Assembly (NCBI RefSeq): GCF_014803405.1
Contig: NZ_JACYFG010000061.1
Location: forward strand, 124,001-188,000
Direction: 5' to 3'
Origin: Pelagicoccus enzymogenes
GTDB lineage: Bacteria; Verrucomicrobiota; Verrucomicrobiia; Opitutales; Opitutaceae
Length of the DNA: 64,000 nt
Below are positions 1-64,000 of this stretch, piece by piece (positions within the stretch are counted from its first letter, which is position 1; the number at the start of each line of letters is the position of its first letter). The notes beneath the pieces are model-generated. The model had not been told where the DNA came from and did not search any database. It was given only the letters and a program-made list of their open reading frames with translations. A program made the position numbers and the translations under genes.

Positions 1-1731
1 TCCATCGCTATCGAAATCCGCGTCCCGACCGCCAAGGTACGGCAGGGTTCGAGGCGAGAGGCGGGTCTCCCATTCCTGGTATGTAACCGGTTCTAGGATA
101 CGGATCTCACGATCGACTGGCAGATTCGACAAGGTCTGCACCACCCCGCTGGGCCAACGCACCGTCAACTGGTGGGCATTGCCCGTAAAGTCCCCGAGTC
201 CAAAATGGGAAGTCACCTCGCTCTGGGCAAGGAAGTGGCTACTGGCCGAAACCTCTCGTAGCTGAACCGGTCCATCCGGCTCGGCCTGCAGTTCGAGGCG
301 GGCGCCGATCCCGTGCGAATTCGACTTGCGGCCAACGAGATTGACCCGCAGCCAACGGTTATCCGTCACCGTATCGTTGCGGTAGAGGATGGGCTTAGTC
401 TGGCAATTGGCGATGAAGACGTCGAGGTCGCCATCGTTGTCATAGTCAAAAACGAGAAGTCCCTTTCCCGGGTCCCTATCGGTAAAACCCATCGCGTCAC
501 TAAAACGTTGATACACGCCATCGTCGTTTCGCCAGTAGGTCGTCTGGTCGATCGATTCGAGGATGCGAGAGGGGTTGTCCAAATCCTGGTGTCCATTGGT
601 CATGACTAGGTCGAGATCGCCATCGTTGTCGCCATCGAGGAACGCCGTCCCCCAACCCCAGCCCGCTCCGGAGACGCCAGGCCCCGGTCCGACCGACAGG
701 CTAACATCCTCGAAGCGACGCTCCCCCAGGTTGCGATACAAGCGATTGTCAGAGATCGAGGTGACAAACCAATCCAACAAACCGTCCCCATCGAAGTCGC
801 CCACATCCGCCCCCATACCATTGCCGTCCAAGCCCACGCCCGTGGCCGCGCCCTCGTCGACGAAGGTTCCATCGCCCCGGTTCCAAAAGAGCTGGCTGGT
901 CCGGTAGTCGGCCGCCACCAACAGGTCCGGCCAGCCGTCGTTGTCCATGTCGTTAAAACGCGAGGTAAATGCGAAATCGTTGCGCACGCCTGGCGTCGAG
1001 GGCCGCTCCAATCCATTCAAACCCACGCCCGCCGCCAGGGTCTGGTTGGAGAAATAGCCCGGAGCGGGAGCCCCAAGGTTTCTCATAAGGGCATTGTGCT
1101 GCGCGGCGTCCGGGCCGGTTTGCGGCACCTCCCATTCGCTCACGTGAAAGTCGAGGTAGCCGTCCCGATCATAGTCGCCGAAAGAAACCGAAAAACCATG
1201 GTGCTCGATTCCACTCGCCAAGTCAGCTCCCCGAGCAGTCCCCTCCTCCGAGAACGTTCCGTCGCCATTATTTAGATACAGGTAGAAGCGATTGTGGTAG
1301 AGCGTGGTGACGTAGAGGTCGAGATCGCCGTCGTTGTCGATATCCGCCCAAGCCGCCCCGTTGCTATGGTAGGACCCGCCGACGCCCGCCCGCGAGGTTA
1401 TGTCCTGAAAGGTCACCACCCCCTGCGGCCCCGACCGTCCCAAATTTCGGTAGAGAATATCCGGAGCGCCCACCCGCGTCACGAAAAGGTCCACCCAGCC
1501 ATCGCCATCGAAGTCGCCCGCCGCCGCGCCTCCACTCTGGAAATGGATAATCTGCTCCTCTTCGATCGCCACCATTTGCTCATGAAAAATTCCGGACTCC
1601 AAAGTCGCATCGACGAACTGAGCCGAGAGATTCGAGGCCCAGCCAAACAAACCACACAACACCCAGCCAACCACCAACCGCTTCGAAGCACTGGGCAATA
1701 CAGGGGCATAGGATAGAAGTGATCGAATCAT
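1..1731 (-). CDS. FG-GAP/VCBS repeat protein with ASPIC/UnbV domain (CRTAC1-like), partial
   Basis: The reading frame is open from an ATG at 1731 to the left edge, so the C-terminus lies outside the window. An N-terminal hydrophobic segment ending in NLSAQ looks like a Sec signal peptide. After it come repeated FG-GAP calcium-binding blades of the D-x-D-x-D-G-x-x-D type, such as DFDGDGWVDLFV, DIDNDGDLDLYV, DFDGDGLLDWFV and DYDNDGDLDVFI. They are followed by an ASPIC/UnbV segment containing HFGLGDF and VRWPSG. Family members are secreted beta-propeller proteins of poorly known function, often beside TonB receptors and sugar hydrolases. An in-frame ATG at 1761 would add ten residues; neither start has a clear ribosome site. 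It is divergent from the GH31 gene and shares its upstream region. Confidence 0.85.
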   Translation of the reverse strand, partial: MIRSLLSYAPVLPSASKRLVVGWVLCGLFGWASNLSAQFVDATLESGIFHEQMVAIEEEQIIHFQSGGAAAGDFDGDGWVDLFVTRVGAPDILYRNLGRSGPQGVVTFQDITSRAGVGGSYHSNGAAWADIDNDGDLDLYVTTLYHNRFYLYLNNGDGTFSEEGTARGADLASGIEHHGFSVSFGDYDRDGYLDFHVSEWEVPQTGPDAAQHNALMRNLGAPAPGYFSNQTLAAGVGLNGLERPSTPGVRNDFAFTSRFNDMDNDGWPDLLVAADYRTSQLFWNRGDGTFVDEGAATGVGLDGNGMGADVGDFDGDGLLDWFVTSISDNRLYRNLGERRFEDVSLSVGPGPGVSGAGWGWGTAFLDGDNDGDLDLVMTNGHQDLDNPSRILESIDQTTYWRNDDGVYQRFSDAMGFTDRDPGKGLLVFDYDNDGDLDVFIANCQTKPILYRNDTVTDNRWLRVNLVGRKSNSHGIGARLELQAEPDGPVQLREVSASSHFLAQSEVTSHFGLGDFTGNAHQLTVRWPSGVVQTLSNLPVDREIRILEPVTYQEWETRLSPRTLPYLGGRDADFDSDG

Positions 1732-1830
1732 CGGGGGGACAGAAATTACGGTCTCAGCCATAGCATGAGAAGGGTAACCGAACGATAAGGGGAAACCGTG
1801 AAGATTACCACGCGCCCCCGCGAAAAGAAC

Positions 1831-1846
1831 TCCCCAAAACGGGGGA
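1831..1846. promoter_or_regulatory. Candidate operator, TCCCC(C)-N4-GGGGGA palindrome, site 1
   Basis: The sequence is tccccaaaacggggga, with one mismatch in the left arm relative to the best copies. It lies between the divergent FG-GAP protein and the GH31 gene, about 208 bp upstream of the GH31 start. Spacing is identical to four other intergenic copies in the window. Nothing else recognisable occupies 1762-2053. The NarL-type regulators encoded at 12650 and 15773 are the obvious candidate binders; this is inference. Confidence 0.5.
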
Positions 1847-2053
1847 TATTGAGAACAACAATCAGGAGCGTTCCGAGCCAGAGGCGACAACCCTCACTTG
1901 CCCGCTACCCCACAACCAGATTCCCACCTTCGCTTTCGCGACCAAGATCGCTCCTACCTCTTCTAACGATTAGCAACCGGTTCCCGTTGACCGGGATCCC
2001 CTTCGCCCAAGCATATCCCTTTCCCCGGCAAGAACTCCAAACACGCTACGCCC

Positions 2054-4267
2054 ATGCCCTATGCCTTTTCACGCTCCCTGCAAGCAGCTGCCACGCTGGC
2101 CGCCCTGCTTCTGGCAACTCCGCTTGTCCAAGCGGCTAAAACCCTCTCCGCGCCCAGTGGCGAGCTAACCTGGCAGGACGACGGTTCCGTGCAGATCACC
2201 CGGAGCGGAGCGACAATCATCGACTTGCAGCAAATCCGCTTCGACTACCATGCGCCGCTTAGCGTCAAGCTGATCGATGCCAACGACCATTCGATCCGCG
2301 TTGCCCTGTCTTTTCCGGCCGCTGTCGACTTCCGCTCCCGCGCAACCGAGCCGCTGGATATCGAGCTCACCATGAGCCGCCACGGCGACGGCTTTCGCTT
2401 CTACGCCGACGCGGAATGGGGCAACCAAGTGACCCTCGATTTAGCCGATACCGGCGACCACGTCTTCGGCCTCTCCTCTCCCCTGCAGCCGGAGAACCGC
2501 CACTCGCCAGACCTGCGCGAGTCGAGCGTCACCGTCGAAGTAACCAATGCCGCCCAGACCATGGTGGAAAACTTCGCCTCCGCCTTCTCCTCCTTCTACA
2601 TTAGCAGCCATGGCTACGGAGCCTTCTTCGATACCTTCGGAGCTGGACAATACGATTTCGCCATCAACGGCCGCCACAAGATCCATCACGAAACCGGCAC
2701 CCTCGACTGGTATGTGTTTTTTGGAGACGACGGACGCGCCATCCACCAAGCCTACTACGAGCTCATAGGAGCCCCCAAGTCCCTCCCCCTCTGGGCCGTC
2801 GGCCCCGTGGGCTGGCGCGACCAAAACGATGGCGGAGCCGCGGAAATCCTCGACGACCTCCAGCGCTTCGAAGACCTACGCCTGCCCTTCACCTCCTGGT
2901 TCGTGGACCGTCCCTACAGCGACGGAGCCAACGAATGGTCGCTCATGAACTTCAACGCCAAGTTCGCCAAGCCCGAAGAATGGATCTCCACCATCCGCGA
3001 GGACCACGGCATCGAGTTCATGACCTGGACCGCCACCGCCTTCTTCGGTGACACCCCCATGCCAAAGCACTTGCCCGGCGGCTTCACCTACGCCGATTTG
3101 AGCGACCCCGCCACCGTCGCCCTCTACCAGCAAAAGCTCACCGAGCTGCAACACTCCGTCGGCGTGAAAGGCCACAAGATGGACCGAGCCGACGAGCATC
3201 TACCCAATTGGGAAAAGTGGGCCGACGAAACCGTTGCCATCGGCGAACGCCGCAACAAGTACGCCTACCTCTTCGCCAAGACCCACGACGAGTCCCTGCG
3301 CCGCACCTGGGGAGACGACCAGTTCACCTTCTCCCGCGCCGCCATCCACCGCGCCCAGCCCTACCTCAGCGCCATCTGGGGAGGCGATCCCCGCACCAGC
3401 TGGCAAGGCCTGCAAGGCAACGCCGCCAATGCCATGCGCGCCTCCTTCATGGGCTTCCCCGTTTGGGGCACAGACGTCGGCGGCTACCTCGGCCCAGGCT
3501 ATATCGACACCGACCTCTACCTGCGTTGGACCCAATTCGGCATCTTCAATGGCCTGCTCGAAATCAAGTTCGACGGCTCCGGCGGCGACGGCCCCGACCG
3601 CATGCCTTGGAGCTACGACAAAACCTTCCAATCCGACTTCCGCGAGCTGCTCGAGCTCCGCATGGCCCTCCTGCCCTACCTGCACTCGCTGGCCAACACC
3701 TCCGCGACAAACGGCCCGCTCATGCAGCCGCTCGCCTACCGTCACCTCGACGACCCCAACACCTACGACATTTGGGACCAATACTACGTCGGCGACGGCC
3801 TACTCGTCGCACCCGTCCTGACCCCCGGCACCGCACGGGAAGTCTATCTGCCCGCCGGAAAGTGGTACCGCTTCGATTTCGCCGAAGGCGTGCAAAGCGC
3901 CCACGAAGGGCAGCGAGCGATGGGCGTCCAAGCCGCCCTGGACGAGATCCCACTCTTCGTCCGCGCCAACAGCCTCATGGTCACCGGCGACATCTACCGC
4001 GGCAACAGCCGCAACTGGCTCGAAGGCGAAGCCAATACCCTCGTCATCCATGCCTTCCCCGGCGGGATCGGCGAACAAACCAGCTTCACCTACATCGACA
4101 GCAAGGACGACAACAAGCCCAAGACGATCACCCTAACTCGCACTGACGAGTCCGTGAAGGTAGTTGCTCCCGAGCTCACGCAAGAGGTAACGATCGAAGT
4201 TTACCTCGACGGCAAAAAGCAGGTCAAAACTGTCCCCGCCGGAGCTCCCTTGGAAGCCACGTTTTAA
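2054..4267 (+). CDS. Secreted GH31 family alpha-glycosidase (alpha-xylosidase/alpha-glucosidase type)
   Basis: The product has 737 residues with a Sec signal peptide (residues 1 to about 27, ending VQAA). It has the GH31 layout: an N-terminal beta-sandwich, a TIM barrel from about residue 235, and C-terminal beta domains. The likely nucleophile segment is GHKMDRADE near residue 375 and the likely acid/base segment WGTDVGGY near residue 472. The first differs from the textbook KTDFGE or WxDMNE motifs, so the substrate is uncertain. GH31 enzymes of this length remove terminal alpha-xylose, alpha-glucose or alpha-galactose from oligosaccharides. Candidate operator site 1 precedes it. A small hairpin (ACGTTC-N4-GAACGT, 4281-4296) follows the stop but lacks a T run. 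Confidence 0.85.
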   Translation: MPYAFSRSLQAAATLAALLLATPLVQAAKTLSAPSGELTWQDDGSVQITRSGATIIDLQQIRFDYHAPLSVKLIDANDHSIRVALSFPAAVDFRSRATEPLDIELTMSRHGDGFRFYADAEWGNQVTLDLADTGDHVFGLSSPLQPENRHSPDLRESSVTVEVTNAAQTMVENFASAFSSFYISSHGYGAFFDTFGAGQYDFAINGRHKIHHETGTLDWYVFFGDDGRAIHQAYYELIGAPKSLPLWAVGPVGWRDQNDGGAAEILDDLQRFEDLRLPFTSWFVDRPYSDGANEWSLMNFNAKFAKPEEWISTIREDHGIEFMTWTATAFFGDTPMPKHLPGGFTYADLSDPATVALYQQKLTELQHSVGVKGHKMDRADEHLPNWEKWADETVAIGERRNKYAYLFAKTHDESLRRTWGDDQFTFSRAAIHRAQPYLSAIWGGDPRTSWQGLQGNAANAMRASFMGFPVWGTDVGGYLGPGYIDTDLYLRWTQFGIFNGLLEIKFDGSGGDGPDRMPWSYDKTFQSDFRELLELRMALLPYLHSLANTSATNGPLMQPLAYRHLDDPNTYDIWDQYYVGDGLLVAPVLTPGTAREVYLPAGKWYRFDFAEGVQSAHEGQRAMGVQAALDEIPLFVRANSLMVTGDIYRGNSRNWLEGEANTLVIHAFPGGIGEQTSFTYIDSKDDNKPKTITLTRTDESVKVVAPELTQEVTIEVYLDGKKQVKTVPAGAPLEATF

Positions 4268-4316
4268 AAGGCAGAGATCCACGTTCCTTTGAACGTATTC
4301 AAATAGGTGGCACAGG

Positions 4317-4533
4317 CGTTCCGCTCCGGCACATATCGCCCGCGGAGCGGCCGATCCACCTGAGGTAGCGCCCGCTGTCCCAGCGGGCGCAAAACACCAT
4401 CGCATCCGCCACCCCCGAAAGGTGGGACGGCTGCTCCGCAGACGTCTAATCGGCCCCACGTCAATCTGCGCCAGATCAAGAAGAATAAGCCCCGCCAAAA
4501 TTCTCCCTACCTCAAAACCCGGTTGGTTCGATA
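4317..4533. repeat. Direct repeat copy 1: palindromic element plus duplicated GH2 gene tail
   Basis: About 217 bp, repeated imperfectly at 4590-4806. Inside is a nested palindrome. The outer arms at 4337-4361 and 4420-4444 are near-complementary (one starts cgcccgcggagcgg, the other ends ctgctccgcagacg). A perfect 10-bp stem with a 3-base loop lies at the centre (4368-4390, GCGCCCGCTG / CAGCGGGCGC). The right end reads, on the minus strand, as the last codons of the neighbouring GH2 gene (IEPTGF-stop against IEPIGF-stop). Neither strand has a T run after the hairpin, so a plain terminator role is doubtful. It resembles a REP/BIME-like element; no transposase is nearby. Confidence 0.75.
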
Positions 4534-4589
4534 CCTTCACCGTACCGATCAGCCTCAGCCGCAAACCGAATACGAAAATATCGTACAGT

Positions 4590-7997
<3,408 letters not shown>

Positions 7998-8056
7998 CTA
8001 TTATCTGGATACAGGGCTTTTTACAATGATCGGGCGGCCCTGGAGGCCCGCAGGGA

Positions 8057-9388
8057 TTAACGGACTCCCAGCTGGCGCTGCAAATCTTCTAGAGGCACTC
8101 CCTTCGTCTCGGGAACCATGAGCTTAACCCATACGAGCTGCAGGACCATCATGCTGGTAAACAAAAGGAAAACGTAGCCGGGAGCCATAAGCTCCACCAT
8201 TTTGGGAAAGACCGAGGTCAGCAATGCTGCGAATACCCAGTGCGTTCCGCAGCCCAGCGAAGTGCCCGCACCGCGATGGCGATTCGGAAATATCTCCGCG
8301 ATAAAAACCCAAATCACCGCTCCCTGCCCGACGGCGTGTGCCGCTATGAAAGCGAAGATGCAAAACGGTACGATGCTGTAGTGCTCCGTAAAAAATGCCC
8401 ATGCCGTAAGCCCCAAGGACGCGATGTACCCAAAGGAGCCGATGTACAAAAGAGCGCGCCTCCCCGCTCTATCGATGAGCCAAAGTCCCACGAAAGTGAA
8501 TACGAGGTTTGCAACTCCGATACCGACCGATTGCAACAAAGCAGCTCGCTCGCCCAAGCCGGTGAGCTCGAAGATACGAGGGGCGAAATACAAGATGGCG
8601 TTGATACCTGAAAGCTGGTTAAAGAGAGCAATGAGAAAAGCCAAGGCAACCGGCTTGCGGAGCTTGCGGGACCACAGGTGAGTGCCGCCCTTTTCTTCGA
8701 CGCCGGAGGCGTTCGCGATCTCCGCAGCTTCGGCTTCGATATCCTCCTTGCTAGCTTCCGGTCGAAGGCGCTGCAGCACCGCAATGCCAGCGGCACGGTC
8801 GCCCCGTTGAGCTATCAGCCAACGCGGACTTTCCGGAAGCCCAAAACAGAGGACCGAATAAATGATAGCGGGCACTGCTTCCACTCCTAGCATCCACCGC
8901 CATGCGTTTTCGTCGCCGACTTCTCGGATGATCGCATTGGATAGAAATGCCACTAGGATGCCGAAAACGATGTTGAATTGAAAAAGCGCGGTGAGGCGTC
9001 CGCGACGTTCAGGCGTAGCAATCTCCGCGATGAACATGGGAGCCGCGACTGTGGATACGCCCACTCCGAGCCCTCCTAGGAAGCGAGCGATGATGAACAT
9101 CGTTACATCGGTCGATAGTCCTGACCATACGGCGGAGACGAAATACAAAGCTCCAATCCCTATCAAAGTTGAACGGCGACCTAATCGATTCGTGGGCCAC
9201 CCCCCGAATAGCGCGCCAATCACCGTGCCATAAAGAGCCGAGGCAATAGCAATGCCGTGCAAGGAAGCGCTAAGCCCCCACAGCTCCTGGATACGTTGCT
9301 CCGCACCAGAGATGACTACAGTGTCGAAACCAAAAAGAAATCCGGCAAGGGCCGATGTGAGTGACCAGAAAAAGAGGCGGGAGGGCAT
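8057..9388 (-). CDS. MFS sugar porter (sugar:H+ symporter family)
   Basis: About 443 residues with twelve predicted membrane segments in the inner membrane. Sugar-porter signatures are visible: GFLFGFDTVVISG in helix 1, the loop RLGRRST, PESPRWL after helix 6, and PETKG at the C-terminus. Family members import hexoses or pentoses with protons. The frame extends upstream to an ATG at 9463, but that start would place the hairpin at 9448-9474 inside the coding region. The ATG at 9388 (MPSRLFFW) begins directly before helix 1, so I chose it. It lies between a GH2 enzyme and a TonB receptor on the same strand, consistent with uptake of a released sugar. Confidence 0.9.
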   Translation of the reverse strand: MPSRLFFWSLTSALAGFLFGFDTVVISGAEQRIQELWGLSASLHGIAIASALYGTVIGALFGGWPTNRLGRRSTLIGIGALYFVSAVWSGLSTDVTMFIIARFLGGLGVGVSTVAAPMFIAEIATPERRGRLTALFQFNIVFGILVAFLSNAIIREVGDENAWRWMLGVEAVPAIIYSVLCFGLPESPRWLIAQRGDRAAGIAVLQRLRPEASKEDIEAEAAEIANASGVEEKGGTHLWSRKLRKPVALAFLIALFNQLSGINAILYFAPRIFELTGLGERAALLQSVGIGVANLVFTFVGLWLIDRAGRRALLYIGSFGYIASLGLTAWAFFTEHYSIVPFCIFAFIAAHAVGQGAVIWVFIAEIFPNRHRGAGTSLGCGTHWVFAALLTSVFPKMVELMAPGYVFLLFTSMMVLQLVWVKLMVPETKGVPLEDLQRQLGVR

Positions 9389-9439
9389 CGGGATATGAAT
9401 TGGGTCAAATAAAAATGCTATGCGACGAGGATATAGATA

Positions 9440-9474
9440 CAAGCAAAGATCGCCCGCAGACAACCCGGGCGATC
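9440..9474 (-). terminator. Likely rho-independent terminator after the TonB receptor gene
   Basis: Read on the minus strand, a perfect 9-bp stem GATCGCCCG / CGGGCGATC encloses a 9-base loop and is followed by TTTGCTT. It lies 32 bp after the TonB receptor stop codon and before the preferred start of the sugar porter. Confidence 0.65.
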
Positions 9475-9505
9475 TCGCTTGTTTTAACTACAAACTACCC
9501 TAAAA

Positions 9506-12214
9506 TTAGAACTGATAGTTAACTCCTGTGAAGAACGTCGTGCCCGAGCTAGTGGTGTTGTAGAGACGGCGGGCAACCAAGTCAGAGTACTGTTCTTCGC
9601 GTTGGTTCGTCAAATTGATCGCGTCGAAGGTAAGCTTGAGCTTGTCGTTTATCTGGTAGAAAGCAGAGAAGTCGACATAGGTGGTTGAATTGAAGCCGTC
9701 ACCAAACTCGTCGTTCCCGATAGCCAACGGCCAGGCGACATAGCCTTGTCTGTAATTTGCGGATACGCGGGCTCCCCAGTTATTGGTTTCGTAGTAAAGC
9801 GTCGCGTTGCCGAGCTTCTTGGAAAGACCAGAGATCGGAGAAACATGCGAGATACCTTGAGCTTGCTCAGCGGGGCTGGCGTAGTCGAGCTCGCCATCGA
9901 TGAAGGAGAGGTTTCCGATGAAGCCGAACTTGTCGAAGGGCGCGGGGAGGAAGTCCAGGTCCGACTGCAAGGAGAACTCCAAACCGTCGATCGAGCTGTC
10001 CTCGTAGTTGATTGGGCGACGGAACTCCGCAACGTTAGTGCTGTTAGTCAAGCCAGGCAACAGGTCGAGCGGAAGACCGGTTTCGCTGTACGGGATGTCG
10101 GTTGCGAGGTCAGTGCCAATGAATCCGGAAATGTCCTTGCGGTAGACTCCGACTGCGAACGATCCCACTTCTCCGAAGTACCACTCGAGGGCGACATCGA
10201 TGTTGTCCGAGTAGTAAGGCTGCAAGCTTGGGTTACCCATGCTGATGGTTACTTCTCCATTGCTTTCAGAAACACTGCCGTTAACCGCGAGCGAACCGAG
10301 CCCAGGGCGGTTGATGTTCTGCGAGATCGCTGCACGAAGGAGCAAATTCTCGCGAAGTTCGAAAGTCGTGTTGAGAGCGGGAAGGATGTCGTCGTATCCA
10401 CTTTTCACTACAATGTCACCGATGTTAGCTCGACCGGAGGATTTGATAGAGGTATCGAAGGCACGGACACCAACGTTTCCAGTGAATCCGATTTCGCCCA
10501 ACTTGGAGGACCACTCATACATAAAGTATGCAGCGTCGGTGCTCTCTTCCACTTCATAAACGTTTTGGATGGATCCAGGATCACGAGTGAGTCCGAGGTG
10601 GGTCAATGCCTTGTCGAAATCTGCAATCGCCCAGTCTTGGTCCTTGTGGTCAGTGAAAACCACCGCGTATGCGCTCACATCGTCGTCAACTGCCCCGGAT
10701 TGGAAATCGGAGCGGAGCACGTTGTCGTTGCGCTGGATGTAACCATCGTTCGAGAACTTTTGGTGCGAAGCGCCGAACTTGAGTTGGGATCCGCTTGCAA
10801 GGAAGTAGGTGAAATCCGCCTTCACGTTGTCGAAGTTGGTTTCCTGATACGAGGCGGCGAAGTCAATTTCATGGGCCCTCCAGTTATCCGGATCAGTGGT
10901 GTCGAAGCCCCATGTGTTGTGAAGATAGAATGGGTCCTGCGTGTAGTCGGAGACAACGTCTCCAAATGTCTCGAAGTAGAACTTGTCGCTAATGGGAATA
11001 TCGAAGGAAGACGTTTCCGTACCGACTAGAAAATCCGCCCTGAGATTGTCGTTTATACGCCAGTCACCGCTGAGTACAATTTGGTCGAAAGTGTTTTCTG
11101 CATGTTGACGACGTGTTTCTACGGCCGCGTTACCGCCCGAGACATCCACGTAAACGACCTCTCCCGTGTCCTTGATTTCGATGTCGTTAATGACAGAATT
11201 TGGATACGTTACGCCATCGACAGTGGTGCCACCACCAAGCCAAGAGGAGGAGTTCGAACCGCGTGAGTTCAAGTGAATCTCGCTACGGTCGCTGGAGAAC
11301 TCGCCGTGAAGGATGTCGAGCGTGAGCATGAGGTCATCGCTTGGCTTCCACTGGAACGCGCTAGTGAGGCCAAGGCGCTCTTGATCGCTACCCCAGGCGG
11401 ATTGACGATTACCGCGAGCCCAGCGGGTTTCGCCGTTGTTGATCTTGGCTTGCTCCTCGGCTGTCAGAGCAGATATGTCGCTGCCTTGAGCTGAAGAAGA
11501 GGGACGCCAACGGTAGGTATTAGTGCCCTGCTCCACTGTCTCACGTTGCGAGTAGGCCACCGAGAACAGAGCGCCAAAGGTATCATCCCAGATATTGGAG
11601 ATCTGGAAGGCGGTGCGTGGCTGGAAGTCGTCCGTGTAAGTGTTGGTGCCGACCTTAGCTGAAAAACCAGCATTGAAGCCATCGTAATCAAACGGCTTGG
11701 CAGTATGGAGACCAACGGTTCCCGCTAAGCCTCCTTCGTTTTGGGTAGCGTCCATGCTCTTGTAAACGTCGAGACGATTGAAGAGCTCGGATGCGAAAAT
11801 GTTGAAGTCGAATGCGCGGTCGCGGCTGCCTTGACCACGACTGTCCTGCGGAGAGTCGACATTGCCGAGAACCTCCATGCCGTTTAGCTGCACACGGGTG
11901 AAGTCGGGCCCGAGCCCGCGCAACGATACACGACGACCTTCGCCCGCTTCGCGATTGATGGCGACGCCGGGAAGGCGCTGCAGAGACTCTGCCAGGTTGA
12001 GATCCGGGAACTTTGCGATGTCTTCAGCGACGATCGAATCGCTCACGATCTTGGACTCGCGCTTGAATTCACGAGCTTTGATGAGCGAGGCGCGAGTGCC
12101 GGAAACGACAAATTCGTCGAGCTCGAATACGTCGGAATCATCAGTTTCTTGTCCGAGCGCATGAAAGGCAGGCAGGCACAATGCCGCCGCAAGCAGTGGG
12201 GATACTAGTTTCAT
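9506..12214 (-). CDS. TonB-dependent outer-membrane receptor (carbohydrate uptake type)
   Basis: The product has 902 residues with a signal peptide (ending near HALGQ). The TonB box-like region DVFELDEFVVSGTRASL is followed by a plug domain with FPDLNLAESLQRLPGV and VSLRGLGPDFTRVQLNG. A beta-barrel ends in an aromatic residue (FFTGVNYQF), as expected for an outer-membrane protein. The plug resembles the TonB receptor class first described for Caulobacter, often linked to plant polysaccharide use. It would import oligosaccharides across the outer membrane with energy from TonB-ExbBD, whose genes are not in this window. An inverted repeat sits 24 bp before the start. Confidence 0.92.
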   Translation of the reverse strand: MKLVSPLLAAALCLPAFHALGQETDDSDVFELDEFVVSGTRASLIKAREFKRESKIVSDSIVAEDIAKFPDLNLAESLQRLPGVAINREAGEGRRVSLRGLGPDFTRVQLNGMEVLGNVDSPQDSRGQGSRDRAFDFNIFASELFNRLDVYKSMDATQNEGGLAGTVGLHTAKPFDYDGFNAGFSAKVGTNTYTDDFQPRTAFQISNIWDDTFGALFSVAYSQRETVEQGTNTYRWRPSSSAQGSDISALTAEEQAKINNGETRWARGNRQSAWGSDQERLGLTSAFQWKPSDDLMLTLDILHGEFSSDRSEIHLNSRGSNSSSWLGGGTTVDGVTYPNSVINDIEIKDTGEVVYVDVSGGNAAVETRRQHAENTFDQIVLSGDWRINDNLRADFLVGTETSSFDIPISDKFYFETFGDVVSDYTQDPFYLHNTWGFDTTDPDNWRAHEIDFAASYQETNFDNVKADFTYFLASGSQLKFGASHQKFSNDGYIQRNDNVLRSDFQSGAVDDDVSAYAVVFTDHKDQDWAIADFDKALTHLGLTRDPGSIQNVYEVEESTDAAYFMYEWSSKLGEIGFTGNVGVRAFDTSIKSSGRANIGDIVVKSGYDDILPALNTTFELRENLLLRAAISQNINRPGLGSLAVNGSVSESNGEVTISMGNPSLQPYYSDNIDVALEWYFGEVGSFAVGVYRKDISGFIGTDLATDIPYSETGLPLDLLPGLTNSTNVAEFRRPINYEDSSIDGLEFSLQSDLDFLPAPFDKFGFIGNLSFIDGELDYASPAEQAQGISHVSPISGLSKKLGNATLYYETNNWGARVSANYRQGYVAWPLAIGNDEFGDGFNSTTYVDFSAFYQINDKLKLTFDAINLTNQREEQYSDLVARRLYNTTSSGTTFFTGVNYQF

Positions 12215-12237
12215 AAGTAGGTATTTTGGGGATACAA

Positions 12238-12257
12238 ATTTGGGATTAGGCCCAAAT
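12238..12257. promoter_or_regulatory. Inverted repeat ATTTGGG-N6-CCCAAAT upstream of the TonB receptor gene
   Basis: Perfect 7-bp arms separated by attagg, located 24 bp before the receptor start codon. It could be an operator or an mRNA hairpin in the leader. The rest of the 12215-12649 gap shows no gene that I can support. Confidence 0.35.
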
Positions 12258-12649
12258 ATATTGGTGCGATGGAGCGAGCAAACGGAGACAACTTCCGAAC
12301 GTCAAAGCGGCCGTGAATCATAACGTTAGAATTCTGTTTCTAAATAAAACAAAGCCTATCGATCGCCCATGTCCCCTAGATTTCCGTTTGGCTATCGACA
12401 ACGAATTCGATCCGCTTCTCTCCGGCGAGCCAGGACCCAAACTAACGCTTGTACATTGCGTAGGAAATAGGGGCACCTGCGAGACCAAGAAACACGGAGG
12501 CGGATAAGCGATAGCTTTTGTATCCTTTTAACTGATACAATTATCGAGGCAGAAGGGTGGGCCTTCTCTCCACTGACTGCGGGCAAAAGAAAGGCCAGCG
12601 TTCAGCTGTCCTTCAAGCGCAGTGCCTCCTTTCGACTGAAGCACCTCGG

Positions 12650-13321
12650 CTATAGATGCACGATGCCGTGGCGTATCGCCGCTATCGCTGCTTCAGTTCG
12701 GTCGCGCACGCAGAGTTTTCCAAACAAAGTCTTGAGGTGAGACTTCACGGTCTCGTCGGATATCTTGAGATTTGAAGCGATCTCCTTGTTACTTCTTCCC
12801 TTAATCAAGGACTCCAACACTTCACGCTCCCTTTCGGTAAGCGGTTGCCTCTGGGTCCACCGCTCCAGCCTCTCCGCGACTTGTTTCGGAAGCGCATCGT
12901 CTCCTTCGAATACGCTCCGGATCGTACCCGCAATTTCTTCAACCGCCATGTCCTTCAGGAGGTAAGACTTGGCCCCAGACTGGATAGCGCGATTGATGTC
13001 CTCGTCCCAATCGTAGGTGGAGAGCACGATTACCTTGGCTTGAGGATGCTTCTTGCAAATGGACAAGATAGCTTCGGCACCTCCCATGTGATGCATGCGC
13101 AAGTCCATGAGCACGACATCTGGCAATACGTCGTCATAGACCTCGATCGCTTCTTCGCCATCCGATGCCTCGGCCACCACCTCCATGCAAGGTTGGCTGT
13201 CTATCAGGGCGCAAATACCCATACGCATCGAAGGATGATCGTCGACGACAAGGATTCTGATGTTCGCAGGAGACGCTTTTTCAGGAAATTCAGAGGATGT
13301 ACTAATTGCAGGATTGCTCAT
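12650..13321 (-). CDS. NarL/FixJ-type response regulator 1 (REC-LuxR)
   Basis: The product has 223 residues. The receiver domain (about 21-140) carries the acidic pair DD at 27-28, the phospho-acceptor Asp73 in LMDLRM, a Thr-type switch residue in VLSTYD, and Lys in LLKDM. A LuxR-type helix-turn-helix (about 155-215) contains LTEREREVLESL and SDETVKSHLK. It is divergent from the sensor kinase at 13603. It is closely similar along its length to the second regulator at 15773, with an almost identical DNA-binding helix. Both probably bind the same sites, perhaps the CCCCC-N4-GGGGG palindromes, one of which lies 75 bp upstream of this gene. Confidence 0.95.
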   Translation of the reverse strand: MSNPAISTSSEFPEKASPANIRILVVDDHPSMRMGICALIDSQPCMEVVAEASDGEEAIEVYDDVLPDVVLMDLRMHHMGGAEAILSICKKHPQAKVIVLSTYDWDEDINRAIQSGAKSYLLKDMAVEEIAGTIRSVFEGDDALPKQVAERLERWTQRQPLTEREREVLESLIKGRSNKEIASNLKISDETVKSHLKTLFGKLCVRDRTEAAIAAIRHGIVHL

Positions 13322-13395
13322 TTATTTAGAGAGAAACTGTAAACCGACAGTGCGACTTAGGACTCAAAACTAACATAGATACGGTCTCCTGCCCC

Positions 13396-13411
13396 TCACC
13401 CATTCGGGGGA
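13396..13411. promoter_or_regulatory. Candidate operator, TCCCC(C)-N4-GGGGGA palindrome, site 2
   Basis: The sequence is tcacccattcggggga, with one mismatch in the left arm. It sits in the divergent control region between response regulator 1 and the sensor kinase, which suggests autoregulation of the two-component system. Confidence 0.5.
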
Positions 13412-13602
13412 TTAGTTCAAAATAGTCGTGAATAAAGCGTCACAAACCGATCCCCCCTAAACTTGAAGAGGACCTGCCCTATCCACTTGCTCAAAGGAGC
13501 CGTATGCATTTGTTCTGTTCGTCCCCCCCTACCGCCCCCTTGCCAATGCCCATATATTCGCACTCTACCCAGTTAAACCACCCGACTTTCTTTCGAACGA
13601 CC

Positions 13603-15738
13603 ATGTGCAGGAGCCGCCTCTCAAATATACTCTTACACGATGCACTCTTCGCCCTATCGATCTTGGCCTGCGCAGTCTGCGCTTCCTCTGCAACTGCTCA
13701 GTCCAACGATGGCCCTGAAGTACTCACCACCGCAGCAGCAATCCGAAGCTTAACTCCAGTGCAGGCAGCCCAACAGCTGCCGATTCGCCTAGTCGGCTGC
13801 TTCATCTCCCGCGAGGACAATTCCTTTGCCATGCAGGACGAAACAGACGGGATCTTCGTTTTCACGCAACCAGGGTTCCCCATCGATGCCCTCCCCGGAG
13901 ACTTGATCGAAGTAATCGGCGTGACGAATCCCGGAGACTACGCTCCATGCGCCTCCGCGACGTCGATTCGCACCATTGGGAAGACCAAGATTCCTGAACC
14001 GATCCCTGCCACTATCGCCGATTTGCATACTGGTCAAATGGACGTGGCGTGGGTCGAGGTCACCGGGATCGTCCGCAGCGTCAAGATTGGCCCCAACCCC
14101 ATCCCCCAACACCCTAGGGAGGGCGAGTCACCGGAGGAGGTCGCCAGCAGAAATCTCTACACCCAGCTAAAACTAGCCGACGGCAATTCCCATGTCGTCG
14201 TCGAGATGCAAGAAGTGCTCGACCCCAGCATGTACTTGGACGCAAAGGTCAGGCTTCGCGGACATTGCTTCTACCTTCACAACAGCAACCGCCAGTTCGT
14301 CCGCCCAATCCTCCACACACCTCGAGGCATCAAGCCAGAGATATTGGTTCAGCCGCTGCACCGTGACTTCGAAGGCACCCCTACCTCGGTTTCCAGTCTG
14401 TTTACCTTTGACCACACAGGGGGAACCCCTGGCCACCGCGTCCATGTAAGAGGAGTCGTGATACACCAAAGACAGGGAAAGGCTCTGTGGATACGCGATA
14501 AAAACCAAAGCCTGCGCGTGCAGACGTCACAAGACACCGCACTCCAACCAGGCGACATCGTCGACGTGCTCGGGTTTCCCGAGCTTGGTACCTATAGCCC
14601 ACTACTGGAAGACTCCGAATTTAGGAAACGAGGAGATGGAGCACCCCCGATACCAGTCGACCTTGAAGGATTGAATATGATTTCTTGGCATGATTCGGAT
14701 CTCGTCCGCCTCGAAGCCAAGCTACTGGAAGTCCAGCGTTACCCCGAGAGCGTAGAGCTGACACTCGAGGGGCTGAATACAACCGTGCGCGCTTCCCTCC
14801 TGACCGGCTCGGATCAGATCGAGCTACCGGATTGGAGACCCAACAGCGTCGTATCCGTGACTGGGATCGCCACCGTGGGCGAAGGGGAAACCATTCCGCT
14901 CAACGGCCTGTGGTGGTCAGAGTCTCTGCACATCTCACTCCGCTCTCCCGCCGACCTCGCCATCATCACGCCCGCCCCTTGGTGGACTCCTAAACGGATT
15001 TCCTACGTCCTCGCCGCTGTGCTCGCGGTAGCGCTCGGCGCCATCGCCGTGGTAGTCCTTCTCTCTCGAAATCGACTTCGCGAACAAAAGCAGCAACGAG
15101 CCCTCGCCGAATCGGAATTCTCCGCCATACTCAATGAGCGAAACAGAGTTGCCCGCGAAATACATGACACCCTTGCTCAAAACATAGGAGCAATCTCCGT
15201 ACAGCTGGAGATGGTACGTACCGATGCCAAAAACCTCAGCGAAACGACGCAAAGGCACATCAAAACCGCTCACAGCCTAGCCCGCACGGCGTTAACAGAC
15301 GCACGCGATTCTATCTGGAACATGCGCTCCCAAGTTTTGGAAAAATATGATCTTGAGGGAGCCCTCAAGCGCATCACGACACAATTGACTGAAGACTCGG
15401 AGGTTGAGGTTACGACGAAAGTACTTGGAAAACAAAGACGTCTTCCACCTGTAGTCGAAAACAATCTTCTCAGAGTCGGACAAGAGGCGATCACCAATGC
15501 CTGCAAACACGCCAACGCAACGCGCATCACAGTGCAGATCTCCTACGGCGAGCGACGTGTGGAGCTGGTTGTCAGCGACGACGGCGATGGTTTCAATACC
15601 CAGCAGGTCTCGCCGGAGGCGAACCGTAGCTTCGGTCTCGTGGGAATGCGCGAGCGGGTGGAACTGCTAGGAGGCAAATTCGAAATCACAAGTTCCAAAG
15701 GCCAAGGCACACAAATCCTTGTTAGCGTCGGCGACTAG
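13603..15738 (+). CDS. Membrane sensor histidine kinase (HisKA_3 type) with large periplasmic sensor
   Basis: About 711 residues from the ATG at 13603, which gives a good signal peptide (ending SSATAQ); an upstream in-frame ATG at 13504 adds a proline-rich, less signal-like start. Residues of roughly 30-460 form a periplasmic region of repeated beta-rich segments resembling OB-fold domains (GDLIEVIGV, GDIVDVLGF). A membrane helix follows at about 465-489, then the HisKA_3 dimerisation helix with phospho-acceptor His in REIHDTLAQ near 519. The HATPase domain has NACKHANA near 636 and DDGDGF near 661. This NarX-like kinase class pairs with NarL-type regulators, and two flank it. No classical sugar-binding domain is visible, so the signal is unknown. 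Confidence 0.9.
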   Translation: MCRSRLSNILLHDALFALSILACAVCASSATAQSNDGPEVLTTAAAIRSLTPVQAAQQLPIRLVGCFISREDNSFAMQDETDGIFVFTQPGFPIDALPGDLIEVIGVTNPGDYAPCASATSIRTIGKTKIPEPIPATIADLHTGQMDVAWVEVTGIVRSVKIGPNPIPQHPREGESPEEVASRNLYTQLKLADGNSHVVVEMQEVLDPSMYLDAKVRLRGHCFYLHNSNRQFVRPILHTPRGIKPEILVQPLHRDFEGTPTSVSSLFTFDHTGGTPGHRVHVRGVVIHQRQGKALWIRDKNQSLRVQTSQDTALQPGDIVDVLGFPELGTYSPLLEDSEFRKRGDGAPPIPVDLEGLNMISWHDSDLVRLEAKLLEVQRYPESVELTLEGLNTTVRASLLTGSDQIELPDWRPNSVVSVTGIATVGEGETIPLNGLWWSESLHISLRSPADLAIITPAPWWTPKRISYVLAAVLAVALGAIAVVVLLSRNRLREQKQQRALAESEFSAILNERNRVAREIHDTLAQNIGAISVQLEMVRTDAKNLSETTQRHIKTAHSLARTALTDARDSIWNMRSQVLEKYDLEGALKRITTQLTEDSEVEVTTKVLGKQRRLPPVVENNLLRVGQEAITNACKHANATRITVQISYGERRVELVVSDDGDGFNTQQVSPEANRSFGLVGMRERVELLGGKFEITSSKGQGTQILVSVGD

Positions 15739-15772
15739 CCCCGTATTCACTTTTTCAAACACACTATACAAG

Positions 15773-16405
15773 ATGGAAGAAAAGCAGCGCATCAAAGTAA
15801 TGATCGCCGACGACCATCCGCCCATGCGTATGGGACTCGTTGCTTTGATAGACAGCCAAGAGAGCATGAAGGTCATCGCGGAGGCTTCGGACGGTGAAGA
15901 GGCGATTGAGGTCTACGAGGATACCAAGCCCGATATCGCCTTGATGGACCTTCGCATGCCGGGCATGGGCGGAGCTGAAGCCATATTGGCTATCAAGAAG
16001 ATCCATCCCAACGCAAAAATCATCGTCCTTTCGACCTACGACTCCGATGAAGACATCCATCGTGCCCTCCAGTCCGGCGCCTCATCCTACATTTTGAAGG
16101 ACATGCCCATCGAGGAAATAGCAGAGACCATAAAGATGGTTTTCCAAGGCGACGCCTCACTCCCAGATGTCGTTAAAAAACGACTCGCGGAGCGATCAGA
16201 GCGAGACCAACTTACCGAGAGAGAACGCGAAGTCCTAGAAGCTCTTGTAAAAGGCAGGAGCAACAAAGAGATCGCGTCCAGCCTCTCCATCTCGGACGAA
16301 ACCGTAAAGTCCCACCTCAAGGCGCTCTTCCTAAAACTAAAAGTCCGCGACCGGACCGAAGCTGCCATCGCCGCCATCCGCCACGGAATCGTACATCTGG
16401 ACTAG
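15773..16405 (+). CDS. NarL/FixJ-type response regulator 2 (REC-LuxR)
   Basis: The product has 210 residues from the ATG at 15773; the frame is open further upstream, but that would overlap the kinase gene and precede a normal receiver start. The receiver has DD at 13-14, phospho-acceptor Asp59 in LMDLRM, and Lys in ILKDM. The LuxR helix-turn-helix carries LTEREREVLEAL and SDETVKSHLK. It starts 34 bp after the kinase stop and is probably cotranscribed with it. It is a paralogue of the regulator at 12650. Confidence 0.95.
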   Translation: MEEKQRIKVMIADDHPPMRMGLVALIDSQESMKVIAEASDGEEAIEVYEDTKPDIALMDLRMPGMGGAEAILAIKKIHPNAKIIVLSTYDSDEDIHRALQSGASSYILKDMPIEEIAETIKMVFQGDASLPDVVKKRLAERSERDQLTEREREVLEALVKGRSNKEIASSLSISDETVKSHLKALFLKLKVRDRTEAAIAAIRHGIVHLD

Positions 16406-16580
16406 GGCTTGTCCTCAAATCAGCTCGTTGCTGAATCGCAGACCAATCAAGGCAGAGCAAGGCTGCCAAAGCCTTGCGAAAAAAAAGCTTCGGGCGGCTT
16501 TGGCGGAGGTCGCGACCTTCCCCTTTGACCAGATCGCTTCGCGACAGGCTCATCAACCACTGCAACACCCGCCTGCCCAA
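16406..16580. other. Structured convergent intergenic spacer
   Basis: It lies between two converging genes. GCAAGGCT-gccaa-AGCCTTGC forms a perfect 8-bp hairpin at 16457-16477 followed by eight A. A competing pairing joins GCCAAAGCC (16465-16473) to GGCTTTGGC about 22 bases downstream. No T run follows on either strand in the position expected of a simple terminator. I see no gene here. Confidence 0.4.
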
Positions 16581-19500
16581 TCACTCGGACTTCACTTGAA
16601 GACGCAGGAATAGATCTTCATCGGCTTCAAGACGTCTTACAAAACGTACCCACTGTACTCCTCCCTCTTCCGATATAACCTCGCTAGTTCCCTCAGCCAC
16701 TGCCCATTCTGGCGACAGGTCCGAAGACTCCAGTACTCGGAACGCGAGGTCGGCGGCGCTTACGGCACGTCGATAAACGATCGCCAACGGAGCGACCGAA
16801 TCATCGAGGTAAGGAGCGAGGTCTCCTTCCTTTCGCTTCGGATTTCCCGCAAAGGCTCGCTCAAGAAGGTTGATAATTCCATCTTTGTCTGGGTCTGCGT
16901 CGTCGGCGGCCTCGCCAGCATTCTCAGTCACGCCGAAGTGCAGTTCGCGCCATTCTTCGGCAAACGAAAGCAAACTAGCGAAACTGACATCTGAATATAG
17001 ACTCGATCCAGCATCGTTGCTCGCCGCCACTTCATAATAAAACTTTGTTTTCCCGGAAGTTTCTGTATCCACAAAAACAGGACTCGACAGATTCGAGGCA
17101 AGCGCTACGAACGGTCCGTCGCTCGATTCGGAACGTCTCACCGCATAAGCAGTCGCTCCCGGAACCGAGTCCCAAGACAACACGATCTCGTCGTCCATGA
17201 CGGTAGTCGCAAGTCCGGTCGGCACCGGAGGTGAAACGAGTCCAGCGACTGCAGCGACTTCGTTCGCCGACAGGGCAAAGTTGTGGATCTGGAAATCGTC
17301 TAGGCGGCCTCTGTAGAAAGACCACGAATTGAATCGGTTCTTGCCCACTAGATTGAGGTTAGAAGAGATATCCGCCAGCGACACAGTACTTGAGCTTTCG
17401 TCTACCATGCTTCCATCGACATACAACTGCGCCTTCGTCTCGCCCAGCACAACCGCGAGGTGAGTCCAGCGGTTCGTATCGAGAGCCGTCGCATTCAGCT
17501 GCGCTTCCTTTCCAGCATTCTCGATCACAAAACGAAGCCCCGAACCTGCCGCACTCGGACTCAGGTAAAAACGAGACTCCACGTCGTCTCCAAATTCGAA
17601 GATGCGCTGATCATCCGATCCGCCGCTCCAGTAAACCCAACACGCAACACTGATTTGAGCGTGGTCAGCGATCGTTGCAGGCAAGCTTATGAAGTTGTTG
17701 ACCCCATTGAAATACAGCGAACTCGCCCCAACCTTCCCATCTAAGTAAGCAGGTGCGTGCGTGGCCTCGGCATCATTCGCATTTCCGGAACCATCGCCTA
17801 GGCTCTGCTCAAAGTTTAGCGAAAGGGCTAGAGTCGGTCCACTGCTCGGGGAGACAGACTGGACGTCCGAATATTCCGATTGGTTGCCCGAACCATCGGT
17901 TGCTTTGATTCTATAGAAGTAGGCTTGGGCCTCGTATGCCCCTTTGTCGATGAATGTGGTATCCACAACCTCACGAGCTATCAATTCGTATGGACCTTCA
18001 GTCGCGACAGAGCGATATACACTGTATCCACTCAAATCGTTCTCATCGTTAGCTTCCCAAGACAGCGTTACTGAAACTGCGTTCGCTCTCGCCTTCAAGC
18101 CGGTCGGCGCCGCTGGAGCTTCAAACTCGACCAAAGCGCCAGCCTTGACGAAACGCCATTGCTGCAAGTGTCCGCCCGGACCATCTCCCAATTGGACACG
18201 AGCCCCGTTCTCAGTCGATCCATTGGCCACTTCCAAATACTTTCCGCTGAAGCGACTACGAATGTAGAAATATCCGTCTTCAACGTATTCAAGAACCCAT
18301 TGCTGGTTAATGCCTTCCAGGTAGTCGTAAAGGCGAACCTCTGCGCCGGCGTTGAGATTCCAGTTCCAAACATCGATCGTCTTGGTCGTCGCATTGAAGG
18401 GCTTGATCGTGAAGTAACTCCAATCACCTCCAATGGTTCGAGGCACCCTATCGACCAACCAGGATTGATGGCTTTCGTAGTTCGGAGTGCCTTGCTGGAT
18501 ATGGGAGCCGTTGCCAGTCCCTCCGCCTTGCACTTCCAGGATCTTCCCGCTTTGTCGATTCACCAAGGTGTAGCGGCCTTTTATCACCGGCTGTATGTCA
18601 TCGCCCCAAGTGATGTTTATCACGCGCTCTGCATTGCTGTGGGATGAAGTCTGATAACCAGAGCCACCCGTCGTATTGACAGTGAAAGTACGCTGCGGGC
18701 CAACGCCGTCGAAAAAGACATCGCGATCTGTGGATACAAATTGAAAAGAGGTCGGTCGAGCCTGCCGCTCGGATTCTCCCACGAACGCCTGAATCTTACC
18801 ATCCGGAGCACGGTAGACCGAGGCCGCCGTCCAGTTGGGACGATTTTCCGAGTAGCCGAGTCGAGTTCCATCGCTGGCCTTCACGAACTCGCCTCTGGCG
18901 TACTCAGCGCTACCCCACCAGATTCCAACGTCCATGCCGTACTCGGCTCCAACCATGGCTTCCATGACGTTGTGCAACTCGTCGTTGATGCCAATGTCGC
19001 CATTGGCTACGACGTATTCAAAAAACGATGCGTAAGTATCGAATCCGCCCGCTAGCTGGTGCGTATTTCCTTCGTCAAGCAGGTCTTTCAATGGGCTGTA
19101 CCATTCGAGAGCCAGGTCGTTATTCAATGTACCGCCTCCTGCGATACGGATGTCCGCAAAGCTCTCCTTATATTTTGAATCTTGTCGAAACAGGCGAGCA
19201 ATCTCTTCCAAGCGCCCTACGTTGCCGTAGCCGTTAGTGACGAAATCTGGTTCGTTGAAGGGAGCAACCGACAGAACCGTTCGCCCTGCGTCTTCCGCTT
19301 TTCGCCTTGTCAAGTCAATCAGCTCGGCCCATCTGTCCGCTCGAAGATTTCCTGACCCATCTTTGAAATAGGAATCGATGCCAATCGTATCACTGTTGAA
19401 GTATAGTGCGGCATCCTGTTTGGTATACGTATCTACGATCCGCATACGCTCGTTAAATTCCGCCTGTCGCGTTGTTTCGAGATCACCATTTATCAAAGGT

Positions 19501-19784
19501 CTGTCTCCAGTGAACGAAAAGCGAATAACGTCGACCTGCTCCTTACCCATAAACTCCACGCCGCGCCGCACGTTGCTTTCCGAGAGCCAAGCTGTATCCA
19601 AGCCCCAGATGGAGATAGACTTGTCAACCCCGGGAGCGGTGACGTCGAAGAGTACGGTGTTGTCTTGAGCTAGGGCAGTTCCGTTCAAAGAGAGACAGAA
19701 TACCGCTGCGACAATTGAGTGGCCCTTACGAAACGCGCGTACCATAGAGGCACGATGCGACGTAGTGTTAGCGTTCAAGCTCAT
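16581..19784 (-). CDS. Secreted multidomain putative glycoside hydrolase with ricin-type lectin, Fn3 and LamG modules
   Basis: About 1067 residues from the ATG at 19784 (the frame is open to 19856; a later ATG lies at 19745), with a signal peptide ending in TALAQ. The catalytic part (about 30-400) resembles clan GH-A TIM barrels: APFNEPDF near residue 178 has the NEP acid/base signature. I cannot name the family; GH30-like is a guess. Then come a ricin-type beta-trefoil lectin (about 405-548, two visible SGK-LEV repeats), an Fn3 domain (556-645), a LamG/concanavalin domain (650-850) and a second Fn3 domain. A C-terminal module has DPDKDGIINLLERAF. That last module resembles the C-terminus of the GH115 protein at 33569. 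Its substrate is probably a plant or algal wall polysaccharide. Confidence 0.75.
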   Translation of the reverse strand: MSLNANTTSHRASMVRAFRKGHSIVAAVFCLSLNGTALAQDNTVLFDVTAPGVDKSISIWGLDTAWLSESNVRRGVEFMGKEQVDVIRFSFTGDRPLINGDLETTRQAEFNERMRIVDTYTKQDAALYFNSDTIGIDSYFKDGSGNLRADRWAELIDLTRRKAEDAGRTVLSVAPFNEPDFVTNGYGNVGRLEEIARLFRQDSKYKESFADIRIAGGGTLNNDLALEWYSPLKDLLDEGNTHQLAGGFDTYASFFEYVVANGDIGINDELHNVMEAMVGAEYGMDVGIWWGSAEYARGEFVKASDGTRLGYSENRPNWTAASVYRAPDGKIQAFVGESERQARPTSFQFVSTDRDVFFDGVGPQRTFTVNTTGGSGYQTSSHSNAERVINITWGDDIQPVIKGRYTLVNRQSGKILEVQGGGTGNGSHIQQGTPNYESHQSWLVDRVPRTIGGDWSYFTIKPFNATTKTIDVWNWNLNAGAEVRLYDYLEGINQQWVLEYVEDGYFYIRSRFSGKYLEVANGSTENGARVQLGDGPGGHLQQWRFVKAGALVEFEAPAAPTGLKARANAVSVTLSWEANDENDLSGYSVYRSVATEGPYELIAREVVDTTFIDKGAYEAQAYFYRIKATDGSGNQSEYSDVQSVSPSSGPTLALSLNFEQSLGDGSGNANDAEATHAPAYLDGKVGASSLYFNGVNNFISLPATIADHAQISVACWVYWSGGSDDQRIFEFGDDVESRFYLSPSAAGSGLRFVIENAGKEAQLNATALDTNRWTHLAVVLGETKAQLYVDGSMVDESSSTVSLADISSNLNLVGKNRFNSWSFYRGRLDDFQIHNFALSANEVAAVAGLVSPPVPTGLATTVMDDEIVLSWDSVPGATAYAVRRSESSDGPFVALASNLSSPVFVDTETSGKTKFYYEVAASNDAGSSLYSDVSFASLLSFAEEWRELHFGVTENAGEAADDADPDKDGIINLLERAFAGNPKRKEGDLAPYLDDSVAPLAIVYRRAVSAADLAFRVLESSDLSPEWAVAEGTSEVISEEGGVQWVRFVRRLEADEDLFLRLQVKSE

Positions 19785-19931
19785 ACTTGTGCGTATTGGG
19801 GTTGGTAGATCGAGGTAAAGTGGTGCCGCATCGCCTTCCGCGCGCGACGAATTCAACTACTGGTTTCCGTTCTGCGGATACAACAGTGGAGCGAGACTCC
19901 CTTTTCGGGAGAGCTTTCTAAATTTTGAACA

Positions 19932-19968
19932 TAAAGAAGCGGGACACCCCCCCCCTGGATGCCCCGCC
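19932..19968 (-). terminator. Likely rho-independent terminator after the large TonB receptor gene
   Basis: On the minus strand GCGGGGCA pairs with TGTCCCGC (one G-T pair) around a G-rich loop, followed by TTCTTTATGTT. It starts about 20 bp after the receptor stop codon. Confidence 0.6.
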
Positions 19969-19987
19969 ATGCTACCGCTAAGCGGTA

Positions 19988-22900
19988 CTAAAAACGAATG
20001 GTATTGCTGATAGACCAGCGCGTCTCACCCGGAATACGGACTTGAGCGATTGATCCATCTGGATTCGCGCGAACGGGAATCAGCTCATCGTCGGCAAAGA
20101 GGTCGTAGACATTTAACTGGATGGACCAGCTCTTATCGCCTCCGATCTCGGTTTCATAGGATACCCAAGCATCGACGTAGTCCTCACTTGACCCCTTGAT
20201 GGGATTGCTGAGGTCGTTGACCCAAGCGTTGGCATCTGCGTCGTACTTCGGATAGTAGCCCAAGTTGGACTCATCCATCCAACGGTAGGCGCCACCGATG
20301 CCAAGGCCCTTGAACTTGCCGTCTACGAAGCTGTAGTTGGTGATTAGATTGAAGTGCCACTCTCTCAGTTCATTGACCAGCTGACCTTCAGTCGCCTTCG
20401 CCTGGTAGTACTTGGCAAGGATCTCAGAACCGTAACCTGTTCCAAGGCGACCACCGGTACCCAACTGGTTGCCTGGAGATTCTGGTATATCGTAGAAGCC
20501 CTTGATGGACCAGTAGTCCATGCCTGGCTCGTCGTAGAGCGCGTATCCACCATCGAACCACATGTCCATGCTGTTCTCGATGTACTCGTCCCACGCCGCC
20601 AGTACGTTGGAGCGTACCGCTTCAGCCTTGGAGGCGTTGAAGGTCACACGCCAGTTGTCCAGAGGATTAGCTGTGAATTCGTATTCGATACCAGTGGACT
20701 CAAGGTTGTTGAGGCTTCGTGAAGTGCTGGGAACCTGCCATGCGGTCAGCTCCCAGAATCCACCCCAAGCCGCTTCGATGCGCTCGAAGTTCATCGCATC
20801 CCAGAATACTGGGTCTACTGGATTGGACCACTCCGCATCCGAGCGAGCGCGGTACCACTCGGAACGATAGGCCACTTCTTCCGCGGTGAGCGGGGGAGCG
20901 ACGTAGGGAAGGTCGAGGTCCGGATTGATGTCGCCCTGTGCGACATAGTTGGGGGAACCTGGAACGGCTGCAGCGCGGATGCGGAGCGGCTGGTTCATGA
21001 TTTCAGGATTGTCTCTCCAATCCGCAGGCAACGGCGTGTTTGCGACTGCGGAATCGTAGTTGCCTTCGCCAAACATCCAGTTGTTGACCACCCACTCTGG
21101 GGTAGGTTGCCAACGGTTCGCTGCAGCTTCGTCGGTCTCAGGAAGCGCGCCCCAATGAGGGCCGATTTCCCACATCATGCCGTCCATGGAGCGGCCGAGG
21201 ATAGCCTTGTTGCGGTTAAAGGCAGGAGCGTCTCCGATGAAGGGAGTGTTCTCTTGAGTCGTCTTGTACTTGGTGACGCGCAGGGAGAACTTGTTGTCCA
21301 TAGCAGAGAGCAAAAGGCTCACGTCACGAGTGTTGCCCGAAGGATTCGCCTCTTGTCGATTGTAGACGTCAGTCGCCACATCCGAAGGACGGAAACTGCT
21401 GGAATCGTTGAAGAGCAGGCTCACTCCCATGCCTTTCGGCAATTCGCGGCCGAACAGATTGAGCAGTTCCTCGCCATGCAAGGCCACGCTCCAGCTGCGA
21501 CGCTGCGCAGAGGCAATGATCGGGACACTTCTCTCCGAGTCGTAGACCCAATTGTCGCTGTATGGCAACACGTTGTTGTAAATAGCGTCTCTCCCGAACT
21601 CGGTCATCACACCGTCAACTTCGAAGCGAGTTGGGGACGGCTTACGGTAAGCTTCGTAATCATCCTCGCGCCAACCGAAGATCGGGACGATTGCTCCGTT
21701 GAGCATGTCGCCCTGCCAAACGAAGACCTTGGAGTCGGTCACGTCGTAACCTTCTCTCGCTCCGTCGTAGAGCTTGTCCAAGTCGGTCTGCCAATTCAGG
21801 AGGCCGAAATTGCTTTGGCCCCACTCCCTGCCACCTTCATCATTGAAGCCGAAGGCGAGGACGGACTGGTTCAGAGCTGGGTTTTGGGAGGCCGTTACAC
21901 CGGTAACTCCAGTGATCTGGTCCATGGATGTCGTATCCAAAATGCTATCGCTGAGGTAATGGATGCCGCGCCAGGTTGCGTAACCAGGACGAGACCATCC
22001 TAGATCTTCAGAGAACTGTTCGTCCCAGCGATACATCGCAAAGTTTCGATCGAAGTAGTCAAACTTCTGCGAGGAGGCTACACCAGTAAAAGTGTGCTTA
22101 CCCAATACCGTGGCGAACAAGCTGTCAGAGTCGAAGAAGTCATCTCCCGACACTTCACCAAACACGGTGGCGCGCCAGTTCTCACGCTTCTTCTCGAAGA
22201 TACCACCGCGCCCTTCGCCAATCGTGAAGAGACGACCTACGTTCGGGTTGTTGCCCTCACCGCCGCGAAGCGATTCGTTAATGTCGATGGAAATGATGTT
22301 TCCACCCCAGAGGCCTTCCATTGCGTTGGTGTATCCAGAACGGTATGACTGGTCGTTGTATGCGAAATTCCAGCCCAAGCGACCATCCAAGTAGGTTTGG
22401 GTGGCGACTATGTTGAAAGTTTCAAAGTCGTTGAACTCCGACTTGTTGGGACCTACCAAGTTTTGCTCACGAACCAATTCAGCGATCGGACCGTCGATGA
22501 TCATCTGAGTCGGCCACATGCCTTGGCCGAAACCGCGGAATGAGCGGCCGGTAAGGTTTTCATAGCCATCGATGATTCCCGAAACCACGGGGTTGTTCGC
22601 GTAGTATGCGGCTTGGTTCTTCTCATGGTTACCGTTGCCCAATTCCCAATTGGGGTTGGTCAAGCCGACGTAGCTGCCCCAGCCTCCGCCGTTCACATTG
22701 TTCCAACCACGCAGTACCATCGCATCCGGACCGCCGGGAACGCCAACTGCAGCATTCGTTGGGTCGCCGTAGAAGGAAACAGGATGGTCATCCCAGACCT
22801 GGCCACCCACCGACTGAGCTCCGTAGATCGCCTCGTGAGCGCCAAAACCAGCAAGACCTTCGGCATCGCCGGGATCCGTCCAGTATTCGTCGTTTGTCAC

Positions 22901-23821
22901 AATGTTACGGTCAGTCGCACCATACCAGTTGGTAAGGAAGTCCGCTGGCGTACCTGCCATGGGGCGGTTGGCGTTGATTTGCCCCCACTCGCCATTGGCA
23001 TCAATCTGTGTGAAGACGCCTTCGCCCAGATTCGGCTGCCAGCGTAAAGCAGAGTAGATACGGCGGTCGTTGTTGAAAGTTCCCTTTTGACGAAACTTCG
23101 CCTCGTCGTTCAAGGCCACCACACGGATCGACAATTCGTCCTCGATGATCGTCTTGTTGAGGTCAACCATGCCGCGGATGGATCCGTAGCTGTCGAACTT
23201 CAGCTCTACAGAGCGCTCGTCACCCGCCATCATTGGGGTCTTGAGCGTGTTGTTGATAAGGCCAGCGGGGCTTCCCAAACCAAAAAGGATCGAGTTAGGA
23301 CCACGGCTGATGTCCACGCGATTGAGGCTGTACCAGTCGATTGGAATATCAGTTGGGAAGAAATCGCGAGTGATGTCCGCGCTGTTCAATCCGCGTATAC
23401 GAGTCGTGCGGTGCGGCTCGACCAAAATATCCCGGGCGTGTCCCTTGTCCCACGTATCGCCGCCGTAGAAGTTGCCTTCCACCCCAGCCACTTCCGTGTT
23501 GGTGGTGTAGACAAGAAGCTTTTGCAGGTCCGTAGCGCCGACATCCTTCATGAACTCCGGGGTGATTGCTTGCACGGCAGCCGCGATATCACGCAACTCC
23601 GTATTCAATCGGGATCCGGCAAGCGAGGATGTCGCCATGTAACCAACGTCGTCGCTGCCAGTTACCTCAAAAGGTGACAGCTCATAGATTTCGTCCTCTT
23701 CTTCCTCATCGGAAGTTTGGGCGAACAAAACTGGCGAAACCAGAGTCAAAGCACCTAGCGTGGCGAGATATCTCGGGCTACGGTACCTTCGTGGGGTTAT
23801 GTTTTTTTCGAATCTACTCAT
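19988..23821 (-). CDS. Very large TonB-dependent outer-membrane receptor
   Basis: The product has 1277 residues, longer than most TonB receptors and in line with oversized receptors in Verrucomicrobiota. A signal peptide (ending VLFAQ) precedes an acidic stretch with EEEEDEIYELSPFEV, the usual conserved start in this phylum. The plug domain contains TRIRGLNSADITRDFF and RVDISRGPNSILFGLGSPAG. The C-terminus WSISNTIRF ends in Phe, typical of outer-membrane barrels. It is divergent from the GH2 gene at 24486 across a 664-bp region with two candidate operators. The likely role is uptake of oligosaccharides released by the neighbouring enzymes; the substrate is unknown. Confidence 0.9.
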   Translation of the reverse strand: MSRFEKNITPRRYRSPRYLATLGALTLVSPVLFAQTSDEEEEDEIYELSPFEVTGSDDVGYMATSSLAGSRLNTELRDIAAAVQAITPEFMKDVGATDLQKLLVYTTNTEVAGVEGNFYGGDTWDKGHARDILVEPHRTTRIRGLNSADITRDFFPTDIPIDWYSLNRVDISRGPNSILFGLGSPAGLINNTLKTPMMAGDERSVELKFDSYGSIRGMVDLNKTIIEDELSIRVVALNDEAKFRQKGTFNNDRRIYSALRWQPNLGEGVFTQIDANGEWGQINANRPMAGTPADFLTNWYGATDRNIVTNDEYWTDPGDAEGLAGFGAHEAIYGAQSVGGQVWDDHPVSFYGDPTNAAVGVPGGPDAMVLRGWNNVNGGGWGSYVGLTNPNWELGNGNHEKNQAAYYANNPVVSGIIDGYENLTGRSFRGFGQGMWPTQMIIDGPIAELVREQNLVGPNKSEFNDFETFNIVATQTYLDGRLGWNFAYNDQSYRSGYTNAMEGLWGGNIISIDINESLRGGEGNNPNVGRLFTIGEGRGGIFEKKRENWRATVFGEVSGDDFFDSDSLFATVLGKHTFTGVASSQKFDYFDRNFAMYRWDEQFSEDLGWSRPGYATWRGIHYLSDSILDTTSMDQITGVTGVTASQNPALNQSVLAFGFNDEGGREWGQSNFGLLNWQTDLDKLYDGAREGYDVTDSKVFVWQGDMLNGAIVPIFGWREDDYEAYRKPSPTRFEVDGVMTEFGRDAIYNNVLPYSDNWVYDSERSVPIIASAQRRSWSVALHGEELLNLFGRELPKGMGVSLLFNDSSSFRPSDVATDVYNRQEANPSGNTRDVSLLLSAMDNKFSLRVTKYKTTQENTPFIGDAPAFNRNKAILGRSMDGMMWEIGPHWGALPETDEAAANRWQPTPEWVVNNWMFGEGNYDSAVANTPLPADWRDNPEIMNQPLRIRAAAVPGSPNYVAQGDINPDLDLPYVAPPLTAEEVAYRSEWYRARSDAEWSNPVDPVFWDAMNFERIEAAWGGFWELTAWQVPSTSRSLNNLESTGIEYEFTANPLDNWRVTFNASKAEAVRSNVLAAWDEYIENSMDMWFDGGYALYDEPGMDYWSIKGFYDIPESPGNQLGTGGRLGTGYGSEILAKYYQAKATEGQLVNELREWHFNLITNYSFVDGKFKGLGIGGAYRWMDESNLGYYPKYDADANAWVNDLSNPIKGSSEDYVDAWVSYETEIGGDKSWSIQLNVYDLFADDELIPVRANPDGSIAQVRIPGETRWSISNTIRF

Positions 23822-24017
23822 CTATATTTGTGAGTTTGGTTTGTTAGTTTACAGTAGGTTGCATCGCGGTGTCGTCGCAACGCGCAGGGGCACGAGTACC
23901 CAACGAAACAATGATATTTCTTGTATGATGCCCCTAGGAGGAGCGGGGCGACTGAGGAAAACATCAATTCGTGGGGTAGTGGTGCCATAAAGTAGCAAGA
24001 CTTGCCCTTTCACTCAA

Positions 24018-24033
24018 TCCCCCAATCGGGGGA
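24018..24033. promoter_or_regulatory. Candidate operator, TCCCCC-N4-GGGGGA palindrome, site 3
   Basis: The sequence tcccccaatcggggga has perfect arms. It lies 197 bp upstream of the divergent TonB receptor start, closer to that gene than to the GH2 gene. Confidence 0.6.
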
Positions 24034-24281
24034 ATTCATGAGACGGAAGAATCCTCAGCGAGGCGTATTACGCATTTCTTCCGGGCAAGCATCTCTGCCC
24101 TAACAGTGGTCTTGCTCCAGTAAATCTGTCAGCCGCTCAAACGTGAGTTTCCCCCAATCCCCGCCTTGCGCAATAAGAAGGATGCGCAGCTGCATGTCCA
24201 CGCGATGGATACAATTCATAAGTTGCATATGACTACATATTCGAGCGGGGCAAACAACACTCCATACGCCTCCCTTTCTAG

Positions 24282-27614
<3,333 letters not shown>

Positions 27615-27631
27615 ATAAACGACGAACCGGA

Positions 27632-27654
27632 GTGCCCCCTTGACATGAGGGGGA
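27632..27654 (+). terminator. Possible terminator or processing hairpin between GH2 and GH43 genes
   Basis: CCCCCT-N7-AGGGGG forms a stem just after the GH2 stop, with a T run (ttttt) only about 20 bp later. A second small hairpin, GGTGAG-N7-CTCACC, lies near 27694, just before the GH43 gene. These may trim or attenuate transcription between the genes. Confidence 0.35.
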
Positions 27655-27738
27655 CGTTCAAAGCGCTCCCCTTTTTATCCTAACGTTTCAAGAAAGGTGA
27701 GGCTTTATCTCACCCCCACCCTCACAGAAAGTTAAAAG

Positions 27739-29574
27739 ATGAGATTTCTAGCATCCACCCTAGTTCTTTCCACCGTATTGCTCACGACCGCGTCATGCAC
27801 TAAGGAACCCTCTCAAAAAGAGACGGCTAAAGACGCCTATTTGCTCACATCCTTTCGAGACAACGGAGATGGCCTCCACCTCGCCTACAGTTACGACGCC
27901 AAAGACTGGACCGATCTCGACACGATCTATCTGAAACCAAAAGTCGGCTCAAAGCTCATGCGCGACCCCGACATCAAGCAAGGTCCAGACGGTACCTACC
28001 ACATGGTTTGGACCAGTGGTTGGGGCGACCTTGGCATTGGCTACGCCTACTCGAAGGACCTGCAAAACTGGTCCGAGCAAAAGTTCATTCCGCTCATGGA
28101 AAACTTCGAAGGCGCCAAACTCTGCTGGGCTCCCGAACTTTTCTTCGACGAGGCCAAACAACAATTCCTCATCGTTTGGTCCACCGCGATCGATAACGCT
28201 CCTACTCCAGACGACGAATTCCGCGCCTACTACTCCCTGACGAAGGACTTCGAGAGCTTCACGGATCCCGCCCTCTTCTTCGATCCTGGTTTCAACAACA
28301 TCGATACCACGCTCCTGAAGCAGGGTAGCGCCTACTACGCCATCCTCAAGGAAACGGACGACCAAGGGGCCCAAGACTACGGCTCGATCTACGCCGCCAA
28401 AGCCGAAAGCCTGCTCGGTCCTTACACCCTGCTCGAGTCTCCCATCCTACGCAAGGAGCAAGCCGAGGGTCCCACCGTGGTGGATACAGCTGAAGGCGTC
28501 GTCGTTTACTACGACTACTACGTAAACCACCGCTACGGCGGAAAGATATCGAAAGACTGGATACAGTGGGAGGAAGTACCGGGAGACATCGCTTTCCCCG
28601 ACGGCCAACGCCACGGTTCCATCCTATCCGTACCCTTAGAGCTCGTAGAATCCCTACGTTCTCAAGCTGCCTCCGTGGCGCCCCAGCCTGCCCTGAAAGG
28701 CGAATTCACCGCCGACCCCGCCATCCGCGCCTTCGGCGACCGCTATTACATTTACCCCACCTCCGACCGCCCCTACTGGAATACCAAGGAGTTTGCGGTC
28801 TGGTCTTCGCCCAACCTCGTAGATTGGGAGAAAGAAACCGTTTTCATGGACCTTCGCCACGATGTGTCCTGGGCCAACAACAAGGCATGGGCGCCCGACT
28901 GCATCGAAAAGGACGGCAAATACTACTTCTACTTCTGCGGCGAGCATAGCATTGGCGTCGCCGTCGCCGACTCCCCTACCGGTCCGTTCCACGACGCCCT
29001 CGATCGCTCGCTCATCGACAATGAAAAGATCAAGACCTTCAGCATCGACCCCTACGCCTTCATCGACGACGACGGCCAAGCCTACCTCTACTTCGGCAAC
29101 GGTACACCCACTGTGTATCGACTAAACGATGACATGATTTCCTTTGACGGCGACCCTGTGGAGTTTCCGTTGAAAGACTTCCGCGAAGGCATCGTGGTTT
29201 TCAAACGCAACGGACTGTACTACTTCATGTGGTCCATCGACGACGCCCGCAGCCCCGACTACCGCGTCGGCTGGGGCACCTCGACTTCCCCTTACGGCCC
29301 CGTCACCACTCCCGAAGAGAACTTCATCGTCCTCCGCCAAAACGGCCCTGCCCAAGGCACCGCCCATCACAGCATCGTCAACGTCCCCGGCACCGACCGC
29401 TGGTACGTCGCCTACCATCGTCACGCCATACCCGGCGGTGGCGGCTACAAGCGCGAAACCTGCATTGTCGAGATGAAGTTCGACGCCGAGGGCAACATCC
29501 TTCCCATGGATCCGATGTCCGACCCGTTCGCCGATAATCCCGCTGGGGAGCCAATCTCGCTATCCGCAAAATGA
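27739..29574 (+). CDS. Lipoprotein with two tandem GH43-type five-bladed propellers
   Basis: The product has 611 residues. The N-terminus ends in a lipobox-like TASC with Cys20, so it is probably lipid-anchored. The first propeller (about 30-320) has candidate catalytic acids in MRDPDIK (~75), NNIDTTLL (~188) and AEGPTVV (~242). The second (about 322-600) has the classic GH43 triad in FTADPAIRAF (~325), FSIDPYAF (~436) and FREGIVVF (~482). GH43 enzymes act on arabinofuranosides, xylosides or galactans; the substrate cannot be fixed from sequence. Its TGA stop overlaps the ATG of the next gene (ATGA), so the two are translationally coupled. Confidence 0.88.
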   Translation: MRFLASTLVLSTVLLTTASCTKEPSQKETAKDAYLLTSFRDNGDGLHLAYSYDAKDWTDLDTIYLKPKVGSKLMRDPDIKQGPDGTYHMVWTSGWGDLGIGYAYSKDLQNWSEQKFIPLMENFEGAKLCWAPELFFDEAKQQFLIVWSTAIDNAPTPDDEFRAYYSLTKDFESFTDPALFFDPGFNNIDTTLLKQGSAYYAILKETDDQGAQDYGSIYAAKAESLLGPYTLLESPILRKEQAEGPTVVDTAEGVVVYYDYYVNHRYGGKISKDWIQWEEVPGDIAFPDGQRHGSILSVPLELVESLRSQAASVAPQPALKGEFTADPAIRAFGDRYYIYPTSDRPYWNTKEFAVWSSPNLVDWEKETVFMDLRHDVSWANNKAWAPDCIEKDGKYYFYFCGEHSIGVAVADSPTGPFHDALDRSLIDNEKIKTFSIDPYAFIDDDGQAYLYFGNGTPTVYRLNDDMISFDGDPVEFPLKDFREGIVVFKRNGLYYFMWSIDDARSPDYRVGWGTSTSPYGPVTTPEENFIVLRQNGPAQGTAHHSIVNVPGTDRWYVAYHRHAIPGGGGYKRETCIVEMKFDAEGNILPMDPMSDPFADNPAGEPISLSAK

Positions 29575-30263
29575 AGCATACCAGCGTCCTTCTCATTTCC
29601 GCAGCGCTTTCGCTGCCTGCAAGCCAAGCGAAGGTCCCCGAAAACGCAATCGAGCCCGGCGAGGCTCCTCACTCGTCCAACCCGATCTTGCCAGGTTATT
29701 TCGCGGACCCATCCGTAGTTGAATTTGAAGGACACTACTTTATCTACGCCACCCTCGATCCCGGGGGTGGCCAAACCTGCTTCGACGAGCTTACGTTCAC
29801 GGACGACGGTCTCATCGCAAAGGTCATCCCCACTCACCAAGGTCCAGAGCTCGTCCAAAACCGACTCGACGGCTCCTTCATCGAGCCGGCCGCCATCACC
29901 GCCTCCAGCCAGCTGAGCGATCGCCACGCTCCAGAACGCGCAACCGACGATAACTACGCCACGCGCTGGGTTCCCGCAGCTGACGACGTGACCCCCTGGA
30001 TACAGATCGACCTAGGTTCCTCGCGAAGAGTTAACCAACTCCAAATTCGCCCCGAATTAACCTGGAAGGACTACCACTTCACTGTCGAAAGTTCCGTAGA
30101 CGGCCAAAACTGGACAGTCGCTGCCAGCTTCCTCGACCAGGCGGCGACCGGTTCGCCCATCATCGTCGAGAGCCCGCCAACCGCCCGCTACTTCAAAGTT
30201 AGCTCTCCCACCACCATAGACTCCATGACGCAGCCATCTATTTTCGAGTGGCAGGTCGAGTGA
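29571..30263 (+). CDS. Internally deleted GH43-CBM32 remnant (discoidin-domain protein)
   Basis: The product has 230 residues. After a signal peptide (ending SQAK) it begins like a GH43 enzyme: NPILPGYFADPSVVEFEGHY and IYATLDP. It then jumps directly to GQTCFDELTFTDDGL and IPTHQGPELV, which in intact relatives lies at the end of the catalytic domain. About 250 residues of propeller, with two of the three catalytic acids, are therefore missing without a frame break. A complete F5/8-type C (CBM32) domain follows (about 105-230; WIQIDLGSSRRV). It may now act only as a secreted sugar-binding protein, or be decaying. It is coupled to the upstream GH43 gene by a 4-bp overlap. Confidence 0.8.
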   Translation: MKHTSVLLISAALSLPASQAKVPENAIEPGEAPHSSNPILPGYFADPSVVEFEGHYFIYATLDPGGGQTCFDELTFTDDGLIAKVIPTHQGPELVQNRLDGSFIEPAAITASSQLSDRHAPERATDDNYATRWVPAADDVTPWIQIDLGSSRRVNQLQIRPELTWKDYHFTVESSVDGQNWTVAASFLDQAATGSPIIVESPPTARYFKVSSPTTIDSMTQPSIFEWQVE

Positions 30264-30394
30264 GCCCTCCGGAATCATTCAGACATCATTCGCACTGCAC
30301 GAACGGGCGTCAGGCCTTATCATCCTTCAAACTGTCAGTGAAAACTCTTTTCGATTCTAAGACACTTAACAGGTAAGCACACGATCCCAATCTT

Positions 30395-32812
30395 ATGACC
30401 CCTTATCTGAAAACGATCCTGACGGGCAGCATTGCTCTCTTCACTGCAACTTTCGCAACCGCGGAACCGATCAACACCGCCCAGCAAATCCTCACCCACC
30501 CGGCATCGGTTAAGGAGATCATGCAGCGGGTCGCCGACTTCCAAGAGCGAGAATTCGGCGGCGTCATCGAGACTGATTGGAAAGTCGGCACCTACTACAG
30601 CGGCCTCTACGCCGCCTACCAAGCCACCGGCGACGAGACCTTCCGCGAAAAAGCCCTCGCCTGGTGCGAAGCCGCCGACTGGAAACTCTCCGAACAACAC
30701 TTCTTCGCAGACGACATCTGCGCCGCCCAAACCTTCCTCGACGTCTACCTCGACGAGAAGCAGCCGCACCAGATAGCCGATACCATCGCCGCCCTCGAAC
30801 CTTACTTCGGCAAGGAAACCATCGCCCGCGAAGAACTCGCCCACGTTGTCTGGAAGGGCGAGCCACGCCCCTTCACCGGCCGCAACGTCTGGTGGTGGTG
30901 CGACTCCCTTTACATGGCCCCTCCCGTCCTCACCCGCATGTATTCGGCCACTGGAGACCAACGCTACCTCGACCTGCTGCATGAAATGTACTGGGACACC
31001 GTCGACTTCCTCTTCAGCGAGGAGGACGGACTCTTCTACCGAGACGAAAGCTACTTCGGCAAAAAGACCCCGAGCGGCAAACCCGTCTTCTGGTCCCGCG
31101 GCAACGGCTGGGTCTACGGTGGCCTCATCCGCACCCTCGATCACCTTCCCGCCGACGATCCCCGCCGCCAGGACTACATCGACCTCTTCGTCAAAATGAC
31201 CCGCGTTCTCGTCGATATCCAACAAGACGACGGCATGTGGCGCCCCGGCCTCATCGATCCGGATTGGAAACCCATGAAGGAAAGCAGCGGCACCTCCTTT
31301 TTCACCTACGGCCTCCTCGCCGGCATCAACCGCGGCTACCTCGACAAAAAAGCCTACCTGCCCGTCGCCCTCAAAGGCTGGGAAGGCCTCGTCAGTTGCA
31401 TCAATACCGACGGCCGCCTCGGCTACGCCCAGCTCGTAGGCGGCGCCCCCGAGCACGTCCGCCCCAGCGACTCCATCGACTACACCCACGGCGCCTTTCT
31501 CCTCGCCGCAAGCGAGCTCTACAAGATGGACCTCACAAACAGCGACTTCGCCGAGCTAGAAGATCCCTACGAAATCAAGCTTCTCGCCCGCGACGGCGTC
31601 TGGACCTGGTTCAACGACGAACGCGTCCTCTATGATGGCGCTGGCCTTTACATCGGCTCCATCGACTCCCAAGGCACCAGCCGCATCGATTACTACAGCA
31701 CCATTCTCGTGCAAAGCCCTTTCGCCTATCGCCCCTACCCGCTTAGCAGCTGGCAGAGCAAGGACGACCACAACAACCCCGCGATCCTCCAGCTCGCCTC
31801 CGGCAATCTCCTCACCGCCTACGCCAAGCACCACCTCGAGCCCGTCTGGTACACCCGCCACGGAACGAAGAAAGGCCCCGACAACTGGCGAACCGTAAAC
31901 TGGTCGGAGGAAAAGGCCATCGAGGCACCCGCCAAAACCACTTACAACAACCTCGTGCAGCTCACCGCCGAAAACGACCGCGTCTTCAACTTCATGCGCT
32001 GCGTCGGCTGGAATCCCACCCTACTCATCTCCGAAGACGAAGGCCAAACCTGGAGCGACCCCATCGAGCTCGTTCGCTCCGGCAACGACCGCACTCGACC
32101 CTACGTCAAGTACGCCAACAACGGCACCGACCGCATCGACCTCATCTTCACCGACGCCCATCCACGCAAGGACCACGAGAACAACGTCTACCACATCTAC
32201 TACCAGAACGAAGCCTTCCACAAAAGCGACGGCACCTTCATCCGTAGTCTCGAAGAGGTGAAGACAAAGCCCCTCCTCCCTTCCGACGGCACCCGCATCT
32301 ACGCAGGCACAGAAGCCGGACGCGGCTGGGTATGGGATCTCGAATACGACAAGCTCGGCCAACCCGTCGCCGCCTTCATCAACTCCGTCGATCACGAAGT
32401 GGGCAACGACCTGCGCTACCGCATCGCCCATTGGGATAACGTATCCAAAACCTGGACCCAGCAGCAGATCGCCTTCGCTGGCACCCATCTCTACGACCGC
32501 GAGGAGCACTACGCGGGAGGCATCGCCATCGATCCGCAAAACACGGATGTGATTTACCTCTCCGCCGACGTCGACCCAGCCACCGGCCAAGCCAACAGCA
32601 CCGGCCGCTATCAAATGTTCCGCGGCACCTTGCAAAATGGCTCTTGGACTTTCGAACAACTGACGAACGACGCCCAAGTTGACAACATTCGCCCCATCGT
32701 CCCCCGCGATCACGACTTCGACAAAATCGCCATCTGGGTCCAAGGCCGCTACACCACCTACGAAGACTACGAAACCTCCATCGTCGGCATCCTGGAGAAG
32801 GCTGAAAACTAA
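30395..32812 (+). CDS. GH105 unsaturated glucuronyl hydrolase fused to a BNR_4-type propeller
   Basis: The product has 805 residues with a signal peptide (ending FATAE). Residues of about 25-390 form an (alpha/alpha)6 barrel of GH105/YteR type, with NVWWWCDSLYMAPPVL near residue 169 holding a likely catalytic Asp, and WSRGNGWVYGGL near 235. GH105 removes the 4,5-unsaturated uronic acid left by polysaccharide lyases. Residues of about 395-800 resemble the BNR_4 seven-bladed propeller family (LLISEDEGQTWSDP is an Asp-box). Some families with this fold are ulvan lyases, so one polypeptide may both cut and trim uronic-acid chains; that part is inference. It ends the forward cluster that starts at 24486. 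Confidence 0.85.
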   Translation: MTPYLKTILTGSIALFTATFATAEPINTAQQILTHPASVKEIMQRVADFQEREFGGVIETDWKVGTYYSGLYAAYQATGDETFREKALAWCEAADWKLSEQHFFADDICAAQTFLDVYLDEKQPHQIADTIAALEPYFGKETIAREELAHVVWKGEPRPFTGRNVWWWCDSLYMAPPVLTRMYSATGDQRYLDLLHEMYWDTVDFLFSEEDGLFYRDESYFGKKTPSGKPVFWSRGNGWVYGGLIRTLDHLPADDPRRQDYIDLFVKMTRVLVDIQQDDGMWRPGLIDPDWKPMKESSGTSFFTYGLLAGINRGYLDKKAYLPVALKGWEGLVSCINTDGRLGYAQLVGGAPEHVRPSDSIDYTHGAFLLAASELYKMDLTNSDFAELEDPYEIKLLARDGVWTWFNDERVLYDGAGLYIGSIDSQGTSRIDYYSTILVQSPFAYRPYPLSSWQSKDDHNNPAILQLASGNLLTAYAKHHLEPVWYTRHGTKKGPDNWRTVNWSEEKAIEAPAKTTYNNLVQLTAENDRVFNFMRCVGWNPTLLISEDEGQTWSDPIELVRSGNDRTRPYVKYANNGTDRIDLIFTDAHPRKDHENNVYHIYYQNEAFHKSDGTFIRSLEEVKTKPLLPSDGTRIYAGTEAGRGWVWDLEYDKLGQPVAAFINSVDHEVGNDLRYRIAHWDNVSKTWTQQQIAFAGTHLYDREEHYAGGIAIDPQNTDVIYLSADVDPATGQANSTGRYQMFRGTLQNGSWTFEQLTNDAQVDNIRPIVPRDHDFDKIAIWVQGRYTTYEDYETSIVGILEKAEN

Positions 32813-32820
32813 CTCGCATT

Positions 32821-33081
32821 AAAGTACCCACTAAGCCGATACAAAGAACCTACCAAGTCGAGCCAGCCAAAGACGGACAGCCAGGCCGCTGGCCCCTAAT
32901 CCTCGACCAATACTCCAAAGGCACCGGCTACCAACCCTACGTCACTGACGACCTTTCGAGCGGGCAATTCACCCCCGCCGAGAACTTCACCTTTCCTTTC
33001 CACTTTCGCCACGGCTCCGTCATTCCCTTGAACCAAGAGGAACTCGAGCGCCTCGAAAAAAAATGGGGCGAGAGCGAGTAA
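32821..33081 (+). pseudogene. Orphan C-terminal fragment of a GH43-like hydrolase gene
   Basis: The frame is open from 32806 to a TAA at 33079 and reads as a coherent protein tail with no start codon. It contains GRWPLILDQYSKGTGYQPYV, TDDLSSGQFTPAENF and RHGSVIPLNQEELERLEKKW. The RHG-[ST]-V-[IL]-P-x-x-x-E-E ending is typical of the C-terminus of secreted GH43-like enzymes. The remaining 5' part of the gene is absent, so this is a relic of a deletion or rearrangement. It fills the first third of the 756-bp gap after the GH105 fusion. Confidence 0.65.
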
Positions 33082-33275
33082 TAAACGAGAGCCAGCGGCC
33101 GCTCTCCCAGCAGCCACAAACACTGCAGGAGCGCGTTACAAGCAGCCGGGATTAAACCCAAATCAGATTCAGCTTTAGCAAGCTAACCAACGACGAACTT
33201 CCACAAAGCGCAGGGCTAAAAAGTCCTGTGCTTTTTTCATGTATCCAGAGGAAAGCCCCTTCCCTAGAGGTAAAT

Positions 33276-33291
33276 TCCCCCGTTTGGGGGG
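33276..33291. promoter_or_regulatory. Candidate operator, TCCCCC-N4-GGGGG palindrome, site 5
   Basis: The sequence tcccccgtttgggggg has perfect 5-bp arms, 278 bp upstream of the GH115 start. A possible -10 element (tgatataaacaat) lies about 30 bp downstream. The rest of 33082-33568 contains no gene that I can support. Confidence 0.6.
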
Positions 33292-33568
33292 TGGCCACCA
33301 AACTAGCGAACTGATATAAACAATAGGCGGTCTCTCCAATTCCTAGCGCCTACCCCAGTACCCTGCCGCTCCGGCAGACTAAGGCACATTTGTGCCCGTC
33401 CCCTGAATACAAGTAGCCACCTTTATTTCTAGATACCTTGTCCCACCCGAGAATGGGAGCTTAGAGCAGCCCCCCACTTCCGTTCCCTCTTTACTCGGGA
33501 TCCACTCGCAACCCCAGCCCTAATCCTAACCAGAGAGCCCATAGAGCCCTCCCAAATCCTGTAGCCAA

Positions 33569-36500
33569 ATGAAACGATTGTACCATCTACTAATCCCGGC
33601 TTTGCTGGCACCCTTCTCCCACGCCGCTACGCTACCTATTGTAAACGGCGGCTTCGAATCCGGTGCCGACGGCACATCCAGCAAAGCTCCTATCTCCGGG
33701 TGGACCGACAACGGCTCAAGCGCGGGCTTCTGGCTGCAAGATGGGACAGGAGGGGGATCCTTCCCGCAAGATCCAAACGAGGCCCAAGCCGGAGCCCTCT
33801 ACCTCTCTGGCAATCGCCTCGCTGGAGGCGCAGGTTCACAACCGAGCGACTCGACTCTCTCTCAAGTCGTAGCGATCGACTCCGCTGACCTGCCTCTAGT
33901 CCAGGAAGGCAAAGCGGCCGTTAGCTTGAGCTTCTACTACCAAGACACCGACGATAACGACTCAGCTGTCGTCGATATCGAATTCTTGGATACCTCTTCT
34001 ACCGTGTTGGGCAGCGCCTCAAGTGGAGGCCTTGGAAACATCGCTTCCAACGGGACAGCCTACAACTCCACCACGGCCCCTTGGACACAGGTAAAGATCG
34101 AGAACGAACTCCCTGTAGGCACAGAGTCTATTCGTATTTCCATTTCTACCAATCGAGTCGGCGGTTCGGCTACCAACGTGCACTTCGATTCCTTTAGCGG
34201 CGAGATCGTCACCGCCCCAGGTTACCTAGCCATCGTCAACGGCGACTTCGAGACGGGAGCAGACGGCACTGGCAGCAAATCGCCCATCGAAGGCTGGACC
34301 GACGAGGGCGCCAGCTCTGGATTCTGGCTCCAAGACGGCACGGGTGGCGGATCCTTCCCGCAAGATCCGAGCGAGCCACAAGGAGGTTCTCTCTACCTCT
34401 CCGCAAATCGCCTCGCAGGCGGAGCGGGCTCCCAACCAAGCTCCTCAACCCTCTCCCAAACAGTAGCCGTCAATCCTGCTATCCTCAGCCTGATACAGGC
34501 GGACGAGGCTGCGATCGATTTGTCATTCTACTACCAGGATACAGACAACAACGACGCTAGCACCGTCAGTATCGACTTTTTGGATGCGTCCTCAGCTGTG
34601 GTCGGCTCCGCTTCCACCGGCGAGCTCGTAAACATTGCCAACAACGGCACCGCCTACGATCCTACCAACGCCCCATGGACTCTCGTGGAGCTAAAGTCCC
34701 TTTTGCCTGCTAGCGCAGAATCCATTCGCATCAACATTTCGACAACCCGTTCCGGAGGGTCTGCGACAAATATCCATTTCGACACTTTTAGCGCTTGGAT
34801 CGTCAAGGCCGACGACCTTGGTCCCCTGGAAGACGCGGAGTCTGCCTATCGTTCCAGCGCTCCGTGGACCGCTTACGACGGATCGAATCCCCCAGCCACG
34901 CCCGATGGTGAGTACTTCGCAATTCCCTTCATGAGCGTAACGGAAACCGCTGCCGACGGTTCCTTGAAAATCGCCGGCGGCGGACAAGCAGCCGCTATCC
35001 ACTACAGCGAAGCGGATGCCGCCGTGGTGGGAATCGCTGCCGAAGCCCTCGCGGATGATATCGAGCGTGTAACAGGGATCGCTGCAACAGCGTCCACCGC
35101 CGCTCCCTCCGCATCGGAGGTCATCCTCATCGGCACCCTTGGGTCGAGCCCTCTTATCGACGCCCTCGTGAACGACGGAAAAATCGACGTATCCGCGATC
35201 CAAGGAAAGTGGGAAGCATACACCGCAGCTGTCGTTGAAAACCCACTACCTGGCGTGAGCCGTGGCCTTATCATCGCAGGTAGCGATCGCCGCGGCGCCG
35301 CGTTCGGAGTCTTTGCCCTTTCCGAGTCGATGGGAGTGTCGCCATGGTACTTCTGGGGCGACATTCCCACCGAGCAGAAAACAGCGCTCTACGTAGCTGG
35401 AAATCACACGCAGCCGTCTCCAGGAGTTAAATACAGAGGGATCTTCCTCAACGACGAGGATTGGGGACTGCAGCCATGGGCCGCCAACACCTTCGAACCC
35501 GAGGTCGGAAACATCGGTCCCAAGACCTACTCCACCATCTACGAGCTCCTGCTCAGACTGCATTCAAACGTTATCTGGCCCGCCATGCACGAGTACCCAG
35601 TCATGACGACTCCCTTCTACGAAGTCCCTGGCAACATGGAAGCTGCGGACGACTACGCGATCGTCATCAGCACCTCCCATCACGAGCCGATGCTGCGCAA
35701 CAGCCACGAATACAACGAGAGCGAACGCGGTAGCTACAACTACTGGAACAATCGCTCGAACATCTACGACTTCTGGGAAGAACGCGTCATCGAAACCGCT
35801 GACACCGAAGCGATTTACACGATCGGCATGCGCGGACGCACGGATGCTGGCATGCTCGCCCCAGCCGGCACCACCGATGCCCAAAAAGCCCAAAAGATCC
35901 AAGACGAGATCATCCCTGACCAACGTCAAATGATCAGCGACTACGTCAACAAGGACGCCTCGGAAATGCCGCAAATCTTCATCCCCTACAAGGAGACGCT
36001 GGTGCAATACCAGTCTGGTTTGCAGCTTCCAGACGACGTCACCATCCTTTGGCCAGACGACAACCATGGATACATCCGCCAGCTCTCGACCGCTCAAGAG
36101 CAAGCTCGTTCCGGAGGCTCCGGCGTCTACTACCACCTCTCTTACTGGGGCGTGCCAACAAGCTATTTGTGGCTCTGCACCACCCCTCCTGGCATGACCC
36201 GCTCGGAGATGACCAAAGCATGGGACTTCGAGGCCAAGAACATGTGGCTCGTCAACGTGGGCGATCTCAAGCCTCACGAAATCGGCACGGACTTCTTCCT
36301 TCGCATGGCCCGCGACCCTGAAGCCTTCCGCGACTTCGACCAGCGCGCCTACCTCAGCCAATGGGCCGAGCGAACCTTCGGAGCCACTCACGCTGACGCT
36401 ATCGCAGATGTCTTGGAGGAATATTTCCACCTCAACATCGTCAAGCGTCCCGAACATCTCGATCGCAACGATAGCGGCTTCAGCCACACCGACAACGGCG

Positions 36501-38566
36501 ACGAAGCAGGCCAACGCCTCGCTGACTTCGCTGCGATGGTCGCAGCAGCCGAGGACATCTACGCCCAATTGCCTGCCGAACAAAAGGCTGCCTTCTACGC
36601 TATGGTACTCTACCCAGCGAAGGGCTCCCACTTCGTCAATCGTCGCGTGCTTCTCGCCGAGCAAAGCCGACTCTGGGCGAGCCAAGGACGCGCCGCGACC
36701 GCAGACCTCGCCGCTGCTGCTCAAGCCGCGCACGACGCCCTGCTGGCGGAAACCGAATTCTACAACAAAACAAACGCCGGCGGAAAATGGGACTTCATGC
36801 TCAACCCCATGGACATCTCCCAGCTTCCTGGCTGGGCTCAAGAAACGCAAAACGCCTTCATAATGCCTGCCGTCGGCAGCTACACGCCAGCCTCAGCCGC
36901 CGGACTCGGCGTCGCCATCGAAGGCTCCGAGATGCCGCTGGAAGAAGGCGTAGCGGGCGACCTGCCGAAGATCACGCGCCACGCCGACGCGGAACGCTTC
37001 ATCGACATCTTCAACGAGGGCACTGGCGCCTTGACCTGGACCGCGACTGCGAGCGACCCCTGGATCGAGCTCAGTCAAGCCTCCGGAGATACAGATGCCA
37101 GAATCATGGTTAGCGTCGATTGGAGCCAGACGCCTCGTGGCTACGCCATCCCCGGCCAAGTCACGATCAGCGCCGGCGGCGAAGCGCGCACCGTAAACGT
37201 TCGCGCATTCTACCCCTTCGACCTCAACCTCGACGCCCTTCCCGACGCGGTCGAAACCGATTCGCGAGTCATCATCGAAGCCGAAGACTACACCTCGCGA
37301 CAAGACCACCCCGACGGCATCTCATGGACCCTCGTAGATGGAGCAACCGCTTCCCATGACGGGATGACTATCTTGCCCGTGACGGCTGCAAGCCTCGATC
37401 CTGCAAACCTGTCAGCCGACACCGCGTCCCTCACCTACGAATTCTACACTTTCAGCACCGGACAGGTTGAGATCCAAACGGAGTGTTTGCCCACCCATCG
37501 TATCACCGCCGATCATCCCGGTCTGCGTTACGCCATCTCCCTCAACGGAGCCGCCCCGCAGATCGTTGACATAAATGCCGCGGAATACTCTGCCGCTTGG
37601 AATTCCAATACCCTGCGGGCCGCGTCCCACGGAGTCACTACGCATGAAATTACGCAGGCTGGCCTACAGACTCTCACGGTTTGGATGGTAGACGCTGGAG
37701 TCGTTCTCGATCGCTTCGTTGTCGATTTCGATTCGACCGTGTTCGAGGCAGAAAAGCTCAGTGTCCAAGATTCCAATACAAGCGTGGTCAGCTTCACGGA
37801 TGGCCCCGCCAGCGGAGGCGGAGGCCTGCATATGCAGTCTACGCAAGTCGGACACTACGCGACCTTCGCCGTCCCCTCCCTCTCAGCCGGAGACTACCAG
37901 CTCTCCATGAGAACCAAGAAATGGGGCAGCCGCGGCATCGTGCAAATCGCCGTCGCCGAGAGCCCGGATGGACCTTTTACCGACCTCGGCGATCCCATCG
38001 ACCTCTACAGTTCCTCTGGAGTCTACGAGGACATCGACCCGCTCGCCGTCAGCTTCACCACCTCCGGCGCCAAATACGTTCGCCTCACCGTGGTCGGAAA
38101 GAACGACGCCGCGAGCAACTACTGGGCACTGCTCGACCTGCTGGAGTTCGAGCCACAGATAATGGTGAGTGACCAACCGATCCGCAATTGGAGAATGGCT
38201 TACTTCGGTACCTTCGACGCCACCGGAAACGCTCTGGACAGCGCGGATCCCGATGGCGACGGAATAGAAAACCTCATGGAGTACGCCACTGGCTCCTACC
38301 CCACCATGGTGAGCGCCCCGGCATTCGTTGAGCAATACGTAGATGGACGCCTCTCCCTCACCTTCAATCGCGTGAAGGCGGCGACCGATCTCGTCTACCG
38401 TGTTTTGGCAGGGAATGACCTGCCCCTACAAACTGCGATCTGGAGCAGCGAAGACAGCCCCTACCCAGATACCACGGCCCCCATGGTCGAGGAATCCGTA
38501 AGCGATACGGAATCTGTACAGGAGAACGACCGCCGCTTCATGCAAATCGAAGTCCAGCTGAAATAA
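33569..38566 (+). CDS. Very large secreted GH115 alpha-glucuronidase with duplicated N-terminal modules
   Basis: The product has 1665 residues with a signal peptide (ending SHAA). Two tandem modules of about 198 residues (about 24-420) start IVNGGFESG and IVNGDFETG and are probably carbohydrate-binding. A GH115 region follows from about 440 to 1240, with FLNDEDWGLQPWA near 625, STSHHEPMLRNSHEY near 704, and long helical segments later. GH115 removes (4-O-methyl-)glucuronic acid from glucuronoxylan, including internal branches. Beta-sandwich modules occupy about 1230-1530. The C-terminus carries DPDGDGIENLMEYATG, a module shared with the enzyme at 16581. It is twice the usual GH115 length. Candidate operator site 5 lies upstream. 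Confidence 0.9.
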   Translation: MKRLYHLLIPALLAPFSHAATLPIVNGGFESGADGTSSKAPISGWTDNGSSAGFWLQDGTGGGSFPQDPNEAQAGALYLSGNRLAGGAGSQPSDSTLSQVVAIDSADLPLVQEGKAAVSLSFYYQDTDDNDSAVVDIEFLDTSSTVLGSASSGGLGNIASNGTAYNSTTAPWTQVKIENELPVGTESIRISISTNRVGGSATNVHFDSFSGEIVTAPGYLAIVNGDFETGADGTGSKSPIEGWTDEGASSGFWLQDGTGGGSFPQDPSEPQGGSLYLSANRLAGGAGSQPSSSTLSQTVAVNPAILSLIQADEAAIDLSFYYQDTDNNDASTVSIDFLDASSAVVGSASTGELVNIANNGTAYDPTNAPWTLVELKSLLPASAESIRINISTTRSGGSATNIHFDTFSAWIVKADDLGPLEDAESAYRSSAPWTAYDGSNPPATPDGEYFAIPFMSVTETAADGSLKIAGGGQAAAIHYSEADAAVVGIAAEALADDIERVTGIAATASTAAPSASEVILIGTLGSSPLIDALVNDGKIDVSAIQGKWEAYTAAVVENPLPGVSRGLIIAGSDRRGAAFGVFALSESMGVSPWYFWGDIPTEQKTALYVAGNHTQPSPGVKYRGIFLNDEDWGLQPWAANTFEPEVGNIGPKTYSTIYELLLRLHSNVIWPAMHEYPVMTTPFYEVPGNMEAADDYAIVISTSHHEPMLRNSHEYNESERGSYNYWNNRSNIYDFWEERVIETADTEAIYTIGMRGRTDAGMLAPAGTTDAQKAQKIQDEIIPDQRQMISDYVNKDASEMPQIFIPYKETLVQYQSGLQLPDDVTILWPDDNHGYIRQLSTAQEQARSGGSGVYYHLSYWGVPTSYLWLCTTPPGMTRSEMTKAWDFEAKNMWLVNVGDLKPHEIGTDFFLRMARDPEAFRDFDQRAYLSQWAERTFGATHADAIADVLEEYFHLNIVKRPEHLDRNDSGFSHTDNGDEAGQRLADFAAMVAAAEDIYAQLPAEQKAAFYAMVLYPAKGSHFVNRRVLLAEQSRLWASQGRAATADLAAAAQAAHDALLAETEFYNKTNAGGKWDFMLNPMDISQLPGWAQETQNAFIMPAVGSYTPASAAGLGVAIEGSEMPLEEGVAGDLPKITRHADAERFIDIFNEGTGALTWTATASDPWIELSQASGDTDARIMVSVDWSQTPRGYAIPGQVTISAGGEARTVNVRAFYPFDLNLDALPDAVETDSRVIIEAEDYTSRQDHPDGISWTLVDGATASHDGMTILPVTAASLDPANLSADTASLTYEFYTFSTGQVEIQTECLPTHRITADHPGLRYAISLNGAAPQIVDINAAEYSAAWNSNTLRAASHGVTTHEITQAGLQTLTVWMVDAGVVLDRFVVDFDSTVFEAEKLSVQDSNTSVVSFTDGPASGGGGLHMQSTQVGHYATFAVPSLSAGDYQLSMRTKKWGSRGIVQIAVAESPDGPFTDLGDPIDLYSSSGVYEDIDPLAVSFTTSGAKYVRLTVVGKNDAASNYWALLDLLEFEPQIMVSDQPIRNWRMAYFGTFDATGNALDSADPDGDGIENLMEYATGSYPTMVSAPAFVEQYVDGRLSLTFNRVKAATDLVYRVLAGNDLPLQTAIWSSEDSPYPDTTAPMVEESVSDTESVQENDRRFMQIEVQLK
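33638..34825 (+). repeat. Intragenic tandem duplication, two units of 594 bp
   Basis: Units start at 33638 and 34232 and encode two copies of the N-terminal module of the GH115 protein. Long stretches are identical at protein level, such as GFWLQDGTGGGSFPQDP and NRLAGGAGSQPS. The period is 198 codons. Confidence 0.85.
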
Positions 38567-38603
38567 GCTTCATCGCCAAACGCAGCGGACACCGCCTCCT
38601 ATC

Positions 38604-38679
38604 GGGCTGGATCTCGCTCCATACCGCATGCCCCATCGTAAGCGAGCAAGGCCATGCGTCACGGAGCAAGATCCAGCCC
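38604..38679. repeat. Long inverted repeat between GH115 and the sigma factor gene
   Basis: Arms GGGCTGGATCTcGCTCC (38604-38620) and GGAGCaAGATCCAGCCC (38663-38679) pair over 17 bp with a single mismatch around a 42-base loop. There is no T run after it on the plus strand. It may be a processing or attenuation structure, or the remnant of a mobile element. Confidence 0.65.
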
Positions 38680-38743
38680 CAAAGGAGAACTGTAAATCTC
38701 CACTGCAGGCAGTACCTCCCCCGCCGGTTCGCGGAAGCTATCC

Positions 38744-39439
38744 GTGAGCCGCCCAGAACTCCACACTCTTAGATATTATCGTTCAATGGTTCGCCTATTC
38801 GAAAAATACGATTCGGAAACAAACGCCGACTCGGACCCCGATCCCGACGAATTGCTCATCCGCATGGGCAACGAGGACGAAAGCGCGTTTGAAAGCTTCT
38901 ACTACAGTTTCCGCGGCATCGGGATGACCTTTATATTGGAAATCGTCAACGACCACGGAAAAGCCGAGGAGATCTTCAACGACGCGATGCTGAAGCTGTA
39001 TAGCTACAGCTCCTCGTTTGATACTCGCAACGGCGCAGCTCTAGCCCTCTTCAAAGTGATCGCCAAACGGACCGCCATCGACCGCATAAGGCGGAAGAAC
39101 TTTATCTGCTTCACCGACGATCCCTACTGCTTCGGAAGCGCCAAACCACTCTACGATTCGGATCGCTCGCCCGATAGCGAAGTAGAACTTGCTTCGAATT
39201 TGGAGGAACTGCGCGGCGCCATCGAGCAGCTCAGCCCCACCCTGAAACGTCCGATCAAGATGTTCTGCGAAACCGGCATGAGCTATCCGCAGATCGCCGC
39301 CAAACTGCAACTGCCCTTGGCGAGCGTGAAGACATCGATGCGCAGAGGTATCATCGCCCTCCGCGCTTTGACCGCAAATGAGTCGCGTCCGCACCGCAGA
39401 GCCAACTACGGCTCGACCGTCACGATGACTCGAGCATAG
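38744..39439 (+). CDS. ECF-type RNA polymerase sigma factor (orphan)
   Basis: The product has 231 residues from a GTG at 38744, or 217 from an ATG at 38786 (MVRLFEKYDS). Sigma region 2 is visible at about 60-120 (AEEIFNDAMLKLYSY, KRTAIDRIRRKN) and region 4 at about 160-215 (MSYPQIAAKLQLPLASVKT, the recognition helix). No anti-sigma factor (FecR-like or zinc-binding) lies beside it, although TonB-linked sigma factors often have one. Its last 34 bp overlap the 3' end of the converging DUF1593 gene. It would direct RNA polymerase to an unknown regulon. Confidence 0.88.
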   Translation: MSRPELHTLRYYRSMVRLFEKYDSETNADSDPDPDELLIRMGNEDESAFESFYYSFRGIGMTFILEIVNDHGKAEEIFNDAMLKLYSYSSSFDTRNGAALALFKVIAKRTAIDRIRRKNFICFTDDPYCFGSAKPLYDSDRSPDSEVELASNLEELRGAIEQLSPTLKRPIKMFCETGMSYPQIAAKLQLPLASVKTSMRRGIIALRALTANESRPHRRANYGSTVTMTRA

Positions 39440-40830
39440 CGCGTAAGCGCCGGGGTACCCTTGTCGGAGAGCTTGAGAATAATGTGCAGCGTTTCTTCCT
39501 TGTCTACCTTGGGCGCGGTGTAGTTCACCCGGTCGAAATTCTCCGCGCCATTGTGGGAAACAAACTCCTTGTAGGTGCCTGCCTCAGGGTAATGAAACCA
39601 AAGGTAGCTGATGCTATCGCCATCGGGGTCACTGCTACCGTACGCGTCGAGAGTGAAGCCCTGACCGGACTTGACGGTGATTTCCCTCGGGTGATTTAGA
39701 TGCACCACAGGCGGATGGTTCGCCTCCTCGTAGCTCATGGTGCACCAATCCATGCGAGCGGCAAAGTCGTTCTGAAAATCCTCGCGCCAACGCCAAAGCG
39801 TCACCGCATTTCCACTATAGCTTTTCTCGTCTTTCTCGATGGCCCGCTTGTACTGGCTGATCCGATACGGCGTATAGGTGTCGGACGCATCCGTCCAGAT
39901 AGGACGCGTTTCCGGCTCCGGCACGACGACCGAGCTGCCGTCTTGGAAGGACGCGATATCGGGTATGCTGAGCTCGTAGCGGCCACCCCAGCTCCCCCAG
40001 TTGGGCCGTTCCAAGGCGTTGAGCCCATTGGGAATCAATCCCAGAAATGCGGGCGTATCCCCTTCCACTCCCCAAGCTGTATCGGGATATTTTGCGCCAA
40101 GAGGACCGTGCCCTTGCTGGATATTGCGAGCTAGCCACGGATTGCTCACCAGCGAATTATCGCTGCCTTCGTGGTTGTTGTTGATGGCGATCCAAGTAGC
40201 TTTGCCGTAATCATCAGTCGGGGTGACGATGTAGAAGAGGTTCGGAAACGTCTTGCGCATCCACATCGCGCTGTCGTCCTGGTCGGAGATAGTATAGACG
40301 CGGAGCTTCTCTATAAGACGCTTGGCTTCCTTTTTAGAACGAGTCTTGTCAATTTTATAGAGAGCTTGGGCTAAGACGTTAGGACCACCCCAAACCGAAA
40401 TCCAAAGTGGCCGCTCGTCCTCCTTTTCCAAAGCGGAGATGATCCATTCGGAACCTTCCGTATCCATGCCTTCGCCTACGCCTTCCATACCGTACTTAGG
40501 CATACCGTCTTTGGCCACCGCTCGCAATTCATCCGCGCTCGGGTACCCCTTCTCGTGCTTGAGAAGATTTGGCTGCACCTTCTCGTAGGCATCCAAAATC
40601 GTATCGATAAAGTCAGGACGTATGCTATCGCGGTGCCAGCAGGATGTCGTGGCGATGATCCCCTCTATATCGATTTGGTTCGCATAGAGTAGAAGCCGTA
40701 CCAAAGACTGCTCATCGTCCGGATCCGCGCCCATGTCGGTGAGCACGATCATGCGATGTTTCTCCAGCGTTCCAGCGCGGAGACTGACACAGGCGATAAA
40801 AAGGAGTAAGAGTAGCGGTATTCGTTTCAT
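39406..40830 (-). CDS. Secreted DUF1593 (nucleoside-hydrolase-like) protein, copy A
   Basis: The product has 474 residues with a signal peptide (ending SLRAG). The DUF1593 domain fills about 25-360. Its start, VLTDMGADPDDEQSLVRLLL, matches the calcium-binding Asp cluster of nucleoside hydrolases, and SVWGGPNVLAQAL lies further on. Residues of about 370-474 form a cadherin/PKD-like beta domain (SDPDGDSISYLWF), as in the Saccharophagus protein Sde182. The natural substrate of this family is not established to my knowledge. Here it lies downstream, on the same strand, of a ribose-type ABC transporter and pentose enzymes, which suggests that it supplies a furanose to them. A 192-bp gap with a palindrome separates it from the permease gene. 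Confidence 0.85.
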   Translation of the reverse strand: MKRIPLLLLLFIACVSLRAGTLEKHRMIVLTDMGADPDDEQSLVRLLLYANQIDIEGIIATTSCWHRDSIRPDFIDTILDAYEKVQPNLLKHEKGYPSADELRAVAKDGMPKYGMEGVGEGMDTEGSEWIISALEKEDERPLWISVWGGPNVLAQALYKIDKTRSKKEAKRLIEKLRVYTISDQDDSAMWMRKTFPNLFYIVTPTDDYGKATWIAINNNHEGSDNSLVSNPWLARNIQQGHGPLGAKYPDTAWGVEGDTPAFLGLIPNGLNALERPNWGSWGGRYELSIPDIASFQDGSSVVVPEPETRPIWTDASDTYTPYRISQYKRAIEKDEKSYSGNAVTLWRWREDFQNDFAARMDWCTMSYEEANHPPVVHLNHPREITVKSGQGFTLDAYGSSDPDGDSISYLWFHYPEAGTYKEFVSHNGAENFDRVNYTAPKVDKEETLHIILKLSDKGTPALTRYARVIVTVEP

Positions 40831-40870
40831 GGCGTTTTGTTCAGTTGATTAACAAGCGATTTCGCCCCTT

Positions 40871-40890
40871 CGTTGATTATAATATCAACG
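40871..40890. promoter_or_regulatory. Palindromic operator-like site overlapping a TATAAT box
   Basis: cgttgattataatatcaacg has perfect 7-bp arms, CGTTGAT and ATCAACG. TATAAT can be read in its centre on both strands. It lies 41 bp upstream of the DUF1593 copy A start, so this gene may have its own regulated promoter separate from the transporter operon. Confidence 0.5.
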
Positions 40891-41022
40891 TGGGTCGGGG
40901 AGCTTGTTTACTTTAGGCGAACCGGCTGCAGAGGCAAAACCGGTCTTTGTTTCTTTCAAAAAGCTTAAGTCGAACAAAAGAGCAACGCGAGCAATCCAAT
41001 CAAAACACGCCTTGGCCGACTT

Positions 41023-42003
41023 CTACGCGTCGCGTTCGTTCGAATTCATCTTGTCGATCGCCACCGCGAGAAGGATGACACCTCCCTTGATAACCTGCTG
41101 CCAGAAGGGAGAGACGTTCAGCAGGAAAAGACCGTTGTTGAGCACACCGATAATCAAGCAGCCCAGCACCGTGCCGATCACCGTGCCGCGTCCGCCGGAC
41201 AAGGAGGTTCCCCCGATCACCACCGCCGCGATCGAGTCGAGCTCGTAGCCAAGGCCCGCGTTGGGCTGGGCGGAGTCGAGACGCGAAGTGACGATCAGCC
41301 CGGCCACCCCGGCAAGAGCTCCGGCCAAAGTGTATACCGCAATCTTGATACGGTTCACGCGCAGGCCTGTCAGGCGAGCAGCCCGCTCGTTGCCGCCCAC
41401 CGCGTATAGGTGACGCCCAAAGCGTGACTTCTTTGTCACCACCACAAAAAGAGCCGCCATCGCCGCCATGATCCAAACCGGCATGGGCACTCCCAGAAAA
41501 CTTCCTGTTCCCACCGCCCCAAAGGTATCGCCTAAACCGGTGATCGGGAAGCCACCTGTCCAAAGCATGGTCAGACCGCGGGCAATACTCAGCATGCCGA
41601 GCGTCGCCACGAAAGGCGGCAACCGAAACCGCGTGATTACAAAGCCATTTGCCCAACCCGCGGCGCCGCCGACGAGCACCCCTGCCAAAATCGCTCCGGA
41701 AGTCGTGAAAACGAGAGCCACCCCGAGCGAGGGTATGGAAAGTCCGTGTTTCAGGAGACCAGCAGCCACCGCTCCCGCGAGCCCTAGGATGGCCCCCACC
41801 GAGAGGTCGATGCCACCACTCACGATCACCAAGGTCATGCCGATCGATAGGCAAAGGTTTACCGAGATCTGACGAAGAATGTTGAAGCCATTGTCCGCAG
41901 TCAGAAATTGGTCGGATAGAAAGCTCAGGGCGATCACCATGAGCCCCAGGGCGAGAAGCGACCGGAAACGGTTTAGATTAGCTGATAAGGTTTCAGAATT
42001 CAT
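41023..42003 (-). CDS. Ribose-type sugar ABC transporter permease (RbsC family)
   Basis: The product has 326 residues with eight to ten membrane helices. RbsC-family landmarks include GMTLVIVSGGIDLSVGAILGL near residue 60, VGGNERAARLTGLRV near 205, and VVIGGTSLSGGRGTVIGTVLG near 265. It forms the inner-membrane channel for a pentose or related sugar together with the ATPase at 42006 and the binding protein at 44266. It begins 2 bp after the ATPase stop codon, so coupled translation is likely. Confidence 0.95.
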   Translation of the reverse strand: MNSETLSANLNRFRSLLALGLMVIALSFLSDQFLTADNGFNILRQISVNLCLSIGMTLVIVSGGIDLSVGAILGLAGAVAAGLLKHGLSIPSLGVALVFTTSGAILAGVLVGGAAGWANGFVITRFRLPPFVATLGMLSIARGLTMLWTGGFPITGLGDTFGAVGTGSFLGVPMPVWIMAAMAALFVVVTKKSRFGRHLYAVGGNERAARLTGLRVNRIKIAVYTLAGALAGVAGLIVTSRLDSAQPNAGLGYELDSIAAVVIGGTSLSGGRGTVIGTVLGCLIIGVLNNGLFLLNVSPFWQQVIKGGVILLAVAIDKMNSNERDA

Positions 42004-42005
42004 GT

Positions 42006-43544
42006 CTATTCACTCTCTAGGGCCTTGTCAGGCAGGGCCGCATGCAAAACTCGTTCTGGAGTCGCCTCTTCCCGGCTAAACTCCGCTGTCTTTTTTCCTT
42101 CGCAAAGAACGATAACTCGGTCCGCTAAGGCCAATACTTCTGGTAGTTCCGAAGACACTACAATCAAGCCCAGCCCAGCTTTCGCGAGCTCGTCGATAAA
42201 ACTGTAGATCTCCCGCTTCGCGTTTACGTCGATACCGCGCGTCGGCTCGTCGAGCAGCAAGATCCGCGGCTCGGTCGCCAGCCACTTGGCCAGAATTACT
42301 TTCTGCTGATTGCCGCCGCTCAGATTGACCACCGCTTGCTGCAAGCTGGGAGTCTTCACCCGGAAGCGGTCGATATAGGGCTTAATAAACGAAGCTTCCT
42401 TGCCCTCGTCGACGAGACCGAAGCGAATGGAATTTTCCAAAGTCGGCAAACTGGCGTTTTCCAGTACGCTCATGGGCAATACCAAGCCATCGCGCTTACG
42501 GTCCTCCGGAGCAAAGGCCATGCGAGCCGCGATCGCGTCGGCCGGTGTGCGAAAGTTGACCGCTTCTCCGTCGATAAAGACCGTGCCGCTAGCCAGGCCT
42601 GCGTGCGCTCCGAACAAGCACTCCAGCAGTTCAGTGCGACCCGCCCCTACCAAGCCGAAAAGGCCAAGCACTTCGCCTTTCCTAAGCGAGAGCGACACTT
42701 GGTCCACGAGAAAAGCGCGTCCCACGCCCTCCCCGGGCAAACTGATGTTTTCGGCTCGCAAGATTTCATCGCCCAGCTCCGTGGCTTCCTTGTGAAAAAG
42801 CTCCTTGGACTCTCGACCTGCCATCAAGCCGATGATGCGATCTCGGCTCATTTCGGACAGTAAACCTTCGCCGACCCTCTGCCCGTCTCTAAAGATCACT
42901 ACATCGTCGCAGATAGGCGCGAGTTCTTCAAATTTGTGCGTAATGTAGATCAAACCGACACCGTCTTCCTTCAAGTCCCGCACGACCGAAAAAAGCGTAT
43001 CCACTTCGTGGGACGAGAGCGAAGAGGTCGGCTCGTCAAGGATCAACACCCTCGCATCCGAGGCCAAGGCTTTCGCAATCTCCACCAGCTGCTGCTGCCC
43101 GACCCGCAAATTCGCGACGAGCTCGCTTGGCTCTACCCGCAAGTCCACTCGCTCGAGGATCTTTGCCGTCTCCGCTTCCATCTTCGGGAAGTCAACCAAG
43201 CCGGTCCAGGAACGAGGTTCGCATCCAAGGAACACGTTCTCGGCTACCGAAAGGTAAGGAATTAGATTTAGCTCCTGGTGGACGATACCGATGCCGCAAG
43301 CCTGCGCCTCCCGCGTATTCTTAAATTGGACACGTTGTCCATCGACCAAGATATCGCCGGAGTCCGGCTCAAACACGCCAGAAAGCACGTTCATCAAAGT
43401 CGACTTGCCGGCCCCGTTTTCTCCGAGAAGAGCGAGCAACCTGCCGGCATGCACCCGAAGCCCCGCCCCAGAAAGGGCCTTCACTCCAGGAAAAGTCTTA
43501 ACGATGTTATCCGCTTCGAGGATACACTTTGACTCGATGCTCAC
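42006..43544 (-). CDS. Ribose-type sugar ABC transporter ATPase (RbsA family)
   Basis: About 512 residues from a GTG at 43544, preceded by GGAGG seven bases upstream and overlapping the previous stop as GTGA; a longer open frame exists but starts inside the upstream gene. There are two ABC domains. The first has Walker A GENGAGKST near residue 42, a degenerate signature NLRVGQQQL and ILDEPTSSLSS. The second has an altered Walker A (GLVGAGRTEL) and signature LSGGNQQK with LLDEPTRGIDV. This two-domain form is typical of ribose/xylose/galactose transporters. Confidence 0.95.
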   Translation of the reverse strand: MSIESKCILEADNIVKTFPGVKALSGAGLRVHAGRLLALLGENGAGKSTLMNVLSGVFEPDSGDILVDGQRVQFKNTREAQACGIGIVHQELNLIPYLSVAENVFLGCEPRSWTGLVDFPKMEAETAKILERVDLRVEPSELVANLRVGQQQLVEIAKALASDARVLILDEPTSSLSSHEVDTLFSVVRDLKEDGVGLIYITHKFEELAPICDDVVIFRDGQRVGEGLLSEMSRDRIIGLMAGRESKELFHKEATELGDEILRAENISLPGEGVGRAFLVDQVSLSLRKGEVLGLFGLVGAGRTELLECLFGAHAGLASGTVFIDGEAVNFRTPADAIAARMAFAPEDRKRDGLVLPMSVLENASLPTLENSIRFGLVDEGKEASFIKPYIDRFRVKTPSLQQAVVNLSGGNQQKVILAKWLATEPRILLLDEPTRGIDVNAKREIYSFIDELAKAGLGLIVVSSELPEVLALADRVIVLCEGKKTAEFSREEATPERVLHAALPDKALESE

Positions 43545-44212
43545 TGAACAACCTCCACAAACAGGGGAATAAACTCTGCGATAGGCCCGTCCCCGAGGGA
43601 ACTTGGCGCCTTGCCGCAACCCACGAAGCGTAGACGTGTCCCGACTTCCAAATTCCCGCCGAGTGTTTGCATGACCTCGGTTTCGACTTTATGGTTCAAA
43701 GTCGCCGAAACCGCGTTGAACTCCTCCAGCCCCGGAAAATCGTTCAGATTCAGAAGTCCCGTTCCATCCCGTACCGTATTTCCGAATACAGGGGGAGCGA
43801 TCAACAGATTTACCTCAGACTTCCCAATAGCGAGAGTAGCTCGACGGCCTTTTAAGGCCACGATCGTTGCCTCGCCCTGAGTCAAAAAATAGGCCGGGCC
43901 GACATCTCCTTGCCGGATGCCATAGGTTTCGACCGCCCCAGCTAAATCGTCAGAGAGAGCTTCAACCAATACGGTCACCTTCGTCGCGCTTTCGAACCGC
44001 GGCTCCAGTTTCCCTTTCCAGAAAGTCTCAACAAAAGCGGTCGGATCAAAGACCTCTGCATTCGACTGCGAGGGAATTTTACCATCCTCGTCCAGTGAAA
44101 CGATTCCAAACGGAGGAAAAAGTATCCAAAGCGCTGCTACGACTAGGATCGTTCCGCCAACGCGAAGCCATTTTTTCGGAGTCGCAGGCGACGGTTTAGA
44201 TACAGTATTCAT
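43541..44212 (-). CDS. DUF2291 family membrane-anchored periplasmic protein
   Basis: The product has 223 residues. A single hydrophobic segment (about 18-36, GGTILVVAALWILFPPFGIV) is followed by a periplasmic domain. The segment VFDPTAFVETFWKGKLEP and the ending GPIAEFIPLFVEVV fit the DUF2291 family, which is commonly found inside ribose-type ABC transporter operons. Its function is unknown; an accessory role in sugar uptake is inference from position. Its TGA stop overlaps the GTG start of the ATPase gene. Confidence 0.7.
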   Translation of the reverse strand: MNTVSKPSPATPKKWLRVGGTILVVAALWILFPPFGIVSLDEDGKIPSQSNAEVFDPTAFVETFWKGKLEPRFESATKVTVLVEALSDDLAGAVETYGIRQGDVGPAYFLTQGEATIVALKGRRATLAIGKSEVNLLIAPPVFGNTVRDGTGLLNLNDFPGLEEFNAVSATLNHKVETEVMQTLGGNLEVGTRLRFVGCGKAPSSLGDGPIAEFIPLFVEVVQ

Positions 44213-44265
44213 CTTTTTGAAAGAACTTCAAAAACAAGAGGACAAAGTGGGCGGATCGAGTTGTA

Positions 44266-45240
44266 TTACTTGCGGCCGAAGTCGCCGTAGTTGGATACGT
44301 TTTCAATCGTTACCAACTCGACAGGCACCAAAGTGCGCTGCTCGAAATCTCTCTTACCCTTGATGTACGCATCCGCGCTTTCGGCCGAAACTCGCGCCAT
44401 GCGCTTGGGAAATTGCATACCTGTGGCGGTGATCTTTCCATCAGCGATCGACTTGACCACATCGTCCGCCCCGTCGAAGCCAAAGACCTTGACCTGATTG
44501 GCCTTTCCGGCAGCGAGCAGGGCCTGGTAAGCACCCATCGCCATCGCGTCATTGCCGCAAAAGACGGCCTTGATATTGGGATTAGCCTGCAGGATCGATT
44601 CCATAACCTCCAAAGCTTTGGCACGGTCAAAGTCTGCGGACTGCTGGGCAACCATCTTCAAGCCGGGAAAGCGGTCCACCACGCTGTGGAAGCCCTTGGA
44701 ACGGTTCCAAGTATTGGTGTCGGCGATGATGCCCAAGATTTCAGCGTATTCGCCCTCCTCGCCAACCACTTCGACAAAGTACTCCCCGAGCGCCACGCAT
44801 CCGGAATAGTTATCCGAAAGGACTTGGGAGGTGGCCACGTCGTTCGCAGTGATCTCACGGTCCATGCAGAAAACCGGAATGCCGGCCTGCTTCGCCCGCC
44901 GCACGTTCGCGATCGAACCTTCGGCATCGGTGCAATTAAAGAGCACCGCGTCGTAGCCAGAAGCAATCAAGTTATCGAAATGCACAGACTCCTTGGACGG
45001 GTCGTTCTGAGAATCAAAAATAGTGGCTTGATAGCCGAGCTCGACCGCTCGGTCTCGGGCAGTCTCGGCCAAGACCACGAACCATGGGTTATTGAGAGTC
45101 GATACCACGACTGCCATTCGCTTCGGCCCAGCATCGTCGCCAGATGCGGTGGAATCGTTCTTTCCACAGCCAGAAAATAGGCTGGAGAGCGCGATGAATA
45201 GAGTGAGCCAAACAAATCGGGGTAGTTTTTGGGTACGCAT
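44266..45240 (-). CDS. Ribose-type sugar-binding lipoprotein (RbsB family)
   Basis: The product has 324 residues. The signal ends in a lipobox-like FSGC with Cys25, fitting a lipid-anchored binding protein. The periplasmic-binding fold (Peripla_BP_4) shows [14 protein letters not shown] at the start, the hinge segment CMDREI, and [16 protein letters not shown]. It captures the pentose or similar monosaccharide for the ABC transporter. The asparagines and aspartates that set ligand specificity cannot be assigned by eye; comparison with known apiose-binding relatives would be informative. Confidence 0.93.
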
Positions 45241-45319
45241 TTTTTTGGGGGTACGATAAGGGTTATTGTATTAGTAATTTTATGACACGTTTCAGCCGGC
45301 CTAGCGATCAACCGCCTGA

Positions 45320-46792
45320 TCAAGCTATCTGACCGACCGCAGATTTCCAGCCAGAGATCAATTTATCAACTTGCTCGGATGACATTGCAGGCACGAAGGT
45401 TTCGGGAACGCCAAAGGAAAAGTCGTCCGGCGAGGAAACGACGCCCTTCCCCAGCATCCCAGCCATCGTAGCGCCAAGGGGCGAGCATTCTGGCATCTTC
45501 GCCACGCTCAGGTCCACCCCGCACAAATCCGCCACCAAGCTCATCAGGAAACGATTGGTCGTGGCGCCACCGTCCGCCTTTAGGCTTTTTAGAGAAATCC
45601 CTGCCTCGGAACGCATCACCTTCAAAGCCTCGCATACTTGGAAAGCGATCGACTCCAGACCAGCCCGCACCACGTGCCGACGGTCGCTCTGAGAACTCAA
45701 TCCCACGATGATGGCCTTGGCATCGGCTTTCCAATAAGGCAGGCCGAGACCCGTAAAGGCGGGTACCAAATAGACGCCACCATTGTCGGGCAGCTCGCGA
45801 GCCATGGGCTCGATCTCCGAGTAGTCGGAGAACAATCCAAGCTGATCCTTTAACCATGCGAGCGTCGCCGCCGAGCTGATAATGATGCCCTCGAAGGCAT
45901 AAGTCGGCACTCCTCCGCGAGTCCAAGCCAAGGTCGAGACAACTCCGCGGTTTGAGCGCTTCAGCTCCGAACCGATGTTGAGCAAAATGGAAGAGCCCGT
46001 GCCAAAGGTGACCTTCGCAGTCCCCGGCTCAAAGCATCCTTGAGCAAACAAGGCCGCCTGCGAGTCTCCCATCACGCCGCATATCTCGAGCGGCGTCTCC
46101 AGCAATCCCTCGAAAGTGGTCTCGCCAAAACGAGCTTCGCTGTCTCGCACTTCCGGCAAGGCTTGGCGCGGCGTTTCCCAGAGCTCGCAAAGCTCATCGT
46201 CCCAATCGAGCAGCGAAATGTCGTAGAGCAAGGTTCGGCTAGCGTTCGTCGTATCCGTGGCAAACGTACGCCCTTCCGTCATACGGTAGATGAGGTAAGC
46301 GTCGATGGTTCCTACGAGGGCTTCGCCCGACTTTATCCGACGAGCGATCTCCGGCTCGTTGCGCATGAGCCATTTCAGTTTGGACGCAGAAAAGTAGGCG
46401 TCGATTTTCAGACCGGTGCGTTCCTGAACGATGCTTTCAAATCCCCCCGCAATCGCCGCGTCGCAAAGCTCGACGCCACGCCGACACTGCCAAACCATCG
46501 CATGGTAGAGCGGCTTGCCTGTGCCCTTTTCGAAGACCACGATCGTCTCTCGCTGGTTGGTGATGCTAACACAGGCAATATCCTTCAGCTCCACGGCCTC
46601 CGACTCGATAACTTTGCCTACGACCGACAAGGTGTTCGACCAAATCTCCTCAGCGTCATGTTCGACCCAACCGGGCTTAGGATAGTGCTGCTTATGTTCC
46701 AGCGAAGCACGAGCAACGATCTCTCCCTTCTCGGAGAAAATCAGGGCTTTCGTAGCCGAGGTACTTTGGTCTAAGGACAAGAAATGGGGCAT
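45320..46792 (-). CDS. FGGY-family carbohydrate kinase (candidate apulose kinase; glycerol kinase-like)
   Basis: The product has 490 residues. The N-terminal phosphate-binding motif SLDQSTSATKALIF, SITNQRETIVVFEKGTGKPL, and the second-domain motif TFGTGSSILLNIG identify an FGGY kinase. By overall pattern it is close to glycerol kinase, but no glycerol genes (facilitator, dehydrogenase) are present. It lies 11 bp after a split transketolase, in an operon with an isomerase and a ribose-type transporter. That context fits a ketopentose kinase such as the apulose kinase of the transketolase-type D-apiose pathway. Substrate is inferred from context only. Confidence 0.85.
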   Translation of the reverse strand: MPHFLSLDQSTSATKALIFSEKGEIVARASLEHKQHYPKPGWVEHDAEEIWSNTLSVVGKVIESEAVELKDIACVSITNQRETIVVFEKGTGKPLYHAMVWQCRRGVELCDAAIAGGFESIVQERTGLKIDAYFSASKLKWLMRNEPEIARRIKSGEALVGTIDAYLIYRMTEGRTFATDTTNASRTLLYDISLLDWDDELCELWETPRQALPEVRDSEARFGETTFEGLLETPLEICGVMGDSQAALFAQGCFEPGTAKVTFGTGSSILLNIGSELKRSNRGVVSTLAWTRGGVPTYAFEGIIISSAATLAWLKDQLGLFSDYSEIEPMARELPDNGGVYLVPAFTGLGLPYWKADAKAIIVGLSSQSDRRHVVRAGLESIAFQVCEALKVMRSEAGISLKSLKADGGATTNRFLMSLVADLCGVDLSVAKMPECSPLGATMAGMLGKGVVSSPDDFSFGVPETFVPAMSSEQVDKLISGWKSAVGQIA

Positions 46793-46803
46793 GGAAAAAG
46801 AGC

Positions 46804-47820
46804 CTACTGGGCTTTGGAAAGAAGCGCCTTCGCAGTCTCGGCAAGGCCTTCCATGGAAATCCCATAGTGGCGGAAAATATCGGCTTGGCTGCCAGTCACC
46901 GTGTACTCGTCAGGAATGCCGACGCGCCGAAACGCGCAAGCGCTGATACCTGCTTCCAATATTGTAGCCGCACACGCTTCGCCTAGACCACCGTTTACCA
47001 TGTGCTCCTCGACCGTCACGATCGCTTTGCATTCTCGGGCAGCGGACAGCACCGCCTCGCTATCAAACGGTTTCAGACTATGCACGCTGAGCACACGAGC
47101 TTCCAGCCCTTCGTCTCGCTTCAACTTCTCGGCCGCGAGCAAGGCATGGATCACTGCTTCGCCAGTGGCGATGAAAGCAAGGTCATTGCCTTCGCGAATC
47201 AAGCGAGCTTTGCCAAACTCGAAAGCCTGCTCGCTCTCCTTGCCCAAGCTGTAAAGCGGAGCCTTTCCGAAGCGGATGAAAACGGGCTTTTCCAGCGCGG
47301 CCGCCGCCCGTACCGACTGCTCCGCCTCGTAGTTGTCCGCTGGGCACACGACGATCAGATTATTGATCGCCCGCAGCGCCGCGAAGTCATGCAAGGAGTG
47401 ATGCGTCGTCCCGAGAGCGCCGTAGCTTACGCCGGAGCTGATTCCCACCAAGGTGACAGGATTATCTGAATACGCGACGTCGTTCTTGATCTGCTCCAAG
47501 GAACGCGCCGTCAAAAAGCACGAGGGCGATACGGCGAAAACTTTTTTCCCTGCCGAAGCGAGCCCCGCTGAAACGCCCACTAGGTTCTGCTCAGCGATCC
47601 CCACTTCGACGAGCTGATCGGGATAAGCCTTGCCAAAAGGAGCCAGCTTGCCCGAACCGCGCGAGTCGCTCACGACCGCTACCACGTTTCTGTCGCTCGC
47701 CGCCATCTCTTCCATGGTGGAAGCAAAGACTTCGAGATTCGCCTTACCTTTGGCGAGTCCGATCTCCGCGGCGATTTCTGCGGCCGCGGCGCTGTACATA
47801 GAGGGTGCTGGAGCGCTCAT
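46804..47820 (-). CDS. Transketolase-like C-terminal subunit
   Basis: The product has 338 residues and carries the pyrimidine-binding and C-terminal domains of transketolase. The catalytic Glu lies in VEVGIAEQNLVGVSAGLA near residue 74, and HSLKPFD and EEHMVNGGLGEA follow later. The N-terminal, TPP-binding half is the separate gene at 47817, with ATGA overlap of stop and start. Split transketolases are typical of specialised sugar pathways, including the apulose-4-phosphate transketolase of D-apiose catabolism, rather than of the housekeeping pentose phosphate pathway. Confidence 0.92.
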   Translation of the reverse strand: MSAPAPSMYSAAAAEIAAEIGLAKGKANLEVFASTMEEMAASDRNVVAVVSDSRGSGKLAPFGKAYPDQLVEVGIAEQNLVGVSAGLASAGKKVFAVSPSCFLTARSLEQIKNDVAYSDNPVTLVGISSGVSYGALGTTHHSLHDFAALRAINNLIVVCPADNYEAEQSVRAAAALEKPVFIRFGKAPLYSLGKESEQAFEFGKARLIREGNDLAFIATGEAVIHALLAAEKLKRDEGLEARVLSVHSLKPFDSEAVLSAARECKAIVTVEEHMVNGGLGEACAATILEAGISACAFRRVGIPDEYTVTGSQADIFRHYGISMEGLAETAKALLSKAQ

Positions 47821-48659
47821 GACAATGCTCCTTCCTTGATACCGATCTGAGTTTCAAAACTTGCCATGGCACGTTCGTATTCCTCGTCGTTCGGCACGCC
47901 ATGGTGCCACTTTCCGACGTCTTCCATGAAGTCCACGCCTTTACCTTTCACTGTATTCGCAATTACCATACTTGGCTTTCCTTTTTCCAAGGGAGCCTGC
48001 AACGCTTCCGTCAAGGCAGCGTAGTCATGACCGTCGATGCGACGCACCGACCAGCCGAAGGCTTCCCACTTTTCGACCAAAGGTTCGCTATTCATCACCT
48101 CCGCAGTCCGGCCCGCGATTTGCAAAGTATTGCAGTCAATCACCGCCGTTAAGTTATCCAATTTGTAATGGGCCGCCGACATAGCTGCTTCCCAGTTCGA
48201 ACCTTCGGCCAGCTCGCCATCTCCCAAAAGCGTAAAGACGCGGTAGTCCTTCTTGTCCATTTTGCCCGCCAAAGCGGTGCCCACGCAGATCGGGAGACCA
48301 TGGCCTAAACCGCCCGTGTTTTGCTCCACGCCGTTCACTTTTCGGGTCGGATGCCCCACGTAATGAGACTGGTAGGCGCAAAGCGTTTCCAAGTCCGACT
48401 CATCGAAAAAGCCAGCATCGGCCAGGACAACGAACAAGGCCTCAACCGCGTGTCCCTTGCTCTGCACGTAGCGATCACGATCCGGCGACGAAAAGGTCGC
48501 TGGCGAGACCTTCAGTATCCGATTGTACAATACATTTAAAATATCGATGCAAGACAAGCTACCGCCCGTGTGGCCGGCCCCCGCGTGCTTGATCCACTTG
48601 ATGACGCTACGTCGCAATTTCAGCGACTTCAGCTCTAGTTGTCCGTCGGTGTAATTCAT
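47817..48659 (-). CDS. Transketolase-like N-terminal subunit (TPP-binding)
   Basis: The product has 280 residues. The thiamine diphosphate motif GDGELAEGSNWEAAM followed by VIDCN lies near residue 147-175, and the early HAGAGHTGGSLSCIDIL is typical of the transketolase N-terminus. It would pair with the adjacent C-terminal subunit to move a two-carbon unit between sugar phosphates. Its start is 103 bp downstream of the isomerase stop. Confidence 0.93.
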   Translation of the reverse strand: MNYTDGQLELKSLKLRRSVIKWIKHAGAGHTGGSLSCIDILNVLYNRILKVSPATFSSPDRDRYVQSKGHAVEALFVVLADAGFFDESDLETLCAYQSHYVGHPTRKVNGVEQNTGGLGHGLPICVGTALAGKMDKKDYRVFTLLGDGELAEGSNWEAAMSAAHYKLDNLTAVIDCNTLQIAGRTAEVMNSEPLVEKWEAFGWSVRRIDGHDYAALTEALQAPLEKGKPSMVIANTVKGKGVDFMEDVGKWHHGVPNDEEYERAMASFETQIGIKEGALS

Positions 48660-48762
48660 GGTGTAAGGTTTTTCAAAATTCGTAGCCCTAAACGTAAGAC
48701 AGCGTCCGCACAGAATACATCCTGCAACACGGTCGCGGGCTGAAGCGCCGCGCTACGGTCCT

Positions 48763-50187
48763 TCAGACTTCAGGTGCTTCGTGGTAGTAGGTTTCCCAGC
48801 CGAGGTAGACCTCGAAGGCTTCCTTGAGGATGGCGGCCGTGTGCGAGGCATTCATCACCACATGGTGCTCGAAGCCTTCGCGGCAAACGTGCCGCATGAG
48901 CTTTTGCAGCTTGGGCACCTCTGCCACCGCGCGATTGCCGAAAGTTTTCAAATTGTCGTCCGTCAGCTGGCCTTCTCCGATGTACGCACGGATCTTGCCG
49001 TTTGTATCGTCGGTTGTGATACGCCCATAGGTCAGGGTGCTGGCGGGAGTGCGTCCATCGAGCGCTCCGTAAGTGTTCTCCTCTCCCACAACCGTTCCGA
49101 GGATAGGCGCCGTGGAGATCTTGGCGTCTTTCAAAAACGACTTCGCCCAGTTTCCGCAGTGGAAAAGCACGCACTTGTCGTCTTCGCTGCCGTAGTTGTT
49201 GTTCCAATCCACAAGGGCGCTGGGAGAGCCGGAAGCCAGCTGCATGGCGTACATGGTAAGCACACCGGTGACGTCCACCTCGCAAGCGCTCGGCGAGAGC
49301 TCTTCGCTCATCATGCTCATGCTCGTGCAAACGTTGCAGCCGTGGTTCGCTTGCACCGAAGTCCAGCATTGCACGGCAGTGGCATCCAGCGTGTTTTCCT
49401 CTACGAAATTGTCGAGCACCACGCCGAGTCGCGCCATCTGAACCAGCTTCGCTTGAGGCACCAGAGAGGCATTCGCATACGCCTTGATTTCCTCGATTTT
49501 CGATACGATGACCTCGCTATCGGCAGCCAACTTGTCAGCGGCTCCCAGGATTTCCGATAGGTCGACGGTCGTGACGCTGATCCCGTCGCGCTCAAGGATC
49601 TTCTCGCTGTAACGAACAGTGTTGAACGCTCCAGGACGCGCCCCGACCGCTCCGATTCGACAACCGCGAATTCCACCCACCACGCGGCATACCGCCACGA
49701 ATTGCTGCAAATCTTCCACGAAGGACGCATCGCTCGGATGCACCACGTGCTTGCGGGTGAGAGAGTAAGCGATTCCCGCCTGTCTCAAGTTATTGCATAC
49801 AGAAATTTTTCCGCAGAACGCATCGCGGCGACGAATCACGTCGAGCCTGTCCAAGTCGTCTGGATACCCTTGAATAAGTACCGGCACATTGAGCCCAGCC
49901 ATCTTCAAGGTGTCCGCAACGCCCTTCTCGTCACCGAAGTTCGGCAAACATACCAAGATCCCGCCGATGCGCTCCCGGTTCGCTTTGAACAACTCCGCGC
50001 ACTTGCGGGCATCCGCGTGGGTTTCGACCCCGCCAAGCTTGGTTTCCTCCTCGCCCAGCATCACGGCCTCAAGACCGAGTTCCTCGAAGAGACGGCTGAT
50101 GTCCGCCCGAGCTTCCGTTACAAGCTTATCTGGGAAAAAGTCACGATTCCCGAAAATGACTCCAATCGACTGATTACTGTTTTTCAC
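48763..50187 (-). CDS. L-fucose isomerase-family aldose isomerase (candidate pentose/apiose isomerase)
   Basis: The product has 474 residues, related to the L-fucose/L-arabinose isomerase fold family (COG2407-like). Segments such as GGILVCLPNFGDEKG, VLIQGYPDDLDRLD, GAVGARPGAFNTVRYSE and LFHCGNWAKSF fit the family. A conserved metal-site pattern of Glu/Asp/His is likely (EVDVTGVLTMYAMQL). Family members convert aldoses to ketoses with Mn2+. As first gene of the operon it would turn the imported aldopentose into the ketose for the kinase. The specific sugar cannot be read from sequence. Confidence 0.8.
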   Translation of the reverse strand: MKNSNQSIGVIFGNRDFFPDKLVTEARADISRLFEELGLEAVMLGEEETKLGGVETHADARKCAELFKANRERIGGILVCLPNFGDEKGVADTLKMAGLNVPVLIQGYPDDLDRLDVIRRRDAFCGKISVCNNLRQAGIAYSLTRKHVVHPSDASFVEDLQQFVAVCRVVGGIRGCRIGAVGARPGAFNTVRYSEKILERDGISVTTVDLSEILGAADKLAADSEVIVSKIEEIKAYANASLVPQAKLVQMARLGVVLDNFVEENTLDATAVQCWTSVQANHGCNVCTSMSMMSEELSPSACEVDVTGVLTMYAMQLASGSPSALVDWNNNYGSEDDKCVLFHCGNWAKSFLKDAKISTAPILGTVVGEENTYGALDGRTPASTLTYGRITTDDTNGKIRAYIGEGQLTDDNLKTFGNRAVAEVPKLQKLMRHVCREGFEHHVVMNASHTAAILKEAFEVYLGWETYYHEAPEV

Positions 50188-50256
50188 AATGTATAAAGGA
50201 TAGGGGTAACGCTCCTCTCGGGAGCCTTGGACGTCCCGATGGCGGCCAGCGATTAC

Positions 50257-50272
50257 TTAACCTTTGGGTTAA
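50257..50272. promoter_or_regulatory. Palindrome TTAACC-N4-GGTTAA in the isomerase/AraC divergent region
   Basis: Perfect 6-bp arms, 70 bp upstream of the isomerase start. It lies in the 440-bp region between the pentose operon and its likely regulator, and is a plausible operator. The remainder of 50188-50627 holds no gene that I can support. Confidence 0.4.
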
Positions 50273-50627
50273 ACATATCTCCGACTGTACGACGTCCGTG
50301 AAGGTTAGCAGTATACAGCTGAGCATACCTTCCGTTCCTCCTAAAAAACCCTCACAATCACCTCTATCCTAATATCGAAATGATAAATAACGGTCCCTTC
50401 ACACTTCGAGGCCCACTCGATACCCAATTTTTCGCCAGTGCCCGAAACACTCTCGCTAGGTGAAAGCGGTCGGGAAAAGACCCTTAGAATAAAGTCACCA
50501 AGTCGCAAATATTCAACTAGACGATCTTATCCTCATACAGTATTGTTGTCGCCGAAGCTCGTAGGGCACACCTACTACCCCATCACTAGAGATGTCACCC
50601 AGCCGCGAGCGTTAAGCATGCTGAACA

Positions 50628-51482
50628 ATGGAGCATTTCGATCCTCAAAGACCTGACTTTAAGCCCTACGGACTTACCTGCGTTTCCTGGAAGCCTGAGC
50701 ACATGAGGAGGGCCGACCACCACAACGAGATTGAACTCAACCTCCTCAGGAGAGGCAGCGTCACCTACTTGCTTGCAGGATCCAAGGTCGAAATTTCCGC
50801 CGGCCAGCTTGCCGCCTTCTGGGCTTCGATTCCCCATCAGGTCATCGACTACGAGGACAACACCGACTACTACGTCACCACGATTCCCTTCGCCTGGTTC
50901 CTGCAGTTCAAACTTCCCGAAGCCTTCGTGCGCACCCTTCTCCACGGTTCCCTGCTGAAAGAGAATCTCGGCGGCAAGGCCGAGCTCGACTACAGCCGTT
51001 TCGCAGAGTGGGAGACCGACCTGCTAAAGAACCAAAACGAAGTTCAGGATATCGTATTGCTCGAGCTGCACGCCCGCCTCCACCGAATGGCAATTCGCGT
51101 CGCCGACGACTGTTCCTTGGAGCAGAAGAAACAAGACAACATGGTAAAACTGCAGGACGGGAGCCTCAACAAGGTCGAACAAATCGCCTGCTTCATAGCC
51201 CAACACTATTTGGAGCCCCTTACCGCCGAACAAATTGGTGAAGCGACCGGGATCCACCCGAACTACGCCATGAATCTGTTTAAGAAGGCCTTCGGCACCA
51301 CTCTCATCAACTACCTCACCCATCACCGAATATCCCACGCCCAACGGCTCCTCGTCACCACAGACCTGAAGATACTGGATATCGCCATGGAGTCCGGCTT
51401 TCACACCCTCAGCCGCTTTAACTCCGCTTTCCGCCAAACCTGCGGTTGCTCGCCCCGTGAATACCGAGCCCACCAAAAGTAG
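50628..51482 (+). CDS. AraC-family transcriptional regulator with cupin domain
   Basis: The product has 284 residues. The N-terminal cupin-like domain (about 20-110) includes HHNEIELNLLRRGSVTYLL and FWASIPHQVIDYE. Two AraC helix-turn-helix motifs fill about 185-280 (LTAEQIGEATGIHPNYAMNL, ILDIAMESGFHTLSRFNSAF). It is divergent from the isomerase and is the likely sugar-responsive activator of the pentose operon at 50187-41023. It may also control the downstream pectin genes on its own strand. Confidence 0.92.
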   Translation: MEHFDPQRPDFKPYGLTCVSWKPEHMRRADHHNEIELNLLRRGSVTYLLAGSKVEISAGQLAAFWASIPHQVIDYEDNTDYYVTTIPFAWFLQFKLPEAFVRTLLHGSLLKENLGGKAELDYSRFAEWETDLLKNQNEVQDIVLLELHARLHRMAIRVADDCSLEQKKQDNMVKLQDGSLNKVEQIACFIAQHYLEPLTAEQIGEATGIHPNYAMNLFKKAFGTTLINYLTHHRISHAQRLLVTTDLKILDIAMESGFHTLSRFNSAFRQTCGCSPREYRAHQK

Positions 51483-51756
51483 CTTAATTCCGCCGCGCAA
51501 AATCTAGGGCATTCAACAGAAAGCCGCCCATCGGCAAAGTAAGGCTCGGCTGACAAGTCGATCGGCCCCTAATGCCCTCCTCCTTCTTACGCATGAGAAG
51601 CAAAAATGCTTAGAATTGCGTCAGAAACCATCGAATCGAAAGGAAGACCAATCGAAAAACAAAGTGTAGACTGAGCACTACCCCAAAAGAACCGCAAATC
51701 GAGCAGCACCAAAGCGCTCGATCGAGTTCGAAACTTAGCAGCAACGCCTACGCCCC

Positions 51757-53220
51757 ATGGAATCGCATCTACGCAGATCGTCACTTTGCATGTTCACCAT
51801 CCTACGCGGCAGCCTTTTAGTGGCTTGCCTGTCGCTCGGCACCGTGCTTTCGGCGACACCCGACGCCGAGCGACCACGCATCATAGTCACCAGCGACGGA
51901 GAGATCGATGACCAGTGCTCCATGATACGCTTCCTGCTCTACACCAACGAATGGGATGTGGAGGGAATCGTAACCTCGAGCTCACAATACCACTGGCAAG
52001 GCCACCGTTGGGCCGGCGACGACTGGATCGAACCGAATCTAGCCGCCTACGCAGAAGTCTACCCAAATCTTCTCAAGCACGACCCCGCGTACCCATCTCC
52101 TGAATACCTTAGAGAACGCACGGTGCTCGGAAACGTCAAAGCCGAAGGCGAGATGGAAGAAGTCACCGCCGGGTCCCAGCTCATCGCCGAGGCCCTTCTC
52201 GATGAAACCGACAGCCGCCCTATCTGGATACAAGCTTGGGGAGGCACCAATACCATCGCCCGCGCCCTCAAAAGCATCGAGGAAGAGTACCCAGATCGTA
52301 TGGCGGAAGTCGCCGCCAAATGCCGCTTCTTCTTCATCTGGGAACAGGACAGCACCTACCAGGACTACATTCGGCCGCACTGGGGAAAATTCGATATCCC
52401 TACCATCATCTCCGACCAGTTCGAAGCCATCGCCTACCGGTGGAAACAAGTGCAACCCACCGAGCTGCAAACCTATTTCGCAGGCCCTTGGATGAAGGAA
52501 AACATACTGCAAAACCACGGTCCGCTCTGCGCTCTTTACGCCGCCCACACCGGCGACGAAGAGGGCTTCGCGGACGGAGACTTCCGCTCCGAAGGCGACT
52601 CGCCCGCCTTCCTCCACACTATCGTCAACGGCCTGCGCAGCATGGAATCACCCGATTGGGGCGGCTGGGGAGGACGCTACGTTCGGGTTCGAGAAAACAC
52701 CTGGCTCGACCCCGTCCCAGATCCGGATTACACTTATCCAGAAGGGCGCTGGTACGGCAGCAACGGCTGGGGCCGCAGCAGTCTCCGTCCCGGTTCCACC
52801 TCCACGCCCGAACAACGCCGCGAATACTTCAAGCCCATGTGGCGTTGGACCGCCGCCATGCAAAACGATTTCGCCGCCCGGGCAGACTGGTGCGTCAAGG
52901 ACTTCGCAAACGCGAACCATGCTCCCGTCATTTCCGCGAAAGGCCCCCTCGACCAAACGGTCAAGCCCGGACAAAGCGTACGCCTCGCCACAACCGCCAC
53001 CGACCCCGACGGCGACTCCCTCACGTATCGCTGGTGGCAATACACCGAAGCCGATTCCGCCGCCACCGCTGTCAAAATCGAAAAAAGCGACTCCCCCACT
53101 CGCGCCCGCTTCACCGCTCCCAACGAACCTGGCAAGCAAGTCCATATCATTCTCGAGGTCGCCGACAACGGTTCGCCTGCCCTCGTCAGCTACCAGCGCC
53201 TCGTATTCAATATCCAGTAG
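51757..53220 (+). CDS. Secreted DUF1593 (nucleoside-hydrolase-like) protein, copy B
   Basis: The product has 487 residues; an ATG at 51790 gives a tighter signal peptide (ending TVLSA). The Asp-rich motif is IIVTSDGEIDDQCSMIRFLL near residue 47, and WIQAWGGTNTIARAL lies near residue 152. A cadherin-like C-terminal domain (about 385-487) has TDPDGDSLTYRWWQY. It is much closer to copy D (63229) than to copies A or C. A pectate lyase gene follows on the same strand, the first of several DUF1593/lyase pairs. Confidence 0.85.
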   Translation: MESHLRRSSLCMFTILRGSLLVACLSLGTVLSATPDAERPRIIVTSDGEIDDQCSMIRFLLYTNEWDVEGIVTSSSQYHWQGHRWAGDDWIEPNLAAYAEVYPNLLKHDPAYPSPEYLRERTVLGNVKAEGEMEEVTAGSQLIAEALLDETDSRPIWIQAWGGTNTIARALKSIEEEYPDRMAEVAAKCRFFFIWEQDSTYQDYIRPHWGKFDIPTIISDQFEAIAYRWKQVQPTELQTYFAGPWMKENILQNHGPLCALYAAHTGDEEGFADGDFRSEGDSPAFLHTIVNGLRSMESPDWGGWGGRYVRVRENTWLDPVPDPDYTYPEGRWYGSNGWGRSSLRPGSTSTPEQRREYFKPMWRWTAAMQNDFAARADWCVKDFANANHAPVISAKGPLDQTVKPGQSVRLATTATDPDGDSLTYRWWQYTEADSAATAVKIEKSDSPTRARFTAPNEPGKQVHIILEVADNGSPALVSYQRLVFNIQ

Positions 53221-53487
53221 CACGCTAGCTCCCGACTCCATCCGGCTTTGCGCGAAACCCTACGATGATCTCAAAGATCCACTCTTTTTTGTATTCATCG
53301 CCAGCTTACAGGAAAGTGATTTTTCAATGTGAAGTGCCCTTGTTGCACAATGCGTCAATCCCAAACGCAGCAAAAGGCCGCTTCCCACATTTGGACCAAC
53401 CAGATGGCCGGGATCCCCCTTCAAAACACAGTAAACGCACCCCATACACTTGCAGTGCGTATCGCTCAGCTGAACACGCCTAATCAA

Positions 53488-54864
53488 ATGAAAAACAAAC
53501 GAACCATCGCCACGCTTTTCAGTGTCGCCACCCTATTTGCCTGCTCCGGCGTCTCCCAGCAGCTCGCCTTCCCCACCGCGGAAGGCTACGGCAAATACAC
53601 CGTCGGCGGACGCGGCGGAAAAGTCTACGAAGTTACCAACCTCAACGACTCCGGCCCCGGCAGCCTGCGTGCCGCTGTCGAAGCCGAAGGACCTCGAACC
53701 GTTGTATTCAGGACCTCTGGAAACATTGAGCTAAAGAGCAACCTCGGCATCAAGAACCCATACATCACCATCGCCGGCCAAACCGCCCCTGGCGACGGTA
53801 TCTGCGTCAAAGGTTACCCCCTAACCATCGGAGCCGACGAAGTCATCATCCGCCACATTCGCGTCCGTTTCGGCGACGAGTCAGGACAGGACTCCGACGC
53901 CATTTCCGCTCGCTACGTCAAAAACCTAATCCTCGACCATGTATCCGCCAGCTGGAGCGTCGACGAGACAATGTCCATCTACCACTGCGAAAACATCACC
54001 GTACAATGGTCCATCATCTCCGAAAGCCTGTTCGATTCGAACCACGCTAAATCGAAGCACGGCTTCGGAGGAATCTGGGGGTCCAACTACAGCAGCTACC
54101 ACCACAACCTCATCGCCCACCACTCCAGCCGCAACCCTCGCTTCGCCTCCGGTTCGGGCTATACCGACTACCGCAACAACGTGCTCTACAACTGGGGATA
54201 CCGCAGCGCCTACGGAGCGGAAGCCCAGCAAAAAGGGAACGAAAAGTTCAGCTCTTCCCACATTAACATGGTGGCCAACTACTACAAGCCCGGCCCCGCG
54301 ACCGACCCAGCCAAGAAGGCTGAACTGGCCGACCCATCCCAACGCGGAGACAACGACAAAGGACACTGGTTTGTGGCCGACAACGTCATCGAAGGCAGCC
54401 CCTCTGTAACTCGTGACAACTGGAGCGGCGTACGCGGAGACAGCTATGTCAAGCTGGACCAGCCCTGGGGTGCCATGCCCATCAACCAGCAAACAGCCGC
54501 TGACGCATACGTATCCGTTCTTCAATACGCCGGCGCCACCCTGCCAAAACGCGACCCCATCGACACCCGCATCGTCGAGGAAGCTCGTACTGGCACCGCC
54601 ACATTCGAAGGCATCTACAAAACCGTAAAGAAAGTAGCCGACCCATCGAAGACCGTCGGCATCATCGATTCCCAAAACGATGTAGGTGGCTGGCCCGATC
54701 TCAAAAGCCTCCCCGCCCCCGCCGACAGCGACCACGACGGCATGCCGGACGCCTGGGAAACCGAGCACGAAGTCGATCCCTACAATCCCGCCGACGGCAA
54801 CAAGATCGCGAAAAACGGATACACCATGCTCGAAGTCTACCTCAACGAACTAGCTAGCAACTGA
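53488..54864 (+). CDS. Secreted PL1-type pectate lyase, copy 1
   Basis: The product has 458 residues from the ATG at 53488, which starts a signal peptide; an upstream in-frame ATG at 53329 adds a cysteine-rich stretch without signal character. The body is a right-handed beta-helix: FPTAEGYGKYTVGGRGGKVY, TIAGQTAPGDGICVKG, HVSASWSVDETMSIYH and NPRFASGSGYTDYRNNVLYN. The C-terminus carries DSDHDGMPDAWETEH, a small calcium-binding tail. It would cleave galacturonan by beta-elimination. It is very similar to the lyase at 61775. The DUF1593 gene starts 13 bp after its stop, indicating an operon. Confidence 0.9.
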   Translation: MKNKRTIATLFSVATLFACSGVSQQLAFPTAEGYGKYTVGGRGGKVYEVTNLNDSGPGSLRAAVEAEGPRTVVFRTSGNIELKSNLGIKNPYITIAGQTAPGDGICVKGYPLTIGADEVIIRHIRVRFGDESGQDSDAISARYVKNLILDHVSASWSVDETMSIYHCENITVQWSIISESLFDSNHAKSKHGFGGIWGSNYSSYHHNLIAHHSSRNPRFASGSGYTDYRNNVLYNWGYRSAYGAEAQQKGNEKFSSSHINMVANYYKPGPATDPAKKAELADPSQRGDNDKGHWFVADNVIEGSPSVTRDNWSGVRGDSYVKLDQPWGAMPINQQTAADAYVSVLQYAGATLPKRDPIDTRIVEEARTGTATFEGIYKTVKKVADPSKTVGIIDSQNDVGGWPDLKSLPAPADSDHDGMPDAWETEHEVDPYNPADGNKIAKNGYTMLEVYLNELASN

Positions 54865-54877
54865 ACCAACGACGATC

Positions 54878-56167
54878 ATGCCCAAGCTCACTCAGATCTT
54901 ATGCCTCGCAATTGCCATAGCAAGCACCGCTAGCGGCAGCTCCGACAAGCATCGCGTCATCGTCACCAGCGACATCGGCGGCACCGACCCCGACGACTAC
55001 CAGTCCATGGCTCACGTCCTTCTCTACGCCGACACTCTCGATATCGAAGGACTTGTTTCATCCCCCTTCGAGCGCGAAGGGAAAACCAAGATCCTAGAGG
55101 TCATCGACGCCTATGAGAAAGATTACCCAAACCTGAGCACCTGGTCCGCCGACTATCCCACTCCCGACGCGCTTCGCTCCATCACCAAGCAGGGAGGCAT
55201 CCACCCCGCTCCCTACTCCGGCTTGCGGGGAACCACTGAAGGCTCCGAGTGGATCGTTGAATGCGCCCGCCGCGACGACCCACGACCTCTCCACATCCTC
55301 GTCTGGGGAGCCATCGAGGAAGTCGCCCAAGCCCTGCACGACGCGCCCGATATCCTGCCGAAGCTGCGCGTATACTACATCGGCGGCCCCAACAAGAAAT
55401 GGGGACCGGACGCGTATCAGTATATTGCGGACAACTTCCCGACGCTCTTCATCATCGAGTCAAACGCCACCTATCGCGGCTATTTCACTGGCGGCGACCC
55501 CGATGACGAATGGGGCAAAAACCAATTCGTCAAACACCACGTGGCCGGTCGTGGCGCGATCGGTAGTTACTTCTCCGAACACCTAGGCGGCGTCATCAAA
55601 ATGGGAGACACTCCTTCCGTCAATTGGGTCCTGCGTGGCAACCCAGGCCAACCCAGCCTCCCCGGTTGGGGCGGCCGTTTCGTTCGCGCTTGGGATCGCC
55701 CCTTCGCTCGCTACGATCGGTTAACGACTACCGACGATCGCCTCGAAATATTCGGGGTTCTAGAGCTAGTCCTACCGCTCGGTCCAGACGCTCCCAAAAC
55801 GCCAGAAGGCCGCATGGTCGTGACCAACCAATCGCTGATCGGCTCGCCGGACGGCGAGGGTAACCTCCGCTTCCGCTTCTGCCCTAGAGACCCCAAAGTA
55901 TTCACATACACAATACTAAGCAATGTACCCGCTCTCGACGGAAAAGAAGGTGCCATCACCGCCTATCTTCCCGATCCCGAGGTCTCGCTCACGCCGTCCG
56001 TTTACTACCCCAATTGGTGGACCGACGACCCCACACCTGCCATGGCCGAAGGCATCCACCACGGAGCCAAGTCAGTCAGCCAATGGCGCGAAGCCTTCAT
56101 GCGCGACTTCGCCGACCGCATGGAACGCTGCGCCCGTCCCGCTCCGACCGAATCCAGCCACCCCTAA
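54878..56167 (+). CDS. Secreted DUF1593 (nucleoside-hydrolase-like) protein, copy C, lacking the C-terminal domain
   Basis: The product has 429 residues with a signal peptide (ending STASG). The motif VIVTSDIGGTDPDDYQSMAH marks the Asp cluster, and LVWGAIEEVAQAL comes later. The cadherin-like C-terminal domain seen in copies A and B is absent: the protein stops after MRDFADRMERC. It lies tightly between two pectate lyase genes, which supports a direct role in pectin use. It is the most divergent of the four copies. Confidence 0.85.
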   Translation: MPKLTQILCLAIAIASTASGSSDKHRVIVTSDIGGTDPDDYQSMAHVLLYADTLDIEGLVSSPFEREGKTKILEVIDAYEKDYPNLSTWSADYPTPDALRSITKQGGIHPAPYSGLRGTTEGSEWIVECARRDDPRPLHILVWGAIEEVAQALHDAPDILPKLRVYYIGGPNKKWGPDAYQYIADNFPTLFIIESNATYRGYFTGGDPDDEWGKNQFVKHHVAGRGAIGSYFSEHLGGVIKMGDTPSVNWVLRGNPGQPSLPGWGGRFVRAWDRPFARYDRLTTTDDRLEIFGVLELVLPLGPDAPKTPEGRMVVTNQSLIGSPDGEGNLRFRFCPRDPKVFTYTILSNVPALDGKEGAITAYLPDPEVSLTPSVYYPNWWTDDPTPAMAEGIHHGAKSVSQWREAFMRDFADRMERCARPAPTESSHP

Positions 56168-56288
56168 CACCTTTGCCCGAATCCATCCCTCTAAATTTTC
56201 CCCATGATAGATTCTCCTCCGAACGCGCTTCTTACCTTACCCGGTGCACTAGCGGAACTTGTGTGAGTACGAATCTTCAAAACAAGAA

Positions 56289-57626
56289 ATGAATCCAAGA
56301 TACAACAGATCAAAAAGCGCCATCCTCACGTTTCTTTTGGGGCTTGTTGTCTTGCTCGAGTCTACCTCCTTGAGCGCTGAAAATCTTGTTTTCTCAGGAG
56401 CGATCGGCTTCGGAACTACGACACCTGCCGGTAGCGGTGGTCGTATCCTTAGAGTTACTACCATTGAAAGCAAAGGACCGGGCTCCCTTCATGCAGCGAT
56501 CTCGGTGGAAGGCCCTCGCATCATCGTCTTTGAAGTAGGCGGCGTCATCGACCTCCAAGGCCAAAATCTGAGAATCGAAGACCCCTTCCTTACCATCGCT
56601 GGGCAGACAGCACCCAACCCGGGGATCACTCTCATTCGCGGCGGGCTGACTGTGTCCAATACACACGATATACTCATCCAACACCTGGCAGTACGCCCTG
56701 GCGACAACGGTCGCAGCAAAGGCAGCGGCTGGGATACAGACGGCATTGCCGTCTCAGCATCGCACCGAGTCGTCGTCGACCACTGTTCTACGACTTGGGC
56801 GGTTGACGAAAACCTTTCAGTATCCGGCCCTCGCCTACAAGGTGTAACGAGCTCCGATGTTACCTTTAGCAACTGCCTCATCGCTGAGGGTCTAAACGAC
56901 GCTTCACACGCCAAAGGTCCTCATTCCAAGGGTACACTCATACACGATCGCATTCAACGCGTCGCAATCGTCGGCTGCCTCTATGCCTCCAACGTAGATC
57001 GAAATCCCTATTTTAAAATCGGATCCAGCGGAGTCGTGGCCAACAACGTAATCTTCAATCCCGGCGAGCATGCAATCACCTCTGGTTGGAGACCCATAGA
57101 ATGGGAAGGTCACCAGGCTCCTCCCGAACCTGAGCTAAGTATCCTCGGGAACGTTTTGAGCCACGGTTTGGATACACAAGAGAACCTCTCCTTCATAAGT
57201 GCCCCGCCCACCGAAATGGAACATTCAAGCGACGACCCGTCTCGGGAGAATCGTTCAGGCAGCCAACATCCCGAGATAGGTCGCTTTTACCTGCAAGGGA
57301 ACTGGCAAATCATGCGAGACGGATCAAGGGCGCGACCCAGCGTTCCAGCCGCTCGTCTTCGGCCTAACCCCATTCTCTGGCTCGACGGACTTAAGGTTTC
57401 TGAACCAGAGGAAACATTGACACGCGTGCTGAAGAATGCAGGGGCTCGCCCCTTCGACCGCGATCCCATCGACCAACGCATCGTCGACGGCGTGCGTCTA
57501 GGAACTGGCCGCATCATTGATAGCCAGTCTGAGGTAGGTGGCTATCCCGAATACGAACCCACCTACCGAAAATTGGAAATCCCCACTCAAGACATCGATG
57601 CGTGGCTCGCTAATTTCACGCCTTAA
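56289..57626 (+). CDS. Secreted divergent pectate lyase-like protein
   Basis: The product has 445 residues from the ATG at 56289; a TTG in frame at 56259 is a weaker alternative. A signal peptide ends near SLSAE. The beta-helix start (GAIGFGTTTPAGSGGRILRV, GPGSLHAAISVEGPRI) and TIAGQTAPNPG match the pectate lyase superfamily, and HCSTTWAVDENLSV aligns with the conserved strand of the other lyases. It lacks the DxDxDGMPDAWE tail of its three neighbours and is clearly a different subfamily, so its substrate may differ. Confidence 0.82.
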   Translation: MNPRYNRSKSAILTFLLGLVVLLESTSLSAENLVFSGAIGFGTTTPAGSGGRILRVTTIESKGPGSLHAAISVEGPRIIVFEVGGVIDLQGQNLRIEDPFLTIAGQTAPNPGITLIRGGLTVSNTHDILIQHLAVRPGDNGRSKGSGWDTDGIAVSASHRVVVDHCSTTWAVDENLSVSGPRLQGVTSSDVTFSNCLIAEGLNDASHAKGPHSKGTLIHDRIQRVAIVGCLYASNVDRNPYFKIGSSGVVANNVIFNPGEHAITSGWRPIEWEGHQAPPEPELSILGNVLSHGLDTQENLSFISAPPTEMEHSSDDPSRENRSGSQHPEIGRFYLQGNWQIMRDGSRARPSVPAARLRPNPILWLDGLKVSEPEETLTRVLKNAGARPFDRDPIDQRIVDGVRLGTGRIIDSQSEVGGYPEYEPTYRKLEIPTQDIDAWLANFTP

Positions 57627-57678
57627 CCCAAGTGAGTAACCTCGTTGTAATTACGTACCCACTACCTATTTTCTCAAA

Positions 57679-59037
57679 ATGAAATCCTTGATACGCCAGA
57701 CTCTGCTTGCGGCGGTGGCCCTTTCCAATGTCGCTTGCTTGGCTGCAGCCTCGCAACAGCAACTGGCTTTTCCAGGAGCTGAAGGCTTCGGGGCCTATGC
57801 CAAAGGCGGACGCGGCGGCAGGGCAATCTACGTTTCCAACCTCCATGACAGCGGGGAAGGCAGTCTGCGATGGGCAGTCGAACAGGAAGGGCCTCGCACT
57901 GTTGTATTCGAAATCTCAGGAACGATCGAACTGGAAAGCGGACTCGATATCGAGAACCCCTTCTTGACCATCGCTGGACAAACCGCGCCCGGCGACGGCA
58001 TCTGCTTAAAGGGGGATACAGTTCGCGTCCGCACCAACGATGTTATTATCCGCCACTTACGGTTTCGACTGGGCGACAGCCAACACGGGCAAGGCAGCCG
58101 ACAGGGTAAAGATGCCCTCAGCATCTCTTCCGGCGCAAACATCATAGTAGATCACTGCTCCGCAAGCTGGAGTCTCGACGAGGTGCTATCGGCCTCCACC
58201 TCAAAACCAACGCTCACCCGTGTCACCGTGCAATGGTGCTACATCACCGAGGCCCTCAACCCATCTCAGCACGGTTTCGGTTCATTGATACGAGGTACAG
58301 GGGGAGCGAAGTACAGCTTTCTCCGCAACCTCTACGCCCACAACCGAGGACGCAATCCCCGCCCCGGCAACTACAACAGCAACCCGCACGACCAAGATCC
58401 AAACGGCCTCCTGCTCGATTTCCGCAACAACGTCATCTACAACTGGGGCGGAGGCCACGCCGGCTACAATGCCGACTCGGTCAGTGTCACCCGTCTCAAC
58501 TATGTAGGGAATTATCTGATACCGGGAGTCGACTCCAAACCCACCGGCATCGCTTACTCAACCGGATCCCCCTACAATCGATCCTATTTCGCCGAAAACG
58601 CCTTCGATGGTCAGATACCAGAAGACCCTTGGAGCTTAGTAAACTTTCGCGAGACCTGGACCGCCGACAACATCCGCGACTACCGAAAAGACATTCCATT
58701 CGAAACAGGCCCCGTAACGACAGATGACGCAGCCACCGCCTATGCTCGGGTTTTGGACTTCGGGGGCGCCAGCCTCCCGAAACGCGATGCAGTGGACGCC
58801 CGCGTCGTAGAAAGCGTCCGCGACCGATCCGGCCAAATTATAAAAAGCCAAGAGGACGTCGGAGGATGGCCGCTATTGAAAAGCCTTCCCGCCCCCGCAG
58901 ACAGCGACCGCGATGGCATGCCCGACTCATGGGAAACAGCAAACGGCCTTGATCCGAATGATCCACAAGACGGGAACCAAGTCGCCTCCAATGGATATAC
59001 TCAACTTGAGAATTACTTAAATCAACTAACACTCTAA
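57679..59037 (+). CDS. Secreted PL1-type pectate lyase, copy 2
   Basis: The product has 452 residues with a signal peptide (ending LAAAS). Beta-helix markers are FPGAEGFGAYAKGGRGGRAI, TIAGQTAPGDGICLKG, DHCSASWSLDEVLS and NPHDQDPNGLLLDFRNNVIY. The C-terminal tail DSDRDGMPDSWETANGLDPN is a short calcium-binding segment. It is distinct from the nearly paired copies at 53488 and 61775, so it probably attacks a differently substituted galacturonan. Confidence 0.9.
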   Translation: MKSLIRQTLLAAVALSNVACLAAASQQQLAFPGAEGFGAYAKGGRGGRAIYVSNLHDSGEGSLRWAVEQEGPRTVVFEISGTIELESGLDIENPFLTIAGQTAPGDGICLKGDTVRVRTNDVIIRHLRFRLGDSQHGQGSRQGKDALSISSGANIIVDHCSASWSLDEVLSASTSKPTLTRVTVQWCYITEALNPSQHGFGSLIRGTGGAKYSFLRNLYAHNRGRNPRPGNYNSNPHDQDPNGLLLDFRNNVIYNWGGGHAGYNADSVSVTRLNYVGNYLIPGVDSKPTGIAYSTGSPYNRSYFAENAFDGQIPEDPWSLVNFRETWTADNIRDYRKDIPFETGPVTTDDAATAYARVLDFGGASLPKRDAVDARVVESVRDRSGQIIKSQEDVGGWPLLKSLPAPADSDRDGMPDSWETANGLDPNDPQDGNQVASNGYTQLENYLNQLTL

Positions 59038-59096
59038 AGAGCGTCCCTTGTCTCGTTTCCAGACACCGTTCTCCACCAAAGACCCCAAAATATCAA

Positions 59097-60497
59097 ATGA
59101 ATACCCCGCAGCCAACACCCATCAATCGCCGCCGCTTTATCGCAACTTCAAGCGCCGCACTCGCCGCCTCCGTCGTCGGCGTGCGTGCCCAATCCACCAA
59201 TACAGTAAAGCTCTGCGTCGCCATGGTCGGCACAGGGGTAAGAGGCACTTCCATGTGGGGCAAGTCATTGCTCGAAGACTACGGCGACGCGCTCGAGTTC
59301 GTAGCACTCTCCGACATAAATCCCGGCCGGCTCGCCTACGCCAAACGCTACATGGGAGTCGATTGTAAGACCTTCACCAACTTCGACGAGATGCTGGCCA
59401 CCGTCCCCATGGATATCCTGATCGTGACCACTGTCGATTCCACGCATCACGAATTCATCGTCAAAGGACTCAATCAAGGGCTGACCGTAGTCACCGAAAA
59501 GCCCATGACGACCGACGAGGATAAGTGTCAGCAGATTCTTGACGCCGAGCGACGTTCCAAGGGCAAGGTGATCGTGGCAATGAACTATCGCTACGGCCAC
59601 TTGTTCTCCGAGCTCAAGAAGATGCTGGTCGAACGACAAATCGGAAGCCTGACCTCGATCGACTTCCATTGGTATCTGAATACCTACCACGGTGCCTCCT
59701 ACTTTCGCCGCTGGCACGGATTGCGGGAAAAAGGTGGAACGCTGCTATTGCACAAGTCCGCCCATCATTTCGACCTGCTCAACTGGTTTATCGATTCCGA
59801 ACCCGTGGAGGTAAGCGCCTTTGGCGGTCTAGAACACTATGGCAGTGCCAACGCCTTTCGCGGCGAAAACTGCCGCAGCTGTCCGCATAAGAAAAACTGC
59901 AAGTTCTACTGGGACATCACCGAAAGCCAACGAAACGTCGACCTCTATATATCCAATGAAAAATACGACGGCTACATCCGGGACAACTGCCTGTTCCGCC
60001 ACGAGATCGACATCTTCGACAAGATGGCGGTGCAAATCAAATACGCCAACAACGTACAAGTAAGCTATTCTCTCACCACTTACTCCCCCTTCGAAGGGTT
60101 CCGCATCGCCTTCAACGGCATGGATGGGCGCTTCGAAACCTGGGAGGGCCTGCCTTGGATGGAGCAGCAACAGGAGGACCAGGCCGCCTTGCACGCCAAG
60201 GAGATGTCACAGAACCGAGAGGCATCTCTCGACAAATACTATGAAATCATCACCAGCATGAATTGGGGTAAGAGCGAAGTGAGAAAACTCCCTCATGTCC
60301 GCAGCGGCCACTGGGGAGGCGATCCCATCATGAAGGACCAGATCTTCCGCGGTAAAAAGCCCGAGCGCGACTACGGGCAAGCGGCAAGCCTTCGCCAAGG
60401 AGCGATGAGCGTGCTCATCGGCATCGCCGCCCGCAAGAGCATCGACGAGAAACGTATCGTTCGAATCGATGAGCTCACTGACCTAAAGCCGGTATAG
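59097..60497 (+). CDS. Tat-exported Gfo/Idh/MocA-family oxidoreductase
   Basis: The product has 466 residues. The N-terminus has a twin-arginine signal (NRRRFIATSSAALAAS), so the enzyme is exported folded with its cofactor. The NAD(P)-binding start is VAMVGTGVRGTSMWG, and the family motif TEKPMTTDEDK lies near residue 133. A cysteine cluster CRSCPHKKNC near 260-269 could bind metal. Family members oxidise sugars or, in glycosidase-type relatives, use NAD+ redox to cleave glycosidic bonds. Its place between a pectate lyase and a pectin esterase suggests action on a pectin-derived sugar. Confidence 0.88.
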   Translation: MNTPQPTPINRRRFIATSSAALAASVVGVRAQSTNTVKLCVAMVGTGVRGTSMWGKSLLEDYGDALEFVALSDINPGRLAYAKRYMGVDCKTFTNFDEMLATVPMDILIVTTVDSTHHEFIVKGLNQGLTVVTEKPMTTDEDKCQQILDAERRSKGKVIVAMNYRYGHLFSELKKMLVERQIGSLTSIDFHWYLNTYHGASYFRRWHGLREKGGTLLLHKSAHHFDLLNWFIDSEPVEVSAFGGLEHYGSANAFRGENCRSCPHKKNCKFYWDITESQRNVDLYISNEKYDGYIRDNCLFRHEIDIFDKMAVQIKYANNVQVSYSLTTYSPFEGFRIAFNGMDGRFETWEGLPWMEQQQEDQAALHAKEMSQNREASLDKYYEIITSMNWGKSEVRKLPHVRSGHWGGDPIMKDQIFRGKKPERDYGQAASLRQGAMSVLIGIAARKSIDEKRIVRIDELTDLKPV

Positions 60498-60715
60498 ATC
60501 TACCGTAACCGTAAACCAATTACATGTATGAACTTTGAGGAGCACGGCAAAGCTCCCTCCTCAGGCCCAACTCTAAGCAATACGTTTCGCATACATAAAT
60601 GAAAACCCAAGCCGCCCAACTCTGTTCGACTATTGGCTTCGCAGTCAGGCATCTTGCTTTTGCCAGAAACGCTTTGTCTATACCGCACAAAGTCATCCGA
60701 GCCAAATACCAAATA

Positions 60716-61579
60716 ATGGGATTACTCTCACTGATGTTTATCGGCCTCTCCGACGGGCGAGCTGAAAGGGATCACTACGTCGTCGCAGCCGACGGCAGCG
60801 GAGAGTTCGCAAGCGTGCAAGAAGCCATAGACGCATGTCCTAGCAACAGAACCGCTCGATTCGTCATCTACATCAAGCCGGGAACCTACAAGGAAAAGAT
60901 CCGCATTCCCGCCGACAAGACCATGCTAAAGCTAGTCGGCGAATCCTACCAAAGCGTGATCCTCACCTACGATCACCATGCCAAAATTACCAGCGACTAC
61001 GCGAGTACCAGAGTTTACGCCAACGACTTCTACGCTGAGAATATCACCTTCCAAAACACCATCGATAGCCGACGTGGCGGTAGCCAAGCCGCAGCCCTTC
61101 GAGTCGATGGAGACCGGGCTGTTTTCTACCGTTGTAGGATGACCGGCTTCCAAGACACCTACTATTTGGGCGGAAATCACCGTTCCTATAACAAAGAGTG
61201 TATCATAGAAGGCACTACAGACTTTATCTACGGAGACGGGATATCCCTTTTCGAAGATTGCACCATCCGTCTGCGCAAGGACTCCCACATCACCGCCCAC
61301 AGCCAAAGGCTGGTCGACGGAATGCCAGTCAACAAATTCGGCTACGTATTCAAAAACTGCCGTATCCAGCTCTACCCGGGAGAGACCGTAACCAAAGCCT
61401 CTCTCGGGAGGCCTTGGAGAGAAGGGGCCCGTGTGGCATACCTATATTGCCACCTCGGCGAACAAATCAGGCCCGAAGGCTGGTCCGTCTGGAACCAAAA
61501 TTCCAACCATGAAACCGCATTCTTCGCCGAATACCGCAACTCGGGGCCAGGAGCTAACCCCAGCGAACGATTGCCGTGA
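60716..61579 (+). CDS. Secreted CE8 pectin methylesterase, cut short by an in-frame TGA
   Basis: Residue 1 is set at the ATG at 60716, which begins a signal-like segment; the frame extends up to an ATG at 60599. CE8 landmarks are present in order: DGSGEFASVQEAIDA, AAALRVDGDRAVFYRC, GFQDTYY (~144), GTTDFIYG (~168) and SLGRPW (~229). They contain the two catalytic Asp and the Arg. After SERLP the TGA at 61577 stands where relatives usually have Trp. The same frame continues for 49 sensible codons (HQLTDSEAAAYNRENIF, VTLEGDWVPEIEP) to a TAA at 61727. The core may still fold, but the usual C-terminal strand and helix are lost. Confidence 0.85.
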   Translation: MGLLSLMFIGLSDGRAERDHYVVAADGSGEFASVQEAIDACPSNRTARFVIYIKPGTYKEKIRIPADKTMLKLVGESYQSVILTYDHHAKITSDYASTRVYANDFYAENITFQNTIDSRRGGSQAAALRVDGDRAVFYRCRMTGFQDTYYLGGNHRSYNKECIIEGTTDFIYGDGISLFEDCTIRLRKDSHITAHSQRLVDGMPVNKFGYVFKNCRIQLYPGETVTKASLGRPWREGARVAYLYCHLGEQIRPEGWSVWNQNSNHETAFFAEYRNSGPGANPSERLP

Positions 61580-61729
61580 ACCCACCAGCTTACCGATTCC
61601 GAGGCAGCCGCCTATAACCGAGAGAATATCTTCCGCGCGGACACCACCACCGCCGTTACGCTGGAGGGAGATTGGGTTCCTGAAATCGAACCGACGCCCA
61701 GCATTCCCAGCGTTACAAACCCGCGATAA
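61580..61729 (+). pseudogene. Untranslated C-terminal tail of the CE8 gene beyond the TGA
   Basis: It is in frame with the esterase and separated from it only by one TGA codon. The tail encodes the normal CE8 ending (DSEAAAYNRENIF). It is probably no longer made unless the stop is read through or is a sequencing error. Confidence 0.6.
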
Positions 61730-61774
61730 GTCACCTTCGAGTTTAGCAAGCAATCAGTACCAATAAATAGCCCC

Positions 61775-63214
61775 ATGTATCCAAAAACTCTATTCATCGT
61801 TCTACTCGCCTTCCTAAGTCTTTCCCAAAGCCACGGAAATTCAGGAACGCAGCTCGCGTTTCCAACCGCGGAAGGCTACGGCAAGTACACCGTCGGCGGA
61901 CGAGGCGGAAAGGTATTCGCCGTGACCAACCTCAACGACTCTGGCGAAGGCAGCCTCCGGGCCGCCATCGAGGCCGAAGGTCCCCGTACCGTCGTATTCA
62001 GAGTATCAGGTACCATCGTCCTTGAAAGCGATCTAAGAATCACCAACCCATACCTCACCATCGCCGGACAAACCGCCCCCGGAGACGGCATTACGCTCAG
62101 GCGCCGCCCTCTACTCATCGACGCGGACGAAGTAATCATTCGCTACATCCGCGTTCGCTTGGGCGACGAGGCGGGCGACTTTCCCGATGCCATCACCAGC
62201 AGGTACACCAAAAACCTAATTTTGGATCACGTTTCCGCCAGCTGGAGTATCGACGAAACCATGACGATTTACCATGGTGAGCATACCACCGTGCAATGGT
62301 GCATTATTTCTGAAAGCCTCTACGAATCTAACCACGCTAAAGGAAACCACGGTTTCGGCGGCATCTGGGGATCCAACTACAGCAGCTACCACCATAACCT
62401 GATTGCCAGCCACTCCAACCGCAGCCCTCGCTTCGCTTCTGGCAGCGGGAACGTCGACTACCGCAACAACGTAGTCTACAACTGGGGCTACGCCTCGACC
62501 TACGGCGCTGAGAACGTTCAGCAATCGAATCGAGAGAAATTCAACTTCTCGAACATCAACATGGTTGCCAATTACTACAAGCCTGGTCCCGCGACCTTGC
62601 CAGGCGCCATCAGCCACCAACTAGCCGCACCCTGGTCCCGCAATGGAGACAGCGACTACGGGAAATGGTACATCGCCGACAACGTCATGGTCGGTAGCGA
62701 GGCCGTTACCAGCGACAACTGGAAAGGCGTTGTGCCATCCCTAACCGCAATCAATGGAGTGCAGAAGCACAATCCGAACAACCTCTCTGCCATCCCAAGT
62801 TTGAAGCTTTTAGCGCCCTGGCCCGCCATGCCGATCCGTCAGCAAACAGCCGAAGAAGCTTATCTTTCCGTCCTCGCCGAAGCCGGAGCCAAGGTTCCCT
62901 CCCGCGATTCCGTCGACCTCCGGATCATAGATGAAGTGAAAAATGGATACGCAACCTACAAAGGCCTGACCTACGAGAACGACCACGAACTCGCCGCCCC
63001 CTCCCAAATGCACGGCATCATTGATTCTCAAAACGATGTCGGCGGCTGGCCCGTGCTACAAAGCCTTCCCGCCCCAGTCGATTCCGACTCAGACGGCATG
63101 CCCGACGCATGGGAAAACGCTCACGGCCTCGACCCTCTGAACCCAAGCGACGGGAACCAGATAGGCCCTGGTGGATACACTCAACTCGAAATTTACTTGA
63201 ACAGCATCATCTAG
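61775..63214 (+). CDS. Secreted PL1-type pectate lyase, copy 3
   Basis: The product has 479 residues with a signal peptide (ending SHGNS). It shares long stretches with the lyase at 53488: FPTAEGYGKYTVGGRGGKVF, GGIWGSNYSSYHHNLIASHS and NMVANYYKPGPAT. An insertion of about 20 residues lies near residue 330. It has the same DSDSDGMPDAWENAHGLDP tail. It is followed after 14 bp by DUF1593 copy D. This recreates the lyase/DUF1593 pair seen near 51,757-56,167, in the opposite internal order to copy B. Confidence 0.9.
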   Translation: MYPKTLFIVLLAFLSLSQSHGNSGTQLAFPTAEGYGKYTVGGRGGKVFAVTNLNDSGEGSLRAAIEAEGPRTVVFRVSGTIVLESDLRITNPYLTIAGQTAPGDGITLRRRPLLIDADEVIIRYIRVRLGDEAGDFPDAITSRYTKNLILDHVSASWSIDETMTIYHGEHTTVQWCIISESLYESNHAKGNHGFGGIWGSNYSSYHHNLIASHSNRSPRFASGSGNVDYRNNVVYNWGYASTYGAENVQQSNREKFNFSNINMVANYYKPGPATLPGAISHQLAAPWSRNGDSDYGKWYIADNVMVGSEAVTSDNWKGVVPSLTAINGVQKHNPNNLSAIPSLKLLAPWPAMPIRQQTAEEAYLSVLAEAGAKVPSRDSVDLRIIDEVKNGYATYKGLTYENDHELAAPSQMHGIIDSQNDVGGWPVLQSLPAPVDSDSDGMPDAWENAHGLDPLNPSDGNQIGPGGYTQLEIYLNSII

Positions 63215-63228
63215 ATCGAACTACCCAT

Positions 63229-64000
63229 ATGAAAAACATCATAGTTCCCCTCTCCCTCTCCTGTTTCGCCTCGTTCCTCAGCTTCGCTGCCGATTCCCCA
63301 TCTAATAGCCAACCAGCAAACGTCGCGGAGAAGACCCGCGTCATCGTCACCAGCGACGGCGAAGTCGACGACGAATGCTCCCTCGTCCGCTTCCTTCTCT
63401 ACACCAACGAATGGGACGTCGAGGGCATCATCACCTCTAGCTCGCAATACCACTGGCAGGGACATCGCTGGGCGGGCGACGACTGGGCACTGCCCTATCT
63501 CGACGCATATGAGACGGTCTACCCAAATCTCGTCAAACACGATCCAGAGTACCCAACTCCTGAATACCTCAGAGAACGCACCCTGCTCGGCAACGTGAAG
63601 GCAGAAGGCGAGATGGATGAAATAACTCCCGGGTCGCAACGCATCGTCGAAGCCCTCTTGGACACATCCGACCCACGTCCCATCTGGCTGCAAGCCTGGG
63701 GAGGTACCAACACCATCGCACGCGCCCTCAAGACCATCGAGGAGTCTCACCCCGACCGCATGGCTGAAGTAGCCGAAAAAATCCGCTTCTACTTCATTTG
63801 GGAGCAGGACGAGACCTACCAAACCTACATCCTGCCGAGTTGGGGACAGTTCAATATCCCAACCATCATCTCCGACCAATTCTGGGCCGTGGCGTACCAA
63901 TGGAATAAAATCCTCCCCGAAAACGAACAACGCTACCTGCGAGCTGACTGGATGAAAGCCAATATCCTCGAAGGGCACGGTGCCCTTTGCTCACTCTACC
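63229..64000 (+). CDS. Secreted DUF1593 (nucleoside-hydrolase-like) protein, copy D, partial
   Basis: The frame is open from an ATG at 63229 to the right edge (257 codons), so the C-terminus is outside the window. A signal peptide (ending SFAAD) is followed by RVIVTSDGEVDDECSLVRFL, the Asp cluster of the family, then SSSQYHWQGHRWAGDDW and WLQAWGGTNTIARALK. It is strikingly similar to copy B at 51757 throughout, which suggests a recent duplication of a DUF1593/lyase block. It is adjacent to a pectate lyase gene. Confidence 0.88.
   Translation, partial: MKNIIVPLSLSCFASFLSFAADSPSNSQPANVAEKTRVIVTSDGEVDDECSLVRFLLYTNEWDVEGIITSSSQYHWQGHRWAGDDWALPYLDAYETVYPNLVKHDPEYPTPEYLRERTLLGNVKAEGEMDEITPGSQRIVEALLDTSDPRPIWLQAWGGTNTIARALKTIEESHPDRMAEVAEKIRFYFIWEQDETYQTYILPSWGQFNIPTIISDQFWAVAYQWNKILPENEQRYLRADWMKANILEGHGALCSLY

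Follow-up and report, generated by a model that had tools for sequence, protein, structure and literature searches.

Several known systems offer points of comparison for the locus considered here. NarL recognizes a 7-2-7 operator with TACYYMT half-sites, the ComA box has the form TTGCGG-N4-CCGCAA, and the half-site of CsgD is CGGGKGAGNKA. As for polysaccharide use, the closest described systems are the polysaccharide-utilisation loci (PULs) of the Bacteroidetes with hybrid two-component sensors. The B. thetaiotaomicron regulon is the subject of PMC3878776. For the Verrucomicrobiota, no operator or regulon for polysaccharide use was described among the open-access matches listed. In the locus presented below, several PUL operons carry one palindromic box at a fixed promoter position, and they are very probably co-activated by one two-component regulator.

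The window, meaning the whole analysed stretch of 64,000 nucleotides from Pelagicoccus enzymogenes, contains a PUL. Its genes follow one another as an FG-GAP/ASPIC-UnbV protein (4-1761, minus strand, with a frame that leaves the window edge), GH31, GH2, a sugar transporter, a TonB receptor, the response regulator RR1 (12650-13321, minus strand), a sensor histidine kinase (13603-15738, plus strand, likely starting at ATG 13603) and a second response regulator, RR2 (15773-16405, plus strand). Beyond RR2 come a ricin-lectin/LamG protein (16581-19856) downstream of a TonB receptor (19988-23821), which from strand and spacing likely form one operon on the minus strand (16581-23821), and then, on the plus strand, GH2 (ATG 24486), GH43 with a BT_3657-like N-terminal domain, an F5/8 protein and GH88, a row (24486-32812) that strand and spacing suggest to be operon-like, followed by GH115 (33569-38566, plus strand). 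No SusD family match was found at E <= 0.001 among the 17 window proteins scanned.

RR1 and RR2 are both of the NarL/FixJ type, with a Response_reg receiver and a C-terminal GerE helix-turn-helix, and their recognition helices are indeed nearly identical, as the earlier note had it (TVKSHLKT in RR1, TVKSHLKA in RR2). The kinase combines HisKA_3 and HATPase_c with an N-terminal chain that is predicted to form four tandem OB-like beta domains; AlphaFold modelled the sensor (residues 53-499, from an alignment of 30 sequences) as an almost all-beta chain with a pLDDT of 89.7. When the sensor was used for a fold search, the best PDB matches were for the most part DNA-binding proteins with tandem OB folds, all with low TM-scores; only the architecture, and no function, was taken from them.

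The five palindromes claimed earlier, at 1831, 13396, 24018, 24296 and 33276, were all found at those positions. Their supposedly uniform form, 5-bp arms around a gap of 4, is perfect at 24018, 24296 and 33276, whereas the left arm is CACCC at 13396, a variant also kept in relatives, and CCCCA at 1831. All five are intergenic once start codons are set; this depends for 1831 on ATG 1761, an in-frame start with a signal-peptide-like beginning, since the palindrome falls within a mechanical TTG ORF. How significant the palindromes look depends on the form of the motif, as loose forms are near chance and the refined form is specific. With two mismatches, CCCCCN4GGGGG had 36 matches in the window, where shuffles had 43 on average, and the genome-wide scan for the 14-mer that had been proposed (up to one mismatch) gave 114 places, compared with 91 when the pattern was reversed, which is near background. 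These loose counts were set aside as support, and the claim cannot rest on them. TCCCCN6GGGGA without mismatches occurs 8 times in the genome against 5 for its control, and the perfect 14-mer 6 times in 6.23 Mb, three of these inside the window (binomial p ~2e-5, post hoc). In contrast, TCMCCCN4GGGKGA with up to one mismatch picked out exactly the five known palindromes in the window, and its reversed control none.

Relatives of the kinase (E <= 1e-40) are present in 41 of 150 genomes of the family, and those that could be named are mostly from Pelagicoccus and other Opitutaceae. A conservation set was made up of the window, 20 of the best kinase loci and two stretches of contig C54 from the same genome. 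It holds 54 matches to TCMCCC-N4-GGGKGA (up to one mismatch) and none to the reversed pattern; 45 lie in 62.5 kb of intergenic DNA, against nine in the 396.5 kb (86%) called coding (p ~1.6e-30), with genes assigned by a codon-usage caller of our own that performs poorly in the GC-rich loci. The box is kept across related genera. Its strict form, TCMCCCRWWYGGGKGA, occurs at 39 places, spread over 21 of the 150 family genomes, whereas the control gives 2 places, and 15 of these 21 have the kinase, compared with 41 of 150 overall (p 6e-6). No kinase match at 1e-40 was obtained in the other six, and some of the 15 (G020, G056) have the strict site and the kinase at different places.

The surroundings of the box were then scanned in 51 stretches (the window, 20 + 12 selected by kinase and 18 by motif), and 68 non-redundant intergenic sites came from 36 of them. 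The offset count leaves out any site closer than 120-136 bp to the end of a stretch and also 19 of 87 sites that lie in called coding sequence, whose flanks have TAnnnT once at an offset of 23 and four times at 24. Among the 136 flanks of the intergenic sites, 47 have a −10-like TAnnnT at a distance of exactly 23 bp from the edge of the site, compared with five at offset 24, three at 25 and a mean of 0.82 at offsets 28-89. Such a −10 accompanies 45 of the 68 sites (39 of 50 in the window and the kinase-selected stretches, 6 of 18 in the motif-selected ones). Grouping the 47 promoters at 60% ungapped flank identity leaves 46 clusters, so shared flanking sequence is no explanation for the peak. 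They have G at −14 in 80%, T at −15 in 63% and G at −33 in 80%, together with a weak −35; in ten aligned TonB upstream regions, the clearest conserved block is the site, TTG right after it and TAnnnT 17 bp further on. The box would accordingly occupy about −51 to −36 of the predicted promoters, abutting a weak −35 that is followed by a 17-bp spacer and an extended −10. In four of the five window sites the layout is that of a class II promoter, in which the site overlaps or adjoins the −35 and keeps a constant spacing to the −10.

This geometry bears on three other accounts of the palindromes. One is that C/G-rich palindromes have clustered by chance in intergenic DNA that is rich in C, an account for which the scant or missing enrichment of the loose forms could speak; it is contradicted by the phylogenetic conservation and by the 23-bp peak, and we give it next to no credence. 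Another takes the palindrome as a transcript hairpin, an attenuator or terminator, and CCCCC-N4-GGGGG would, from its sequence, give a GC-rich hairpin. However, the box lies upstream of the predicted −10, its stem is broken by conserved variants (TCACCC opposite GGGGGA at the RR promoters), and asymmetric variants are present in both orientations, all of which makes an RNA element highly improbable. The third keeps the same operator and regulators and has them act mainly as repressors, as a site abutting the −35 can also block polymerase. Degenerate −35 elements, an extended −10 and a fixed offset are the usual layout of activator-dependent promoters, whereas the position of repressor sites usually varies; the degenerate −35, the conserved extended −10 and the single 23-bp offset in 47 flanks argue against repression, which would gain from the site at 24296, where a −10 at the activating distance is missing (see below). 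We regard repression as unlikely.

With the −10 elements as a guide, the sites of the window could be given a direction, and the assignment by nearest start codon (GH31 and the kinase) was dropped. A scoring matrix was built from 44 promoters, with the window excluded. The palindrome at 24018-24033, with a −35 of TTGAGT, 17 bp and a −10 of TACTTT (23989-23994, minus strand), scored 40.8 bits as the predicted TonB-receptor promoter. The one at 13396-13411 (TCACCCATTCGGGGGA), with TAGTTT at 13367-13372 on the minus strand, scored 35.7 bits and points into RR1; its site and TAnnnT are kept in six kinase upstream regions, the window's and five others. At 1831-1846, a 6-bp −35 region, a 17-bp spacer and TAATCT (1802-1807, minus strand) lead into the FG-GAP/ASPIC gene at 25.0 bits, and at 33276-33291 a 17-bp spacer and TATAAA (33315-33320, plus strand) make up the putative GH115 promoter at 23.3 bits. 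The next match in the window reached 12.9 bits and the maximum in the reversed window 10.8.

Some of the targets first proposed changed as a result. The site at 33276 does precede GH115 and is directed towards it, but the one at 1831 had been read as a GH31 box and points to the FG-GAP/ASPIC gene instead, and the one said to precede the two-component system, 13396, faces the divergent RR1 and not the kinase operon. Eleven of the stretches scanned have site and −10 directed at an RR gene, which suggests autoregulation. The distance of 175-280 bp to the start codon fits GH2, GH115 and the TonB gene, whereas the genes faced by 1831 and 13396 begin 70 and 75 bp away. Neither GH31 nor the TonB/transporter/GH2 row at 4785-12214 has a site of its own above 6 bits by the matrix, though read-through from the RR1 promoter could extend to that row. 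At the divergent TonB/GH2 pair, 24018 points into the TonB gene, but the perfect palindrome before GH2 (24296-24311, plus strand) lacks a −10 at the class II distance, whichever direction is read. It is conserved in the same divergent arrangement in G110, of the same genus (L138:8753), likewise without a −10 at that distance, and class II geometry was not found in its G144 counterpart either. The palindrome at 24296 does not fit the class II promoter scheme.

In the genome as a whole, window included, the refined palindrome (up to one mismatch) has 56 places against 25 reversed. Of the 53 examined, 25 are intergenic and 28 in called coding sequence, the calls coming from our own codon-usage gene caller. 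The bare motif thus comes close to being equally common in coding DNA, an outcome that the earlier note had named as counting against a regulon, whereas the site with a −10 is intergenic only: TAnnnT or TAnnnA at offset 23 accompanies 8 of the 25 intergenic places and none of the 28 coding ones. Four of the eight are in the window, two in a second PUL on C54, and the others are C2:185973 and C2:338860; with TAnnnT alone, six are left, 33276 and C2:185973 being lost. Across 169 kb of other stretches of the genome, most of them chosen for a palindrome, the matrix gave, besides the two C54 scores below, 23.0 bits at C2:338860, on a level with the GH115 site, and at most 16.8 in the rest (16.8 on C3 and 15.1 on C4). 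Two perfect palindromes outside the window may be due to chance: C3:10661, which precedes an SSF symporter gene by about 160 bp and has no −10 at offset 23, and C4:58270, the site with only 15.1 bits.

TCCCC-N6-GGGGA occurs at five places outside the window, two of them on C54. On this contig one site lies 174 bp before a GH2 gene whose product is 60% identical to the window GH2 (32.0 bits) and another 256 bp ahead of the gene for a TonB receptor that shares 44% identity with that of the window (42.9 bits); a one-mismatch site before a GH43-like gene is without a −10 at offset 23. Next to these sites stands a relic of 292 codons, where a fragment of the kinase ATPase domain continues as the second half of a receiver plus the helix-turn-helix. 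The second PUL, as its sequence is best read, keeps its sites though its own kinase-regulator pair is eroded, and since the sites have outlived the local system, we infer control in trans.

A scan of the class outside the family found the box at 19 places, spread over 16 of 212 genomes, with 2 places for the control. Ten of these were made into loci (L189-L198), two of which adjoin a relative of the regulators; TAnnnT at offset 23 was found in none of the ten and TAnnnA in two (L190, L195), and for that reason the system is not claimed beyond the family.

The association of the box with the regulators holds strongly within the close clade and weakens outside it. Site and −10 were found in all 20 loci with an RR identity of at least 71% (including L025, which was chosen for its site), in 2 of 7 at 56-61%, in neither of two more distant loci with a K-T-H helix, which have palindromes only, and in 1 of 9 with a K-G/A/N/R-H helix, there through the looser TAnnnA. 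A site with up to one mismatch is present in all 29 K-[S/T]-H loci (again including L025, with the matches of L073-L075 all in called coding sequence and probably due to chance, and with coding status assessed for all but L100, L102 and L107) and in 1 of the 9 others. With these reservations, a link between the helix residue and the presence of the box is suggestive. Descent and helix residue are inseparable in this sample, and shared descent confounds the correlation of regulator and site. These data also weigh on the idea that a different transcription factor, one that controls PULs, reads the palindrome, with the two-component system merely one of its targets. Such a factor would account for the six motif genomes without a kinase match, and the association does consist of neighbourhood and shared descent; yet across several genera the site is found again next to this clade's RR genes, only that one of nine loci of sister systems, whose recognition helices differ, has any site, and no other recurring regulator was noticed in an unsystematic look. 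We see a slim chance of it.

The reading we prefer, at a probability of about 0.83, is that the palindrome is the operator of RR1 and RR2 and serves class II activation of the TonB/lectin operon, GH115, the FG-GAP gene, RR1 and the C54 genes. Site, geometry, directions, conservation and co-occurrence are here taken from sequence, while we infer the binding, the phosphorylation, activation rather than repression and an inducer derived from polysaccharide. The adjacent sensor kinase would partner RR1 and RR2, and a phosphorylated regulator dimer would sit on TCMCCC-RWWY-GGGKGA at about −51 to −36, next to the poor −35, and recruit RNA polymerase; the promoter has a spacer of 17 bp and a −10 of the extended type (TGnTAnnnT). 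This would switch on the TonB receptor/lectin operon, GH115 and the FG-GAP protein, RR1 would activate its own gene in positive feedback, and the GH2 and TonB genes of the second PUL on C54 would be activated in trans. A regulon read by local NarL-family regulators, as first proposed, is thus well supported by conservation, promoter geometry and co-occurrence of kinase and regulators, but the targets given for 1831 and 13396 had to be corrected, and 24296 lacks the geometry that the other sites share. We would sooner doubt than assert the wider proposal of an Opitutaceae-wide PUL regulon, in which a four-OB-domain kinase would act through NarL-type regulators on a CCC-N4-GGG operator, the residue after K (K-[S/T]-H or K-[G/A/N/R]-H) would set the choice of operator, and a second PUL with its own pair eroded would be wired in trans to the surviving system. 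What is gained is a concrete operator, a promoter layout, a direction and a list of targets, and in other Opitutaceae the genes that answer to the same signal become predictable.

The comparison with known systems places this proposed regulon among familiar kinds. With the Bacteroidetes PULs it shares TonB receptors, glycoside hydrolases and a local sensor-regulator; it differs from them in that kinase and DNA-binding regulators are separate genes, the latter of the NarL type, where those have hybrid two-component sensors, in the predicted tandem OB-like sensor, and in having TonB receptors where those have SusC/SusD pairs, SusD not being found among the 17 proteins. The GGGKGA core is common to the CsgD half-site, for which a literature search with the half-site phrase gave no match; the CsgD site is non-palindromic and read by a different regulator. 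Within the NarL/FixJ family (NarL, VraR, LiaR), whose receiver and GerE domains RR1 and RR2 share, the best solved relatives are VraR and NarL, and among the best structure entries for the helix-turn-helix are what we take to be LiaR DNA-binding domains. Likenesses to NarL and its DNA contacts are seen in the helix lysines and in the ACCC/GGGT half-site, but the operator is not of the 7-2-7 kind, the gap between CCC and GGG being 4 here (set by the defining pattern and conserved in alignments) and 6 in the NarL site. The two-fold symmetry of the conserved site would suit a putative regulator dimer. The ComA box has the same 6-bp arms, the same 4-bp gap and a NarL-family reader, with a different half-site and an unrelated physiology.

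The palindrome at 24296-24311, a perfect one without a -10 element at the class II distance (23 bp from the site edge to a -10-like TAnnnT), is kept in G110, a relative of the same genus, where it lies within the same divergent pair of TonB receptor and GH2 genes. Beside two more sites of the window's own genome, C2:338860 (in the fetched stretch L188) and C2:185973, a hexamer resembling a -10 element lies at offset 23.

A third kinase/regulator pair is encoded on contig C54 at L186:7258-10102 (identity 38%/61%). A TCACCCCATCGGGTGA site sits amid this pair, with the kinase on one side and the regulator on the other, and TAnnnT is absent from it at offset 23. The same contig also holds an eroded kinase-regulator relic (L025:7520-8559), in which the ATPase part continues into the second half of a receiver and an HTH, with sensor-region-like fragments upstream. 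The second PUL, also on C54, is adjoined by IS21-type transposase genes (L025:13976-16138).

At the end of the window's PUL lies an ECF-type sigma factor gene (38744-39439), which has no palindromic site of this type. The sensor region of the window's kinase (13603-15000) gave no Pfam match at E <= 0.001; it is predicted to be an all-beta chain, one that appears to resemble four tandem OB-like domains.
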